DNA of 58,688 nt from an uncultured Bacteroidales bacterium (GTDB lineage Bacteria > Bacteroidota > Bacteroidia > Bacteroidales > P3), in assembly GCA_944321735.1 (NCBI GenBank), contig CALUMK010000015.1:1-58688 (forward strand), given 5' to 3'. Shown one piece after another: positions 1 through 58,688 of this stretch; within the stretch, counting starts at the first letter, position 1; every line of letters starts with the position of its first letter. A program made the position numbers and the translations under genes. The notes beneath the pieces were generated by a model. That model was not told the origin of the DNA and made no database searches. It was given only the letters and a program-made list of their open reading frames with translations.

Positions 1-290
1 TCCGGTGATATCGGCAATGTCGTTCACTGGATAGCCTTTTGCTTTCATTGCTTTGGCGTTGCGCAGTTTTTCTTTCTCGATGCCCTTTTCAATGCCTTCT
101 TCAATGCCCTCTTCCTTGGCATAGTCCATCTGGGCCTTATAGTCCCGGTAGGCTTTCAAGTCGCGTTCATAGGCATAGCGTTCGTCCGGGGTCAGGGATT
201 CGACGTTGGTCACTTTGGCCAGCCGCTCGAAGATGGCCTTCATCGGCTGGAACGGTATCCGATTCAGTGTTTCCATATGCTTCAAGATAT
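1..290 (-). pseudogene. Truncated second copy of the Rpn nuclease C-terminal part, cut by the window edge
   Basis: Read on the minus strand this is the C-terminal third of the Rpn-type protein encoded at 317-1201, starting near HMETLNRIPF and running off the left edge. Positions 1-290 match 347-624 almost base for base. The copy is 12 bp longer: its GIEK-type tetrapeptide array carries one extra unit. An in-frame TAG lies just upstream of the homology (about 296), and the nuclease core is absent, so this is a remnant and not a gene. The 3' end lies outside the window. Confidence 0.75.
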
Positions 291-624
291 TCTATGACAA
301 GCTGTGGAAAGTCTTTTCAGAGTTTCTCGATGTCCTGAATAGGGAGTCCGGTGATATCGGCAATGTCGTTCACTGGATAGCCTTTTGCTTTCATTGCTTT
401 GGCGTTGCGCAGTTTTTCTTTCTTGATGCCCTTTTCAATGCCCTCTTCCTTGGCATAGTCCATCTGGGCCTTATAGTCCCGGTAGGCTTTCAAGTCGCGT
501 TCATAGGCATAGCGTTCGTCCGGGGTCAGGGATTCGACGTTGGTCACTTTGGCCAGCCGCTCGAAGATGGCCTTCATCGGCTGGAACGGTATCCGATTCA
601 GTGTTTCCATATGCTTCAAGATAT
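1..624. repeat. Direct repeat pair (1-290 and 347-624) within the Rpn locus
   Basis: Two near-identical blocks in the same orientation are separated by 56 bp. The only large difference is a 12-bp expansion in the left block, equal to one tetrapeptide of the GIEK-type array. This looks like a recent partial tandem duplication or the remains of a second Rpn gene. Confidence 0.85.
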
Positions 625-1201
625 AAATCCACCTTTCAAAATCGGTCTTGCACTCCTGCTCCTTCTTGCGGAACAGCGGGAACTCCAGGAAAATGAACCG
701 CTGCTTGGTGCTGAAGACCTGCTGGGTGTCCCTGTCCATCAGAAAGATGTCCGAGCGGAACTTTCCCAACAGGACAAAGTTAAGGAAATTTATACTATAG
801 ACGGCGGCCAGCTGGTCGAAATCCCAGCCCTCGCCGGGCGTCCCCTGCCGGGACAAGGCCTTGCCACTGTAATAAATCGCGCGTTCCCGGTAGGCTTTCT
901 GGGAACTGGCCTGCATCTCGATGATGAGGTATTTCCCATCGGCGGTGCGGCAGAACACATCGTAGATGATGCCGCGCTTTTGTTCGTTGCCCCGGATGAT
1001 TTCCTTGTCCAGGAACTGCACGTCCGCGATGCGATCCTCGCCCTCCAATAGCTCGTTGAGGAAATCCAGCAACAGGTCTTTGTTGGCTTCCTGGCCGAAG
1101 ATGCGTTTGAAGCCCATGTCGGTGAAGGGGTTCATGAAACGGCTGGCTTGCCGGGGCTGGGGAAAATCGGGGATGAAAGAGTCTTTCGATGGTTTTTCCA
1201 T
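317..1201 (-). CDS. Rpn/PD-(D/E)XK nuclease family protein (PDDEXK_2 'transposase' type)
   Basis: Predicted DNA endonuclease of the Rpn (recombination-promoting nuclease) family, 294 residues, typical length. The N-terminus has the family hallmark MNPFTDMGFKRIFGQE (residues 23-38). The PD-(D/E)XK core shows GIIYD with D81 and IIEMQ with E95 and Q97, followed by KAYRERAIYY. The tail holds a charged helix with GIEKGIKKEK and a short helix-turn-helix-like end (GYPVNDIADITGLPIQDIEKL without its last residue is the family's usual close). Family members such as E. coli RpnA cut DNA and promote RecA-independent recombination; activity here is inferred. The gene stands alone and is followed by a duplicated fragment of itself. 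Confidence 0.85.
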   Translation of the reverse strand: MEKPSKDSFIPDFPQPRQASRFMNPFTDMGFKRIFGQEANKDLLLDFLNELLEGEDRIADVQFLDKEIIRGNEQKRGIIYDVFCRTADGKYLIIEMQASSQKAYRERAIYYSGKALSRQGTPGEGWDFDQLAAVYSINFLNFVLLGKFRSDIFLMDRDTQQVFSTKQRFIFLEFPLFRKKEQECKTDFERWIYILKHMETLNRIPFQPMKAIFERLAKVTNVESLTPDERYAYERDLKAYRDYKAQMDYAKEEGIEKGIKKEKLRNAKAMKAKGYPVNDIADITGLPIQDIEKL

Positions 1202-1865
1202 GCTTTTGCGTTTACAGGTTAGACAATTTCTAGCTGCAAGCTAATGCGGCCTTACTCTATAAACGCGCAAAAGAGGGTTTTATCGAAGCTGAAGCATTAT
1301 CAAGGAAGTAGATGCTGTATTATGGATTTGATTGAGAGGTGAATAATGAAATGTTAAATTTTCTTAAACTTTTACCTGTTCATCGGAATATGGTTTTCTT
1401 GACTTGGTTTGCTTTGTATGGAAATCGGTTAAGAATGCGTTTGGAGACTCGGTGTCCGAGATTCATATAAAACACTCGCGGTTAATAGGGCAGGGGCTGC
1501 AACGGCTTTTGGGAGTGGAAGAGGATAGGCAGACCTGATAGCAGTATGCGCTTTCGAGAGTTTTTGTGAAATTTAAATAGGTGTTTTTATTCTGTAATAT
1601 GCAGGTTTCTTGCATAGAGACCTGCATCATTTTTGCGCAAAAATAGTAAAAAATGGGAAATTGTTTCAATCTGTATGCTTGTTTTGTGCTATTTGATTGA
1701 AAACAAGCTATTTTTTTATTTTTGAATTTTTTGAAAAGGCTAGCCTTGGATGTTTTTCATGTTTTCCGATTGATGCTTTTCTTCATTTTCGGCTTTGCAA
1801 ATCCGGTTCAAAAAGAGCGGAAATATACTTTGTTTTCTTTGTAAGTTTTTCATTTTGAGTGTTGA
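1202..1865. other. AT-rich intergenic region with no convincing gene
   Basis: No open frame with a recognisable protein or good start is seen over about 660 bp. The stretch is AT-rich relative to the rest of the window. It contains the upstream region of the Rpn gene and the inverted repeats described at 1599-1903. The following frame opens at 1866 without an ATG, so the region may hold the eroded 5' end of the WG-motif pseudogene. Confidence 0.6.
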
Positions 1866-1903
1866 AAATTTATTTCGAAGTGTTTGCAGGTCTCTGTGCA
1901 AGA
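1599..1903. repeat. Inverted repeats sharing an ATGCAGGT core
   Basis: ATGCAGGT at 1599-1606 pairs with ACCTGCAT at 1620-1627, a local hairpin. In addition, the 19 bases at 1608-1626 are repeated in inverted form at 1885-1903 with one mismatch. The distal arm sits at the point where the truncated WG-motif frame begins, so it may mark a rearrangement boundary. Confidence 0.55.
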
Positions 1904-2670
1904 GTTAACGCCATTGGCTGAATGGAAATTACGCCACTTTGATGAAGGAATGGGCGTGATAGAGATGGATTCTTATAATGCATCTGTTAATAAAAAAGGC
2001 CAAAGGATAGATCGTCAATTTCCATTCGGGGGAAAAAAGCATTATTATGGTTTTGTGGATACCAATGGTATTGCACTTTCAGATTTTATATATACTTGGG
2101 TGGGGCCGTTCAGTGAAGATCGGATTGCAGTAACAACCCCAAAAGGGGGGGGCTGGTTGGACTATGCTCATACCTTTGATTTATCAGGGTGTGGGGACAT
2201 TTCATGATAGCATTGCTTCTGTGAAAGTGAAAAATGCGTGGGGCTACATGGGCTGGGATGGGGAAATGCGGATAGATTGTGAATATGACAGGGTCTCTTG
2301 GCGATTTTACGATGATATTGCATGGGTGAAACGAGACGGGAAATATGGATATATAAATATTTTAGGTAATGAGATAGTTCCGTGTATCTATTCATCTAAT
2401 ACAAAATCTTTTACTTTAGGAGAATTTGGGGTGGCAGGAGTGAAGATGGATGGTCTTTGGGGTGGGGTAAATAAAAAGGGAGAGGTGGTGATTCCGATAA
2501 GATGTAAAACATTGGAAGACTATGTGGAGGTTAGGGATAAGTTTTATTTTGCAGGCGGTTATAAGCCGGTGAAAGCACGAGCCATTGATATTTTATACAT
2601 CCATAGAAAGAATGCACTGAATCATTTTAAGATATACGATAAGATTTCTGAGGAATATTGGGATTATTGA
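1866..2670 (+). pseudogene. WG-motif secreted-type protein, 5' truncated and frameshifted
   Basis: Two overlapping frames together read as one WG-repeat-like protein: GYMGWDGEMRIDCEYD, KYGYINILGNEIVPCIY and WGGVNKKGEVVIPI are typical units (aromatic-glycine, then a 'K/D-G' turn, then a beta strand). The first frame opens after a stop at 1863 with no ATG and no signal peptide, so the 5' end is missing. The frame shifts around 2145-2190. A run of eight G at 2145-2152 is the likeliest slip site: removing one G joins the frames into KGGAGWTMLIPLIYQGVG. It is related in type to the intact gene at 7321-7962 and, like it, precedes a FlgT-C-like gene. A sequencing error in the G run would remove the frameshift but not the missing start. 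Confidence 0.6.
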
Positions 2671-2697
2671 GTTTTTGTAGTGATTAATATTTGACTT

Positions 2698-3542
2698 TTG
2701 AATATGAAACGTTTCATTTTGTTGTTTGTTCTTGTTGGATTTGTTGCTAGTGTTGTTGCGCAACCGGAATCTCAAAAATATCGTCGTAATGCATTGTATT
2801 CTATTATGATTAGCCATACTGGGGCTCAATTTTATAGAGAAATTGAAGATGTTTTTTCCCAGATGGAGATGCCCGATAAATTTGATAATCATGATTTGAG
2901 CGTGAAGATCATAACTCATCCACAGAAGAAGGTTTCCCAAGAGGAGATTGCTTCTTTCTTGGCAAGAAATCAAGTTGGGCGGCGTATGTTGGCTCGCTGG
3001 TTCAATCTTATTCAAAATATTATGTGCCTGAAGGACAGGTTGATACTGTTAAAGCTAGGGCTTTTGCAGAAGATGATTTCATAAAACTCAAATACATCGG
3101 GAAGCAGAGCGTGAAAAGCGGGAACATTTCCATGCAAGGAATCAATGTGTATGATCCGCAGCAGATGATTCGCAAGGTCTGCACGCGTGCGATAGACGAG
3201 TCCTTGGTTGCCTTGCAGACCACTTACGACGAGTTCAAGATAAAGACTCCGATTTTCTCGGTATCGCCAGCAATCACTGCGAAAATCGGTATGAAGGAAG
3301 GCGTTACGGCTCAGAAGCGGTACGAGGTTCTGGAACAGTATCAGGATGAACAGGGAAGGACCCATTACCGTAGGGTCGGCGTGGTGCGGCCCGTGGCAGG
3401 TCGTATTTGGGACAATCGCTATATGGCTACGGAAGAAAAGGCGGTAGGTTCCACTTTGGAGGCGACTACGTTCCGGAAGATAAGCGGCGGGGATTTTTAT
3501 CCGGGTTTGCTGATTCGGGAAATCGGGCGGACAAGGATGTAG
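2698..3542 (+). pseudogene. Decayed paralogue of the FlgT-C-like protein at 8053-9333
   Basis: The start is intact: signal peptide (MNMKRFILLFVLVGFVASVVAQ), then QKYRRNALYSIMISH, matching QYRRSSLYSLLIAH of the 8053 gene. The match runs to ARWFN (about 3005), then jumps to a different frame at SYSKYYVPEGQV, which corresponds to FYSDYWVDENTP about 134 residues further on in the intact protein. The central segment with the glycine-zipper region is therefore deleted (about 400 bp), with a frameshift at the junction. The C-terminal half (3024-3542) is well kept, including RVGVVRPVAGRIWDNRYMA and PGLLIREI. Two partial products could still be made, but loss of function is the simpler reading. Confidence 0.8.
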
Positions 3543-3621
3543 GCTTGATTCGGACTTGTGCGGACGCGTGCTTGGTTGATTCTGCTTCTGACTCTGCCGA
3601 GCCGTTCGGTTCGATATTTGT

Positions 3622-3652
3622 TTTGCCGGAACGGAAAGAAAATGTATCTTTA
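3622..3652 (+). promoter_or_regulatory. Bacteroidota-type promoter for the envelope gene block
   Basis: TTTG at 3622-3625, a 19-bp spacer, and TATCTTTA at 3645-3652 (7 of 8 to TAnnTTTG). It would start a transcript near 3659, leaving a leader of about 120 bases before the gene at 3779. It is the best candidate for transcription of the 3779-7005 genes. Confidence 0.5.
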
Positions 3653-3778
3653 CCCGTTCGAGTCACGGTTTCGCTGCTCAGAGGCAGATGGCCTAATGAC
3701 GCAATCTGTGATAAGGCTGTGTTTCGGAAAGCGTTTGCCACGAGCAGCCGATGCCGAGGTTGATAAAATTTTGAATCT

Positions 3779-4282
3779 ATGAAAAACTTGAGAATTGCCA
3801 TGGTGGCGGTATTGGCCATGCTGATGCTGCCTTTAGGACTTTCCGCGCAGAAGAAAGCGGAAAAGGACGCTTGGAACTACCAGTACGAAATCCAATGCGC
3901 GGGAACCGGCGTGGACGGCACCTATGTGTTGAAAGTATCTTTCTATGCCAAAGGCAAGAAGCCGGATTTGCAGCAGGCTGGGATGGCGGCCGTGCATGGC
4001 GTGATTTTCAAAGGCGTGACAGGGGGCTTGCAAGGCTGCCCTTCCCAGCCTGCCTTGATGCGCGACCCGGCAGGGCAGCAGACCTACAAGGACTATTTCA
4101 AGAAGTTTTTTGCCCCTACGGGCGATTACGGCAAGTACGTGCTTTCGGTATCGCCTAACGTGGAGAGAGTCAAGCTGAAAGGCCAGTGGAAGTTCACCAC
4201 GACCGTACAGGTGGCTAAGGACCAGTTGCGCAGGGATTTGGAAGCGGCCGGCGTCATCAAAGGACTCTCTTCCGGATTCTAA
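3779..4282 (+). CDS. Secreted LPP20-like protein, paralogue of the next gene
   Basis: 167 residues with a Sec signal peptide (residues 1-23, cleavage after LGLSAQ). The mature protein aligns with the downstream lipoprotein over its whole length: CAGTGVDGTYVLKV, then an alanine-rich helix with VIFKGVTGGLQGC, a YKDYFKKFF block and a C-terminal strand-helix (TTTVQVAKDQLRRDLEAAGVI). The pattern of strand, Ala-rich helix with a conserved Lys/Gly turn, and final 'L...L...GII' recalls LPP20/FlgP-type envelope proteins. That assignment rests on fold-like pattern and not on a firm sequence match. It is probably the first gene of the 3779-7005 operon. Periplasmic or surface location is inferred. Confidence 0.6.
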   Translation: MKNLRIAMVAVLAMLMLPLGLSAQKKAEKDAWNYQYEIQCAGTGVDGTYVLKVSFYAKGKKPDLQQAGMAAVHGVIFKGVTGGLQGCPSQPALMRDPAGQQTYKDYFKKFFAPTGDYGKYVLSVSPNVERVKLKGQWKFTTTVQVAKDQLRRDLEAAGVIKGLSSGF

Positions 4283-4407
4283 GTGTGGTGGAAGCACTGC
4301 CAATACGTTGGCAAGCAAGCATTTCGTTGAGGTCCGGAATGGGTTGGGCTTCTTTAGGATGCCGCTTGCTGCAAAATAGGATAAGGCATCGATAAAAACT
4401 TGAAGAC

Positions 4408-4893
4408 ATGAAAACGATAACATTGAAAATAGCTCTCTTCGCCTTGTTGGCGGTCGGATTGGCTTCGTGCAACAATACCAAGAAAGGAGTTGTCGCCTAT
4501 CAGAATATGGAGACCGTTTGCTTGGGTTCGGAACTGGACGGCTCTTATACCGTGCGGGCTTGGGGCACGGGACGGTATTTGGGCGATGCCAAGGAACAGG
4601 CCAAGAAGAATGCCGTGTACGATTGCCTGTTCAAGGGGATTCTTCGCGGCCAGGGCGATTGCGAGGCCAAGCCTATCATGACCGAAGTGAATGCCCGCGA
4701 AAAATACCAGGCGTATTTTGACAATTTTTTTAGGGATGGCGGCTTGTACCTTGACTACATCAGCATGAAAGACCGTCGTCCCGGTTCGTGGACCCATGCC
4801 CGGATGAAAGGCGGAATCACTTGCAGCATGGTCATTCGTGTGGATTATGCCAAGTTGAGAAGCCAGTTACGGGAAGACGGCATTTTGAAATAA
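4408..4893 (+). CDS. LPP20-like lipoprotein
   Basis: 161 residues with a lipoprotein signal peptide (lipobox GLASC, Cys21), so probably anchored to a membrane as a lipoprotein. The mature part has ELDGSYTVRAWGTGR, then DAKEQAKKNAVYDCLFKGIL, the arrangement seen in LPP20/FlgP-like domains where an aromatic 'G-x-G' strand precedes a helix of the type A..A...A. It is a clear paralogue of the preceding gene, including the C-x-A/P-x-I block and the ending LRSQLREDGIL. It lies 15 bp before the DUF6175 gene and is presumably cotranscribed with it. Confidence 0.6.
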   Translation: MKTITLKIALFALLAVGLASCNNTKKGVVAYQNMETVCLGSELDGSYTVRAWGTGRYLGDAKEQAKKNAVYDCLFKGILRGQGDCEAKPIMTEVNAREKYQAYFDNFFRDGGLYLDYISMKDRRPGSWTHARMKGGITCSMVIRVDYAKLRSQLREDGILK

Positions 4894-4908
4894 AAAAGAC
4901 AGATTACT

Positions 4909-5862
4909 ATGAAACGGATTTTTGTTTTCGCTTTTGCGTTTATGGCTTGTGTGGCTACCGTATTGGGGCAGGCAAGGAAGCCGACCCTGATGGTGGTGCC
5001 CAGCGATGTATGGTGCAACCAGAACGGATATGTGACCACCTACGACAACCAAGGTTCGGAAGTGGTCGTTCCTGACTATAAAAAGGCATTCCAGAACAAT
5101 CCGGATCTTTTGCTGGTTATCGGGAAAATCAATACCCTGATGGCCGACAGGGGCTTCCCTTTGAAGAATCTGGAAACCGTCTTGCGATCCATCGAACAGA
5201 CCACGGCGCAGAATAATTTGATTTCCAGCAGCACTTCAGGTGCCGGTTTGGCTGAATCGCCTTTGGACCGGATCCGCCAAGTGGCGCAGGCCGATATCAT
5301 CCTGCAATTGACATGGACGGTCAATACGAGCGGGCCGAAATCCTATGTCACCTATAACTTGCAGGGCTTGGATGCGTACACCAACAAGCAGATCGCCGGG
5401 GCGCAGGGAAGCGGCGAGCCGTCGATGACCGCCGATGTCCCGGTTCTGCTGGAGGAAGCTGTTTTGGCCAATATGGACAATTTCACCGCCCGCTTGCAGA
5501 CCTATTTCGATGACTTGTTCGCCAACGGCCGCGAAGTGGCAGTGACTATCCGCGTGTTCGATAACGGTACCGGCTTGAACCTGGATCAGGATTACGATGG
5601 CTACGCCTTGAGCGAGATTATCGATGAATGGATGTACAACAACACCGTGGAACACCGTTTCAGCAAATCGGGAGGCAGCGAGAACTACATCAATTACGAA
5701 CAGGTCAGGATTCCGTTGTACAACACCCGCGGGATGGCGATGGATACCGAAGGCTTTGTCCGTGAATTGCGCCGTTACCTGCTGAAGGATCCGTATAATA
5801 TCGACTCCAAGGTGATTCCGATGGGCTTGGGTTCGGCTACCTTGATTTTAGGGGAAAAATAA
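4909..5862 (+). CDS. DUF6175 family secreted protein
   Basis: 317 residues with a signal peptide (residues 1-20, cleavage near VLGQ). I recognise it as DUF6175, a Bacteroidota family of unknown function. The pattern KPTLMVVPSDVWC, a helical stretch with LLVIGKINTLMADRGF, and DIILQLTWTVN followed by VTYNLQGLDAYTNKQIAGA resembles the TolB-N/CsgG/FlgO alpha-beta fold (nucleation, Asp-rich strand, 'amphipathic helix plus strand that says induced by substrate'). No active site is apparent. It sits between a lipoprotein and another CsgG-like protein, consistent with a structural envelope complex. Confidence 0.75.
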   Translation: MKRIFVFAFAFMACVATVLGQARKPTLMVVPSDVWCNQNGYVTTYDNQGSEVVVPDYKKAFQNNPDLLLVIGKINTLMADRGFPLKNLETVLRSIEQTTAQNNLISSSTSGAGLAESPLDRIRQVAQADIILQLTWTVNTSGPKSYVTYNLQGLDAYTNKQIAGAQGSGEPSMTADVPVLLEEAVLANMDNFTARLQTYFDDLFANGREVAVTIRVFDNGTGLNLDQDYDGYALSEIIDEWMYNNTVEHRFSKSGGSENYINYEQVRIPLYNTRGMAMDTEGFVRELRRYLLKDPYNIDSKVIPMGLGSATLILGEK

Positions 5863-6048
5863 TATTCCTTGGAAAGTCGGTTTCCAATGGCGAACCAAAA
5901 GCAGAGATTGTCTCTTGAATCAGCTATGATAGGCAGCATCCTTCAAGGTGGCTTTCGATTCGAGAGGGTATGCCGGTGGCGGTTTTGCGCAAGAAAAGTT
6001 GCAATTCCAAAGGACAGAATGGTTTAGATTGATTATAAAGATAAAGAA

Positions 6049-7005
6049 ATGAAAACGATCGTAAGAATAATATTGTGGCTGGGCTTTGTATTGGCTGGGA
6101 TATTTCCGGCCTGTGCCCAGGATAACGGCTTGATTGGCCAAGGAATTACTTTGTCGGTCATTGTTCCGGAACAGCAGGATCCGCTTCCGGCCGAGGCGGA
6201 GTCCTGTCTGGTTAATAAATTGACACAAGTGGCGATTAATAATGGGATTGCAGCTGGAAGAGACTTCGGCCGTTTCTTCATTGCCGCCAATATCGGGATG
6301 GCGACCAAGGATATTCTGCCGGGGCCTCCCACGCAGATTTCCCAGAATATGGAGATAACCCTCTATATCGCCGACTATTTTGATCAGAAAATTTATTCTT
6401 CAACGACTATCAAGGCGACGGGCGTTGGGACGAACGAGGCCAAGAGTTTCATCAATGCCTTGCAGAATTTGCCGGTCAAGAGCCCGCAACTGAATCAATT
6501 CGTGACCGAGGGCAAGGACAAGATTCTGGCTTATTACCGCCAGCAAGGCGATTTGATTATCCAGCAGGCCAAGACATTGGCCGCCCAGCGCAAGTATGAA
6601 GAAGCTTTCTTCCTGCTGACCGCTATTCCCGATGCCGTCAGGGATGTGTATGAACGGGCGATGGATGCCACTTTGGAGATTTACCAGTCTTATGTGGATT
6701 ATCTTTGCGAGGTCAATTTGGCCAAGGCGCGTGCCGCTTGGGCGGCTCATCAAAATTCCGAGGGAGCGGAAGCTGCCGGCGTGTTCCTGAGCCAGATTTA
6801 TCCCGATGCCAAGTGCCATGCCGAAGCGATGGAACTCTATACCGAAATCCGTGACAAGGTTTTGGCGGACTGGCAGTTCGAAATGAAGAAGTGGCAGGAT
6901 GGCATCGATTTGGAAAGCCAGCGGATTGAAGCGATGCGTCAGATAGGCGTGGCTTATGGGAACGGCCAGCAGCCGACCACCTATGGCTTGGGATGGTTGA
7001 GATAG
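6049..7005 (+). CDS. Secreted CsgG/TolB-N-like protein with helical tail
   Basis: 318 residues, signal peptide to about ACAQ (residue 24). The N-terminal half has ESCLVNKLTQVAINNGI, RFFIAANIG, MEITLYIADYFDQKIYSS and KATGVGTNEAKSFINAL. This order (helix, 'R-F-hydrophobic' strand, edge strand, then G-x-G-x-x-E-A) is seen in CsgG/FlgO/TolB-N type domains. The C-terminal half (about 165-300) is all helical and TPR-like, with KILAYYRQQGDLIIQQAKTL and YEEAFFLLTAIP. No catalytic residues stand out. The gene is followed by a strong terminator, so it probably closes the operon that starts at 3779. Confidence 0.55.
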   Translation: MKTIVRIILWLGFVLAGIFPACAQDNGLIGQGITLSVIVPEQQDPLPAEAESCLVNKLTQVAINNGIAAGRDFGRFFIAANIGMATKDILPGPPTQISQNMEITLYIADYFDQKIYSSTTIKATGVGTNEAKSFINALQNLPVKSPQLNQFVTEGKDKILAYYRQQGDLIIQQAKTLAAQRKYEEAFFLLTAIPDAVRDVYERAMDATLEIYQSYVDYLCEVNLAKARAAWAAHQNSEGAEAAGVFLSQIYPDAKCHAEAMELYTEIRDKVLADWQFEMKKWQDGIDLESQRIEAMRQIGVAYGNGQQPTTYGLGWLR

Positions 7006-7057
7006 GCTGGAGAAAGGATATTTGGAAAAAGGGCTGCTGAGAAGTGCCTCTATGGTC

Positions 7058-7095
7058 AAACGACCCTGTCGGAATACATTCTGACAGGGTCGTTT
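7058..7095 (+). terminator. Rho-independent-type terminator after the envelope operon
   Basis: A perfect 13-bp stem, AAACGACCCTGTC paired with GACAGGGTCGTTT, around a 12-base loop. Symmetric A and T ends make it usable in both directions. The same GACCCTG core recurs at 9379 and 25443. Confidence 0.75.
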
Positions 7096-7320
7096 CGCAT
7101 AAAGAAGGCCTGAATGCCCCGATTTTTTAGACTTTGGAGTCTTTGGGAGAGAATGGGTTGTTCGCATGTTTTATGCGGTAGGTAAATCAGTTTCGTTGAG
7201 TGTGGTTGATCTCGCAAGCCGCTGTTCCGGAGATACCTGATCGAAAGCTTTATCAAAAAGGAGAAAAAATGTATTTTTGAGGATGGAAAAATGGATTTTG
7301 CAATCAAAAGGTTTCGTGTT

Positions 7321-7962
7321 ATGAAAAAAAGCTGCACAATTTTTTGCCTCATGCTGTTTGGAATGCTTGCGGGTATCGGGCAGGCGCAGATTACGGTTCA
7401 GAAGTTCGAGGGAGAGATTCCTGTATGCCGTTGGACTTATGGTGGGGAGGACGGCGATATGTCACCAATGTTCTATCCGGACAAGGAATGGGTGCAGACG
7501 TTTGCGGTTCGTTTTGAGTCCGGCGATTCATCCAGCTTGGTGTATAAAGACGTGAACGAACATCGTAAGGTAATTGAGTTCAGGAAGACGGATTGGAAGC
7601 AGCGAAACCGGAATTTGAGGAAATTGGATTCGGTGTGGTTTCCTCCTATGTTCGATGCCTATCTCTACAAGCAGGATGGGAAATATGGCCTCATGACGGA
7701 GAATGGCGTAGGTGTGGCTGCTCCGGCTTACGATCGAATCGTGTTCCTGTACCAGTATTATGCATCCGAGCAGGCATGGGCTCTGTGTCCGCTGATATTG
7801 GTTCAAGCCAACCGACAGTATGCATTATTGCATTATACGGGTTTCATCGTGACCAAATTCTGCAAGAAAATAGAGGAATTGCCCAATGCATGGTTGATGA
7901 CCGAGGCTAACGAGTTCAAGATAAACCAAAGAGTAGAACCTGAAAGCCTTTGGGGGTATTGA
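7321..7962 (+). CDS. Secreted protein with a WG-like motif
   Basis: 213 residues from the ATG at 7321; an upstream in-frame ATG (7291) would add ten residues that spoil the signal peptide, so 7321 is preferred. Signal peptide to about GIGQAQ. The middle contains KQDGKYGLMTENGVGVAAPAYDRIV, one WG/'KYG' repeat unit (segment given in pieces: KYGLMTENG, then APAYDRI). The rest is not recognised. It precedes the FlgT-C-like gene at 8053, the same order as the decayed pair at 1866-3542, so the two proteins probably work together. Function unknown. Confidence 0.6.
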   Translation: MKKSCTIFCLMLFGMLAGIGQAQITVQKFEGEIPVCRWTYGGEDGDMSPMFYPDKEWVQTFAVRFESGDSSSLVYKDVNEHRKVIEFRKTDWKQRNRNLRKLDSVWFPPMFDAYLYKQDGKYGLMTENGVGVAAPAYDRIVFLYQYYASEQAWALCPLILVQANRQYALLHYTGFIVTKFCKKIEELPNAWLMTEANEFKINQRVEPESLWGY

Positions 7963-8052
7963 TTGAGAGTCGGTCCGGAGTCAAGACTTGGTGTGATAGC
8001 GATGTGGGATCGGTATTGCCTGCGGATTCGAAATCATGTTTAATTGACAAAA

Positions 8053-9333
8053 ATGAGTGAGATGAAGAAGAAAGACGTTTTTTTCGGTTTCTGTTTGCTT
8101 TTTGTTTTGTTTGCAGTGCTTCCGGTACAAGCGCAGAACCGTTTGACGGACGGTGCAGAGACTCAGTACCGGCGCAGTTCGCTGTACTCTCTTTTAATAG
8201 CGCATCCGCAGGCAAAATATGCTTCCCAGATAGATTATGTCTATTTGGGATTGCCTACGCCCGATAAATATGAAGACCACAATTTGAATGTCCGCAGGGT
8301 GGAGGCATTGACAGCCAAGGAAGCGAAGCCTTATGAGATTACCGCTTTCTTGGATGGGAACCAAGTGGCCAGAAGATTGGTTGCCAAATGGTTCAACCGG
8401 GATTCCAATGGTGTCTTCAATGTGGATTTGGTAGCGGATCGAGGCAATTACAATGCTACGGAAATGGATGTGGCTGAGGCGCGTATGACTAAGCGGGGCT
8501 TGGCGATGCTTTCGGATGCCGGCGAGGATTTGATAGGCAATACTTTTGTTACCGTGAACGATATTGTCTATATAGATAAGGAACAGCGGGCGCAGCTGGC
8601 CAGCGCCATCTTGCAAATAGTGGCGCAAGCGGCTTTGGTGGCGACGATGGCAGCTGACGATGATGATACGGAGGCGATAGCAGGAGCTATCGCTGGGACG
8701 GCGGCTTTGGGTTCCATTATCGCCGACAATCTGGCAGGTTTCAAGGTGAAAGTGACAACGCATTTGTATCAATTGGTCTGGAATGATTCGATAGCCAATC
8801 TCTTTTATTCGGATTATTGGGTGGACGAAAACACGCCGGAAGCGGAGCGTTTGCGGCGGAAAGCCTTGTTCGAGCAGAGCGATTTGTTTGCGTTGAAATA
8901 TCTGGGCAAGTACAAGGTGAAGAGCGAGAAAACGGTGATGAAAGGCGTGCATTCCAACGAGGATATCATCCGCAAGGTTTGCGCTCGGGCGATGGACCGC
9001 AATATTGCAGGATTGCAGAAGAAGTTCGAGGCATTCAAGGTCAAGACCCCGGTGATAGCCGTGGAGAACGGAAGGGTGGTGGCGAAAGTAGGCAAGAAAG
9101 AGGGATTGAAGCCTTCTACCAAGTTCGAGGTATTGCAGCCCGTGCAACGGGAAGACGGCAGGATGGTTTACCGTCGGGTCGGTGTGGTGAAGCCGCAGAA
9201 AGGGCAGATTTGGGATAACCGCTACATGGCTTTTGAAGAGCAGTCCGATGGTTCGGAGCTGACAGCTACAACCTTCCGCACCGTTTCCGGTGTCGGCTTC
9301 GTTCCGGGGATGTTGATCCGGCAGTTGAAGTAG
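8053..9333 (+). CDS. Secreted protein with a FlgT-C-like C-terminal domain
   Basis: 426 residues from the ATG at 8053; a TTG at 8044 and an ATG at 8062 are alternatives. Signal peptide ends near LPVQAQ. The middle has an Ala/Gly-rich segment, EAIAGAIAGTAALGSII, that looks like a glycine zipper able to insert in or pack on a membrane. The C-terminal region has VIAVENGRVVAKVGKKEGLK, then KFEVLQPV and RVGVVKPQKGQIWDNRY, the strand pattern of FlgT-C/SH3-like domains (V-x-V ... lG-x-x-x-G-v ... G-x-v). A paralogue with a central deletion lies at 2698-3542. Periplasmic or outer-membrane location is inferred; no enzyme motif is seen. Confidence 0.6.
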   Translation: MSEMKKKDVFFGFCLLFVLFAVLPVQAQNRLTDGAETQYRRSSLYSLLIAHPQAKYASQIDYVYLGLPTPDKYEDHNLNVRRVEALTAKEAKPYEITAFLDGNQVARRLVAKWFNRDSNGVFNVDLVADRGNYNATEMDVAEARMTKRGLAMLSDAGEDLIGNTFVTVNDIVYIDKEQRAQLASAILQIVAQAALVATMAADDDDTEAIAGAIAGTAALGSIIADNLAGFKVKVTTHLYQLVWNDSIANLFYSDYWVDENTPEAERLRRKALFEQSDLFALKYLGKYKVKSEKTVMKGVHSNEDIIRKVCARAMDRNIAGLQKKFEAFKVKTPVIAVENGRVVAKVGKKEGLKPSTKFEVLQPVQREDGRMVYRRVGVVKPQKGQIWDNRYMAFEEQSDGSELTATTFRTVSGVGFVPGMLIRQLK

Positions 9334-9378
9334 CAGGTGAGAGAAAAGAGGCTTCCTGGAATTATGGTTTCTATACAG

Positions 9379-9414
9379 AACGACCCTGGTAGAATGACTC
9401 TATCAGGGTCGTTT
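9379..9414 (+). terminator. Terminator-like hairpin after the FlgT-C-like gene
   Basis: AACGACCCTG pairs with CAGGGTCGTT, with AGA/TCT inside, followed by TTTG. It lies between convergent genes (8053 on plus, 9466 on minus) and can serve both. Its stem sequence is close to that at 7058. Confidence 0.7.
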
Positions 9415-9465
9415 GTTATGTAGGAACTTTATCAGCTTCTCTTGGTCAATGCTGCTGCTGATATT

Positions 9466-10278
9466 TTATTTGTCGTTCTTTACGATTTCTTCGGCTTTTT
9501 CCTTGATGGAGTCGTCAACTAAGAAACGTCCGCAGTATTCGCACGAAATCATTTTCTTGTGCATCCGGATGTCGATTTGCCGTTGGGGAGGTATCTTGCT
9601 GAAGCAGCCACCGCAGGCATCGCGTTCCACGCAGACCACGGCAAGGCCGTTGTGGGCATTGTTGCGGATGCGTTCATAAAGACGGAGCCAACGGGCTTCG
9701 ATACGTTTCTGGAAACGTTCCGATTTTTCCATCAGCGCTTTTTCGTCTTTTTCGGTTTCGGCCACGATTTCGTCCAGTTCGCCTTTCTTTAAATCCAAGT
9801 CTTTTTGCCGTTCGGAACGCACTTCTTCAAGGTGTTCCAGTTCGGCTTGTTTCTTTTCGAGTTGTGCGTTGGCTTCCCGAATGCGCTTTTCGTGCAGCTC
9901 GTTTTCGAGTTTCTGGTATTCGATTTCCTTGTTCAGGGCATCGTATTCACGGCTGTTCTTGACGTCTTTGAGCTGTTTGTCGTATTTTTTCAGCTGAGCC
10001 TTGTTGTCGGTAATGGCGGCTTTGCGGTCGGCAATGTTCTTGTTGATTTCGGCCATTTCGGCTTCGACCTTCTCGATTTTGCTGCTGTAACCGGCAATAT
10101 CGTCTTCCAAATCTTGGACTTCCAGCGGCAATTCGCCTCTCAGGGTGCGGATTTTGTCAATCGCGGAGTCCACGCATTGGAGTGCATAAAGGGAGGTGAG
10201 CTTCTGTTCGATGTCCAAATCCCTTTCGTCCGAAACAACTACTGGCTTTTCTTCTTTCTGCCCGGCTTTTTCCTTCAT
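9466..10278 (-). CDS. Coiled-coil C4 zinc-ribbon protein
   Basis: 270 residues. Residues about 30-195 form a long charged coiled coil. The C-terminus carries two CxxC pairs, C222/C225 (CGGC) and C246/C249 (CEYC), a C4 zinc ribbon of the zf-RING_7 type. This Bacteroidota family is widely conserved and of uncertain function; RNA or ribosome association has been suggested for relatives but cannot be read here. It starts 21 bp after the stop of the Nif3 gene upstream, so the two are likely cotranscribed, a pairing common in Bacteroidota. Confidence 0.8.
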   Translation of the reverse strand: MKEKAGQKEEKPVVVSDERDLDIEQKLTSLYALQCVDSAIDKIRTLRGELPLEVQDLEDDIAGYSSKIEKVEAEMAEINKNIADRKAAITDNKAQLKKYDKQLKDVKNSREYDALNKEIEYQKLENELHEKRIREANAQLEKKQAELEHLEEVRSERQKDLDLKKGELDEIVAETEKDEKALMEKSERFQKRIEARWLRLYERIRNNAHNGLAVVCVERDACGGCFSKIPPQRQIDIRMHKKMISCEYCGRFLVDDSIKEKAEEIVKNDK

Positions 10279-10299
10279 TGTGATATGTATTTACGAATA

Positions 10300-11457
10300 C
10301 TAATAAAAGGCTACAGGGTTTCGTGCCTGTTCCGATATGGAAACGGCAAAATTAGGAAAATTTTTCCGAATGTACCTAAGAATAAGTCCCATGGCAAATT
10401 TTTCGCTCTCGAAATGCCCTATGTCCACGAGCCAGGTGCCAGGTTCGGCATCGGTAAAGTCGTGATATTTAAGGTCTCCGGTGATATATACATCGGCTTT
10501 CCGGCTTTGGGCGGATCCGATGAACGATCCTCCGCTGCCTCCGCAGAGGGCGATTCGTTGGATTTTCCGGTCACGGAAACCCGAATGCCGGATGCAATGC
10601 ACGCCGGTCAGTTCCTTGATCTTATCCAGAAGTTCGCGTTCCTGCATGGGGTCTTGGAGGATGCCAAAGGCGCCGGCGCCTTGCTCCGCGGCCTCGTTCT
10701 GGAGCGGGAGCAAATCGAAGGCCAGTTCCTCGTAGGGATGGTTTGCTCGCAGGGCTTCCACTACCTGCCGGGTCTTGTGCAGCGGGTACAGGCACTCTAT
10801 CTTGCATTCGGCCTCGCAGTGCAGCTCGCCAATCTGCCCGGCGAACGGATGCGCCTGGCTGCCGGCACGGAACCGGCCTTCTCCCCGGCTGGTGTACGAA
10901 CAGGCGTCGTACTTGGCGCCGGCGCCGCAACCAGCCTCCGCTAATGCCTGCCGCAGTTTTTCCGCATAGGCTTCCGGCACATAGACTTGCAGCTTGCCAT
11001 AAAGGTTTTGGAGCGGCACCAAAGGTTGCACTTCCTGCAATCCCAGATGCTCGCAGAGCCAGGAATTGACCCCGCTCAGCGTGTTGTCCAGATTGGTGTG
11101 CAGGGCGCACCAAGCAATGTCGTGGCAGAGCGACTGCTTGATCATGTAACCCAGACGGCTTGCCGGGTTGATTCGCTTGATGCCTTTGAAGATGGCCGGA
11201 TGGTGCGAAAGAATCAGATCCGCCCCGCTCCGGACGGCTTCGTCCACCACTTCGGGCGTTACATCGAAGCAGACCAAGGCTTTCCGTACTTGCTGGTTAG
11301 GGTCGCCCAGGATCAGGCCGGCATTGTCGTAGCTCTCTTGCCAGGCGAAAGGCGCCCATTGATCCAGGCAATGGAGAATCTTTTTGAGCGGAAGAATGGA
11401 ATCGGCTTGCGGGTTCTCGGCCAGCATGCCGGTTTGCGGGAGATTTGAGGTTTGCAT
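10300..11457 (-). CDS. Nif3-like dinuclear metal centre protein
   Basis: 385 residues from the ATG at 11457; the open frame extends 96 bp further upstream but that part has no family similarity. Metal ligands are visible in LILSHHPAIF and LHTNLDN in the N-terminal part and in DIGHFESE near the C-terminus. The middle is the insertion domain found in longer Nif3 proteins. Family members bind two metal ions and form hexamers; the label 'GTP cyclohydrolase I type 2' used for some is not well supported, so the reaction is left open. Transcribed with the zinc-ribbon gene. Confidence 0.85.
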   Translation of the reverse strand: MQTSNLPQTGMLAENPQADSILPLKKILHCLDQWAPFAWQESYDNAGLILGDPNQQVRKALVCFDVTPEVVDEAVRSGADLILSHHPAIFKGIKRINPASRLGYMIKQSLCHDIAWCALHTNLDNTLSGVNSWLCEHLGLQEVQPLVPLQNLYGKLQVYVPEAYAEKLRQALAEAGCGAGAKYDACSYTSRGEGRFRAGSQAHPFAGQIGELHCEAECKIECLYPLHKTRQVVEALRANHPYEELAFDLLPLQNEAAEQGAGAFGILQDPMQERELLDKIKELTGVHCIRHSGFRDRKIQRIALCGGSGGSFIGSAQSRKADVYITGDLKYHDFTDAEPGTWLVDIGHFESEKFAMGLILRYIRKNFPNFAVSISEQARNPVAFY

Positions 11458-11661
11458 GGTTCTGCGGATATGGTTAATTTTGTTCCTTTGCCGTTTTTGC
11501 TTAGCGGAATCGCTCTTTCCGGAGAAGAGAGCTTTGCACCCGGATAAGCGCACGAATTCCGTCGATTCGTAGATTCACCTGTCTGGATTCTGTAACCGGA
11601 ATCGGCCGGAATAAAACGGTAAAGATACATGAATTAGTAAAGATGTGTCCTGTAAATTAAG

Positions 11662-12378
11662 ATGAAAGCTGTTTCGGCCTGGTTTATGGGGCTCGCAAAA
11701 TCCAATATGATGATACAATACGGACCGCACGACAAGATGTGCAACTTGATTTGCGAAGACCATTATATGTTGTTTGTTCTGAGCCGTTTCGGGATTCCGA
11801 TGGGTTTCGGCGACAGCGACATAGAAGAAGTCTGCAAACGCAACGGGGTGGATGTCAAGACCTTCTTGGCTATCGTGAACATGAACCTGCATGGGGAAGG
11901 GACATTGCCCAAAGTGGATAAGGACTTGCATCCCGAAGCCATTGTCAAATACCTTCACAACTCGCACGATTATTTTCTGGATTACCGTTTGCCTTCCATC
12001 CGGGCCCGGCTCATGGAAGCGATGGACGGGGAAAAGGATGTTGCGGTAGTGGTGATGCGCTATTTTGATGAATACGTGGCCGAGGTGAGGAAGCACATGG
12101 AATATGAAGAAAAGGTGGTTTTCCCTTATATCCGGGCTTTGGTGGAGGGCGATTCCGGCGATGACTACCATATTTCCATTTTCCGGAAGCAACACAGTGA
12201 CATTGAGAGCCGTCTGACGGAATTAAGGGATATTCTGATTAAATATTACACCGGCAAGACCGGCCATGTATTCAATGCCGTCCTGTTTGACATCTTTACT
12301 TGCGCGGACGATTTGCGTCAGCATAATACCGTGGAAGACTGTCTTTTGGTTCCATTGATAGAATTGCTTGAAAAATAA
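11662..12378 (+). CDS. Hemerythrin-domain protein
   Basis: 238 residues (an internal ATG at 11707 would give 223). Likely di-iron ligands are seen in the order LHNSHDYFLDYRLP, HMEYEEKVVFPYI, FRKQHSDIE and LRQHNTVEDCLLVP, the helix-bundle spacing of hemerythrin-like proteins of the RIC/YtfE type. Such proteins bind O2 or NO, or help repair iron centres under nitrosative stress. The stop is 5 bp before the LuxR-type regulator, so the pair is one operon; a role in sensing or responding to oxygen or NO is inferred from that. Confidence 0.75.
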   Translation: MKAVSAWFMGLAKSNMMIQYGPHDKMCNLICEDHYMLFVLSRFGIPMGFGDSDIEEVCKRNGVDVKTFLAIVNMNLHGEGTLPKVDKDLHPEAIVKYLHNSHDYFLDYRLPSIRARLMEAMDGEKDVAVVVMRYFDEYVAEVRKHMEYEEKVVFPYIRALVEGDSGDDYHISIFRKQHSDIESRLTELRDILIKYYTGKTGHVFNAVLFDIFTCADDLRQHNTVEDCLLVPLIELLEK

Positions 12379-12383
12379 GTGCC

Positions 12384-12983
12384 ATGGGAAAGATCTTGAA
12401 ATTCGTTATAGTGGAAGACTCCGACATCATTGCCGACGGCCTTTCCACGATACTTCGCCAGATGAACAGCGGTTTCAGGGTACTCCGGATGGAACCCGGA
12501 GGCCAGTTGCTGCCTTATTTGATGGCGGAAAAGCCGGATGTGTTGATTGTGAATCCTCTTTTGCCCGAACTGGGTTCGCCTCAGAAACTGCGTGCCCATG
12601 CGGATTTGCCGGATTTGGTATGCGTGGCTTTCGTGGATAATTTGCGGGAGCAGAAACATGCCGAGGGTTTTGACGAAACGGTGTCCTTGTTCGATACCTC
12701 GGTGCAGATTCATGAAAAGATAGAGCGTCTGGCCAATAGGAAAGAAGATGAAGAAGAAGGCGAAAAGGTGCTCAGCCAGCGGGAGAAAGAGATTGTAGCC
12801 TTGGTGGTGCGCGGTTATACCAACAAGCAGATTGCCGACGAGTTGTGCATTTCTTCGCATACGGTCATCACGCATCGGCGGAACATTTCTTCCAAGTTGC
12901 AGATCCACAGTTCAGCCGGTTTGACGATTTATGCCATTGTAAACAAATTGGTCAAGCTGGAAGATATCCAAGGCGAGGCTTGA
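12384..12983 (+). CDS. LuxR-type regulator with a degenerate receiver domain
   Basis: 199 residues. The N-terminal receiver-like domain begins FVIVEDSDII with the acidic pair (E11, D12), but the position expected for the phosphorylated Asp is Asn57 (LIVNPLLPE), so normal phosphorylation is unlikely. The C-terminus (about 130-190) is a LuxR/GerE helix-turn-helix: LSQREKEIVALVVRGYTN and SSHTVITHRRNI. It is probably a DNA-binding regulator controlled by something other than a histidine kinase. The hemerythrin gene 5 bp upstream is a natural candidate partner. Confidence 0.8.
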   Translation: MGKILKFVIVEDSDIIADGLSTILRQMNSGFRVLRMEPGGQLLPYLMAEKPDVLIVNPLLPELGSPQKLRAHADLPDLVCVAFVDNLREQKHAEGFDETVSLFDTSVQIHEKIERLANRKEDEEEGEKVLSQREKEIVALVVRGYTNKQIADELCISSHTVITHRRNISSKLQIHSSAGLTIYAIVNKLVKLEDIQGEA

Positions 12984-13087
12984 GTTGGTGGCGCGGTTTG
13001 TTGCGCGGTTATGCACGATGCCGGAGGCGATATTGCAGAGGGATGAAAATTGATAAGGCTTAATTTATAGAATGCTAATTTGTTAGT

Positions 13088-13945
13088 ATGATGAAGTGCA
13101 TGGATGAGGTATCCGTGAAAGCGGTGATTTTTGATTTGGACGGGACTTTGATTGATTCCAAGGAGGATTTGGCCGATGCCACCAACCGGACTTTGGCCGA
13201 GGAAGGCTTCCCGGTCTGGCCGGTATCGCAGTACGGGCTTTTTCTGGGGCGAGGCTTGCGGAATCTGGTTTGGAATGCCTTGCCGGAAGAGAAGCGGGAC
13301 GATGCCACGGTGGAACGCTGCCGGGACAAGATTCTGGCGGATTACGGGAAGAATTATTTGGTAAAGACCACGATGTATCCGGGCATAGCGGACTTGTTGG
13401 ATGCCTTGACGGCCCGGGGTATCCGGCTTTGCGTGTTGTCGAACAAGCCGGATGTGGTGACGAAAAAGATTATCGCCGAGTTGTTTGCGCCTTGGAAATT
13501 CGATTGCGTCTTAGGCGCGGGCGTTTCCGTGCCGGAGGCTTGGCGTCCGTCTTTCGCGGGCGAACCGGGATTTTCCGGCAAAACGCTTGCTTCGGCTGAA
13601 TCGGCACCCGGGCAGGTTTCAAGCGGCGGCTCTGTCTTGTCAGCCTCGGCAAAGGCCTCCTTGGCCAAGTCTCTGGCTTCTTCGGAAAAACCTGCGGACG
13701 GCTTCCGTTTCCTGGCGATGAAGCCGGAGCCGGAAGCGGTCTTCTATATTTGCGAGCAATTGGGTTTGAAGCCGGCCGAGGTGGTTTACATAGGCGATTC
13801 GGATGTGGATATGCAGACGGCTGCCAATGCCGGGATGCGTTCCATCGGGGTCAGCTGGGGTTTCCGGGGCCGTCAGGAACTGGCCGAATCCGGCGCTTGG
13901 CGGATTGTGGACCAGGCAATGGAGATAATGGATTGCTGCCATTAA
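13088..13945 (+). CDS. HAD-superfamily phosphatase (phosphoglycolate phosphatase-like) with a Ser/Ala-rich insert
   Basis: 285 residues. HAD motifs: I FDLDGTLID (D16, D18), II SNK (118-120), III K212 in MKPEPE, IV GDSDVD (236-241). The cap domain is helical, as in Gph/PGMB-like enzymes, and the substrate is probably a small phosphorylated metabolite. Unusual: about 65 residues (146-210), rich in Ser, Ala and Gly, sit between the motif II Rossmann strand and motif III, where relatives have only a few residues. The frame and codon use stay normal through the insert. The gene has its own terminator. Confidence 0.8.
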   Translation: MMKCMDEVSVKAVIFDLDGTLIDSKEDLADATNRTLAEEGFPVWPVSQYGLFLGRGLRNLVWNALPEEKRDDATVERCRDKILADYGKNYLVKTTMYPGIADLLDALTARGIRLCVLSNKPDVVTKKIIAELFAPWKFDCVLGAGVSVPEAWRPSFAGEPGFSGKTLASAESAPGQVSSGGSVLSASAKASLAKSLASSEKPADGFRFLAMKPEPEAVFYICEQLGLKPAEVVYIGDSDVDMQTAANAGMRSIGVSWGFRGRQELAESGAWRIVDQAMEIMDCCH

Positions 13946-13982
13946 AAATCCGGAGAAAGCGAATCTGGATATTTTTTAAAGA

Positions 13983-14031
13983 AAAGAGGGCTCTCTCTTC
14001 GCTTCTTTAGCGGAAAGAACCCTCTTTCTGT
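13983..14031 (+). terminator. Terminator after the HAD phosphatase gene
   Basis: AAAGAGGG at 13983-13990 pairs with CCCTCTTT at 14020-14027, with further pairing inside, followed by CTGTTTTG. Confidence 0.7.
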
Positions 14032-14059
14032 TTTGAAGACGGTATGCGTCTTAAGTTAA

Positions 14060-14184
14060 GGAGATGTGTCAGAATGGGCAAAATGCAAGGCGCTGAGAGC
14101 GAGAACGAAGGAGCGTACTTTGGTACGTGACTGAGTTCGAGTCTTGATAGCAACGCAGCAGATTGCCCATTATCACACATCTCC
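14060..14184 (-). repeat. Structured palindromic element, copy A (after asnS)
   Basis: About 125 bp with 22-bp terminal arms: GGAGATGTGT-n3-AATGGGCAA on both ends in inverted form. Read in the asnS direction it begins at the G of the asnS TAG stop. Inside are a middle helix (GAAC with GTTC) and an apical hairpin CGTAC-CAAA-GTACG. Member of the family described in the findings; orientation is given relative to the gene it follows. Confidence 0.85.
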
Positions 14185-15602
14185 TAGAATTCGGCATTCT
14201 GCGGATACCTCGGAAACGGAATCACGTCGCGGATATTGGTCATGCCGGTGATGAACAGCAAAAGGCGTTCGAAGCCGAGCCCGAATCCGCTGTGCGGCGC
14301 GGTGCCGAAACGGCGGGTGTCGAGATACCACCAGTAGGCCTGTTCGGGCATGTTCAGTTCGTGGATGCGGTTCAGCAGCTTGTCCAAGTCTTCCTCGCGC
14401 TGGGAACCGCCGATGATTTCCCCGATTTGCGGGAAAAGCACGTCCATGCCGCGCACCGTCTTGCCATCGGCATTCTGTTTCATGTAGAACGACTTGATTT
14501 CCTTCGGGTAGTCGGTGATGATGACCGGCTTCTTGTAATGGTGTTCCACCAAGAAACGTTCGTGTTCGGACTGCAGGTCCACGCCCCATTCCACCGGGTA
14601 TTCGAACTTGGCGTTCGCCGCTTTGAGCACGTCTACCGCCGTGGTGTAGGTGATGCGTTCAAACGTCATTTTCTGCACATGCTCCAGACGGTCGATCAAG
14701 CTCTTGTCGTACATGTCGTTGAGGAACTTCAAATCGTCCATGCAGTTTTCGAGCGCATAGGAAGTCAGGTGTTTCAGGAAATCTTCGGCAAGATCCATGT
14801 TGTCGTCGATTTCGTAGAAGGCCATTTCCGGTTCGTTCATCCAGAACTCGGCCAAATGGCGGGGCGTATTGGATTTTTCAGCCCGGAAAGTGGGACCGAA
14901 AGTGTAAATCTTGGAAAGAGCCATTGCACCGAGTTCGCCCTCTAATTGGCCAGAAACCGTCAGCTTGGTGGACTTGCCGAAGAAATCCTGGCTGAAATCC
15001 ACGCTGCCGTCCGGGTTCTTGGGCATATTGGCCAGATCCAGCGTCGTCACCTGGAACATTTCGCCGGCACCTTCGCAGTCGGAACCGGTGATGATGGGCG
15101 TATGCAGATAGACGAACCCGCGATCGTGGTAGAACTGGTGCAGGGCGTAGGCCATCGCATGGCGCAGACGCAGCACGCAGCCGAAGGTGTTGGTGCGGGG
15201 ACGCAGATGGGCTATCTCGCGCAGGAACTCCAGCGAATGTCCTTTCTTCTGCAAGGGGTAGGTGTCGGGATTGGCTTCGCCATAGACCACGATATTCCGG
15301 GCTTGGATTTCCACATTCTGTCCTTTGCCCATCGATTGGACGAGGTTACCTTCCACGCAGAGGCAGGCACCTGTCGTGATTCTTTTCATCAATTCGTCGC
15401 CGAAACCGTCCGGTTTTTCTTCCGTTTGCAGTTCGGCTACCACCTGCAGGCTTTGCACGCAGGTTCCGTCGTTGAGCGCGATGAAAGCCACGTGTTTGTT
15501 GCCGCGTTTGGTCCGGACCCAGCCTTTCACGGTGACGGGTCTTGTTTCGCCTTCTTGAAGCGAAAGTTTTACAAGGTCTTTGATTTCAGTGTGTTTCAGC
15601 AT
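14184..15602 (-). CDS. asnS: Asparagine--tRNA ligase
   Basis: 472 residues, full length for a bacterial AsnRS. Class IIb aminoacyl-tRNA synthetase: an N-terminal OB-fold anticodon-binding domain ([18 protein letters not shown]), motif 2 around [18 protein letters not shown], and motif 3 [15 protein letters not shown] near the C-terminus. It charges tRNA-Asn in the cytoplasm. Monocistronic; the stop codon overlaps repeat copy A, and a TAnnTTTG-type box (CAAAGGTA on plus, 15700-15707) lies upstream. Confidence 0.97.
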
Positions 15603-15740
15603 CTTCTTTCCTTTCTTTGTAGATGGTATTGCTGGAGACCCTATAGCGAAAGCCTTGTTTCTGTAGGTTGCACTATGTCGGTCATCGTAGAAACGGTCGC
15701 AAAGGTACGTTTTTTTTTATTGTGTTTAGCCTTGGAAAGG

Positions 15741-15772
15741 CTTGACATTATGCTTTGATTTCGCTACCTTTG
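15741..15772 (+). promoter_or_regulatory. Promoter for the K+/H+ antiporter gene
   Basis: CTTG at 15741-15744, a 20-bp spacer, and TACCTTTG (exact TAnnTTTG) at 15765-15772. A divergent asnS box CAAAGGTA lies at 15700-15707. Confidence 0.5.
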
Positions 15773-15856
15773 CTTTTCTCTGCATTATTGGGACTTTTCG
15801 GTGCAAGCCGGGTCGGGTATTGTGGACATTTTCTAACTCTACATTTTTTTTAGCGC

Positions 15857-17329
15857 ATGGTCATTACAGCCCACAATGTCGTATTGATTATCTCTTTATT
15901 GCTTTTCATCGCCATTTTTGCCGGACAGGCTTCGTACAAGTTCGGCGTTCCCGCCTTGATTATTTTCCTCGGGGTGGGGATGCTGGCCGGTTCGGAAGGC
16001 ATCGGCAAGATTCAGTTCGGATACGAGCACGCCAATATCGCCCAGTTCATCGGGGTTATCGCGCTTAACTTCATTTTGTTTTCCGGTGGATTGGATACCA
16101 AATGGCGGTCGATAAAGCCGGTGTTGGGGAAAGGGATGGTCTTGGCCACATTAGGCGTGGTGCTGACGGCGGTCTTTGTCGGCATAGCGGTCAAACTGAT
16201 AACCGGCATTGGCGGCGGGCCGGGTTTCTCCTGGGCGGAATCTTTGCTGTTGGGCTCGATTGTCTCTTCTACCGATGCGGCGGCCGTGTTCAATATCCTT
16301 AATACCAAGAGCCTTTCGCTTAAATACAACTTGAAGCCCTTGCTGGAGTTCGAGAGCGGGAGTAACGACCCGATGGCGTTCTTGCTGACCACGTTTTTTC
16401 TGAGCATGGTCGATGTCCAAAGCGCGACTCATTCGGTGGGCGGCGCGATTCTGATGCTGTTCGTGCAGATGGCGGTCGGGGTTCTGATGGGTTTTGTGAT
16501 GGGCAAGGTCTCCACCAAGATGATCAACAAGCTGAAAATCGGTTACGAAGGTTTGTATCCGGTTTTGGCTATCGCGCTGATGCTGTTCACGTATTCCTTT
16601 ACGGATTTTCTGCATGGCAACGGCTTCCTGGCGGTTTACATCTGCGGGATTTTTGTCGGGAACCATAAGATTTCGCACCGCCAGACCATCGTCAACAGCT
16701 TTGACGGTTACGCCTGGCTGATGCAGCTGGTGCTGTTCTTGACGCTGGGCCTCTTGGTGTTCCCCAGCCAGGTCTGGGAAGTGAAATGGACCGGTTTGCT
16801 GATATCGGCAGTCATCATTATCTTGGCTCGTCCGCTGGCCATATTCCTCTGTTCGCTTTTCTTCAAGGACCGCTTCAATTTCCGCAACCAGATTTTCGTT
16901 TCTTGGGTAGGTTTGCGCGGGGCGGCAGCCATCGTGTTCGCTACCTATCCCTTGCTGGCAGGTATCCCGAACGCGGACATGATGTTCAGTCTGGTGTTCT
17001 TTATCGCCTTTTCTTCGATGGTGCTTCAAGGCAGCACGATTCCTTGGGTCGCCAAGCGTCTCAAGCTGGCCTACGAGCTTCCTCCTGCCTTGCTTTCGCG
17101 CAAGGATTTGGATACCAAGACCGAATTGATTGAGATCATGGTTCGCAAAGGTTCTTCGTTGGATAACCAGACCTTGCTCGAAGCCCAGCTGCCCGATGAC
17201 ACCCGCGTGACGATGATCATGCGCAAGGGCGAGTACATCGTTCCCAGCGGCAACACCCGTCTGCAAGCCAAGGATCATCTGTATGTGATTTGCAAGAATC
17301 CGGACGAGGTTCGTCGCTTGGTTTCGTAG
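15857..17329 (+). CDS. Potassium/proton antiporter, CPA1 family with RCK-C domain
   Basis: 490 residues. About twelve hydrophobic helices span residues 1-395, with the CPA motif region SSTDAAAVF and ESGSNDPMAF (the ion-binding Asp). The C-terminus (about 405-490) is a TrkA-C/RCK-C domain: LPDDTRVTMIMRKGEYIVP and DHLYVICKNPDE, which in relatives senses nucleotides or ions. This architecture matches CvrA/NhaP2-like inner-membrane K+(Na+)/H+ antiporters that adjust cytoplasmic K+ and pH. Ion choice cannot be told from sequence. Monocistronic with its own promoter. Confidence 0.88.
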   Translation: MVITAHNVVLIISLLLFIAIFAGQASYKFGVPALIIFLGVGMLAGSEGIGKIQFGYEHANIAQFIGVIALNFILFSGGLDTKWRSIKPVLGKGMVLATLGVVLTAVFVGIAVKLITGIGGGPGFSWAESLLLGSIVSSTDAAAVFNILNTKSLSLKYNLKPLLEFESGSNDPMAFLLTTFFLSMVDVQSATHSVGGAILMLFVQMAVGVLMGFVMGKVSTKMINKLKIGYEGLYPVLAIALMLFTYSFTDFLHGNGFLAVYICGIFVGNHKISHRQTIVNSFDGYAWLMQLVLFLTLGLLVFPSQVWEVKWTGLLISAVIIILARPLAIFLCSLFFKDRFNFRNQIFVSWVGLRGAAAIVFATYPLLAGIPNADMMFSLVFFIAFSSMVLQGSTIPWVAKRLKLAYELPPALLSRKDLDTKTELIEIMVRKGSSLDNQTLLEAQLPDDTRVTMIMRKGEYIVPSGNTRLQAKDHLYVICKNPDEVRRLVS

Positions 17330-17354
17330 CCTTTGGATTGTCGTCAGTTGACCC

Positions 17355-18002
17355 TTATTGTTTTTCTAGGAATGAAATCAAGGCTTCGACGGCTTTGCCT
17401 CGATGGCTGATGGCGTTTTTCTCGTCCAGGCTCAGTTCTGCAAAGCTTTTGTCGAATCCGTCCGGTTGAAAAATCGGGTCGTAGCCAAAGCCTTGTCCGC
17501 CTTGGCGTTCGGGCAGGATGGTTCCGTTCACACTGCCTTCAAAATAGTATGCTTCTTCGTTTAAGATCAGGCAAATGACACTGCGGAAACGGGCTTGTCG
17601 CGGTTTGTTCTGTAATTTGAACAGCAGACGATCTATGTTCTGGTCGAAAGTGGGGTCGGGCATCTGCAAGGATTCCTCGCTTACAAAGCCGTTTTCTTCA
17701 AAACAATCGGGCATATTGGCGTAGCGGGCAGAGAATACGCCGGGGCGGTTTCCGATGGAGGGTACTTCCAATCCTGTGTCGTCTGCAAAACAGTCCACAT
17801 TGAATTTCTGGTGGATGTATTGCGCCTTTTGGAGAGCGTTCCCTTCCAAGGTGTCGGCTGTTTCGGGAATTTCCTCATGGAAGTCCAGCGCGTCCAAGCC
17901 TTCGATACGGAAATGCTCGCTAAGGATGGGGTGGTTTTGGAAGATATTCTGGATTTCTTCTTTCTTGTGCCGGTTATGCGTGGCTAAATACAAGGTCTTC
18001 AT
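17355..18002 (-). CDS. rdgB: Non-canonical purine NTP diphosphatase (RdgB/HAM1)
   Basis: 215 residues from the ATG at 18002; the frame extends 12 codons upstream but the family N-terminus MKTLYLATHNRHKKEE begins here. Motifs: ATHN, FADDTGLEV, GFGYDPIF and KNAISHRGKA. It hydrolyses (d)ITP, dHAPTP and XTP to monophosphates plus pyrophosphate, keeping deaminated purines out of DNA and RNA. Convergent with the antiporter gene (25 bp gap). Confidence 0.95.
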   Translation of the reverse strand: MKTLYLATHNRHKKEEIQNIFQNHPILSEHFRIEGLDALDFHEEIPETADTLEGNALQKAQYIHQKFNVDCFADDTGLEVPSIGNRPGVFSARYANMPDCFEENGFVSEESLQMPDPTFDQNIDRLLFKLQNKPRQARFRSVICLILNEEAYYFEGSVNGTILPERQGGQGFGYDPIFQPDGFDKSFAELSLDEKNAISHRGKAVEALISFLEKQ

Positions 18003-18149
18003 GATAACTTTTTTAGGCGATGCAAAAGTAAGAAACACTTTTGAAAGAAAATCCCTACTTTTGCGTGGCTTTAACTCTCCGTTTCTGCGGAATGCTCGGC
18101 TTCTGGCATTTGAAGGATGTCGGACAAGGTGTTATCCGGTATTTATGAA

Positions 18150-19413
18150 ATGAAAACGACGTTACCCTTATTTTTCAGCAAGTCCATGCTTGCGGTAAGC
18201 CTGGTATGTGGGGCAGTATGGCTTGCTGTGCAACCCTTCCGGCTGCGCGCTACAGTCTTTGAACCGGCGACACGGCATCTTTGCTCTCTTTCAAGATAGA
18301 ACAGGCTTATCTCCGTTTTTCTTCGGGCAATTATGTGGAGGCATTCGATTCCTTGATTCTCATCGAGAAGAAAATATCCGACCATGTGCGGGTTCCATCC
18401 TTGCTGGCTACGGATGCAGTCTATAAGCCCTTTGCCGTGGACAGCAAGGATGATTCCCTTTGGGTCGGGATGCATGTGACGGCAGGCATATCTTTGGCCG
18501 AACTGGAAATTTATTTGAGCGAATTTACCGAGGCCACGGATATTGTGAACCGGATTATGACCTTGTACGTGCAGGATACTACCGGGATTATTTCGGTTCG
18601 TTGCTTGAATGCCTTGGGGGCCATTTGTGCCCACCGGGGAATGTTCGATATGGCCGAGAAGTACTTCCTTCATGCGCTTGAATTAGGGAAGCCTTTGATG
18701 GACACGGGCAGTCTGGCATCGTTTTATGAGAACCTGGCTGCGATTTATGCCGTGAAAGGGGACGGGAATGCCACCTTGCGATACTCATTGGAAAGTTGCA
18801 AGATTCTGGAAGGGGCGGGTTTGTATGGTGAACATTATATTTATGCCTTAAATTCCAAGCGATGGAACGTACCGAGCGGCAGGTGGCCTTGCTGAACAGC
18901 GAATTGAAATACAAGGATGCGTTGGTGAAGGGAAGCATCGCTTTGGGAAGCCTGTTGGTATTGCTTGTGGTGATTTTGTATTGGGGAGGCGTTATCCAAT
19001 ATCGTCAAAACCAAATGTTCCGTCTCCGGTTGGACGAGACAGCCGGGATTCACCAAGATAGGATGAAGGACATGCGCGAGGATATGGACAAGGAGGTGAA
19101 CTTGCGCGATAAGGTGGTGGAGATGGAGCGTTTGCTGGAGGATTTTTCCGGCGACAAGGATTTGAATGAGTTCGAGCTTTATTTCAAGAGAATGGGGGCG
19201 GAGTTTTGGGAAAAGCTGGATTCACGTTTCCCCGGGCTTCAGCCGCATGATAAACGCTTGTGCGCTTTTATATATCTCCGGCTTGGAACCAAGGAGATAG
19301 CGGCAATTACGCATCGGGCTGTGCGTTCTGTCTATACGGCTAAGAATCGGTTGAAAAAGAAGATGGGGTTAGCGCAGGATGCCGATTTGCAGGATTTCCT
19401 GCATTCGTTGTGA
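18150..19413 (+). pseudogene. TPR-transmembrane-HTH regulator, broken by frameshifts
   Basis: Three frames together resemble the Bacteroidota regulators with a signal segment, TPR repeats, one transmembrane helix and a C-terminal HTH. Part 1 (18150-18299) is MKTTLPLFFSKSMLAVSLV. Part 2 (18281-18895) has TPR units such as ALGAICAHRGMFDMAEKYFLHAL. Part 3 (18862-19413) has TERQVALLNSELK, a membrane helix (LGSLLVLLVVILYW), a coiled coil and an HTH (TKEIAAITHRAVRSVYTAKN). There is a shift near 18280 and another near 18870, where about two TPR units also appear to be missing after YALNSK. A functional protein is unlikely. Confidence 0.75.
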
Positions 19414-19447
19414 TTGACTGAGCCCTACAAGGGATGGGTTTTACCGA

Positions 19448-19480
19448 AGAGCCCCTGCCAGGATTTCTGACAGGGGCTCT
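19448..19480 (+). terminator. Hairpin after the TPR-HTH pseudogene
   Basis: AGAGCCCCTG at 19448-19457 pairs with CAGGGGCTCT at 19471-19480. There is no clear T run, so the termination role is tentative. Confidence 0.5.
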
Positions 19481-19571
19481 GGTTGTATCGGGAGTTTGCG
19501 TTTTTTTTCAGGAGGTTCTTGTACCGCCTTGTTTCATGTGCGGGCGAGAAAGCTCCGCTTCTTTGCGGTCA

Positions 19572-22400
19572 CTACCGGATGATTAATTTTATGACTTTAG
19601 TGCCTTCCGGGTAGAGGATGTGCATGTAATATATGCCGGACGGCTGCCCTTTCATGTCTAGGCTGAAAGAAGTCAAGTCTTCTTCAATGTTTCTGACAAG
19701 TTGCCCTTGCGTATTGAAGATTTGAACCGATTCGGCATTAGGGCATTCTATCCGGAATACGCCATCGGAGGGATTGGGGTAAACCAAGGTCTGATTCGCC
19801 GCTATCTCTTCGGTAGCCGTGCCCGGTGCAAAGGTGGCTTCTACATGAAGGTCTTCGGATACCACCTTGTTCCGTTCCGCATTGGTGTTTCCATCCCACC
19901 ATTCTTTGAACTGGTAGCCTTCGTCAGCGGTGGCAGCCAGGCGCAGCAAGCTTCCTTCGGCTACTTTTGCTCCGGACTCGATGGTGTCGCCTTCACAGGT
20001 CGCGATGATAGTGCCTCCTTCGCTTTGGGTAATGGTGATGGTGTAAACGGTTTCGGCCTTGAAAGAAGCTTTGATATTTTCATCTCTGGCCACGATTAAT
20101 TCGCGTTCGCTCTGCGTATTTCCGTCCCACCATGCTTCAAAAGTGTAAAGAGGGGCATGAATGGCTCGCAATGTCAAGACAGTGCCTCTAGGGAATCTCT
20201 CACCCGAAGTCACCGTGTCTTCTCCGTGGAGGACAACAATCTGGCCGCCATCCGTTTGTTCGATATTGACGGTATGGATTGTATCCTTTTCGATGGATTG
20301 CAAGGCGGCCAAGGCATCGATTTTGCCATAGCCCCATGTCCCGTCAGGCTCTTCTCCAGTGAATTCATCTTGTATGGCGGTTTCTCTCAAGAGTTCCCTC
20401 AAATCTGCTGTGCTTAAGTAGGGATTCTGTTGCAACAGCATGGCGGCGATGCCGGTCACTACCGGGGTGGCCATGGATGTGCCCTGTGAACAAGCCCATG
20501 AGTAGTTTTTCCCGTTAAGGCTGGTTCTTTCGATCAGAAACCTGTTGTTGGGACTCGAAGAAAAGGAATTGTAAGAAGATACAAGATAAGAACCCGGAGC
20601 CGTGATTTCGGGTTTGATGGTACCGTCAAGCAGGGGACCCCGGCTAGAAAAATAGCAAATATCCCCTTCTTCCGCACCGGATGTGTTATAGGCTTGCCCG
20701 TTGATGTTTTCCCATGAGGTTCTGGAGTAATAAGCGCCTACGGAGATTACGTTCCGGCACGTTCCAATGGTTCCGCTATGCGTGTATTTGGTATCGCTTT
20801 CAATCCATTCGGTATTGCTTGTGCTGGGTTTGACGAATTCGCCATCGTTGATCCATGCATGCAGGTGCGCGCTGCTGGTGTCCGAGATGGGCTGGAACTG
20901 AAGGCATACATCGTATTTCCGTACCAATGCGGTTGTGGCCTCGAATTGGATAAGCAGGTTCTTCTTGCCGTTATAAGGATTGAACGAAGGGAAGCAGGTG
21001 ACGATGTCATCGCTGATGCCTCCATCGGTGCTGAGGAATTTTTGTGTGACGTCTTGTTGCGTGGAGAAAGTTATGGCGCTTTCTTCAAATACGTTGCCAT
21101 CCTTGTCGGTCAAGAATACTACTACAACGAAGTCTTCTCCCGGGTCGCCCCAGACATCGACAAGGCCGGCCGACGGTGTGTTCATGTCTATGGCTGTACT
21201 GCGGGATTCGCCAGCATCCAGAGAGGCTTCGATATGCAGAGGAATGTCTCCTTCGTTGCCGGCAGCCGCAACGAGAAGAAACCCATTGGGGTCTGCATTG
21301 ACCAGTTTGTCTGCGGCTACGTCAAAGTCGGAGTACCCGTCGTGGGGTCCGATGTTCAGCCCCAGGCTCATATTGATGACGCAGGGTTTATTGACCGACC
21401 GGGCATACTGATAGACGTAGTTCACGCCATCCAGGATATTGGATTCGGCGCCGGTGATGGTTACGAAAACCAATTCGCTGCCAGGGGCGACTCCTCGGTA
21501 TTCTGTGCCTGCCCCGCTCCCGGCGGCAGTTCCGGCTACATGGGTGGCATGGTACATGTCGGGCAATGCATCGTGTTCTGCGGTGAGAATCGCTTCGGTT
21601 GAGGCGTACTCAACTCCGTATGCAAATGAGGTCGGGCTGCTCCCGCCTTCACCCAACTGGTCCCAGGCACGGCTAATCCGGCAGGTGTTCGGGTCGTTGG
21701 GGTCGGAATAGAAGGTAGGGTGGGTGTAATCGAATCCCATATCGACAATGCCGACCACAACGCCCGTCCCGTCGTAAGCTTGCGAGAGACCGTTCTCCTG
21801 CCATAGGTTTTCTTGAGCCAGGTTGACTTTGGTCAGCTCCCGGCTTACATCATTGAGCAGTTTTTTTTTCATCGATGCGCTGATGCGGTAGATTCCCGGA
21901 ATGGCTTCTATCTTGGTTGCCGATTCGACAGGAAGCAAGCCGGTGCACATATCGGTCAGTACCGTTTGCGGGATGAAGCCAAGTTTTTTTGCATCATCCA
22001 AAGCGGATGGGTCATTGTAGGAAAGGAACACGGGGACATAGTCCTTTTTCGATTTTGTCTTTCCCATGCTGCGCATCCCGAACTGGTCTTGCAGTTGCTT
22101 GCGAAGTTGTTTCGTGTCTTCGCCTTTTTGCTGGCTTTGGCGGTACATGTTCAGGAACATCTTTCCTTCCGAGTTCCACTTGCTGGGCTTGTCGCTGTCT
22201 CTTTTTGTCGCGGCAGGTTCAACAGGGAGCTTCCCAAGGTTGGAAATGTTGAGGCTGGAAGGATTCTGCCTGCTGCTTTCAGAAAGGGTATCATGGGAAG
22301 CGGAAACTCTGTTTGTCCCGTTTGGTTCTTGGGCGGATACAGTCCCGGCTAATAATAGTCCGGTTATCAATCCCAAGGCTGAATGGAAAATCTTTTTCAT
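19572..22400 (-). CDS. Secreted subtilisin-like serine protease with T9SS sorting domain (copy 1)
   Basis: 942 residues. Signal peptide (1-23), a propeptide-like region, then an S8 catalytic domain with D220 (GIVDMGFDYTHP), H284 (YHATHVAGT) and S642 (QGTSMATPVVTG). The usual HGTH is HATH here. Next come two beta repeats, each ending 'W-W-D-G-N-T' (FEAWWDGNTQSERE, FKEWWDGNTNAERN), of the divergent InlB-B/Listeria type. The C-terminus is a type A T9SS sorting domain (VYPNPSDGVFRIE ... SGIYYMHIL), so the protein should cross the outer membrane and stay on the surface or be released. The natural role is probably extracellular protein breakdown for amino acids. The paralogue lies 33 bp upstream; together they form an operon. 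Confidence 0.92.
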   Translation of the reverse strand: MKKIFHSALGLITGLLLAGTVSAQEPNGTNRVSASHDTLSESSRQNPSSLNISNLGKLPVEPAATKRDSDKPSKWNSEGKMFLNMYRQSQQKGEDTKQLRKQLQDQFGMRSMGKTKSKKDYVPVFLSYNDPSALDDAKKLGFIPQTVLTDMCTGLLPVESATKIEAIPGIYRISASMKKKLLNDVSRELTKVNLAQENLWQENGLSQAYDGTGVVVGIVDMGFDYTHPTFYSDPNDPNTCRISRAWDQLGEGGSSPTSFAYGVEYASTEAILTAEHDALPDMYHATHVAGTAAGSGAGTEYRGVAPGSELVFVTITGAESNILDGVNYVYQYARSVNKPCVINMSLGLNIGPHDGYSDFDVAADKLVNADPNGFLLVAAAGNEGDIPLHIEASLDAGESRSTAIDMNTPSAGLVDVWGDPGEDFVVVVFLTDKDGNVFEESAITFSTQQDVTQKFLSTDGGISDDIVTCFPSFNPYNGKKNLLIQFEATTALVRKYDVCLQFQPISDTSSAHLHAWINDGEFVKPSTSNTEWIESDTKYTHSGTIGTCRNVISVGAYYSRTSWENINGQAYNTSGAEEGDICYFSSRGPLLDGTIKPEITAPGSYLVSSYNSFSSSPNNRFLIERTSLNGKNYSWACSQGTSMATPVVTGIAAMLLQQNPYLSTADLRELLRETAIQDEFTGEEPDGTWGYGKIDALAALQSIEKDTIHTVNIEQTDGGQIVVLHGEDTVTSGERFPRGTVLTLRAIHAPLYTFEAWWDGNTQSERELIVARDENIKASFKAETVYTITITQSEGGTIIATCEGDTIESGAKVAEGSLLRLAATADEGYQFKEWWDGNTNAERNKVVSEDLHVEATFAPGTATEEIAANQTLVYPNPSDGVFRIECPNAESVQIFNTQGQLVRNIEEDLTSFSLDMKGQPSGIYYMHILYPEGTKVIKLIIR

Positions 22401-22433
22401 GTTTTATTTGTTTTGGGTTGCGAAGATAATGTT

Positions 22434-25271
22434 TTATTGGATTATAGCTTTTAAAGTCTGGCATCCTTGAGGATACAGGACTCGGATGATGTATATGCCG
22501 GGTTTGCTTTTTTGCATATTCAATGGGCAGATTTCCAAATTGCTATCAATCGTTTTGATTAGCTGGCCCTGAAGGTTGTAAATCTTGGCTTCGGTTGCGC
22601 CGGGACATTGCAAGTGGAAGATGCCTTCTGAAGGGTTCGGGTAAATGCGGGCAGATTGAATCTGAGCGGATTCGTTGGACGCCACTTCGGATTTGAAAAA
22701 CGCTTGTATATCAAGATCCTCATGCAGGGTATAGGAACGAGGAGCTTCGGTATTCCCATCCCACCATTTGTCGAAGACGAATCCGGGATCGGTGCGAACC
22801 GAGAAAACAAGCTCGCTGCCATCGAGCAACCGGCTTCCGGTACGGACAAGGCCTTCAGAGGAGGTTACTTGCACATGACCGCCTTCGTTTTGCTGGATGG
22901 TGACAACATGTGTCAACTGCTCTTCAAGCGAAGCGCTGATTGACAGGCTGTCCGTCAGGACATAGGTACGTGTCTCCGATGTGTCTCCATCCCACCATTG
23001 GTTAAAAAGATAAAACTCCTCGGTTTGGATTTGTAGCGTCAAGCTGCTGTTTTCGGCAAGTAAATCGCCCGAGCGGACGGAATCGGGACCGTTCATCACG
23101 ATGATTCTTCCTCCTTCGCATTCTTCGATATAGACAGGGTATAGCTTGGTTCCCGTCAAAGACTGCAAGGCTCTGGTTGCATCTACTTTTCCATAACCCC
23201 AGGTGGCATTCTTTTCTTCTTGTCCGGTGTATTGGTCTTTGGCGGATGTCTCAGCGAGCAGTTCTTTCAGTTCGTTGATGCTCATCGTGGGGTCTTGCTG
23301 GAGGAACAGCGCGGCGATGCCAGCCATGGCAGGCGAAGACATGGATGTGCCTTGGGACAGTGCCCAAGGGTACTCTTTGCCATCGATTTCCGTGTTTTCT
23401 ATCAGGTATAGCGTAGTGACAGGGTTGAAACTGTTGGCTGCCGAAATGATGGTGGCGCCGGGTGCGGCAATATCGGGTTTGATGGCTCCCCCCACCAGTG
23501 GGCCGCGGCTTGAAAAGGTGCAGATGTCGCCCAACGGGTTTTCCGTGGGGTTTTGGTAGGAAGTGCCTTCGATGTTTCTCCAGCCTCTCCGGCTATTGTA
23601 TGCGCCTACCGACAAGACGTTGCGCGATGCTGACGAGGAAGAACCATGCGTATAATCCGTGTTCCCTTCCATCACGTCAAATCCGAAGTTGGCAAATTCC
23701 CCGCCGCTGATCCAAGCGTGCAGGTGGGCTGTGTCGGGCGGATAGGGCTGGAATTGGAGCAATACATAGTAGCCTTGCGCTACGCAGACGGGGGCTTGGA
23801 TGATTAATTGTATGTTGTTTTTGTTATTGTTGGCGTTATAGCTTGGATAAGCATAGACGATATCGGTGGATGTGTCGCCTTCCGGGCTGAGATAGTATGT
23901 CACGGGTTCCATTTGCGTGCTGGCGGAAACCACGCTGTTCTCCATGATGTTGCCTTCTTTGTCGGCGAGGGCTATCGCTACGGCAAAGTCCTCGTTTTCC
24001 CCGCCCCAGATGTCCACTCGGGTGTTTGAAGGAGTACTCATGGACAGGAATGTGTTCACGAAAGAGGTGGTATCCGGCAAAGAGGCTTCAATATGAAGTT
24101 TCTGGGCGCCATTGTTTCCGGCGCTGGCAACGATGAGGAAGCCTTCGGGGTCGGACTCTACGAGTTCGTCGATGGCGATATTGAGATCCGTTTTGCCGTC
24201 ATGGGAACCGATGACACTGCCAAGGCTGATATTGATGGCGCAGGGTTTGCCTACGGATTTGGCATAGTTACGGATATAGGCTATGCCATCGAAGATTTCC
24301 GATTGGCCGCGGCTGGTGGGCACAAAGACCAATTCGCTGGCGGGTGCCATGCCTTTGTATCCCGTACCGCCTCCGGAACCGGCTGCTGTGCCGGCTACAT
24401 GGGTGCCGTGAAAGTCGTCCTGCCCTCTAGAGAGGTCGTATCCGACTTCCAGTATGGCTTGAGTGCCGATGAGTTCGTCTCCATAACCGAATTCTTCAGG
24501 GGCTGTGCCCTCAGCGGTCTGATTCCATACTCTTGCGACCCGGTAAGTGCTGGTATCGCCCGGTATGCCGAAAAAGGTGGGGTGGGTGTAGTCGAACCCG
24601 CCATCGATGATGCCAAGAACGACGCCTTTTCCGTCAAAGATGGAATCGATTCCGTACCGGGAACGTGTGCTGTCTTGGACATGGTCAACTCGGGAGGCTT
24701 CCCGGCTCAGGTCGTTGGTGTATTCCTGCTGGATGGATGCGCTGATTCTTGTGATGCCGTCGATGGCTTCAATCCGGCTTGCGGCATTGACCGGAATCAA
24801 TCCGGTACACATCCGGCTTAATTGTGTTTGCGGAATGAATCCAAGGTTCTCGGCTTCCTGGAGTGCCGAAGGCTCGTTGTACGAAAGGAACACCGGGATA
24901 TAATCTTGTGTGGATTTGGTGGCTCCTGCTGAAATTTGCCGCATTCCGAACTCTGTTTTCAGTCTTTCACGCAAAGACAAAGACTGGGCGTCCGTTCCCT
25001 TCTGCTGGCTTTGTCTGTAAAGATGCAAGAACAGCTTCCCTTCTGAATTCCATTTGCTCGGAACGGATTTCGGGGCATTGGGGGTGGGTAGATTGAGCGG
25101 GAGCTTGCCTATGGCTGCAATGCTTTGTTTCCCCTTTGCATTCGTGCCATTCTGGACGGTTATGCTGCTCGGGAGCTGCGTTTTGTTTTCCTGTCGATCC
25201 TGGCTGTGGGCGGCTTCGATGGCGAGAATGCCCGCAAGCAAGAGGGAGGAAAAGCGCAATAGTCTTTTCAT
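22434..25271 (-). CDS. Secreted subtilisin-like serine protease with T9SS sorting domain (copy 2)
   Basis: 945 residues, same architecture as the downstream copy: signal peptide, prodomain, S8 domain with D223 (GIIDGGFDYTHP), H288 (FHGTHVAGT, canonical) and S643 (QGTSMSSPAMAG). Two WWDG-type beta repeats (FNQWWDGDTSETR, FDKWWDGNTEAPR) follow, then a T9SS domain (IYPNPSEGIFHLQ ... PGIYIIRVL). The two proteins align end to end but have diverged a good deal, so the duplication is not recent. It is the first gene of the pair. Confidence 0.93.
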   Translation of the reverse strand: MKRLLRFSSLLLAGILAIEAAHSQDRQENKTQLPSSITVQNGTNAKGKQSIAAIGKLPLNLPTPNAPKSVPSKWNSEGKLFLHLYRQSQQKGTDAQSLSLRERLKTEFGMRQISAGATKSTQDYIPVFLSYNEPSALQEAENLGFIPQTQLSRMCTGLIPVNAASRIEAIDGITRISASIQQEYTNDLSREASRVDHVQDSTRSRYGIDSIFDGKGVVLGIIDGGFDYTHPTFFGIPGDTSTYRVARVWNQTAEGTAPEEFGYGDELIGTQAILEVGYDLSRGQDDFHGTHVAGTAAGSGGGTGYKGMAPASELVFVPTSRGQSEIFDGIAYIRNYAKSVGKPCAINISLGSVIGSHDGKTDLNIAIDELVESDPEGFLIVASAGNNGAQKLHIEASLPDTTSFVNTFLSMSTPSNTRVDIWGGENEDFAVAIALADKEGNIMENSVVSASTQMEPVTYYLSPEGDTSTDIVYAYPSYNANNNKNNIQLIIQAPVCVAQGYYVLLQFQPYPPDTAHLHAWISGGEFANFGFDVMEGNTDYTHGSSSSASRNVLSVGAYNSRRGWRNIEGTSYQNPTENPLGDICTFSSRGPLVGGAIKPDIAAPGATIISAANSFNPVTTLYLIENTEIDGKEYPWALSQGTSMSSPAMAGIAALFLQQDPTMSINELKELLAETSAKDQYTGQEEKNATWGYGKVDATRALQSLTGTKLYPVYIEECEGGRIIVMNGPDSVRSGDLLAENSSLTLQIQTEEFYLFNQWWDGDTSETRTYVLTDSLSISASLEEQLTHVVTIQQNEGGHVQVTSSEGLVRTGSRLLDGSELVFSVRTDPGFVFDKWWDGNTEAPRSYTLHEDLDIQAFFKSEVASNESAQIQSARIYPNPSEGIFHLQCPGATEAKIYNLQGQLIKTIDSNLEICPLNMQKSKPGIYIIRVLYPQGCQTLKAIIQ

Positions 25272-25442
25272 GGGATGTATTCGTATTAAATGTTTGCACT
25301 ACTAAATTGGTGCAATCCGATCGAATGTCGGTGCAAAATCCGGTACGAAGTCCGGCGCGAAGATAGCATTTTTTGCAGAAGCACGTTTTTTTTGAGCGGC
25401 AACAACCTTTAGCGAGGCATTTCCTGTAAGCGCCTGTATGAT

Positions 25443-25482
25443 AAAAGCGACCCTGTCAGGATGTGCTGTCAGGGTCGCTTTT
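25443..25482 (-). terminator. Terminator after pepD
   Basis: AAAAGCGACCCTG pairs exactly with CAGGGTCGCTTTT (13 bp) around a 14-base loop; on the minus strand it ends in a T run after the pepD stop. It shares the GACCCTG core with the hairpins at 7058 and 9379. Confidence 0.75.
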
Positions 25483-25550
25483 GTGGAAAGGGTTTGAAAT
25501 TTTCCCCGGGTTCTGGCCGGGTTCTGTTTCGTGTCTTGTCTTATTGGCGT

Positions 25551-27023
25551 TTACTTCACCGGCACGTTTTCGAGCGTGGCCACCAAGAACTTCCAGAACT
25601 TCTGGACGGATTCGATGTTGACCTTTTCGTCCGGCGAGTGCGGGTGCATGATGGTAGGCCCGAACGAAATCATGTCCCAGTTCTTGTAAACGCCGCCCAA
25701 GAGGCCGCATTCCAGACCGGCATGGATGGCCATCACCTTGGGTTCCTTGCCGAAGAGCTTCTGGTAGAGTTCGCTCATTTCCTTCAAGATAGGCGATTCC
25801 ATATTGGGCTTCCAGCCCGGATAAGCCCCGGTGAACTCGGCTTTGGCACCCGGGCAGAGGTCGGTGACGGCTTGCATGTTGTCGGCCAGGTCGTATTTGG
25901 CGGAATCTACCGACGACCGCAGCAGGCAGGAAATCTTGGCTACGCATTGGCCGCCATTGTCTTCCAGTTTCACGATAGCCATGTTGGTGGAAGTTTCTAC
26001 TAGGCCGGGCATCGAGTCGCTCATGCGGATCACGCCGTTGGGAATGCCGTAGACGAAGTTGCACAGGCGGGCGGTAGCTTCGGCGGTCAGCGCTTTGGCA
26101 GCTTCGGGAGCGGCTTCGCATTCCAGTTTATAGTCGGGTTCCACGATGGAAAGCTCGGCTTTGGTTTCGGCATAGAAAGCGTCCACGATGCTTTTCAGTT
26201 CGGCTTCCTTGTTCTTGGGCAGCACGATGGTGGCGAAGGATTCGCGCGGGATGGCGTTGCGGAGGCTTCCGCCGTCCAAGGTGGCCAGACGGGCTTCAGC
26301 TTTCTTGTTGAGACGGCTCAAAAGGCGGTTCATCAACTTGTTGGCATTGCCTCGGCCCAAGATGATGTCCATGCCGGAGTGTCCGCCTTTGAGGCCGGTC
26401 AGGCTCAGTTTGTAAGCCGCCAGGCCTTTGGCATCGGCCGTTTCGAGTTCGATGTTGAAAGTAGCGTCAAGCCCGCCGGCGCAGCCCACATAGAGTTCGC
26501 CTTCGGTTTCAGAGTCGAGGTTGAGCAGAATATCGCCTTGGAGCAGCCCGCCTTCCAGTCCGAAAGCGCCGGTCATGCCGGTTTCCTCGTCGGTGGTAAT
26601 CAAGGCTTCCACCGGGCCGTGTTTCAAGGTGGTGGACTCCAAGACAGACAGCGCGGCAGCTACGCCCATCCCGTTGTCAGCGCCCAGCGTGGTGCCGTTG
26701 GCCCGTACCCATTCGCCGTCTATGTAGGCTTCGATAGGGTCGGTCAGGAAGTCGTGCTTCTTGTCGGCGTTCTTTTGCGGAACCATGTCCATATGGGCTT
26801 GCAGGATTACCCCTTTGCGGTTTTCCATGCCGGGCGTGGCCGGCTTGCGCATAATCACATTGCCTACCTTGTCCACTTGGACTTCGATATTGCGTTGCTT
26901 GGCAAATTCAACCAAGAAAGCCCGCACCTTTTCTTCATGCTTGGAAGGACGGGGCTGCTGGGTCATCGAATAGAAGTTGGCCCAAACGTTTTTCGGTTCG
27001 AGCGCGGAAATGTTTTTGTCCAT
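25551..27023 (-). CDS. pepD: Aminoacyl-histidine dipeptidase (M20 metallopeptidase)
   Basis: 490 residues, typical PepD length. Metal ligands and catalytic residues appear in order: LQAHMDMVPQ (His, Asp), GADNGMGVAA (bridging Asp), TTDEETGMTGA (Glu pair), GLECGLLGG and IMHPHSPDEKV (C-terminal His). It cleaves dipeptides, classically Xaa-His such as carnosine, in the cytoplasm. Together with the two secreted subtilases just upstream it fits a peptide-using metabolism, though it is transcribed separately. Confidence 0.93.
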   Translation of the reverse strand: MDKNISALEPKNVWANFYSMTQQPRPSKHEEKVRAFLVEFAKQRNIEVQVDKVGNVIMRKPATPGMENRKGVILQAHMDMVPQKNADKKHDFLTDPIEAYIDGEWVRANGTTLGADNGMGVAAALSVLESTTLKHGPVEALITTDEETGMTGAFGLEGGLLQGDILLNLDSETEGELYVGCAGGLDATFNIELETADAKGLAAYKLSLTGLKGGHSGMDIILGRGNANKLMNRLLSRLNKKAEARLATLDGGSLRNAIPRESFATIVLPKNKEAELKSIVDAFYAETKAELSIVEPDYKLECEAAPEAAKALTAEATARLCNFVYGIPNGVIRMSDSMPGLVETSTNMAIVKLEDNGGQCVAKISCLLRSSVDSAKYDLADNMQAVTDLCPGAKAEFTGAYPGWKPNMESPILKEMSELYQKLFGKEPKVMAIHAGLECGLLGGVYKNWDMISFGPTIMHPHSPDEKVNIESVQKFWKFLVATLENVPVK

Positions 27024-27529
27024 GATATTGATTTTTATTGATTAATCTTCTTTTTCCTGGGTGGGTGTGCTTTTGGGGCGGGTGTGCTTCGGGCCTTTTT
27101 CCGGTTTGCCTGTGCTCTTTGCCAGCGTTCTTTTTTTGCCCTGCGGGCGAACCCATGATGGGGAATAGTCCTGGGCGCTCCATCGGGCCACCCCGGTCCT
27201 CATCGGTCCTTGCTCGGTCATCCTTGTTGTGAGCGCCCGTGTTTCGCATCAGGCAGTCCGCGATAGATGGCCGTGCCTGGACGGCATGGTTCCTGTCGGT
27301 TCGCTGGTATTCGGCATCGGTTTGTACCGATTTTCCATACCGATTGGACAAAACCTCAAAGTTAATCATTTTTTCCGAGCTGTTGGCATCCGGGTCGCTG
27401 TTTGCTGTTTTTTCAAGTACTCGACGATTTTCCAGGATACCTGCTTATGTCTATCGGCTTTTGAACCGGCACGCGCCTATTCACTGAATTTTGTGTTGAA
27501 AAACAGTATAATGAGGCTGGATTGTGCCT
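27024..27529. other. Intergenic region, no gene supported
   Basis: About 500 bp between aroG-type and pepD genes, both on the minus strand. The long minus-strand frame here (through 27369) is Arg/His/Pro-rich with no family look and overlaps pepD out of frame, so I reject it as coding. A box CAAAGTTA (TAACTTTG on minus) at 27357-27364 could be a -7 element but is far from pepD and lacks a matching -33. Confidence 0.5.
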
Positions 27530-28612
27530 CTAATTTTCTTCCTTCTTGGAATCCTGTTGCAAGCGGAGTGCTTCGGAATGGATGCAGTTGAACAGGTTCC
27601 TTACGAAATTTTCATCCAAGCCTTGGGTTCGGGCTTGGTTTAAAGCACGTTCTACCACTGCATTCCATCGGTCCATTTGCAAGACGGACAGGTTAGATGC
27701 CTTTTTGAGCTTGCCGATTTCCTCCACGAGCCGCATCCGTCGGCCAATCAATTGCACTAATTCATCGTCGATTTCGTCCAGAATGCAGCGGATCTGGGTC
27801 ATTCTGGCTGTGCTTCCGTGCATGTCGCGGAATCGCAAGCCGGAAAGCAATTGCGCGAAAGCCTTCAAGTCCAATTGCTGCTTGGCATCGCTCAAGGCTT
27901 TTTCCGGTTCGGGGTGTATCTCTATCATCAGCCCGTCCATTTCCAAATCCACGCCAGTCTGCGCGATTGCCGCCACTAATTCTCGTTTGCCTCCGATATG
28001 GCTCGGGTCGCACAAAAGCGGGATATGCGGGCAGGAACGCTTCATTTCCACGGCTATTTCCCATAAAGGCGCATTGCGGTACGGTGCTGAATTGTAAAGT
28101 CCGAAGCCCCGGTGGATGGCGCCGACAAGTCCTTTGCTGGCTGCGGCTACCCTTTCTACCGCGCCGCGCCATAAGCCTAAATCCGGGCTGATGGGGTTCT
28201 TGATCCAGATCGGCAGGCTGCATCCCTGCAAGGCCGAGGCGATTTCCTGCATCAAAAACGGATTGGAAGTGGTTCTGGCTCCGACCCATAGGATGTCGAT
28301 GCCCGCATTCAAACAGCATTCCACATGATGTGCCGTGGCTACTTCGGTAGCGACTGTCAACCCGGATTCGGCTTTGATTTGTTGCAGCCATTCAAGGGCT
28401 TGCGTCCCGTAGCCATCAAATTCTCCCGGATGAGTGCGCGGTTTCCATGCTCCGGCTCGCAGGGCTTGGATTTTAAGACGGTTGGCCGAGTTCCATTGCC
28501 GGATAAAATCGGCAAGGGTTCGCAACTGGGAGAGGCTTTCTGCACTGCAAGGACCGGCAAAAATCCGGAAATAATCTTGTAATGTATTCTGGTTGTGCTT
28601 GTTGTCTTGCAT
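27530..28612 (-). CDS. Bifunctional DAHP synthase / chorismate mutase
   Basis: 360 residues. Residues about 15-265 are a KDPG/DAHP-synthase (type I-beta, AroG/KdsA-like) barrel: FAGPCSAES, LRAGAWKPRTHP, ATEVATAHH, WVGARTTSNPF, IKNPISPD, IHRGFGLY, LLCDPSHIGG and MIEIHPEPEKALSD. Residues about 275-350 are a chorismate mutase type II helix bundle: LDEIDDELVQLIGRRMRLVEEI. It condenses PEP with erythrose-4-phosphate and converts chorismate to prephenate. This fusion is common in Bacteroidota and the mutase part often gives feedback control. Divergent from the DUF3078 gene. Confidence 0.92.
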   Translation of the reverse strand: MQDNKHNQNTLQDYFRIFAGPCSAESLSQLRTLADFIRQWNSANRLKIQALRAGAWKPRTHPGEFDGYGTQALEWLQQIKAESGLTVATEVATAHHVECCLNAGIDILWVGARTTSNPFLMQEIASALQGCSLPIWIKNPISPDLGLWRGAVERVAAASKGLVGAIHRGFGLYNSAPYRNAPLWEIAVEMKRSCPHIPLLCDPSHIGGKRELVAAIAQTGVDLEMDGLMIEIHPEPEKALSDAKQQLDLKAFAQLLSGLRFRDMHGSTARMTQIRCILDEIDDELVQLIGRRMRLVEEIGKLKKASNLSVLQMDRWNAVVERALNQARTQGLDENFVRNLFNCIHSEALRLQQDSKKEEN

Positions 28613-28704
28613 GCTGCGTGTTTGAGGCCGTTTTTGCGGGATTCTGTTTTATGCGCTCCTTTTGGGGTTTGCAAGATGCAAATATACGTAGCTTTGTGAT
28701 ATTC

Positions 28705-28735
28705 ATTGTGAAACATCGCATTTGCATTATCTTTG
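28705..28735 (+). promoter_or_regulatory. Promoter for the DUF3078 gene
   Basis: ATTG at 28705-28708, 19-bp spacer, TATCTTTG (exact TAnnTTTG) at 28728-28735. A minus-strand box CAAATATA (28679-28686) may serve the divergent DAHP synthase gene. Confidence 0.5.
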
Positions 28736-28775
28736 CGGCTTCAAAAATCATGCATTTTACTGAAATTTTAACAAA

Positions 28776-30113
28776 ATGAATGCGTTACAGAGAAAAATGT
28801 CCTTGCTGGCTGCTTCGGTCGTGCTGTTGGGAAGCTCGTATGCCCAGGTTCTGCCGGATCCGGAAGCGGAATGCCTGCCGCCTTATTGCTTAGGGATAGG
28901 TGCGGTTGATGAAGCAGTTGCTGCGGATACCGCTGCCGCCTTATTGGCGGTGGTGGAGGATTTGAATATTGAAAAATGGGAGGATGCAGTTGTCAACGAG
29001 GAACAACTGTATTTTGGATTGGATTACGAAGATGTGATTCGCAACAGTCTTTTTGGCTCTCGTTGGGGCGTGAATCCGGAAGAGCCTTTTAGCGAGGTGA
29101 AGAATATGCTGAGCCTGGATAATATCCGCAATCCGGAGCTGTTGCGCAGGCGGCGGACCGAGCCGGCCACGCAGATCCAGACCTTGGTGCGTAACCTGCG
29201 CGTAGTGGACGGGAAAAAGGAAAAGCCGAAGAAGCAGCGCAAGCCGCTTATCAACCCCAAGGATTCGGTTTCCCGCTGGGCCTTCGATTTTACCGGCGGC
29301 ATCAATCTGGCTCAGACCTCGTTGACCAATTGGTCGGCAGGGGGCGAGAGCTCGATTTCCGGGAACGGTCTTCTGGACATGAAGCTGGCCTACCGTCAGG
29401 GCGGTCATAAATGGGAAACCCGTTTGAATACCGAGTATGGTTTGGTTTATACCCGATCGGACGGTTTGAACAAGACTGTCGATAATTTCCTGATTTCGTC
29501 CCAGTACGGTTACGCGATTCCGGGAGGGCGTTTTTTCTATACAGCCATGGTGGATTTCCAGACGCAGTATGATCGAGGCTATTCCGAAGCCGGTGACAAA
29601 AAGGCAGGGAAAGACTATATTTCAAATTTCTTGTCCCCCGGTTATTTGAATGCATCTGTCGGTATGGAATACAAGTTAGGCGGGTTGTTTTCGGCCTATT
29701 TCTCTCCGGCAAGCAGCCGTACCACTTTTGTAGAAGACCAGTTCCTTGCCAATCAAGGGTTGTTCGGGGTCGATTCCGGGCAGAATGTCAAGTTCGAAGT
29801 CGGTATGAGCTTGAAGACCGCTTTGTCTTGGACTTTCTGGAAAAACATGACCCTGAAGACCGATGCCACCTTCTTTACTCCCTACAGTTCTGATTTCGGG
29901 AATATCGTTGTGGATTGGAACGTGCAGATTGAAATGCAGGTGAACTCCGTGTTCAAGGCTATGATTGGGACATCGCTCAAATACGACGACAATGTGGACT
30001 GGGTGGATGCCGAAGGCGTGAACCGCGGGCCGAAAGTCCAGTTCCGGGAGATGATTACCGTGGGGATTGGGTATACGTTTGGGTATAAGTCTAAGCGGAT
30101 GGCCGCCGAATAA
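28776..30113 (+). CDS. DUF3078 outer-membrane protein
   Basis: 445 residues with a signal peptide ending near GSSYAQ. The C-terminal two thirds is a run of amphipathic beta strands with aromatic girdles (FDFTGGINLAQTSLTNWSAG, LNTEYGLVYTRSDG), matching the DUF3078 family, predicted beta-barrels of the outer membrane. The hallmark N-W-x-x-G-G-E (NWSAGGES) is present. Residues about 135-165 form a basic linker. The specific role is unknown. The TAA stop overlaps repeat copy D. Confidence 0.85.
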   Translation: MNALQRKMSLLAASVVLLGSSYAQVLPDPEAECLPPYCLGIGAVDEAVAADTAAALLAVVEDLNIEKWEDAVVNEEQLYFGLDYEDVIRNSLFGSRWGVNPEEPFSEVKNMLSLDNIRNPELLRRRRTEPATQIQTLVRNLRVVDGKKEKPKKQRKPLINPKDSVSRWAFDFTGGINLAQTSLTNWSAGGESSISGNGLLDMKLAYRQGGHKWETRLNTEYGLVYTRSDGLNKTVDNFLISSQYGYAIPGGRFFYTAMVDFQTQYDRGYSEAGDKKAGKDYISNFLSPGYLNASVGMEYKLGGLFSAYFSPASSRTTFVEDQFLANQGLFGVDSGQNVKFEVGMSLKTALSWTFWKNMTLKTDATFFTPYSSDFGNIVVDWNVQIEMQVNSVFKAMIGTSLKYDDNVDWVDAEGVNRGPKVQFREMITVGIGYTFGYKSKRMAAE

Positions 30114-30240
30114 TTTTCATGTGAAAAGGGGCAATCTACGTCGTTGCGAGCCTTGGCCAAGTCGGTCACATACTTCAGTATGCTCCCTCCTTGGCTTTCT
30201 CCTCGACGCCTCGCATCTTGCCCCTTTTGCCATGAAAATT
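30112..30240 (+). repeat. Structured palindromic element, copy D (after DUF3078 gene)
   Basis: 129 bp with 23-bp terminal arms (AATTTTCATG-n2-AAAAGGGGCAA against its inverse, two mismatches). It begins inside the TAA stop of the DUF3078 gene. Inner helix GGCCAAG/CTTGGC and apical hairpin CATAC-TTCA-GTATG. Confidence 0.85.
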
Positions 30241-30306
30241 TGAGCTATGTGGCTGTCACTTCTGACCCGCCAACCGGAGGCGAGGTAGCTAGCCAATTTT
30301 GCGAGT

Positions 30307-31176
30307 TCATTCATTTTCTCCAGTTTCCGATATCATCTGTTGTTTGTCCTCCGAATTATTATCCAGCAGATAATCACTTGCTTTTGCGGGAGATATTACC
30401 GAATGACCTATTTGCGATTCAAGACTTTGGCGGGCTTGTCGGGCAATGTTGCCGCCTCGGCGTGCTATGTCGGCGTTCTCGAAAAAACCTTTGGGATTTT
30501 CTGAACGGGAGATTTCTGTTGTGGACACTTCCGCCAATGTATTGAGCGCCAGTTCTACGTTTGTCATGTTGTCACGCAGGCTCTCTTTCTTCAGCCCTTT
30601 GTGAGCCTTGTATTGTTTGGTGCGATAACCGCTCCATTGCTGCAGGATGATATCGGTCAGTGATGCGAAGTCGCGGCTTCCCTCGATTCCCCCGCGTTTC
30701 CATTCATCGGTAAGTTCCTTGCGCACCTCGATGCTACGGATACGTTGGTTTATCCAACGTTCACTGTACCCCAGACGGCGGTAGTCGGTCATGGCTTGCT
30801 CAATACTCAATTCCGGATCTTGCATTTGGTTGACGCGCTCAGCTGCCACAGCAGCCATCCATCGCTTGAAAGGTTCGGCTTTGGGTGATGGTATCGATTG
30901 GATGATGCGAAAAATACCTTGTGCAGTGGCAACCGTGGTTCGATAGCGTTTCCCGTCAGCGGCAATAAGTTGAGTTAGGGTACAAAGTGTACCCCAACTG
31001 GCATCAAGCTCAGGATCGCGTTTGCGCATTTTCTTGATATACTGTTTGGGATCTGCACTATCGGTGAGTATTTCTACTACGTCTGTTACCGAAAAATACC
31101 ATTCTTCACTTTCGCTATCCCATACGGAGCGAACTTTCTTTTCCTCGAATAGTTTTATGTCTTGTTTTTTTTTCAT
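30307..31176 (-). CDS. BRO-family (phage antirepressor-like) protein
   Basis: 289 residues. Residues about 10-110 are a BRO-N domain: VRSVWDSESEEWYFSVTDVV and DPKQYIKKMRKRDPE, with TAQGIFRIIQSIPSPKAEPF. The remainder is helical and includes YRRLGYSERWINQRI and an Arg-rich segment; its ending contains IGHSVISPAKASDYLL, similar to the DinD family. BRO-N domains bind DNA in phage antirepressors; cellular copies are often mobile. It is flanked by one full and one partial palindromic element, which fits insertion into a gene-poor slot. No phage neighbours are seen. Confidence 0.75.
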   Translation of the reverse strand: MKKKQDIKLFEEKKVRSVWDSESEEWYFSVTDVVEILTDSADPKQYIKKMRKRDPELDASWGTLCTLTQLIAADGKRYRTTVATAQGIFRIIQSIPSPKAEPFKRWMAAVAAERVNQMQDPELSIEQAMTDYRRLGYSERWINQRIRSIEVRKELTDEWKRGGIEGSRDFASLTDIILQQWSGYRTKQYKAHKGLKKESLRDNMTNVELALNTLAEVSTTEISRSENPKGFFENADIARRGGNIARQARQSLESQIGHSVISPAKASDYLLDNNSEDKQQMISETGENE

Positions 31177-31280
31177 ATATCCTCTAATTCTCCTATTCTG
31201 GCATCGGTATCAATTGCGAACGCACGCGTTCGCAATTGGATATTTTGTCATGCTTCACCTAAAACATGCAAGAAAAAAAA

Positions 31281-31345
31281 TCACAACTCATACTTCGGTA
31301 TGCTCCCTCCTTGTCCTTCGGCTCGAGGCCTCGTATCTTGCCCCT
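31281..31345 (+). repeat. Partial palindromic element (copy E)
   Basis: Matches the right half of the family: CATACTTCGGTATG hairpin, CTCCCTCCTTG, GGCCTCGTATCTTGCCCC. The left arm is missing and no stop codon precedes it, so it is a relic. Possibly produced together with the BRO gene insertion. Confidence 0.7.
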
Positions 31346-31354
31346 TTTTCGGCT

Positions 31355-32011
31355 CTATAAGCCAAGCCGTTTGAATTCCTCGATTCGCTTTTTGGGGTCG
31401 GGGGCGGAAAAGACCGCATTGCCCGCTACCAAGGCGTTGGCACCGCAGCTCAATAGTTTTGGCGTGTTTTCCAAGCTGACCCCGCCGTCTACTTCTATGA
31501 TGAGGTTTCGGTTGTATTTTTCTTTGAGCCGAGCCGTTTCTTCGATTTTCCGGTAGGAACTTTCAATAAACTTCTGGCCTCCGAATCCCGGGTTCACGCT
31601 CATGATTAGAACCAGGTCGGCGTATTCCACGATGTCTTCCAGCATGCAAACCGGCGTATGCGGATTGATGGAGACCCCGGCTTTCATCCCGGCTTGCCGG
31701 ATAGCAGCCAAGGTCCGGTTCAGATGCCGGCAGGCTTCTTCGTGGACGGTCAGGATGTCGGCACCTGCGTCTTTGAATCCTTGGATATAGCGGTCGGGAT
31801 CCATGATCATCAGGTGTACGTCAAGCGGTTTCTTGGCATGTTTCTTGATGGCCTTGACCACCGGCTGGCCTATTGTGATATTGGGAACGAACATCCCGTC
31901 CATCACATCGATATGGAACCAGTCGGCTTGGGAATCGTTAATCATTTCCACGGCCTGCTGCAGGTTGGCGAAGTCGGCCGAAAGCAAAGAAGGTGAAAGA
32001 ATGAAGTCCAT
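31355..32011 (-). CDS. rpe: Ribulose-phosphate 3-epimerase
   Basis: 218 residues from the ATG at 32011, where the family start MDFILSPSLLSADFANL begins; the frame runs 21 codons further upstream without similarity. TIM-barrel epimerase motifs: FHIDVMDGMFVPN, DVHLMI, VHEEA, MSVNPGFGGQKF and EVDGGV. It interconverts ribulose-5-phosphate and xylulose-5-phosphate in the pentose phosphate pathway. Confidence 0.95.
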   Translation of the reverse strand: MDFILSPSLLSADFANLQQAVEMINDSQADWFHIDVMDGMFVPNITIGQPVVKAIKKHAKKPLDVHLMIMDPDRYIQGFKDAGADILTVHEEACRHLNRTLAAIRQAGMKAGVSINPHTPVCMLEDIVEYADLVLIMSVNPGFGGQKFIESSYRKIEETARLKEKYNRNLIIEVDGGVSLENTPKLLSCGANALVAGNAVFSAPDPKKRIEEFKRLGL

Positions 32012-32169
32012 GTCTTTTTGTTTTGGAACTATGGCTGGATTTTGTCGGATGGGTCCGCTGCCGGGTGATACCATCCTGGCAAACCGGTTGCTTTAGAGCC
32101 GCGAAGATAAGAAATGTGGGGAAAACAATGTGGTTAAATTCAAAATCTTACCTTGGTGCAGGCAAAAAG

Positions 32170-32201
32170 ATTTGTACGGGAGGGGGAGAATGCCTATTTT
32201 T
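32170..32201 (+). promoter_or_regulatory. Promoter for pyrE
   Basis: TTTG at 32170-32173, a 20-bp spacer and TATTTTTG (exact TAnnTTTG) at 32194-32201: the best match to the Bacteroidota consensus in the window. Transcription should start near 32208, giving a leader of about 60 bases. Confidence 0.65.
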
Positions 32202-32268
32202 GTCGGCTTTTCGTTATTGCCGGTATTCCCCCGCCCGGCATCGACTGTGAAAACCAAAAAAACGATAT

Positions 32269-32943
32269 ATGGTAAGTTTAGCAAATGCGGCCAGGCATGA
32301 AGCCAGCCTGGAAATGGCCAAGTTCCTTTTACAGATACGTGCTGTCAAACTGAACAACAAGGAACCCTTCACTTGGGCATCGGGCCGTAAATCGCCTATC
32401 TATTGCGACAACCGGGTCACGCTTTCCTATCCGCATGTCCGCAATTTCATCCGTCAGGAGTTTGTCAATCTTATCGAAGAACATATTGGACCGGTGGATG
32501 CGGTGGCTGGCGTGGCTACCGGCGGGATTCCGCAGGGGGCTTTGGTGGCGCAGGAACTGGGACTTCCTTTTGTTTATGTGCGTTCCGAAGCCAAGAATCA
32601 TGGAATGGGTAACCAAATCGAGGGCGTGATTGAATCCGGCAAGACGGTGGTCGTGGTGGAAGACTTGGTTTCGACCGGGAAGAGCAGCCTTTTGGCGGTG
32701 GATGCCTTGCGGGCGCATGGCTGCGTGGTCAAAGGCATGGTGGCGGTGTTCACCTATGGTCTGGACGTGGCTGCCAAGAATTTCGAGCAGGCCAAGATGC
32801 CTCTGTACACCTTGACGAACTATGATGATTTGATTGAATGCGCGGTGAACCTGGATATGCTGAACCGTTCCGAGCTGGATTCGCTTAGGGAATGGCGGCA
32901 GAATCCGGAAAAATGGTCAGAAGACCACATGGGCGCTTGCTAA
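32269..32943 (+). CDS. pyrE: Orotate phosphoribosyltransferase
   Basis: 224 residues. PRTase signature VVVVEDLVSTGKSS, with WASGRKSPIYCDNR, AGVATGGIPQGALVA and VRSEAKNHGMGNQIEG also visible. It makes OMP from orotate and PRPP in pyrimidine synthesis. The SRPBCC gene 114 bp downstream is a frequent partner of pyrE in Bacteroidota. Confidence 0.96.
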   Translation: MVSLANAARHEASLEMAKFLLQIRAVKLNNKEPFTWASGRKSPIYCDNRVTLSYPHVRNFIRQEFVNLIEEHIGPVDAVAGVATGGIPQGALVAQELGLPFVYVRSEAKNHGMGNQIEGVIESGKTVVVVEDLVSTGKSSLLAVDALRAHGCVVKGMVAVFTYGLDVAAKNFEQAKMPLYTLTNYDDLIECAVNLDMLNRSELDSLREWRQNPEKWSEDHMGAC

Positions 32944-33057
32944 GATAGGGTTAAGACCTGGGGGAGGCTTGGACTTTTTAGGGAGGCCTTCGTCAGGTTG
33001 ATTGCCGTTTTGATGGGAGCATGTGGGGAGAAAGAACTTTAAAGATTATATTAGCAA

Positions 33058-33462
33058 ATGAAAGTCAGCAGCGATAAATTACAGGTGAATGGCGACCCGT
33101 CCATAGCCTACCGCCGTATTTCCAATTTTTCCGAGCTGGGCGGCATGATGCCTTCGCAGGTGCAGGGATGGACGGCTACCGAGAATACCTGTTCGTTCAA
33201 TGTAGGAGGGATGGCTCAGGTGAACATGAAGATTGCCCAGAAGGTGGAGCCGAGCTTGGTGGTGATTACTTCGGACGAGGGAACGCCTTTCAATTTCACC
33301 TTGGCTATTCATCTCACGCCGGGTGTGGGAAGCTTTACCTCGCAGGTAGAGGCCGAGGTGGGTGTCAATCTGGTGATGGGGGCTATGATTAAAGGCCAGA
33401 TGCAGAAGTTCGTCGATACGATGAACCAGCAGATCAAGGCTTTTACTGAGTCTCAGATGTAA
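33058..33462 (+). CDS. SRPBCC family protein
   Basis: 134 residues, matching the small Bacteroidota SRPBCC (START/Bet v 1-like) proteins found next to pyrE. The pattern is an N-terminal strand, the 'ISNFSELGGMMP' helix pair, six strands and a long C-terminal helix (MIKGQMQKFVDTMNQQIKAF). These folds enclose a hydrophobic cavity; the ligand is unknown. No signal peptide, so cytoplasmic. Two terminators follow. Confidence 0.8.
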   Translation: MKVSSDKLQVNGDPSIAYRRISNFSELGGMMPSQVQGWTATENTCSFNVGGMAQVNMKIAQKVEPSLVVITSDEGTPFNFTLAIHLTPGVGSFTSQVEAEVGVNLVMGAMIKGQMQKFVDTMNQQIKAFTESQM

Positions 33463-33474
33463 GTTTTTTACGTT

Positions 33475-33553
33475 GCCCCGGTTTCAGGGGCGGATATTTT
33501 TATGGCTCGCGGGATTTTGCTTGTGCGGTAAGGGTCTTGCGAGCCGTATTTTT
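33475..33553 (+). terminator. Double terminator after the SRPBCC gene
   Basis: A short GCCCC/GGGGC hairpin (33475-33491) is followed by ATATTTTT. A second stem, TATGGCTCGC with GCGAGCCGTA (33501-33548), is followed by eight T. The second is the stronger. Confidence 0.7.
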
Positions 33554-33604
33554 TTTGAGTTGTATTCTTTGATTTCCATTGTTTTATAAGTCGAAAATAA
33601 GATT

Positions 33605-35065
33605 ATGAGCCGCAAACGCAAGAACGAACCCAATAAGGTTCTGACCGATATACGGATAGAGAAAGCCGCCGCCGAAGGCAATTCTTTGGCGCATGTGGAC
33701 GGCAAGGTGCTTTTTGTCTCCTATTCCGCGCCGGGCGATTTGGCGGATGTGGAAGTGATTCGCCAGAAGTCAGGCTATATGCAAGGGCGGATTGCGGCTC
33801 TCAAGGAGGCTTCTCCTTTGCGGGAGCAGCCTTTCTGCGAGCATTTCGGGCTTTGCGGCGGTTGCAAGTGGCAGCATCTGCAATATCAGGAACAGTTGCG
33901 GCAGAAGCAAGCGCAAGTGCGTGATAATCTGGAACGTATCGGAAAGGTGGGGCTGCCAGACGAATGCCCGATCATAGGAGCGGAATCTAATCGGTATTAC
34001 CGGAACAAATTGGAGTTCACCTTTGCCGTGAAGCGTTGGCTGAGTAATGAGGAAGTGGCTTCGGGAGAAGCGATGAGCGAGGCCGACCGTCAGGGCTTGG
34101 GATTCCACCTGGCCGGGAAGTTCGACAAGGTCTTGGACTTGAAGCATTGCTGGCTTCAGCCGGAGCCTTCCAATGAAATCCGGCTTTTTGTCAAGAAAAC
34201 AGCGCAGGAATTAGGTTTGACTTTCTATGATGTCCGTGCCCGTCAAGGGTATATGCGCAATCTGATGATTCGCAACACCTCTGCAGGGCAGTTCATGTTG
34301 GTGGTGATTATCGGTGCGGAGCCTACGCCGGCTTTCGAGACCTTGATGCGCCGGGTGGCGGAGGCTTTTCCGTGCATTACCAGCTTGATGTATGCGGTCA
34401 ATACCAAGACCAACGACAGCATGGCCGACTTGGAGATGCGTTTGTTCGCAGGCGAGCCGTTCATCACGATGACGATGCCGGCTTACCGTTCGGATGAAGC
34501 GGAATTGAAGTTCCGGGTCGGGCCGAAGTCTTTTTACCAGACCAATACGGCGCAGGCGGCGCGTCTTTACCGTCTGGCTGCCGACTTCGCGCAGGTACGG
34601 CCCGATGAGCTGGTGTATGACTTATATACCGGTACGGGAACGATTGCCAATTACGTGGCGCGTTCGGCACGGAAAGTGATAGGCATCGAGTATGTGGAAG
34701 ATGCGGTGCTCGATGCCCGGGTCAATTCGGACTTGAACGGGATTTCCAATACCGAGTTTTTTGCCGGGGATATGGCGGCGGTGTTCAATGCGGGTTTCGT
34801 GCAGGAACACGGGGTGCCGGATGTGATTATCACCGATCCTCCCCGGGAAGGGATGCATGAGAAGGTGGTGGAATGCCTGATGGACGATGCCTTGTTCGGG
34901 CAGCGTTTGCGGCGGATTGTCTATGTGAGCTGCAATTCGGCCACGCAGGCGAGGGATTTGCAGCGGATGGATGCCAAGTACCGGGTGGTGAAGCAGGCGG
35001 CGGTGGATATGTTTCCGCATACCGATCATGTGGAGAGCGTGGTTTTGCTGGAACGCCGGGATTAA
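33605..35065 (+). CDS. rlmD: 23S rRNA (uracil-5-)-methyltransferase, RlmD/RumA family
   Basis: 486 residues. N-terminal TRAM domain, then a [4Fe-4S] cluster motif C-x5-CGGC (CEHFGLCGGCKWQH) and a distal Cys, a SAM-binding region (DLYTGTGTIANYV), PPREGMHEKV with the Asp-Pro-Pro preceding, and the catalytic Cys in YVSCNSATQARDL. It methylates C5 of a uracil in RNA. RlmD (U1939) is the likeliest role, but RlmC/TrmA-type relatives use the same motifs, so the target base is inferred. Confidence 0.9.
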   Translation: MSRKRKNEPNKVLTDIRIEKAAAEGNSLAHVDGKVLFVSYSAPGDLADVEVIRQKSGYMQGRIAALKEASPLREQPFCEHFGLCGGCKWQHLQYQEQLRQKQAQVRDNLERIGKVGLPDECPIIGAESNRYYRNKLEFTFAVKRWLSNEEVASGEAMSEADRQGLGFHLAGKFDKVLDLKHCWLQPEPSNEIRLFVKKTAQELGLTFYDVRARQGYMRNLMIRNTSAGQFMLVVIIGAEPTPAFETLMRRVAEAFPCITSLMYAVNTKTNDSMADLEMRLFAGEPFITMTMPAYRSDEAELKFRVGPKSFYQTNTAQAARLYRLAADFAQVRPDELVYDLYTGTGTIANYVARSARKVIGIEYVEDAVLDARVNSDLNGISNTEFFAGDMAAVFNAGFVQEHGVPDVIITDPPREGMHEKVVECLMDDALFGQRLRRIVYVSCNSATQARDLQRMDAKYRVVKQAAVDMFPHTDHVESVVLLERRD

Positions 35066-35130
35066 TTCTTTGCGGGCTGTGTAATAGCAGGCGTTTCCTT
35101 GCTTGGGTTATTCGTAAATTGTAGCAGACA

Positions 35131-36000
35131 ATGGGAAAACGGAATTTCTTTACTGAGTTCGGCCGGGGCGTGAAGGCCTACGGTCTGGCGTTCAAGATGC
35201 TGTTCACATCTCGTTTCGCCTGGTTCATGATATTCCCGGTTCTGGCTTGGATTCTGTTTTTCTGCTTGGGGGGCTTGCTGGTGGGTTGGCTGGGCAATCC
35301 GGTGGAGGAGTGGATTCATGAAGGTATCACGAATTGGGTCGGCAATATCGCTTGGCTGCATAATGCCGGAGCGGTGGTGGCGTTTATTTTCCGGGTGCTG
35401 ATTCGTTTCGCTTATTTCATGCTGTTTTTATCTGTTGGAGGCTACTTGATTCTAATAGTGCTGTCTCCCATTTATTCCTGGCTCAGCGAACGGACGGAAA
35501 CGGCTTTGACCGGCAAGGAATATCCTTTCCGTTTCGGGCGTTTCTTGCGGGAAATGCTGCGGGGCATCCTGATTGCCATTCGGAACACCTTTTTTCAGCT
35601 TTTGGTCACGGTAATCCTGATGCTGATGTCTTTCATTCCGTTGATTGGCCTGCTGACCCCGTTCCTGCTGTTCCTGAGTTCGGCTTATTTCTACGGTTTT
35701 TCTTTTGTAGACTATACGATAGAGCGCCGTTATCTGTTGGTGCGTGAAAGCGTGAGCTATGTGAACCGGAATATCGGTTTCGTGATGGGAATCGGCTTGC
35801 CTTTCGCGGCGGCGCTTCTGCTGCCTTGGGGTCAGTTCCTGGTCTGCGGTTTCGTTTCCCTGGCTTCGGTGATGGCCGCCACGGTGGCGGTTTGCGAAAA
35901 CGACTCGAAGACGCTTCCTTCGGAGCAAACGTGTTCGGCAACCAAGTCCGCGCAGGAGTGCGGGACCGACCCGAAGACGCTTCCCCCGTCGCAAGCATAG
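35131..36000 (+). CDS. EI24/CysZ-like membrane protein
   Basis: 289 residues with four to six hydrophobic helices (FMIFPVLAWILFFCLGGLL, LFLSVGGYLILIVLSPIY, LLVTVILMLMSFIPLIG, IGLPFAAALLLPWG). The order and the SPIYSWLSERTE loop fit the EI24 domain (CysZ family). CysZ imports sulfate in proteobacteria; Bacteroidota members are not assigned. The last 35 residues are a hydrophilic tail with two related DxKTLP units (NDSKTLPSEQ, DPKTLPPSQ), an odd small duplication outside the membrane domain. Confidence 0.8.
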   Translation: MGKRNFFTEFGRGVKAYGLAFKMLFTSRFAWFMIFPVLAWILFFCLGGLLVGWLGNPVEEWIHEGITNWVGNIAWLHNAGAVVAFIFRVLIRFAYFMLFLSVGGYLILIVLSPIYSWLSERTETALTGKEYPFRFGRFLREMLRGILIAIRNTFFQLLVTVILMLMSFIPLIGLLTPFLLFLSSAYFYGFSFVDYTIERRYLLVRESVSYVNRNIGFVMGIGLPFAAALLLPWGQFLVCGFVSLASVMAATVAVCENDSKTLPSEQTCSATKSAQECGTDPKTLPPSQA

Positions 36001-36046
36001 TTTTTTCAGAAATAGATTTCGGAACAGTGGAAGATATGTGAGGGTT

Positions 36047-38092
36047 TTATTCCCCCACAATCTCTTCCACGGCATCCAGCAACGGATCCACGCTTACTTC
36101 CGAGCCTACGGCCTGCTGCATCCAGATTTGCGGGGTCAAGCGGCCTAAAGTGTAAATCCGCTTCAATTCAGAGGCGAACTCGGCTTTGGATTCCGCTTTT
36201 GCCAAATGGCTTTCCAACTGGTATTCGATGATATGGCCGAAAGGATAATTGGGCAGGTACATCGGCGAATTGATCATGTGCGAATAGACAGCCAAGAGCG
36301 GCGAATCGTGCGTGCCTAAGACCGGTTCGTAATATTGGTTCCATACCTCTTTGGCGATGCCGACTACCGCGTCCCGCAAGGCTTCCGCCGTGGCATCCGG
36401 ATGTTCGTACAGCCATTGCCAGGTGTACATGTCCACCAAAGCCACGCCCATGATTTCGTAAGCGCCCCAGAAGATGTCCAAGGTAGTATTGTCGTCTATT
36501 TTCTGGTCGAAGCCCAAGAGCTGCAAGTCCCGTTTCTGGAAGATGAACGCCAAAGCCTCGGTAAAGGCCGTGTTCGGCACGCCGCTCAGCATGTAATGGT
36601 CGATGGTGTACAAATCCAGCGTCTGTTCCACATTGTGGCCGAACTCATGCACGGCAATGTTGTAGCCTTTGTAGTCCATGCCTTCTTTCCCGATGCGGGT
36701 GCGCAGACGGGCGGGTTCCCAGCGGCCTTGCGCCCCCCAGGCATGACCCGAGCCACGGGCGTTGTCCACCACGATGCGGTCGGCAATGTATTTGGCATCT
36801 TCCGTGCTGAAGCCCAGATCCTGCAAAATACGCGGCATATCGGCGGCAAAGGCATCCGTGTCCGGGTATTTGGCGCGGGTCAGTTGGGTCAGTTCGTCTT
36901 CCGGCATCGAGGAACGGCTCTTGAAACCGTCATACCAGATATCGTAAGGCCTCAAATCCCGGCCCAAGCGCGTCTTAATCAGTTCGGCCACCTGTTTTAC
37001 CTGTTCGGAGGAAATCATCCGGATGAACAGTTTCTCGATATCCTGCGCCGATACTTCCATGCTCTTTTCGAAATTGCGGGCAATCCCCGTGGGCAGTGCC
37101 GGGCTGTAGCGGTCTATTTGCTGTTCAACATGGAACATATCCAAGATATGGCTATAGCGGGCCGCACCTTCCGCTGGGAGGTTCACTTCCTTGCCATTCT
37201 GGTAGGTCTTGTTGGAATACGGTGCCCAGTCGTAGGCTGGGTTATTGACCACTTCGGCCGGGATGCTCTGATCCACAATCCGCAGCATCACTTGGTAGAT
37301 CATCTCCTGTTTTTCTTGCGCGTTGGGAACATCGGCGTAGTTCGATTTGAGTTCGTCGCGGAGGTTCCAGTGCGAGAGCAGCACCATGTCTTCGGGGAAA
37401 AGGCGGCGGCCGTCATCGGTCAGCAGATGCCCCATCATGATGTTGTACGAAGCTATGTAGCTTTCCGATTCGCTCAACACCTTGGCTTGTTCGGCTTGGA
37501 TTTTAGCCGGGATACGGGTCGTGAACTGGTCTCCCATCCGGGCGTAGGCCCATTCCAGGCGATTCCAGTTCTTCCCTAAGGTGTTCTTTTCCTGCAAGGT
37601 GTAAAACGGGAAATTCAGAATCGTGATAAAGGCGGTCTTGTTGGCGAAAAGGTCGTCCGAAAGGTGGGAATAGGGGTTGAAACCGGCCAGGATATAATCG
37701 ATTTCCGTCGGTTCGGGCCCGGCTAAATGGATCGGGGACTGGAGACGGACTGCTACCTGGTTGGAGGTGCCGTAAAAAATCTCGAAAGCGGTTGATAGTT
37801 TGTCGAAGAGGGTTTTCCTGGCTTCCGGGTCGGAAAGGTAATTTTCTTTGGCAAAGTCCTTGAATGCCTGTTCGCTGCCGTCTTCGCTTTCCCATAAGGC
37901 CGCGGCTTGTGCCACGCCTTTTTCCACCAAAGTCCGGTCGGCTTCCGGTTGTTCTTCCATGATGGCTTCCACGGTCTGCTGTACCGTGTTTTCGGAAATA
38001 TTGCTCATTTTTTTTTCCGTGTTGGTGCTGTTCTGGCATCCTCCCAGGACGATGGCCGCCACCAAGAGGAGAAGGAGTTTGATTTTATTCAT
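36047..38092 (-). CDS. Lipoprotein zinc metallopeptidase (HEFGH)
   Basis: 681 residues from the ATG at 38092, which gives a clean lipoprotein signal (VLGGC); the frame extends ten codons upstream. The zinc motif HEFGH (residues about 480-484) is followed after about 25 residues by NTAFTEALAF, whose Glu can be the third ligand, as in gluzincins. The bulk is helical. It resembles M3-like or related peptidases, but I cannot place it in a family; the M49 motif is HExxxGH and does not fit. It is probably a membrane-anchored peptidase acting on peptides in the periplasm or at the surface. Confidence 0.75.
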   Translation of the reverse strand: MNKIKLLLLLVAAIVLGGCQNSTNTEKKMSNISENTVQQTVEAIMEEQPEADRTLVEKGVAQAAALWESEDGSEQAFKDFAKENYLSDPEARKTLFDKLSTAFEIFYGTSNQVAVRLQSPIHLAGPEPTEIDYILAGFNPYSHLSDDLFANKTAFITILNFPFYTLQEKNTLGKNWNRLEWAYARMGDQFTTRIPAKIQAEQAKVLSESESYIASYNIMMGHLLTDDGRRLFPEDMVLLSHWNLRDELKSNYADVPNAQEKQEMIYQVMLRIVDQSIPAEVVNNPAYDWAPYSNKTYQNGKEVNLPAEGAARYSHILDMFHVEQQIDRYSPALPTGIARNFEKSMEVSAQDIEKLFIRMISSEQVKQVAELIKTRLGRDLRPYDIWYDGFKSRSSMPEDELTQLTRAKYPDTDAFAADMPRILQDLGFSTEDAKYIADRIVVDNARGSGHAWGAQGRWEPARLRTRIGKEGMDYKGYNIAVHEFGHNVEQTLDLYTIDHYMLSGVPNTAFTEALAFIFQKRDLQLLGFDQKIDDNTTLDIFWGAYEIMGVALVDMYTWQWLYEHPDATAEALRDAVVGIAKEVWNQYYEPVLGTHDSPLLAVYSHMINSPMYLPNYPFGHIIEYQLESHLAKAESKAEFASELKRIYTLGRLTPQIWMQQAVGSEVSVDPLLDAVEEIVGE

Positions 38093-38184
38093 TTTTTGTT
38101 TTTTTTCTGGTTTTTCGGGCAAGTTTTTTTGCGATGCCGACCGGGGCAGGCGGTTTTACCGGGCTTTATGCGCCTCATCGACAC

Positions 38185-38703
38185 TTATTCTTGCGTGCTT
38201 ATATACTTTTGATTCCGGCTTGTCGGGTTGTCCGGCTCGGTCATGCGGAGCTTCCCTGCGGCTATCAACGGGTCGATGTAAGTGTGCTTGAAGCTTTCTC
38301 GGTCTTTTAGTCCGGTAAGTTCCAATATTTCGGTGAAGGATTTTGCTTCTTGGCAGAATGATAGGATTTGCTGCATTCTTTGCTCCTTCTTGTCGGGTTT
38401 TCTTGCCGGGTTTTCTTGTGATTCGTTGGTTATGAATGGTTTTTCTTGTCCGATTTTGGATTCGGAATCTTTCTTGTCCGTTCTTTCTTCTTGTCCGGTT
38501 TTCTTGTCCGGTTTTCCTATCGGCATTGATAGGACTACGTAATCGGGGCGTGTCTCTTCCCTCACGCTTGGATTGGGCCATCCGAGGAAATGCCAACCGC
38601 TCATAATCTTGTCCACACCGCTTCCGGCTTTTTCTGCACGTCCAAGCCGCATGAACATCTTTTGCAGTATCGGATTGCGGCAGTTGGTTTCTTTCTCGCT
38701 CAT
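38185..38703 (-). pseudogene. C-terminal fragment of an AlbA_2/HATPase_c_4 DNA-binding protein
   Basis: About 172 residues. NCRNPILQKMFMRLG followed by AEKAGSGVDKIM is the end of the HATPase_c_4 domain of 'AlbA_2/Schlafen-like' DNA-binding ATPase regulators, which are usually 450-550 residues long. A hydrophilic Lys/Glu linker and a winged-helix C-terminus (ILSFCQEAKSFTEILELTG) follow. The N-terminal AlbA_2 and most of the ATPase domain are missing, and the upstream sequence is another remnant, so this is a broken gene. Confidence 0.7.
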
Positions 38704-38760
38704 GGCTCGCAATGGAAACTTTTCTTTTTGCAATGATATTGATTTTTGGTGAAATGGCAA

Positions 38761-38951
38761 TCATTGGTTCAGCGGATTTCTTTCATCTCCCATCAAACCG
38801 AAAAAGCATAATATCAAATACAACGGCAAGAGTCCAAAGATGGTACTGCCAATAATTCCCTTCCAAGTGGGTATTTTTCTGGCACAGCCGATTAAAAACT
38901 GGTTAGTGCTATGCCGACTATCAGGATTGTTATGGATAAGAAAATTTCCAT
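38761..38951 (-). pseudogene. Small membrane-protein gene with a frameshift
   Basis: Starting at the ATG whose complement is 38949-38951, the minus strand reads MEIFLSITILIVGIALTSF and stops; shifting one base at the A5/T5 run near 38893 continues as LIGCARKIPTWKG, then IFGLLPLYLILCFFGLMGDE to a stop at 38761. Together this would be a protein of about 63 residues with two membrane helices. No family is recognised. Either a decayed gene or a sequencing slip in the run. Confidence 0.4.
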
Positions 38952-39002
38952 GGTTTTCTAGGTTTTATGAGTGGTGAAAACGGCACTCGTTTTTAGTTTA
39001 TA

Positions 39003-39998
39003 TTAAAATTTCAGCATTTTGCGTCGGTAATCAAGCGATTGCCAATATTCTTTCTGTAACTCTGGAGACAGAAATGAATTATCCAGCAGTTCCTTTGCTT
39101 TGGGTTGTTCCGTAGCAAACAAGTCTATCTCTTGTTTTATTACTTTTTCGGGAAGCCCGATCCGTTTTCCGAACTCTTCAAAATCGGCACGTCCGATGGT
39201 ACGGATGTCGCTAAAATTCATTCCTTCTTTGAACAACCCATTATCAAGGGCGAATATGCGAGGTTCTCTCAATTGCAAGGATGTGTTGATTAAGTCGTAG
39301 GCAGGCGCGAGCCGGAATTCTCCATTGCGTTCGATTAGCGAAAAGTTCTTCAAATGGGCATCATCGTTCAGCGTGATGAAATTGAATAATATCAAGCGGA
39401 AGAAACGGCGAATATCAATCAATGCCGCCTTTACGTACTGATGAATTATTTCAGCGCATTCTTCATAGCTGGCTTTGGCATATTTGTAATTCGGGCCTGC
39501 GTTGTCTTTGGAATATCCAAGCAAGGCGGCAAAATCCTCTTGTTTGTATTTTCCTTTTTCGTGTACGTCGAAACGGCGAGTGATGTATGCTGGACTGCCG
39601 TTTTCAAAAAAGCATAGTCCATTGGCGGCTGTTTCGATGCCAAATACCTGAGATGCAATCTGCATGCTTACGTGTTCATTGGCGGCGCAAAAATCCCGGT
39701 TGATGATTTGATAGCCTGTAGGGCGCGGTTTCAGGATAAACGTGCCTTGTTCATTTTCTCTGGAGTAACGCAATGTTTTATTGCTTACTATGACGGAGAA
39801 TTTGGCTTGTACGCCGGAAAGTGATATGCGACCAATATTCTTGATGGCTTCTGCTGTTTCTTTTGCATCCGAATCCGGGCTTGGTTCTGAAAAGATATGC
39901 GAAACGGCTTGGCCGTCAAATAAAATTTTTTGAGCCAAAGGTGAGTACGTATTGTATCCTCTTTGCAAGGTTGATGGGCAAATATTCAATGGATTCAT
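39003..39998 (-). CDS. HipA-like serine/threonine kinase toxin, core part (HipT-like)
   Basis: 331 residues from the ATG at 39998, which overlaps the previous gene's stop as ATGA. HipA-C kinase motifs: GRISLSGVQAKFSVI (Gly-rich nucleotide loop, with the SLS serines that are autophosphorylated in related kinases), FILKPRP (ATP Lys), RRFDV, NDDAHLKNFSLI (catalytic Asp and Asn) and APAYDLINT (metal Asp). HipA-type toxins phosphorylate aminoacyl-tRNA synthetases (GltX or TrpS). The N-terminal subdomain is encoded separately by the preceding gene, so the unit matches the tripartite HipBST layout. Target unknown. Confidence 0.82.
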   Translation of the reverse strand: MNPLNICPSTLQRGYNTYSPLAQKILFDGQAVSHIFSEPSPDSDAKETAEAIKNIGRISLSGVQAKFSVIVSNKTLRYSRENEQGTFILKPRPTGYQIINRDFCAANEHVSMQIASQVFGIETAANGLCFFENGSPAYITRRFDVHEKGKYKQEDFAALLGYSKDNAGPNYKYAKASYEECAEIIHQYVKAALIDIRRFFRLILFNFITLNDDAHLKNFSLIERNGEFRLAPAYDLINTSLQLREPRIFALDNGLFKEGMNFSDIRTIGRADFEEFGKRIGLPEKVIKQEIDLFATEQPKAKELLDNSFLSPELQKEYWQSLDYRRKMLKF

Positions 39999-40321
39999 GG
40001 TTCGATAGGCTTTACGGTGATGGCTCCGATGGTATCGAATTGACATGTGTGCAACAGTATGCCAAAGTCGTCTTCGGCATCTATGTGGAGGAGTTGCGAT
40101 TGGATTTTCCGGTTTTCACCTTCTGACAGCATGTTGGAGAATGCCGGGAAAAGGTAGGGCGAGCGGTACGGTTCCGCTTGGAGCGGGAGGCTCAAGCTTA
40201 TTGCTTCGTTGTTTTCATTCAGCAGATAGGCCTTGTCATAAACGAATGTAAAATTCTGTTTGTCGGTTTCGGTTAGGATACCGGCCTTTATTCCATGCAG
40301 ATATACTTCGCACTGTCTCAT
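39995..40321 (-). CDS. HipA N-terminal-domain protein (HipS-like)
   Basis: 108 residues: VYLHGIKAGILTE, FTFVYDKAYL, ISLSLPLQ and FPAFSNMLSEGENRKI are the usual features of the 'couple_hipA'/HipA-N domain, normally fused to the kinase. Here it is a stand-alone gene, 4 bp after the HTH gene and overlapping the kinase gene by 4 bp. In E. coli O127 HipBST the equivalent protein HipS neutralises the kinase; the same role here is inferred. Confidence 0.78.
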   Translation of the reverse strand: MRQCEVYLHGIKAGILTETDKQNFTFVYDKAYLLNENNEAISLSLPLQAEPYRSPYLFPAFSNMLSEGENRKIQSQLLHIDAEDDFGILLHTCQFDTIGAITVKPIEP

Positions 40322-40325
40322 GTTG

Positions 40326-40529
40326 TCAATCTTTTAATTGGGTGGTGAGTTGAAGGCCGAGCACATGGCAGATGGAGAGCAGGGTTTCAATTTGCGGATT
40401 GCCTGTCCCGCGCTCCACGGCCACAATGGTATTGATGCTTACATCGGCCAAATCGGCTACTTCCTGCTGGGTGACTTTCAGTGCCTGCCTTCGCGCTTTT
40501 ATCTGTGCCCCTAAATCTTTTGTATTCAC
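40326..40529 (-). CDS. HipB-like XRE-family regulator
   Basis: 67 residues, started by GTG at 40527-40529 (no ATG available in frame). A Cro/CI-type HTH: LGAQIKARRQALKVTQQEV, ADVSINTIVAVERG and IETLLSICHVLGL. It is the DNA-binding antitoxin or autorepressor of the three-gene operon and should bind the inverted repeats just upstream. Confidence 0.85.
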   Translation of the reverse strand: MNTKDLGAQIKARRQALKVTQQEVADLADVSINTIVAVERGTGNPQIETLLSICHVLGLQLTTQLKD

Positions 40530-40666
40530 AATATATTGGTGTTTTCTGCAAAAATAGAAATTTGGAGTTGTGTTGGCAAATAAAAATCATATTATATTGT
40601 GAATTCTGCCTTGTTTGCAGGAAATGAAAAGTGTTTGTGAAATAAAATCACATTCTGTTGTGATTT
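40525..40666. promoter_or_regulatory. Operator-like inverted repeats around the hipBST promoter
   Basis: TTCACAATATA (40525-40535, over the GTG start) is repeated in inverse at 40593-40603 as TATATTGTGAA, so the pair brackets the promoter. Further upstream, AAATCACA (40645-40652) pairs with TGTGATTT (40659-40666). All share TCACA/TGTGA half-sites, a plausible HipB binding pattern. Confidence 0.5.
40549..40580 (-). promoter_or_regulatory. Promoter of the hipBST-like operon
   Basis: On the minus strand TTTG (40577-40580), 20-bp spacer, TATTTTTG (40549-40556): full match to the Bacteroidota consensus. Start of transcription would fall near 40541, so the leader is only about 12 bases. Confidence 0.6.
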
Positions 40667-40714
40667 TTGATGCCTTATACAGGGCTGTCCTCCTCGTGTC
40701 TCTGCATGAAAAAC

Positions 40715-40748
40715 AACGCCGGGACGGTCGATAAACCGCCCCGGCGTT
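40715..40748 (-). terminator. Terminator after the second EF-G gene
   Basis: AACGCCGGG pairs with CCCGGCGTT, with GGT/ACC inside; on the minus strand it is followed by GTTTTTC. About 125 bases after the stop codon. Confidence 0.75.
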
Positions 40749-40874
40749 TGAGAAAGCGTCATCTGGAATTTGATGTATACGCAACTATTTGCGAAATGCT
40801 CAAATAAAGTGTTCCAAGAACAGGCATCACTTGAGCGTGGCGCACATCTCCCGGAATCAAGCCAATCCGTGTAG

Positions 40875-43028
40875 CTAATCCTCGTCCTCGTCCTTATATT
40901 CCTTGAGCAGTTTTTCCTGGACATCGCCCGGAACCAGCTCGTAGCTGCTGAACTGCATCGTGAACGAAGCCCGGCCGCCGGTGATGGAGCTTAGCGCCGT
41001 AGCAAAATTCGACATCTCCTTCAGAGGCACCTTGGCCAGGATCTTTTCATAGCCTTTTTCACTATTCATGCCGCTGATGATAGCCCTGCGTCCCTGGAGG
41101 TCGCCCATCACATCGCCCAGGTAATCCTGAGGCACATCCACTTCCACATCGTAAACCGGTTCCAGAATCTTCGGGTCGGCTTCGCGGAAAGCCGTGCTGA
41201 ACGCATGGCGGCCCGCAATCATGAACGAGATTTCATTGCTGTCCACTGGGTGCATCTTGCCATCATAGACAATGACCCGTACATCGCGGGCATACGAACC
41301 CGTCAGAGGTCCTTGTTCCATGCGCGAGAGAATCCCTTTGAGGATAGCCGGCAAGAAGCGGGCATCGATAGCTCCGCCCACGATGCTGTTGACGAATACC
41401 AATTTTCCTCCCCATTCCAGATTGATAGTCTGGGTGTCGCGCACATTCACCTTGAATTCCTGGCCCTTGAAACGGTACGAACTCGGCGCCGGCATCCCTT
41501 CGTAATACGGCTCTACAATCAGATGCACCTCGCCGAACTGCCCGGCACCGCCCGACTGCTTCTTGTGACGGTAATCGGCTCGTGCCGCCTTGGTGATGGT
41601 TTCCCGGTAAGGAATCTTGGGTTCATAGAACTGCACCGGAATCTTGTCGTTGTTCTCGATACGCCATTTGAGCGTGCGCAGGTGGAATTCCCCTTGGCCG
41701 GAAATAATCGTCTGCTTGAGTTCCTTCGATTGCTCGATGATCCAAGTCGGGTCCTCTTCGTGCATACGGAACAATACTTCCATCATCTTTTCCGCATCCG
41801 CTTCGTTGACAGGCTTGATTGCCTGACGGTATTTCGGTTCAGGGTATCTGATAAAATCGAACTTGTAATCACAGTCCTTGCTGTTGAGCGTGTTGCCCCG
41901 ATGCACGTCCTTCATCTTCACCGTGGCCCCGATGTCGCCCGCTTTCAATTCGCTCACTTCTTCCCGGTTCTGTCCGGCAATCGTGAAGAGCTGCGCCATC
42001 CTTTCCTTTGAACCACGATCGGCGTTGATCAAGTCGTCTCCCGCATGGACCGTACCCGAAATCACCTTGAAATAAGCCACCTGGCCGATATGCGGCTCAA
42101 TGCTGGTCTTAAAGACGAACAAGCTGGTAGGGCCGTTGGAATCGGGTGTCACTTCCACGCCGTCTACCGTGACCGGACGCGGCATCTTGTCCGTGCAGGG
42201 CACCACGTTGCCCAGGAATTCCATCGTGCGGCGTACGCACATGTCGCGGCCCGCGCAGACGCAGAATACCGGGAACATGCCCCTTGTCACCAAACCGGCG
42301 CGGATACCGGCACGCATGTCGTCCTCGCTCAGCGAACCTTCATCAAAGAACTTCTCCATCAGGGCATCGTCATGCTCGGCAGCCGCTTCCACCAAAGCCT
42401 TGTGCAGTTCCATCGCCTTATCCCTTTCCGAATCGGGAATCGGCAATACCTCGGGCACCCCGCCTTCCGGTTTCCATTGGTACATCTTCATTTTCAGCAC
42501 GTCCACTACCGCGTTGAACGAAGGACCCACCATGACCGGGTACTGGATTTGCACAATCCGGTTTCCCCATTGTTCGCGCAGCTGATGCACAGTTCCGTCG
42601 TAATCCGCTTTTTCATGATCCAACTGGTTGACAATGAAGATGACCGGCTTGTGGAATTTTTCCGTGTAACGGAACTGGTTCAGCGTGCCCACTTCCACTC
42701 CGTACTGGGCATTGAGCACCATCAAAGCGGTGTCGGTCACGTTCATGGCCGAAACGCTGGCGCCGATAAAATCGTCCGAACCGGGGCAGTCTATGAAATT
42801 GAGCTTGCGATCCTGCCATGGCACGCTGAAAACCGTAGAGAAAACCGAATAACCGTATTCTTTTTCAACAGGGAAATAGTCGCTTACCGTATTCTTGTTT
42901 TCCACGCTGCCCCGGCGTTTGATGATTCCGCCTTCATAAAGAAAAGCTTCGGCGAGCGTGGTTTTTCCTGATCCCGAACTGCCTACGATGGCAATGTTTT
43001 TGATTTCGTCTGTTTGATAAACCTTCAT
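40875..43028 (-). CDS. Elongation factor G-like GTPase (second EF-G)
   Basis: 717 residues. G1 GSSGSGKTTL, G3 DCPGSDDF (DxxG), G4 NQLD (standard NKxD with K to Q), then EF-G domains II-V, with the domain IV loop GGAGQFGEVHLIVEP and domain V ending GRASFTMQFSSYELVP. The divergent GTPase motifs set it apart from the main FusA and place it in the second EF-G group of Bacteroidota. In B. thetaiotaomicron such an EF-G2 supports translation without GTP hydrolysis under carbon stress; whether this protein is the orthologue cannot be settled here. It lies 22 bp after aroK, in one operon with sodB. Confidence 0.85.
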   Translation of the reverse strand: MKVYQTDEIKNIAIVGSSGSGKTTLAEAFLYEGGIIKRRGSVENKNTVSDYFPVEKEYGYSVFSTVFSVPWQDRKLNFIDCPGSDDFIGASVSAMNVTDTALMVLNAQYGVEVGTLNQFRYTEKFHKPVIFIVNQLDHEKADYDGTVHQLREQWGNRIVQIQYPVMVGPSFNAVVDVLKMKMYQWKPEGGVPEVLPIPDSERDKAMELHKALVEAAAEHDDALMEKFFDEGSLSEDDMRAGIRAGLVTRGMFPVFCVCAGRDMCVRRTMEFLGNVVPCTDKMPRPVTVDGVEVTPDSNGPTSLFVFKTSIEPHIGQVAYFKVISGTVHAGDDLINADRGSKERMAQLFTIAGQNREEVSELKAGDIGATVKMKDVHRGNTLNSKDCDYKFDFIRYPEPKYRQAIKPVNEADAEKMMEVLFRMHEEDPTWIIEQSKELKQTIISGQGEFHLRTLKWRIENNDKIPVQFYEPKIPYRETITKAARADYRHKKQSGGAGQFGEVHLIVEPYYEGMPAPSSYRFKGQEFKVNVRDTQTINLEWGGKLVFVNSIVGGAIDARFLPAILKGILSRMEQGPLTGSYARDVRVIVYDGKMHPVDSNEISFMIAGRHAFSTAFREADPKILEPVYDVEVDVPQDYLGDVMGDLQGRRAIISGMNSEKGYEKILAKVPLKEMSNFATALSSITGGRASFTMQFSSYELVPGDVQEKLLKEYKDEDED

Positions 43029-43050
43029 GGCATCTGAATTTTAGTTATTT

Positions 43051-43671
43051 TTAAGTTATTTCGTGAATGTCGCGTTTCATGGCTTTCCGCGCCCACCGCA
43101 AGAAAGACGCAAAGTCCTCTTCTTCCGGTCGGAAACGGCGTTCGGCCTGCTTGTAAAAATATTCTCTTTCCTTTAGTTTGTTTTTGACAAAAAATGAAAT
43201 TTCTTCCGTCTTCATGCCGTTGAGAAGCGGACGTTCTGCGCGGTTTTCAGGAAGCAGAAGCCGTTGGATAAGAATCTCTTCCGGTACATCAATGTAAACT
43301 GTGATTCCATCCTGGCACATGTACTCCATGTTCTCTTCCCTGCATGGCAGCCCGCCTCCGGTCACCACCACGCAAGCTTCGTCGGGAAGGCTTCGAATCA
43401 GGCGGCTTTCCGCTTCCCGGAACCATGTTTCACCCCGCCGGGCGAAAATTTCCGGGACGGACATCCCCGTTTGCTGCGCGATGCATAGGTCCGTATCGTA
43501 AAGAGGGCAATCCAGCAGAGCGGAAAGCCGCCTTCCCAGCTGGCTTTTTCCTGAAGCCATGAAGCCGACCAAGTAAAGCTTCCGCCCGTTGTCGTTGCTC
43601 TGCCCGGCTTTTTGAACCTTTGTTGCGCGCTTGGGGTCAAGATTCGTTTCCCGCTCCGTCCCGGACACCAT
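43051..43671 (-). CDS. aroK: Shikimate kinase
   Basis: 206 residues, with about 28 extra residues before the usual start. Walker A GFMASGKSQLG, Asp in YDTDLCIAQQTG, FREAESRLI and the GGG loop VVTGGGLPC; lid region RPLLNGM. It phosphorylates shikimate in the chorismate pathway. It follows sodB by 3 bp and precedes the EF-G gene, so it sits in a mixed operon. Confidence 0.92.
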   Translation of the reverse strand: MVSGTERETNLDPKRATKVQKAGQSNDNGRKLYLVGFMASGKSQLGRRLSALLDCPLYDTDLCIAQQTGMSVPEIFARRGETWFREAESRLIRSLPDEACVVVTGGGLPCREENMEYMCQDGITVYIDVPEEILIQRLLLPENRAERPLLNGMKTEEISFFVKNKLKEREYFYKQAERRFRPEEEDFASFLRWARKAMKRDIHEIT

Positions 43672-43674
43672 CGG

Positions 43675-44256
43675 CTAATCTTCCATGTAGCGGTCGCACA
43701 CGCCCGGCCAGTCAACTAATTTCCAGAAATCGGCAATGTAATCCGGACGGCGGTTCTGCTTGTCTAAATAATAGGCGTGTTCCCAGACATCGATGACCAA
43801 TAACGGCTCTTTCCCGTCCCGGATCGGGTTTCCGGCATTCGGCGTGGCGATGATTTCCAATCCGTCCTCACCTTCGGCCAGCCATACCCAGCCTGAGCCG
43901 AACAAGCCCGCTGCTGCCGCCGAGAAAGCTTTCTTGAAGTCCTCGAACGAACCCCATTTCCCGCAAATCGCTTCTAAGAGTTCTCCCGTTGGTTCGCCGC
44001 CCCCTTGCGGGCTGAGGCAGTTCCAATAGAAAGTATGGTTCCAGACCTGGGCCGCATTGTTGTACAGTCCGCCTTCGGCCTTTTCGATGATTTCTTCCAA
44101 ACCGGCATCGGCAAACGGCGTGCCTTCCTTGAGTTTGTTCAGATTGTCCACATACGCCTTGTGGTGCTTGCCGTAATGGAAAGAAAGCGTCTGAGCCGAA
44201 ATCATCGGTTCCAAGGCGTTTTCCGCATACGGCAGGGGAGGTAATTGAAAAGTCAT
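43675..44256 (-). CDS. sodB: Superoxide dismutase, Fe/Mn type
   Basis: 193 residues from the ATG at 44256; the open frame runs 81 codons upstream but the family begins at MTFQLPPLPYAENALEP. Metal ligands: His in LSFHYGKHHKAYV, His in NHTFYWNCLSP, and Asp/His in VIDVWEHAYYLD. GSGWVWLA is also typical. It protects an anaerobe from oxygen exposure. Fe is the likely metal, as in other Bacteroidales (cambialistic use is possible). First gene of sodB-aroK-EF-G. Confidence 0.95.
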   Translation of the reverse strand: MTFQLPPLPYAENALEPMISAQTLSFHYGKHHKAYVDNLNKLKEGTPFADAGLEEIIEKAEGGLYNNAAQVWNHTFYWNCLSPQGGGEPTGELLEAICGKWGSFEDFKKAFSAAAAGLFGSGWVWLAEGEDGLEIIATPNAGNPIRDGKEPLLVIDVWEHAYYLDKQNRRPDYIADFWKLVDWPGVCDRYMED

Positions 44257-44479
44257 ATCTGTAAAAGTTTTTGTTGTTTTCTTTCGGTCACGTTCCGTAA
44301 AGTTACAAATAAAAACGTCCGATTTGACGGTTCGTCCATTTTTTTTATGAATTTTTTGATGAGAGAGATTGGGAAGAGGCTTCAAAAGTTCGTTTTGGCG
44401 GATGAAAGTTGTCATGACTATGTTTTTCATTGGGTGTGGCCGGGTGTGTCGAGACCGCCCTTTCCGCGCAATAATGAAA

Positions 44480-44505
44480 AAGGCGGCACTTTGCAGCACC
44501 GCCTT
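44480..44505 (-). terminator. Terminator after kamA
   Basis: AAGGCGG at 44480-44486 pairs with CCGCCTT at 44499-44505; on the minus strand the stem ends in CCTTTTTC. It separates kamA from sodB. Confidence 0.7.
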
Positions 44506-44535
44506 CTATGGACAAGTTTGAATGATTCCGAATCT

Positions 44536-46368
44536 TTAATTTTCCGGGTTGACTGTCACCGGTTTGCTTTCATTGTGTTCCGGCAAGCCCGTTGAAACCG
44601 AATCCGCTACCGCGTTCTTTTTTTTGCGGTGAGGGAGCGCAGCCAAGACACCGGGAGGAATTATCTTCTTTTTGCGTCCCCGGCGTTTGGGTTCACTGCT
44701 TTCGATTTTTTTCTTTTTGGAGGGTTTGCGTCCGCGTCGTTTCGGTGCGGCGACTACTTCCATTTTCACGTCCGGTGTATTTTCGGATACGGATTTGCGT
44801 TTCCGGTATTTCAGGCTGTCTGTGGATATTGTGACATGCTGGATGGAAACGGGCGTTGTTTTGGCTTTCGGTTTGCGTCCCCGGCGTTTCGGGTCTGCTG
44901 TTTGAACTTCAACTGTAGCCGCCTTGGCTTTGCGCCCTCTGCGTTTGGGTTCGGTTACGCTTTCCTCCGTTTTTGCCGCTGTTGCCTTCGGCTTGCGTCC
45001 CCGGCGTTTTGGCTCGGTGGCAACCGCAGCGATGGCGGCCGCTTCTTCCATGCCGGCTTCTTCTATGGATTTTTTCCGACCACGGCCTTTCTTGGGGGCA
45101 GGCGCCGCCTGTTCCTTATGCCATTTTTCCGCTTTCTTGTAGCGTTCCAGCCCCATGGGTTCCAAAGAAATGGCCTGATGCGGCAAGCTCAGCAACTGGC
45201 TTACCCCTTCTGTCTTGAGGTTCTTGCGGTCGATGGCCAACGAGGCGCTGTTATCGTAATCGGTAGGTTCAGTATAAGTGGTGATTACCCCTTCAAAGTT
45301 CCGCAGGATAGCCTTTCCGCCACCCAAGGAAATCAGGTATTGCGGCATCACAGGAATCTTTCCGCCGCCACCGGGAGCGTCCACCACGAAAGTAGGAACG
45401 GCAAAACCCGAGACATGGCCGCGCAAGCCCTCGATAATCTCGATACCCTTGCTGACCGGCGTGCGGAAATGCTCCAGACCCATCGAAAGGTCGCACTGAT
45501 AAATATAATACGGACGGACCCGGATTTTCACCAAGCCGCATACCAAAGCCTTCATCGTGCTCACCGAGTCGTTGACCCCGCGGAGCAGCACGCTCTGGTT
45601 GCCCAAGGGGATACCCGCATTGGCCAGACGGGCGCAAGCCGCCGCGCTTTCCTCGGTGATTTCGTTAGGATGGTTGAAGTGCGTGTTGAGCCAGATCGGA
45701 TGGTATTTCTTGAGCATGTTGACTAATTCCGGCGTGATACGCTGTGGGCAAACCACCGGCACGCGGCTTCCGATACGGATCACTTCCACATGCTTGATAG
45801 CACGCAGACGCTTGATGATGTATTCCAGTTTGGCGTCCGATACCAACAGGGCATCGCCCCCTGAAAGCAATACGTCCCGCACTTGCGGTGTCTTTTCAAT
45901 GTATTCGATAGCCTTTTCGATCCGATCCTTGGGACTGGCGCAGTCATGTTGGCCGGCAAAACGGCGACGAGTGCAATGACGGCAGTACATGGAGCATTGG
46001 TCGGTAATCAGCATCAGCACGCGATCCGGATAACGGTGCGTCAGGCCCGGAGTGGGCGAGTCCACATCCTCGTGCAGGGGATCCAGCAAATCGGCATCCG
46101 ACACATGGGTCTCGGCTGCCGTGGGAATCGCCTGCTTGCGGACAGGGTCGTTGGGATCCTTGGGGTCGATCAAGCTCAAGTAATAGGGCGTGATAGCCAT
46201 ACGCAAGGTCTCCAAGGTCTTTTTGATGCCTGCTTCTTCGTTCTTAGTCAGTTTTATGTACTTTTTGAGGTCTTCCAGCGTTTCGATGCGATTCTTGACC
46301 TGCCACTTCCAATCGTTCCACTGAGCGTCGGTAACTTTCGGAAACAACTCTTTTCTTCTGCTTTTCAT
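44536..46368 (-). CDS. kamA: Lysine 2,3-aminomutase with an AT-hook-like C-terminal tail
   Basis: 610 residues; a normal KamA has about 416. Residues 1-416 keep every key position of the Clostridium subterminale enzyme at the same number: radical SAM cysteines C125, C129 and C132, substrate-binding D293 and D330, and PLP lysine K337. It converts L-lysine to L-beta-lysine using SAM and PLP, the first step of lysine fermentation. Residues 420-610 form a Lys/Arg/Pro-rich, probably disordered tail with PKRRGRK at 453, 474, 493, 542 and 560 and a GRGRKK at 428. These resemble AT-hooks (core RGR-P/K). The reading frame continues without a break and codon use looks alike, so this is not an assembly join. 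Role of the tail unknown. Confidence 0.93.
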   Translation of the reverse strand: MKSRRKELFPKVTDAQWNDWKWQVKNRIETLEDLKKYIKLTKNEEAGIKKTLETLRMAITPYYLSLIDPKDPNDPVRKQAIPTAAETHVSDADLLDPLHEDVDSPTPGLTHRYPDRVLMLITDQCSMYCRHCTRRRFAGQHDCASPKDRIEKAIEYIEKTPQVRDVLLSGGDALLVSDAKLEYIIKRLRAIKHVEVIRIGSRVPVVCPQRITPELVNMLKKYHPIWLNTHFNHPNEITEESAAACARLANAGIPLGNQSVLLRGVNDSVSTMKALVCGLVKIRVRPYYIYQCDLSMGLEHFRTPVSKGIEIIEGLRGHVSGFAVPTFVVDAPGGGGKIPVMPQYLISLGGGKAILRNFEGVITTYTEPTDYDNSASLAIDRKNLKTEGVSQLLSLPHQAISLEPMGLERYKKAEKWHKEQAAPAPKKGRGRKKSIEEAGMEEAAAIAAVATEPKRRGRKPKATAAKTEESVTEPKRRGRKAKAATVEVQTADPKRRGRKPKAKTTPVSIQHVTISTDSLKYRKRKSVSENTPDVKMEVVAAPKRRGRKPSKKKKIESSEPKRRGRKKKIIPPGVLAALPHRKKKNAVADSVSTGLPEHNESKPVTVNPEN

Positions 46369-46452
46369 TTTACACTAGTCTATGTCCGGAGAATATGAAA
46401 GAAGTAAATGTGCCAAATTGCAATTAAATCGAGCAATTTCAGACATTCTTTT

Positions 46453-46576
46453 AGGCGTTTCAGAACGGGTGAGACGCGAGGCGCGAGCCGTAGGCCGGGG
46501 AGGGAGCGTACTTTTAGGTACGTGACCGACCCGGCCAAGGCTCGCAACAAAGCGGATGGCCCGTTATCAAACGCCT
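46453..46576 (-). repeat. Structured palindromic element, copy B (after kdd)
   Basis: 124 bp; arms AGGCGTTT-n3-AACGGG on both sides in inverse. It begins inside the TAG stop of kdd. Middle helix GCCGGG/CCCGGC, flanking helix CGAGCC/GGCTCG, apical hairpin CGTAC-CTAAAA-GTACG. Confidence 0.85.
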
Positions 46577-47618
46577 ATGCGTAGAGTTCAGTAAAAATAT
46601 CCCTCAAAGCCTTGCACTCCCGCAGCTCCTGCAACGTGATTTCAGCATGGCCCTTGGTATAGCCGTTGCCCACGATCATCGTCACATCCTTGCCCACGCC
46701 TTCAGCGCCCAAAGCAGCTTTGGTGAAGGAAGTAGCCATCGAGAAGAAGTAAACCAGACCGTCGTCCTTGGTGCAGAGGATGCTGGTCATTTCCGTGTTT
46801 TCAATGTTCACATTGTTGATGCAGATGTCGCAAAGCTCGCCCTTGGTCAGTTCCATGATTTTTTCGTAAACCGGAACCGGCTGGGTCGCATCGGCGGAGA
46901 ACACATAGTCGCAGAAGCCGAGCTTTTGCAGACGTTCGGTGCTCTTCTGGCTGTGGCACAGACCGATTACCTTGCCCGTGACCCCGGCGCGTTTCTTGGC
47001 TTCGTAGCAGCAGAGCATACCGCTCTTTCCGCCCGCACCGATAATCAGCACGGTATCGCCCGGTTTCACCAATTTGGCCGTCTGGGCAGGCGCACCGGCC
47101 ACATCCAAAGCCGACAAAGCCAGGTTTTCCGGAAGGTCGGAAGGAATCTTGGCATAGATGCCGCTTTCAAACAGGATCGCCTTGCCGTCGATGTCCACTT
47201 GGTCGATATCGGCGCGGATATCCTTGATCTTGTCAATCCGCAGCGGAGTCAGCGAAAGCGAAACCAGCGTGGCAATCTTGTCGCCTTCCTTCAAGTCGAT
47301 CTTATCCTTCAGCGCGTCGCCGATTTTTTCAACCGTACCCAGGAGCATACCGCCCGAGCCCGTCACCGGATTGCGGTGCTTGCCCTGCTTGGCCACGATA
47401 TCCAGCATGATTTCAGCGATTTTAGCCTTGTCGCCGCCAGCCTGCTGTTCAATTTGCGTAAAGCTGGCCGAGTCGATATTCAAGGTCTGCACGTCAATCA
47501 GGATTTCATTGTCGTACAGGACATCCATGTTGTTGTCCAGTTTGTCAGCGGGCTGAGGAAGCACGCCTTTGGGAGAAATTACACGGTGTGTACCGTATTT
47601 GTTGCCTTTAGGTTGCAT
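46575..47618 (-). CDS. kdd: L-erythro-3,5-diaminohexanoate dehydrogenase
   Basis: 347 residues. N-terminal domain typical of the Kdd family (KYGTHRVISPKGVLPQPA), then a Rossmann fold with VLIIGAGGKSGMLCCYEA and later CHSQKSTERLQKLGF. It oxidises 3,5-diaminohexanoate to 3-keto-5-aminohexanoate with NAD+ and releases ammonia. Lies upstream of kamA in the same direction, with repeat copy B between. Family known from Fusobacterium, Porphyromonas and Cloacimonas. Confidence 0.92.
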   Translation of the reverse strand: MQPKGNKYGTHRVISPKGVLPQPADKLDNNMDVLYDNEILIDVQTLNIDSASFTQIEQQAGGDKAKIAEIMLDIVAKQGKHRNPVTGSGGMLLGTVEKIGDALKDKIDLKEGDKIATLVSLSLTPLRIDKIKDIRADIDQVDIDGKAILFESGIYAKIPSDLPENLALSALDVAGAPAQTAKLVKPGDTVLIIGAGGKSGMLCCYEAKKRAGVTGKVIGLCHSQKSTERLQKLGFCDYVFSADATQPVPVYEKIMELTKGELCDICINNVNIENTEMTSILCTKDDGLVYFFSMATSFTKAALGAEGVGKDVTMIVGNGYTKGHAEITLQELRECKALRDIFTELYA

Positions 47619-47837
47619 TGTTTTATTTTGGTTTAATTGTTATTAAAAATTAAATTTTATTTTTTGCCGAACCCATCGGGAGAAGCGCGCCGCAGTTCCT
47701 CATCGGGATCTTCACGACCCCTTGTCCGAACCCCGTCCGCTCCATCGAGCCGCTCTTGCATCCCTCCTCGAAAAACCGATGCTTTCACATTTGTCTTTCG
47801 GACCCTCGGTTCGTCCCTTTTCAGGTTCGGTTTATCG

Positions 47838-47866
47838 GCGTGTCAGAATGGGCAAGCTGCAAGGCC
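47838..47866. repeat. Fragment of the palindromic element (copy F)
   Basis: GTGTCAGAATGGGCAAGCTGCAAGG in pieces: GTGTCAGAATGGGCAA and GCAAGGC match the outer end of copy A. The rest of the element is absent. It lies 30 bp from the full copy C. Confidence 0.55.
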
Positions 47867-47897
47867 GCTATTTGGGTTCGATGTTTGGTTTTATTGT

Positions 47898-48024
47898 GTT
47901 GATGCGATAGAATGGGTGAGATACGAGGCGTCGAACCGCCGACCAGGGAGGGAGTGTACTTGTGTACATGACCGACCTGGTCAAGGTTCGCAACGAAGTG
48001 GATTGCCCATTCTATCGCATCAAC
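47898..48024 (-). repeat. Structured palindromic element, copy C (after kce)
   Basis: 127 bp; perfect 19-bp arms GTTGATGCGATAGAATGGG. It abuts the TAA stop of kce. Middle helix GACCAGG/CCTGGTC, flanking helix GAACC/GGTTC, apical hairpin TGTAC-ACAA-GTACA. It lies in the 406-bp gap between kce and kdd; nothing coding was found in the remainder (47619-47897). Confidence 0.85.
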
Positions 48025-48855
48025 TTAGTGTTTGCGGGTCGGCAAAGACAGGATTTCCCTCGCCTCCGCCGAAGTAGCCACCCCGCGTCCCAGTTCCTGG
48101 GCCATGCGGACCACTTTAGCTACCATTTCGCCGTTGCTCTTGGCCAGCACGCCCTTTTCCAGGTAGAGGTTGTCCTCGAAGCCTACGCGGACGTTCCCGC
48201 CCATCACGATAGCGGCGGCAGCCAGCTGGAATGCGTGGCGGCCGATACCGGTAGCCGTCCAGGTGGAACCCGCCGGGATGTTGTTGACCAGCCAGCAGAG
48301 GTTCGGCACCGTAGCCGGCGTGCAACCCGGAACGCCTAACACAAAGTTGAACTGCATCGGGGCGCCCGGAACGAGGCCCTTCTTGGCCATCGTCAGAATC
48401 GTGTCCAAATGGCCCATTTCAAAGCATTCGTATTCCGGCTTGATGTTGTTTTCCAGCATCCGTTTGCCGAAGGCACGCATGATAGGCATCGTGTTCTCGA
48501 ACACATCATCCCCGAAATTGCAAGTCCCGCAGTCGAGCGTGGCCATTTCCGGGAACAGTTCGGTCGGCTGCAAACGTTCTTCGGCCGTCATGCCTACCGC
48601 CCCGCCGGTGGACGGGATCAGAATCACGTCCGGGCAAGCCTGGTAAATGGCATCGATGCACTCCTTGAAGCGAGCCTTGCTCTGGGTCGGAGTCCCATCG
48701 TCTTCCCGCACATGCAGATGCACGATGGCCGCTCCGGCATCCACCGCCGATTTGGCTTCGCGAACGATTTCTTCCACGGTATAAGGAACGGCGGGATTCT
48801 GTTCCTTGGTCACTTCCGCGCCGCAGATGGCCGCTGTGATTATCAGTTTGTCCAT
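48025..48855 (-). CDS. kce: 3-keto-5-aminohexanoate cleavage enzyme
   Basis: 276 residues, full length. BKACE (DUF849) fold: zinc-binding His pair in AIVHLHVREDDG, with LIPSTGGAVGMTAEER, MATLDCGTCNFG, MQFNFVLGVPG and NVRVGFEDNLYL (the Glu ligand). It joins 3-keto-5-aminohexanoate and acetyl-CoA to give acetoacetate and 3-aminobutyryl-CoA. One base separates it from kal, so the two are translated together. Confidence 0.94.
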   Translation of the reverse strand: MDKLIITAAICGAEVTKEQNPAVPYTVEEIVREAKSAVDAGAAIVHLHVREDDGTPTQSKARFKECIDAIYQACPDVILIPSTGGAVGMTAEERLQPTELFPEMATLDCGTCNFGDDVFENTMPIMRAFGKRMLENNIKPEYECFEMGHLDTILTMAKKGLVPGAPMQFNFVLGVPGCTPATVPNLCWLVNNIPAGSTWTATGIGRHAFQLAAAAIVMGGNVRVGFEDNLYLEKGVLAKSNGEMVAKVVRMAQELGRGVATSAEAREILSLPTRKH

Positions 48856-48856
48856 A

Positions 48857-49246
48857 TTACTTCCTCTGGCAGTTTTTGGGGGTTACACAAGTACCGGTAG
48901 CACGGCAAACCACAATCGGTTCTTCCAGTACATCGGCCGCCGAAGCGCTGATGTCGGTGCGCGGGGCGATAATCTTGCGGGCCTCGAACTTCATCTTGCG
49001 CGAAGTGTTGCCTTCCGAAACGATTTCGCCTGAAGCCTCGATATAATCTCCGGCATACACGGGAGCGATGAATTCAACCATGTCGTAAGCCTTGAAAAGG
49101 CCTTCGTCCCCGTCGCGCTGGATGAGGAGTTCGGTGGCTACGTCCCCGAAAAGCTGGAGCATCCGGGCCCCGTCCACCAGATTTCCGCCGTAATGGGCAT
49201 CATGGGCGCTCATTCTCAGACGGATTGTCGATTTGTAAGTTGCCAT
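48857..49246 (-). CDS. kal: 3-aminobutyryl-CoA ammonia-lyase
   Basis: 129 residues, a single hot-dog domain: [20 protein letters not shown] (helix start with the conserved His-Tyr-Gly-Gly), [16 protein letters not shown] and [10 protein letters not shown]. It removes ammonia from 3-aminobutyryl-CoA to give crotonyl-CoA. Sits between the CoA-transferase alpha gene and kce. Confidence 0.92.
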
Positions 49247-49264
49247 TATTGTGCGTTTTTTTGG

Positions 49265-49909
49265 TTACTTGACAATGTATTTCACTAAAATAGACGGCGT
49301 GATCACGGCTTCCGGTTCAATCTGGCCCGGTTCCACCATCTCGTTGATTTCGGCAATCACCGTGTCGGCGGCCATGGCCATCATCGGGTTGAAGTTCTGT
49401 GATGTGCCACGGTAAACCAAATTGCCTTCGGTATCGCCCTTGCTGGCCCCAATCAAGGCAAAGTCGGCGTGCAGCGGCTTTTCCAGCAAGTAGTCCTTGC
49501 CGTCCACGTTCACCACCTGCTTGCCTTCGGCAATGACCGTTCCCAGGCCGGTAGCCGTCAATACGCCCCCCAAGCCCGCGCCGCCGCAGCGGATTCGTTC
49601 GGCCAAAGTGCCTTGCGGGCAGAATTCCACTTTCAATTCTCCCGCGTTCATCTGGTCTATCGTGTTCTGGTTGGTTCCGATATGCGAAACATAGAGCTTG
49701 GAAACCTGCTTGTTGGTGATAAGCTTGCCAACACCCCGGTCGGGATAGCCGGTGTCGTTGCAGATAAGGGTCAGGTTTTTCTTTCCAGATTGGGCTAAGG
49801 CATCGATGATGCGCAGCGGTGTCCCTACCGCCAAGAAACCGCCCACCATGATGGTATCCCCATCCTTGATCATATCCACGGCTTCTTGAACGCTAATGAA
49901 CTTGTTCAT
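49265..49909 (-). CDS. atoD: Acetoacetate CoA-transferase, alpha subunit
   Basis: 214 residues from the ATG at 49909; the frame extends 19 codons upstream without similarity. CoA-transferase I alpha signature: IKDGDTIMVGGFLAVGTPLR, NDTGYPDRGVGKL and FCPQGTLAERIRCGGAGLGG. It would move CoA between acetoacetate and butyrate or acetate in lysine fermentation. It is the first gene of the atoD-kal-kce set. The beta subunit (with the catalytic Glu) usually follows directly but is not in the window, so it must be encoded elsewhere if the enzyme works. Confidence 0.9.
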   Translation of the reverse strand: MNKFISVQEAVDMIKDGDTIMVGGFLAVGTPLRIIDALAQSGKKNLTLICNDTGYPDRGVGKLITNKQVSKLYVSHIGTNQNTIDQMNAGELKVEFCPQGTLAERIRCGGAGLGGVLTATGLGTVIAEGKQVVNVDGKDYLLEKPLHADFALIGASKGDTEGNLVYRGTSQNFNPMMAMAADTVIAEINEMVEPGQIEPEAVITPSILVKYIVK

Positions 49910-50058
49910 ATCTCTTGTGTTTTGTTTTGCGTTGTTTCTGGGGCGAAAACAGAATCTGTTTTGCATTGCTTTTGCGGAGGCTTAATGCCTTCCGTGAAGG
50001 CGATATTGTCATTTCGCAAACGGCAAATGTATGAAAAAGAGCTGAAAAAGGCAAGGAA

Positions 50059-51660
50059 TTACAGCAGGACAATTCTGTAAGGTCCTACTGCATGATATTC
50101 TTTCCCTTGCAAATACGTTTTCAGGGACTGTCTTTTCTCTATTTGTCTTTCGGGCAGAAGCAATACGGTGTTGTGTAGGTTTTCTATTTGGTTCACGGCA
50201 TCTTTCTGGTTGTCTAACTGGCGGATGTCCTCGCCGAGGAATACATCCGTGTTCTCGGAACGACGCAAGTAAATCGAATAGAAATGTTCCAGCCCCTTTT
50301 CTTCTTTGAGTTCAACGGCTTTCTCGCAGAGGTCCCGATAGCCGATCCAAGGATTAAGCGCCGGAATGGAAAAACCGCCTGCGAAAGCCCCGATTAAGAT
50401 GGAGAACCCAATGGTGTTCAATGCTTTCCGGAGATTGCGTTGTTTGATGGAAATAATCGCCAAGACTCCTGCTATGCTGAAGATGCCGGCGGCGATGTAG
50501 AAGAAAGGCTGTCCGAGGTAGGATAAGTCGCTGAAGAGGACGATGCCCACCAAGGCAGGCAATGCCAGGACCATGACACCGGCAGGGAACGCCACGGATG
50601 CCGCCAGCCAGCCGTTCCATGGAAATTTCCGGATCAATGCTGCTGTCAGGAACACGAAAAACGGAACGATAGGTGCCAGATATACACCTAATTTACCGCT
50701 TACCAAGGATAGCATGACAAAGGTTGTCCAGATGGTAGCGTTCCAGAAGTGTTCCGTATCGGAGGTGAGTCGGTGCTTGAACATGCCGACAGCTATTATG
50801 CCGACCAGCAACAGGCTGTAAGGAGCCAGGTTCGGCCAAATCTGAATCAGATAGAAATAGAATGGTTTTTTGTGATGGAAGGCATCCACCGCCCGGCCAG
50901 CCGTCTGGTGGAACAGGAGATTCTGCAAATAATCGGTATTGCGGTCTTCCAGATACACGCAGAGGAACCATGCGCCGCAAAGTACGACCACGGTCAGGAA
51001 CATCCTCCAATTCCAATAGTGGAAGAACGAACGGGCTTCGCGTTTGTAAAGCAGGAACACCAGAGGGCAAAGCAAGGGCATCAGGATGCCGACCGGGCCT
51101 TTGGTGAAGATGGCCAAGAAAGTGTACAGCCCGAACAGGAAACTCTGCGTTTTGAAGTTGCCTTCGCCCCGGAACATCTTGAAAAACGTATGCAATGCCA
51201 GTACGATGAACAGGGTCATCAAGGTGTCCATACGGGCAAAGACATTTAGCCCCAGGAAAAGCCCGCAGGTAATCAGCATCAATTGGGAAGTCAGAATCCA
51301 TCCCTTATCGGGCAGAGGACATTCTTTGACTAACCAGTTCCTCATCACCCGCATCGTGATCAAAGCCGGGATTAACGAGAACAGCGAGATGAACCACATG
51401 CAATGCTGCCCGAACAGAGCCTTGCCCAGCATGACGATCCAAAGGTACAACGGAGGCTTGTCGGCATAGACCACGCCGTTGTTGGTAAAGGTGAACCAGT
51501 CCCCGTTCAGGAGGGCCTCGTCGGCAATGCTCAGGTACCGCAGTTCGTTCGAAACCGAGAAGTCCCGCAGAATCATGATAGGCAGGAAGGCGATCAGAGC
51601 GAGCAGCGGCAGGTATTTCTCAATGCTGCGCATTAGCGGTCGGGAGGATTGTTGCATCAT
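50059..51660 (-). CDS. GT39/ArnT-like membrane glycosyltransferase
   Basis: 533 residues from the ATG at 51660 (an in-frame start at 51723 would add a very basic 21-residue lead). About eleven membrane helices. The first periplasmic loop has DEALLNGDWFTFTNNGVVYADKPPLY in pieces, where the Asp-Glu and the later ADKPPL motif are the catalytic loop features of PMT/ArnT enzymes. They move a sugar from a polyprenyl phosphate to lipid A or protein. The GT2 gene upstream would make the lipid-linked donor. Acceptor and sugar unknown. Confidence 0.85.
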   Translation of the reverse strand: MMQQSSRPLMRSIEKYLPLLALIAFLPIMILRDFSVSNELRYLSIADEALLNGDWFTFTNNGVVYADKPPLYLWIVMLGKALFGQHCMWFISLFSLIPALITMRVMRNWLVKECPLPDKGWILTSQLMLITCGLFLGLNVFARMDTLMTLFIVLALHTFFKMFRGEGNFKTQSFLFGLYTFLAIFTKGPVGILMPLLCPLVFLLYKREARSFFHYWNWRMFLTVVVLCGAWFLCVYLEDRNTDYLQNLLFHQTAGRAVDAFHHKKPFYFYLIQIWPNLAPYSLLLVGIIAVGMFKHRLTSDTEHFWNATIWTTFVMLSLVSGKLGVYLAPIVPFFVFLTAALIRKFPWNGWLAASVAFPAGVMVLALPALVGIVLFSDLSYLGQPFFYIAAGIFSIAGVLAIISIKQRNLRKALNTIGFSILIGAFAGGFSIPALNPWIGYRDLCEKAVELKEEKGLEHFYSIYLRRSENTDVFLGEDIRQLDNQKDAVNQIENLHNTVLLLPERQIEKRQSLKTYLQGKEYHAVGPYRIVLL

Positions 51661-51755
51661 GCGGTTGTTTTTTTTGAAGTGGCGGATTTCCCTTTTGAAA
51701 TGGCGGATTCTCCTTTTCGGCATATTTCCGGCCAGGGTGTTTATGCCAAAGGCAT

Positions 51756-52505
51756 TTATTTCAAATCAGTACCGGACTGCAAATCGGTATCGTTCACGTG
51801 GTAGTTGAGGTAGTTCTTGCGCATCCAGCGCACGGCAAGGCAGTCTATGAACGGTCCGACCAAGCGGTTCCACATGCTGTATTTTGAAACCCCGGCCACT
51901 CTGGCGTAGGAAGGCACATGAATCTGCTTGGCAGTGCCTTCTCCCATCAGGATCAGGGCCTGGATGAAACGGTGCATCCCGGTGAAGAAAGGCATCCGTT
52001 TGGCAGCGTCGGTCCGCATCACCTTGAGCGGGCATCCCGTGTCGATGGCGCCGTCGTGGGTCATGCTGCGCCGGAACGCATTGCCGATCTTGGACTGGAT
52101 TTTCTTCGATTTGGTGTCCTGGCGGTTCATCCGGATTCCGGCCACTAAAGTGTATTCCTTACGGAACTCCAGCAGTGTGTCGAAGTCCTCGGGCAGGGTC
52201 TGGAGGTCGGCATCGATATAGCCCAAGTATTCCGAGCAGCAATAGTCGAAACCGGCTTTGAGCGCCGCGCTCTTGCCCGAATTCTTGCTATAGGAAAGAT
52301 AAAAGAAGTCCGGATGCTCGCGGCAAGCTGCCTTGATTAGTTCCAGGCTTTTGTCGGAGGAACCGTCGTTGACAAAGAGCACGCAGGATTTGCAGAGTGC
52401 CTTCGGAAGATATTCGGCCAGTTTTGAACAAAGCGCATCCATGCACTCTTCTTCGTTGAAGACCGGGACGATAATGGTAAATTCGTAATTCTGTGTCTGG
52501 TTCAT
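51756..52505 (-). CDS. Family 2 glycosyltransferase (polyprenyl-phosphate sugar synthase-like)
   Basis: 249 residues from the ATG at 52505. GT-A fold: TIIVPVFNEEECMDAL, LFVNDGSSDKSLEL, SGKSAALKAGFDYC and the metal motif IDADLQTLPEDF (DxD). It resembles dolichol-phosphate-mannose/ArnC-type synthases without C-terminal membrane helices. It likely loads a sugar onto undecaprenyl phosphate for the ArnT-like enzyme encoded 96 bp downstream. Divergent from the LAB_N gene. Confidence 0.85.
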   Translation of the reverse strand: MNQTQNYEFTIIVPVFNEEECMDALCSKLAEYLPKALCKSCVLFVNDGSSDKSLELIKAACREHPDFFYLSYSKNSGKSAALKAGFDYCCSEYLGYIDADLQTLPEDFDTLLEFRKEYTLVAGIRMNRQDTKSKKIQSKIGNAFRRSMTHDGAIDTGCPLKVMRTDAAKRMPFFTGMHRFIQALILMGEGTAKQIHVPSYARVAGVSKYSMWNRLVGPFIDCLAVRWMRKNYLNYHVNDTDLQSGTDLK

Positions 52506-52767
52506 GGGGGCAAAATATACAAGCATCTTGTGTCGATGCTTGTTCAAAACAGCAAAAATACTTCTTTTGGCACTATTTTGCATCCGGATTCGGAAAACTT
52601 TTGGGAAAATCCGTCGGGAAGATTAATTTCGCGCACCTTAATGGCTTTTGATGGCCTTTGGCGGGAAAGATTGATTTTGATTCATGCGCTCGCCGAAAGG
52701 CTTGTTTTGCCCCAATGGAAAACCGTGGCTTGCAGGCTTTTCGGTTTTCGGATTCAAATAAGAGGAA

Positions 52768-53667
52768 ATGTCGTTTTTGTTGTCGATAGGAATACAAGCA
52801 GCGGAGGCGGTCCATCAGTTGTCGGCTTCGGTCCAGCCGGTAGTCGATACTTGCGCAGCCCTATCCGATTCTGTTCTGGCTGTGGCTGATTCCGCGGTAG
52901 ATGCCCGCGTCTTGGTGGAGGCTGCGGGTGCCATGGCAGGAGCGGCAGCGGGTTCGGGCGGTTCTTTGTGGGATTGGCTGTGCCAATGGTTTCAGAAAAT
53001 GCTGGAACAGGAGAATATCGGGATTTACCTGATAGGTTTGATTGCCCAGCTCCTGTTTTCGGCCCGTTTGCTGCTGCAATGGCTTATTTCGGAGCGGACG
53101 CACAAGGTGCAAAGCCCTAAGATTTATTGGATTCTGAGCATTGCCGGGGCTTGGCTGCTGACGCTCTACGGCTGGTTCCGGGAAGATTTTTCGATAATTT
53201 TAGGGCAGATTATCACTTATTACATCTATATGTGGAATCTTCGGGCCAAGAAGATTTGGCAGCCTTTGCCCAAGGTGCTGCGTTGGATTCTGGTGCTTAC
53301 CCCGGTCATCGCCTTGCTTTTCTGCTTGCGCGATGCCGACCGTTTCTTCGGCTCGTTGTTCCGCAATCCCGATGTCCCTCTCTGGCTGCTGGTTTTCGGT
53401 TCGCTGGGACAAATCGTGTTCACATTGAGGTTCATCTATCAGATTATATATTCCTACCGGCATGGGGAATCGGTCTTGCCGGTAGGTTTCTGGTTTCTGA
53501 GCCTGCTGGGCGCCAGCACGATCATGGCTTACGGAATCGTACGCAGCGATCCCGTGCTGATTTTAGGCCAATCTTTCGGTTGGGTGGCCTATTTGCGCAA
53601 CATCATGATCTGGTACCGGCAAAAGAAAAAGGAACGGATCTTGCTTGAACAGGGGAAGGCCGTTTGA
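52768..53667 (+). CDS. LAB_N (lipid A biosynthesis N-terminal-like) membrane protein, duplicated domain
   Basis: 299 residues. An Ala-rich N-terminal stretch (about 1-75) is followed by two LAB_N/PQ-loop-like units: LLFSARLLLQWLISERTHKV with WILSIAGAWLLTLYGWFRED, and VFTLRFIYQIIYSYRHGE with FWFLSLLGASTIMAYGIVR. Each ends in a GQ-x-I/F-x-Y-x-x-N motif (GQIITYYIYMWNL, GQSFGWVAYLRN). Such units are found next to lipid A and glycolipid genes and may move lipid-linked sugars. The divergent GT2 and GT39 genes support that reading; the 262-bp gap between (52506-52767) holds the shared control region, with a 7-bp hairpin AAGCATC/GATGCTT near 52524. Confidence 0.8.
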   Translation: MSFLLSIGIQAAEAVHQLSASVQPVVDTCAALSDSVLAVADSAVDARVLVEAAGAMAGAAAGSGGSLWDWLCQWFQKMLEQENIGIYLIGLIAQLLFSARLLLQWLISERTHKVQSPKIYWILSIAGAWLLTLYGWFREDFSIILGQIITYYIYMWNLRAKKIWQPLPKVLRWILVLTPVIALLFCLRDADRFFGSLFRNPDVPLWLLVFGSLGQIVFTLRFIYQIIYSYRHGESVLPVGFWFLSLLGASTIMAYGIVRSDPVLILGQSFGWVAYLRNIMIWYRQKKKERILLEQGKAV

Positions 53668-53747
53668 AAATTATGAGCCGGGTCGCGATGCCGGACGGGC
53701 AAAAGAAAGCGATGCCGGATTTGACAAAATTTGAAAAAGAAAGCGAT

Positions 53748-54752
53748 ATGCATAAATCAGGATTTGTAACGATTATAGGAAATCCCAACGCCGGGAAATC
53801 CACCTTGATGAACGCTTTGCTGGGCGAGGAGCTGTCGATTACCTCGCCCAAGGCGCAGACCACGCGCGAGAAGGTGTTAGGTATCCTTAACGGGCCTGAT
53901 TACCAGATTGTGTTTTCCGACACGCCCGGTATCCTCAATCCGCATTACAAATTGCAGGAAAGCATGCTCAAAAGCATCGAGAACAGCGTGGACGAAGCCG
54001 ATGTGTTCGTCCTTATCACCGACGTGGGCGAGGATTTCAAGAATCCGGCTATCATAGAACGGGTGCAGAAGACCGGAACGCCGATAATCCTGTTGATTAA
54101 CAAGATTGATACGGTGACTCAGGAGGAAGCCATGCAGAAGATTGCCTACTGGCAGGATAAACTGCCTCAGGCGGAAGTGATTCCTATTTCGGCTTTATAC
54201 AAGTTTCAGACACAACGGGTTCTGGATGCCATATTAGAACGCCTTCCCGAAGGCCCGGCTTATTATCCCAAGGACGAGCTTTCCGACCGGAACTTGCGTT
54301 TTTTCGCGGCGGAAACTATCCGCAAGCATATCCTTCTGCAATACAAACAGGAAATTCCTTATTCGGTGCAGGTGGAAGTGGAAGATTACAAGGAAATGCC
54401 CAAGCTGGATCGGATCGGAGCTGTGATTTATGTGGAGAAGGACAGCCAGAAAGGGATTCTGATTGGCAAAGGAGGCGCGGCTTTGAAGCGGGTGGGAACC
54501 GATGCCCGCAAGGAATTCGAGCAGTTCATTGGCAAGAAGGTCTTTTTGGATTTGCGGGTCAAGGTGCTCAAGAACTGGCGCAACGACGACCGTTTGCTGC
54601 AACGTTTCGGCTATGATGTGTCCAAGCGCAAGCCGGGACAGGAGGCCAATCCGGACAAGTTGGCGGCCGAGGCGCGGGCGGCATTGAAGGAAATGGAAGG
54701 CTTGGTGGGGGCGGGCGATTCTGCTGTGGAAGAGGGCGAACCTGCTTTATAA
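53748..54752 (+). CDS. era: GTPase Era
   Basis: 334 residues from the ATG at 53748, the family start (MHKSGFVTIIGNPNAGKSTL); the frame begins 28 codons earlier and overlaps the previous stop. G1 GNPNAGKS, G2 KAQTTREK, G3 DTPG, G4 NKID; the C-terminal KH domain shows ILIGKGGAALKRVG. It binds 16S rRNA and helps assemble the 30S subunit at the membrane. The last 35 residues are an extra acidic/Ala tail. Confidence 0.95.
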   Translation: MHKSGFVTIIGNPNAGKSTLMNALLGEELSITSPKAQTTREKVLGILNGPDYQIVFSDTPGILNPHYKLQESMLKSIENSVDEADVFVLITDVGEDFKNPAIIERVQKTGTPIILLINKIDTVTQEEAMQKIAYWQDKLPQAEVIPISALYKFQTQRVLDAILERLPEGPAYYPKDELSDRNLRFFAAETIRKHILLQYKQEIPYSVQVEVEDYKEMPKLDRIGAVIYVEKDSQKGILIGKGGAALKRVGTDARKEFEQFIGKKVFLDLRVKVLKNWRNDDRLLQRFGYDVSKRKPGQEANPDKLAAEARAALKEMEGLVGAGDSAVEEGEPAL

Positions 54753-54765
54753 AAAAATATTAGCG

Positions 54766-55956
54766 TTGAAAAAGCTGTTTTTCAGATTTTTGCTGTTGCT
54801 TGTCGTGGCTGTGGCAGCCGTGTTGTTCTGGCCGGGCAATTATTATGTCCGTCAAGCTTTGTTGCATCTTATGCCCAAGATAGACCAGTATCCGATTTTT
54901 GAAAACCGGGTGGTCAAGGCGGGCGATCCCATGCCGCTGCCGTATGCGCCGGGCGTGAACGGGCGCAGGATTGCCCCTCGCTTCGAGGAGGATTTTTCCC
55001 GTTACGGCACGGTGGCCTTCGTGGTGTTGAAGCATGGGCAAGTCTGGGCGGAGCAGTATTGGGAAGGCTATAGCGATACCTCGCACAGCAATTCCTTTTC
55101 GATGGCCAAAAGCATCGTCTCGCTCTTGGTGGGCTGCGCTATCCAAGACGGCTATATCCGGAGCGTGGATCAGCCGGTGGGCGATTTCCTGCCGGAATGG
55201 GGGGCGTTTGAAGGCGATACCTTGACGATACGGGACTTGTTGACGATGAGCGCCGGCGTTAAATGGGACGAGAGCGCTTCTTCGCTTTTTTCCACCACGA
55301 CCGAAGCCTATTACGGCAAGGATCTCTGGGGACTGGCGCAGCGGGAAGTCCTGATAGAAAAGCCGGGTGTCTATTTCAACTACCAGAGCGGCGTGACCCA
55401 GATTCTGGCTTTCGTGCTCAAGAAAGCTACCGGCAAGAACATTGCGGATTATGCTTCGGAAAAAATCTGGACTCCGATACAGGCTGAGGAAGACGCGCTT
55501 TGGAGTCTGGATCACGAGGGCGGCATGGAGAAAGCCTATTGCTGCTTCAATTCCAATGCTCGGGATTTTGCCCGTCTTGGGCAGCTGGTCTTGCAGCATG
55601 GCTATTGGTATCCGCGGCGCGGAAATGCTTCCGATTCGGTGGCGGCACGGATTTCTGTGGTGGATTCGGCCTATATTGCCGAGGCGACTACGCCGGCAAC
55701 CTATTTGAAGGCGCGTTTGGAAGACGGACGCGAAGTGCCCTGCACGATGTACGGCTACCAGTTCTGGATGCTGGATTACAAAGGGCTTGACGTGACGTAT
55801 TTCCGGGGAATATTGGGGCAGTACATCTTCGTGATTCCGGCTTTGGATGCTGTGGTGGTCCGTTTGGGGCATGAGAGGTCCGATACCTATAACGTAGATC
55901 AGGATTATCCTGTGGATGTCGATATCTGGCTCGAAGCTGCCTTGGATTTGCTATGA
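54766..55956 (+). CDS. Serine hydrolase of the beta-lactamase/PBP4* family
   Basis: 396 residues, TTG start (no ATG near), 13 bp after era. N-terminal anchor helix LFFRFLLLLVVAVAAVLFW. Catalytic Ser-x-x-Lys in FSMAKSIVSLLVG, then the Tyr motif in FNYQSGVTQ; VGDFLPEW, LTIRDLLTMSAGVKWDE and DFARLGQL are typical of the class C-like family. These include esterases, D-amino-acid peptidases and 6-aminohexanoate hydrolases; the substrate is unknown. The active domain should face the periplasm. Confidence 0.85.
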   Translation: MKKLFFRFLLLLVVAVAAVLFWPGNYYVRQALLHLMPKIDQYPIFENRVVKAGDPMPLPYAPGVNGRRIAPRFEEDFSRYGTVAFVVLKHGQVWAEQYWEGYSDTSHSNSFSMAKSIVSLLVGCAIQDGYIRSVDQPVGDFLPEWGAFEGDTLTIRDLLTMSAGVKWDESASSLFSTTTEAYYGKDLWGLAQREVLIEKPGVYFNYQSGVTQILAFVLKKATGKNIADYASEKIWTPIQAEEDALWSLDHEGGMEKAYCCFNSNARDFARLGQLVLQHGYWYPRRGNASDSVAARISVVDSAYIAEATTPATYLKARLEDGREVPCTMYGYQFWMLDYKGLDVTYFRGILGQYIFVIPALDAVVVRLGHERSDTYNVDQDYPVDVDIWLEAALDLL

Positions 55957-55969
55957 TGTCCGGATGAGG

Positions 55970-56000
55970 CTTGTCCGTGTTCGGAAAAGTTGTATCTTAG
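55970..56000 (+). promoter_or_regulatory. Promoter for the LytTR regulator
   Basis: CTTG at 55970-55973, 19-bp spacer, TATCTTAG at 55993-56000 (7 of 8 to TAnnTTTG). Confidence 0.4.
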
Positions 56001-56024
56001 TACCGGAAAATCAAGGTTACCGAT

Positions 56025-56825
56025 ATGTCCCAAGAGGTTTATTCCTGTGTGCTTGTTGACGATGACGCCGCATCCCTGCACCTGATGGAAGAGGCGTTTA
56101 AGGCGTCCTCCCTTTTTTGTGTCGTCAAAACTTTTTCCTCTATAGGCAAGGCGTTGGATTATGTCAAGAAGAACGATGTGGCCTTGATGGTGACCGACAT
56201 AGAATTTCCCGGGGAAGGCATCGGTTATGAAATACTGTTGCGTTCCCGTCTTCCGGACACGCTCTGGATTGTTTTCATCTCGGCCTATCGCTGGCATTTC
56301 TTTTCCGGGTGTTTTTCGATGCAATTGGTTTCGCATGTCATAGGAATGCACCCCAAGCCTTTTACGTCCGAAATGGTGCATTGGATCGAGGAATCCTTTT
56401 TAAAGGCGCAAGCGAATGAATCTGTTAAACTTCCGGAACCGGAATCGTTTTTCTGCTACGAGGAGGGACACAAAGACAGGCAGCGAATGGTGAGCTATTC
56501 GGATATTGTCATGATTAGGCTGAAGAACGCTCCCGGATACAGGGGAAGAGCACTCTGTATCTATCTGAACACAACACCAAGGGAGCACTATAGGTTTTCG
56601 CTTACCTTGCAAGAATGTTTCGAATTGTTGGAAAAAGCCTGTCCGGGCCGTTTTCTCCTGATCAAGCGGCAAGGGATAGTGAACAAGAAGAATGTTGTGG
56701 TGAAGGGCGATTGGCTGATTCCGGCGCATCAGAAATATTCCAATAAGAATCTGTATTTGCCGATACCTGCCGTCATGAAGAAAGAAATAAGCAAGATCAT
56801 ACCTGAATGGTCAGGCGAACGCTAA
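56025..56825 (+). CDS. LytTR-type response regulator
   Basis: 266 residues. Receiver domain with acidic D12/D13, phosphoacceptor D58 (LMVTDIEFPGEG) and Lys in HPKPFTSE. The C-terminal part (about 150-265) has the LytTR pattern: VSYSDIVMIRLKN, then TLQECFELLEKACPGRFLLI and QGIVNKKNV. It is a likely DNA-binding regulator. Its last 29 bp overlap, tail to tail, the end of a LytS-like kinase gene on the other strand, which may be its partner. Confidence 0.8.
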   Translation: MSQEVYSCVLVDDDAASLHLMEEAFKASSLFCVVKTFSSIGKALDYVKKNDVALMVTDIEFPGEGIGYEILLRSRLPDTLWIVFISAYRWHFFSGCFSMQLVSHVIGMHPKPFTSEMVHWIEESFLKAQANESVKLPEPESFFCYEEGHKDRQRMVSYSDIVMIRLKNAPGYRGRALCIYLNTTPREHYRFSLTLQECFELLEKACPGRFLLIKRQGIVNKKNVVVKGDWLIPAHQKYSNKNLYLPIPAVMKKEISKIIPEWSGER

Positions 56826-57921
56826 CAATCCGGTACTCGGGATGCTGGTTATTGACGTTGAAATCCAGGCGGGCATTTTCTCCATAGTAGTTCTGGAGTC
56901 TTTGCTGAAGCAAGGACAATCCTCGGGAGGCGGGATTTCTGAAAAAAGCTTGCAGGTGGCTTCTGTTGGAGCATTGCAGTTTGAATACGGAAGGATTGGA
57001 GAAATCGAAAACAATATCCATTTTCCCCTGAGAAGAGGTGATGCCATGTTTGAACATGTTGCAGATGATGGGTTCGGTAATCAAACTTAAGACATTATAC
57101 GAGGGTTCTTTGCCAAGGACGCTGAATTGTATGGACAGTTCGGGATAGCGGGATTGGTAGTATTGGTATAGCTTGCGGGAAAAGTCGAGCTCGTCTTTGG
57201 CGGGGCAGGAGGATATGACGGTGTGAGAGAAACTGTATTTGTACAGATAGAGAATGTTCTCCATATCTTTTTGTAGAGAGCTGTTGTATGCGCAGTCGGC
57301 TATGAAGCTAAGCGCATTTTCGGTAAAATGCTCGTGTTGCATGTATTGGGTTGTCCGGTATTGGAGGCTTTGGATTTCTTCTATATGTTGCAGATCTTCT
57401 TTGATTAGTTTCCGGTACCTGTAAGCGTCGTAGTACAATGTTGATAGTCCGGCCAGAGAGAAGATGACCGCGTCTCGGATAGCAATGCCGATTAAGGTCT
57501 GGCGGCGGACTCCTTGCAAGACTTCTTCTGTGTCTTCTGGGCGGAATGGATGGATATGGCCTAAGATGGTGGGAATGACGTAGAAATATTCTGATAGTAC
57601 GGCAAGGATCCAAATGGCAATGGAGCAGAGTGCAAAGTATGCATAATTCTTTTTATAGATCCATTTGAAGCCGAAGAAATATATAAGATATGTGAATAGA
57701 AGAATAATGCAGAATGTTATCTTTTCTTGGTTTATGGATGAAAATCCTCTCATTTGAAAAGTGGTAACCCAAAGGTAGTAGGCAACAGCCCATCCTATAA
57801 TCTGCAATCCGATTATGAGGATTCGTTGTTTGGATTGCTTGCTGATGGATATTGAATTGAAAATGTTTTTGTTCTCTTTCCTCTTTTTCGGTTGCTTTGG
57901 ATGGGCCGTATTCTTTGTCAT
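56797..57921 (-). CDS. LytS-like sensor kinase with a degenerate H-box
   Basis: 374 residues. Four membrane helices lie in residues about 30-170 (ILIIGLQIIGWAVAYYLWV, FCIILLFTYLIYFFGF, FALCSIAIWILAVLSE, AVIFSLAGLSTLYY). The cytoplasmic part aligns in layout with LytS-type kinases, but the H-box PHFLFNxLN is EHFTENALS, and the N-box LVENAIKHG is IICNMFKHG. The ending GLSLLQQRLQNYYGENARL matches the usual G-box region. Kinase activity is doubtful; it may be an adaptor or an altered kinase. It starts 4 bp after the Cys-rich lipoprotein gene. Confidence 0.75.
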   Translation of the reverse strand: MTKNTAHPKQPKKRKENKNIFNSISISKQSKQRILIIGLQIIGWAVAYYLWVTTFQMRGFSSINQEKITFCIILLFTYLIYFFGFKWIYKKNYAYFALCSIAIWILAVLSEYFYVIPTILGHIHPFRPEDTEEVLQGVRRQTLIGIAIRDAVIFSLAGLSTLYYDAYRYRKLIKEDLQHIEEIQSLQYRTTQYMQHEHFTENALSFIADCAYNSSLQKDMENILYLYKYSFSHTVISSCPAKDELDFSRKLYQYYQSRYPELSIQFSVLGKEPSYNVLSLITEPIICNMFKHGITSSQGKMDIVFDFSNPSVFKLQCSNRSHLQAFFRNPASRGLSLLQQRLQNYYGENARLDFNVNNQHPEYRIVSVRLTIQV

Positions 57922-57925
57922 TTTT

Positions 57926-58456
57926 CTACAAATTAGGGTAGATCGCTTTTTCGGTAAAAGTAATGCCTTTTACTAAAAAACACCGGGTTTCCGTATCTCT
58001 TTCTAGTGTTTGTTGAGGAATATTGATCCATTGGTTGTTCTCTTTTATATAAAAAGAACGTGCTGGCATGGCAAATGTTTCGTAGTCGGAAAAATCTTCG
58101 GGGTATAGGCAATGTGCGTTGAAATGGTGGAGGGGGGTGGAAATGCTTTTGCTTAGCGGTTTTTCGAATTCTATAGTTCCCCATGTTTGGCAGGCTTTTC
58201 CATGGCCTGCGCAATCTCTATGGGTGTTATATCCAGGATGGCAGCTTCCATCACAATCTTCTTTTGTGTGTCCGACTCGTGTGTTGAGGCCGACAACGGC
58301 TCCGCCCTTTTTGGAATGCAGAAGGGTAGCTGTGGATGAAAGCTCTTGTTCGTCATTTCCTTGTTGCGACAAAGGATTGTCTTTACTGCATCCCGATCCG
58401 AAAAGAAGGACTGCTGAAATGGCTGCAGCGATTGAGGTTGGTTTTAATCTTCTCAT
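57926..58456 (-). CDS. Cys/His-rich lipoprotein
   Basis: 176 residues, lipoprotein signal with lipobox GSGC (Cys23). The middle holds a cluster of Cys and His: EDCDGSCHPGYNTHRDC and GHGKACQTW, including a CxxxCH. The rest is unrecognised. The cluster could bind a metal or form disulfides. It is translated 4 bp before the kinase gene, so it may be the sensor's outside partner; that is inferred from position. Confidence 0.65.
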   Translation of the reverse strand: MRRLKPTSIAAAISAVLLFGSGCSKDNPLSQQGNDEQELSSTATLLHSKKGGAVVGLNTRVGHTKEDCDGSCHPGYNTHRDCAGHGKACQTWGTIEFEKPLSKSISTPLHHFNAHCLYPEDFSDYETFAMPARSFYIKENNQWINIPQQTLERDTETRCFLVKGITFTEKAIYPNL

Positions 58457-58688
58457 GTTGAATGGTTAATAAAGTTTTCAACAAAGAACGGTTGAAAATG
58501 GCTATAATCAAAATACGATTGAAATAAAATCAAAATAAAATCGGAGGATTTATTCTATCACTTTGTTTGTGAGTATTTTAGTTGTGTTCGATTTTTAAAA
58601 TAATTTTTTTGATCAATAGTTCGTTAAATTTTGGATAATCACGCAGCGTCCGAGACGCCATAATATAAGAGTTCTTTGAAATCGTTGG
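58457..58688. other. AT-rich end region with a boxA-like sequence
   Basis: No gene is seen. It contains the upstream region of the lipoprotein gene. The last 30 bases include GAGTTCTTTGAAAT, similar to boxA antitermination sequences that precede 16S rRNA, and AT-rich stretches with TTTG upstream. An rRNA operon or another structured transcript may begin just outside the window on the plus strand. Confidence 0.3.

Follow-up and report, generated by a model that had tools for sequence, protein, structure and literature searches.

The palindromic element that recurs at the ends of unrelated genes in the genome of this gut Bacteroidales bacterium is best explained as a DNA hairpin of the MITE type, non-autonomous and either still mobile or mobile in the past, which has become fixed at stop codons in its genus; we regard this reading as moderately probable. 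The window, that is, the whole stretch of 58,688 nucleotides that was analyzed, contains four full copies (A to D) as well as partial ones. An earlier sequence-only reading had placed the four copies and named their helices, and both were recovered at the same positions. In all four cases, the outer arm begins within or right after the stop codon of the host gene, as had been claimed. The features are listed below, with genes predicted by a codon-usage caller trained on the open reading frames of the window.

14060..14184, minus strand: copy A, core at 14069-14171, class 1 arms; the left arm overlaps the TAG stop codon of the host gene
14184..15602, minus strand: host gene of copy A, class II (D, K, N) aminoacyl-tRNA synthetase (PF00152 and PF01336), first read as asnS
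28776..30113, plus strand: host gene of copy D, DUF3078 protein (PF11276)
30112..30240, plus strand: copy D, core at 30126-30230, arms AATTTTCATG/CATGAAAATT, beginning within the TAA stop codon of the DUF3078 gene
31283..31349, plus strand: right-half copy (apical hairpin and 3' half), past a Bro-N open reading frame
46453..46576, minus strand: copy B, core at 46460-46565, arms AGGCGTTT/AAACGCCT; the AG of the TAG stop codon lies within the left arm
46575..47618, minus strand: host gene of copy B, zinc-dehydrogenase-like (PF00107), first read as kdd
about 47840..47866, minus strand: orphan 3' half with a class 1 arm, a right-half fragment of a further copy downstream of copy C
47898..48024, minus strand: copy C, core at 47907-48011, with a mismatch-free 19-bp outer stem whose first base directly follows the TAA stop codon
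48025..48855, minus strand: host gene of copy C, beta-keto acid cleavage enzyme (BKACE protein, PF05853), first read as kce

The conserved core that forms the unit is approximately 90-105 nt long. Two core boxes, RATCTRCTTCGTTGC and GCCTYGYATCT, lie one on each side of a variable inner helix, and the apical part is nearly constant (GTCACGTAC-n4-GTACGCTCC). The genome-wide covariance-model search proposed in the sequence-only reading returned 105 dispersed copies of the 105-nt core in the 2.7 Mb genome at E <= 0.001, with 150 of 984 first-look candidates scored; the window copies account for four of them. Like MITEs, the element is short and non-coding, and it is dispersed in many copies in its own genome. 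In the 13 genus genomes that were compared, copy numbers range from 0 to 104. Of the 393 Bacteroidales genomes sampled, 72 contain the core, as do 52 of the 207 genera, the element's own genome and genus included. The scans of order and phylum were capped at 10 scored candidates per genome and therefore give minimum copy numbers. No named family had been recognized from the sequence, and the comparison with Rfam 15 bore this out, giving no covariance-model match for the whole window at gathering thresholds and none at E <= 1 for positions 46400-48100 (copies B and C). Likewise, no recognizable description of this core was found among the open-access papers listed by topic searches.

Within the genus, the core is enclosed by inverted arms, for the most part specific to their site, which start at the stop of the preceding gene; its orientation is almost invariable. 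Among the 105 copies, 81 have a stop codon on the same strand at -9 to +24 nt from the core, 61 of them at 8-15 nt, and 93 share the strand of the gene to their left. Of 47 convergent genes on the other side, 2 end at a distance of 24 nt or less. The choice of stop codon beside elements (TAA 46, TAG 21, TGA 14) shows no clear shift from that of other genes (77, 37, and 42, respectively) when the raw counts are compared. One copy in a relative (L196 in genome G010) lies approximately 100 nt past its gene and antisense to it.

In two other Bacteroidales genomes, G359 and G107, the core rides in MITEs with terminal inverted repeats (TIRs) and target-site duplications. The G359 elements, all from one 2,186,370-bp contig, measure 174-176 bp, carry the TIR GAGACTGTTGCA, and are flanked by identical 5-bp repeats in 16 of 20 cases, compared to 0.8 with shuffled flanks. 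Those of G107 are mostly 167-189 bp long with the TIR TAGTGTCAGCAAGAA, and identical 6-bp flanking repeats, nearly all TANNTA, were found in 16 of 20 (3.0 shuffled). The word GAGACTGTTGCA occurs in two Porphyromonas gingivalis papers (PMC4596501, PMC11053733), and the former gives it as the left TIR of ISPg4 (IS5 family) and MITEPgRS/MITE464. Words of our core are absent from these papers, and the other papers listed, with one sequence word each, look like chance or primer matches. No autonomous copy was recognized among 23 G359 and 30 G107 loci; G107 also has two pairs of ends spaced by 1.1 and 1.4 kb, in which one end carries three mismatches. At the stem ends of 96 copies in the element's own genome, target-site duplications were not apparent, with 4-bp direct repeats in 4 (3.0 shuffled), 5-bp repeats in 2 (0.9), and 6-bp repeats in 2 (0.3). 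Stop placement is not strict in the two MITE-bearing genomes, as stop distances scatter in G359 and a stop lies within the target in only 4 of 14 G107 copies; mobility alone therefore does not explain the placement in the element's own genus. A shared ancestry of the own-genus copies and the MITE cores is suggested by the covariance model, on which this link rests.

Copies A to D fold on the gene strand with z-scores of -7.2 to -9.5, and none of 200 shuffles each performed as well. The covarying helices described earlier were confirmed in 32 genomic copies, where 122 base-pair cells changed on both sides compared to 34.2 (sd 7.3) after shuffling; none of 500 shuffles reached 122, and only 4-22 cells were obtained when the 3' partners were slid by 1-3 columns. 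The covariation is real, yet it need not imply selection on RNA, because entire helices change together when copies or orthologues are compared, and DNA-level correction of imperfect palindromes would give the same pattern.

Two roles had been offered for the element from its sequence, one as an RNA element of the 3'-UTR and one as a DNA element of the REP/MITE kind, copied at gene ends. The first, in which an mRNA hairpin acts as a terminator or 3'-end stabilizer and the covariation reflects RNA selection, is in our view unlikely, although it deserves the most serious hearing among the alternatives. It agrees with the gene-strand position of most copies near a stop codon and with the strong RNA folds. 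However, the strand antisense to the gene is the more stable one in 95 of 103 own copies (for the other 8, the gene-sense strand is equally or more stable) and in 20 of 20 copies from other genera, with an average advantage of 9.0 kcal/mol compared to 2.2 in shuffled controls. The number of 103 results from dropping 2 of the 105 copies, which had no flank, from the arm, arm/core-linkage and strand-stability analyses. Isolated mismatches on the gene strand, counted in 95 of 103 copies, comprise 17 G.T and 37 A.C, a weak test since the copies are related and not independent. Simple selection on 3'-UTR RNA was rejected, as both the strand-stability test and this weaker one oppose the gene strand.

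The arms were split into two classes by a rough motif rule, which misfiles a few copies. A T-run of at least 4 at the stem base is present in 19 of 80 stop-adjacent copies (80 of the 81 entered this count) and missing in 61, the respective numbers being 17 of 40 for class 2 and 2 of 40 for class 1; the latter speaks against an RNA element. In its favor, class 2, the class of A-run and T-run arms, combines both runs in 17 of 40 copies. Such arms probably also work as terminators, which is a plausible side role for this class. Some element-free relatives, read by eye, show another hairpin shortly after the stop, as an RNA role would have it, but in others the next gene follows almost at once (site C2:22775 in G009), and the same core occurs in MITEs that are not tied to stop codons. 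Of the two roles, the DNA element is upheld by the 105 copies, the core in MITEs of two genomes, and the separate arms and cores, whereas the RNA element has partial support and accounts poorly for how the conserved structure arose, considering the better antisense folds, G.T mismatches that do not exceed A.C, and the many copies lacking a T-run.

Sequence comparison indicates that arms and inner hairpin are inherited separately. The own-genus arms are inverted repeats with a partial consensus, outside which their sequences vary between sites, and 96 pairs with an inner identity of at least 0.88 show arm identities of 0.59/0.61, compared to 0.56/0.55 over all 5253 pairs. Orthologous sites were assigned to classes by reading alignments; a rough parser left 3 of 24 sites and the inverted copy unparsed. 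The same arms enclose another core at C9:42562 and C1:400059 in G011 and at C16:38113 in G001, the last being cut by a contig end, and at C1:300066 the core is inverted within the same arms in G001. Swapped cores retain their pairing. Among the window copies, A is identical in G011, while B is near-identical in L094 and L095 and reduced to a core-deleted remnant in L097. For copy C, no counterpart was found at the same gene end in L095, L096 and L097, and in L094 (which is G011) its left half is fused to an orphan 3' half equivalent to 47840..47866. The left half of copy D is likewise fused in G011 to a right half equivalent to 31283..31349, without the intervening Bro-N gene. At four sites, the same ordered pattern of stacked halves is found in two assemblies; whole-element inversion was rejected as their source, as the orphan halves there keep the sense orientation.

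The core swaps and the inversion rest on draft assemblies, in which palindromes are hazards. The copies could be real and old, with swaps, inversion and stacked halves being short-read draft errors, although we consider this rather improbable. The genus genomes comprise 20-240 contigs, those with titles are mostly labelled MAGs, 100-bp repeats are hazardous as well, and several own copies lie near contig ends. However, such errors fit poorly with an ordered pattern shared by two assemblies at four sites, with the pairing kept in swapped cores, and with G359 MITE copies that lie on a single long contig.

We strongly doubt that the arms are pre-existing terminator hairpins into whose loops the core inserts as a hairpin-homing element, with the flanking ATCT as the duplicated loop. 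Arms joined by one ATCT would indeed form a tetraloop hairpin, their sequences depend mostly on the site and show no linkage to the core, and short-looped mini hairpins are present in two of the 13 genus genomes (five in G009, one longer in G001). However, the class 1 arms are not native terminators, because their consensus is common to many unrelated genes (88 matches with at most one mismatch compared to 5 for a control pattern). Furthermore, the ATCT on both sides also belongs to a conserved mismatch motif, the mini hairpins are equally explained by deletions between short repeats, and no unambiguous empty orthologous site was found, the element-free relatives being too diverged. Core insertion into native terminator loops was rejected as a candidate, with the arms-only hairpins of G009 being indistinguishable from deletions.

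That REP-type palindromes are moved here by a REP-associated tyrosine (Y1) transposase is extremely improbable despite the imperfect hairpin, high copy number and position downstream of genes known from REPs (PMC3733652), and a RAYT/Y1 origin was rejected for the genus, since Y1_Tnp (PF01797) was found in 0 of 13 genus genomes by a search that was positive in 12 of 18 other genomes, and the units measure 100-130 nt, not 20-40. REP/REPIN sequences (GTAG/CGTC) are extragenic palindromes like our element, which differs in units several times longer, arms that vary and are specific to the site, and an almost uniform orientation relative to the gene. The 127-bp RU-1 repeats of enterobacteria, intergenic and MITE-like, are similar in length (PMC2759123). 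The P. gingivalis MITEs with IS5-type ends (MITEPgRS/MITE464, BrickBuilt) are also short, non-coding and multi-copy, and the left TIR of MITEPgRS/MITE464 equals that of the G359 MITE, but they are described with internal 41-nt or 23-nt tandem repeats, and the accessible text of the source mentions no hairpin core (PMC4596501). The own-genus copies, in contrast, have largely site-specific arms without a TIR of that type. RU-1 is presumably ERIC, and palindromic; strict stop-codon placement and core/arm modularity are not known as features of ERIC. Integron attC sites keep their fold while the helix sequences vary freely, and one strand is preferred; our element is alike in these three respects, which is a resemblance only.

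For the mobile DNA hairpin that we favor, the core would presumably be moved in trans by host IS transposases within the MITEs of other genomes. In the element's own genus, the comparison of draft genomes indicates that the arms persist while the core between them can be replaced, flipped or lost, and that leftover 3' halves pile up downstream. The covariation may stem from pairing that must be maintained in the folded antisense DNA strand, and from whole helices being swapped or corrected together, and not mainly from stepwise selection on mRNA structure. Insertion at stop codons would be tolerated because the protein is left intact and a 3'-end hairpin is supplied. As a tentative and on balance doubtful extension, the palindromic arms at stop codons could be fixed sockets, in which a putative recombinase reading the folded antisense strand swaps, flips or removes the core. 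The ordered stacks of 3' halves would then record past occupants and may be re-used, and many unrelated genes would have their 3' ends reshuffled between sister strains.

If the favored explanation holds, the element would show how a transposon-derived hairpin becomes tied to stop codons genome-wide. It also serves as a warning that covariation in repeated palindromes can stem from helix exchange at the DNA level instead of RNA selection. With matches in a quarter of the sampled Bacteroidales genera (52 of 207), it would offer a tractable case for asking which enzyme moves structured cores from site to site and what their effect on gene 3' ends is.

The element is a foldback repeat in which a conserved core (~90-105 nt, comprising an inner and an apical hairpin) lies between inverted outer arms, mostly at stop codons. 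The four copies that the sequence-only reading had placed in the window, with their named helices, were borne out on inspection of the sequence:

14060-14184, copy A, at the end of asnS
46453-46576, copy B, at the end of kdd
47898-48024, copy C, at the end of kce
30112-30240, copy D, at the end of the DUF3078 gene

Taken singly, the copies reached gene-strand fold energies of -52.1, -64.5, -64.5, and -53.3 kcal/mol (z -7.2 to -9.5), and none of 200 shuffles equalled them. Across the whole window, no Rfam family was matched at gathering thresholds, and in the stretch holding B and C none was matched at E <= 1.

Within the organism's own genome, BLAST found 43 places with copy A as query and 43 with copy B, and a covariance model built on 32 copies found 105 at a cut-off of E <= 0.001. 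At least one match was present in 11 of 13 genomes of the genus, with 1 to 104 copies among these, while six genomes from other genera of the same family gave none with the model. Four of 12 genomes from other families of the order held 1 to 4 copies each, and a wider draw from the order placed the element in 72 of 393 genomes, spread over 52 of 207 genera (counts that include our own). In the phylum draw, 29 of 395 genomes matched at E <= 1e-5, again including our own; of the 28 others, 27 belonged to a single family outside the order (f136, genera g266 and g271), where the matches were weaker in score yet repeated, with E down to 3.4e-9. Given these, the core may predate the order or may have passed from one lineage to another.

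To assess placement, genes were called from codon usage, and the element was oriented with its ATCTRCTTCGTTGC box on the left. The left-hand gene shared the element's strand in 93 of the 105 copies (other strand 11, none called 1), compared with 53 for the right-hand gene (opposite 47, none 5). In 81 copies, the distance between the core and a same-strand stop codon was -9 to +24 nt, with the codon within the core edge (negative distance) in eight of these, and in 61 it was 8-15 nt; on the right side, only 2 of 47 convergent genes ended within 24 nt. The outer stem typically starts within the stop codon or directly at it. Its arms recur in two types, the first like GGCGTGTGATAAYGGGC/GCCCRTTCTGACACGCC, the second carrying an A-run, CG, and ATTT pairing with a T-run.

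The claimed covariation between copies proved right. In the 32-sequence alignment, 94.2% of cells were paired and 122 were altered on both sides, against 34.2 (sd 7.3) in 500 shuffles, none of which attained 122, and 4-22 for slid control structures. As for its cause, the 96 pairs among 103 copies with an inner hairpin identity of at least 0.88 had arm identities of 0.59/0.61, close to the 0.56/0.55 of all 5253 pairs, and 16 pairs with both arms at 0.85 or above had a mean inner identity of 0.74. An inner hairpin 95% common to both is shared by the copies at C9:9923 (own-genome contig:position), with arms of the first type, and C12:63180, with arms of the second; arms and core are both alike in a minority of pairs, e.g., C1:226706 and C2:183009. 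Arms and core are therefore not inherited as a unit, and entire helices change together, which by itself generates covariation between copies.

To compare orthologous sites, the final 100 nt of each of 24 host genes served as queries against six relatives, and the regions downstream of the 101 matches were read. The genomes of the genus are draft assemblies, and those with titles come mostly from metagenomes, which is the largest caveat on the whole finding. Against G011, 23 sites were comparable. Ten held the same element, truncated by a contig end in one case, and one more the same element with a foreign insertion. The core had changed with the arms kept at C9:42562 and C1:400059; C12:71264 kept the arms and most of the core, with helix positions altered on both sides, and C11:24281 had a different core and similar arms. 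Both arms and core differed at C1:411565, and C1:210839 was truncated. At C34:11848, C17:15018, C12:63180, C31:18653, and C32:11386, the stop codon was taken by a different element, and a 3' remnant of the other strain's element lay downstream in one strain or both. Elsewhere, the kdd end showed B nearly unchanged in loci L095 and L094 (the latter G011) and as a core-deleted remnant in L097. In G001, the site of C1:300066 had the core reversed inside the same arms (model match on the minus strand of L227, gene on plus), and these gene ends in the more distant relatives G004, G007, G009, and G010 often lacked the element, bore a different hairpin, or were closely followed by the next gene.

Among 79 stop-adjacent copies with enough flank, a scan of 400 nt downstream found a sense right half in 20, 17 of them without a sense left half; other halves were rarer (left sense 5, right antisense 4, left antisense 7), and shuffled flanks gave no right half. 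At the C34, C17, C31, and C12:63180 sites, one strain carries full element a followed by half b, and the other full b followed by half a and half b. Candidates for the origin of these stacks are regeneration from the distal half and unequal recombination, with tandem right halves from differing strain alleles as partners. In the window, copy D is separated from a right-half copy by the interval 30241-31282, which contains a minus-strand Bro-N ORF (30307-31176) of phage antirepressor type. G011 lacks this ORF and has the left half of D joined to the second right half, which argues that the ORF arrived or left together with element recombination.

Other repeats were also noticed. One, with ends like ACCCAAATCGGTCATTAGAC / GTCTAATGACCGATTTGGG, is found as an insertion at these stop codons or next to them (L232, L216, and L226 in G001; right flank of own C2:41162) and is probably another MITE of the genus. 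A third (GGCTGCACCTCGGCATAGCTCAA... or parts of it) is nested in the element's left half or apex (own C32:4114 and C14:4942; L224 and L238 in G001; L229 in G011). At C1:304867-305239 and C2:173301-173573, the element is arrayed in tandem and its cores are nearly identical, and the contig start (window 1-624) carries two long direct repeats of 199 nt (99%) and 115 nt (93%), spaced by roughly 340 nt.

Two roles had been offered for the element, and the MITE/REP-like one is the better. In G359, a Bacteroidales assembly of one contig (2,186,370 bp), the core sits within 174-176-bp elements with the TIR GAGACTGTTGCA, and identical 5-bp flanks were found in 16 of 20 (0.8 expected from shuffled flanks). 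This TIR is the left TIR given for ISPg4 (IS5 family) and MITEPgRS/MITE464 in PMC4596501. In G107, the core sits within elements with the TIR TAGTGTCAGCAAGAA, part of them individually checked for it; they mostly measure 167-189 bp (128 to 226 bp overall) and have identical 6-bp flanks in 16 of 20 (3.0 expected), all 16 being TANNTA. The elements of both genomes are intergenic; among 21 in G359, 16 had a same-strand gene on the left and 16 an opposite-strand gene on the right, at scattered distances. MITE features are present for the core in these two genomes and only in part in the own genus, where neither a constant TIR nor a duplication was found, the own genome showing no target duplication of the G359/G107 kind.

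The other role, a 3'-UTR RNA, is the weaker, for in 95 of 103 own copies the more stable fold belongs to the strand antisense to the gene. Its mean advantage over all 103 was 9.0 kcal/mol (2.2 in shuffled controls), and copies from other genera favored it in 20 of 20, by 13.2 kcal/mol. Isolated mismatches on the gene strand numbered 17 G.T and 37 A.C in 95 aligned copies. Strand stability and these counts speak against selection acting on the mRNA and agree with either an antisense transcript or a DNA strand in its folded state. Conserved internal mismatches, read by eye from the alignment, are TC/TC on the gene strand, i.e., GA/GA on the opposite one. A T-run of at least 4 at the stem base occurred in 17 of 40 copies with second-type arms and 2 of 40 with first-type arms, as split by a rough motif rule. 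REPIN/RAYT membership fails, as the Y1 transposase is missing from all 13 genomes of the genus.

The finding is real, and the element is best classed as a mobile hairpin of MITE type that leads an unusual life at stop codons. In G107, the left gene's stop codon lies inside the duplicated target in 4 of 14 cases, and a TANNTA target favoring TAA and TAG stop codons could be what underlies the positions seen in the own genus.
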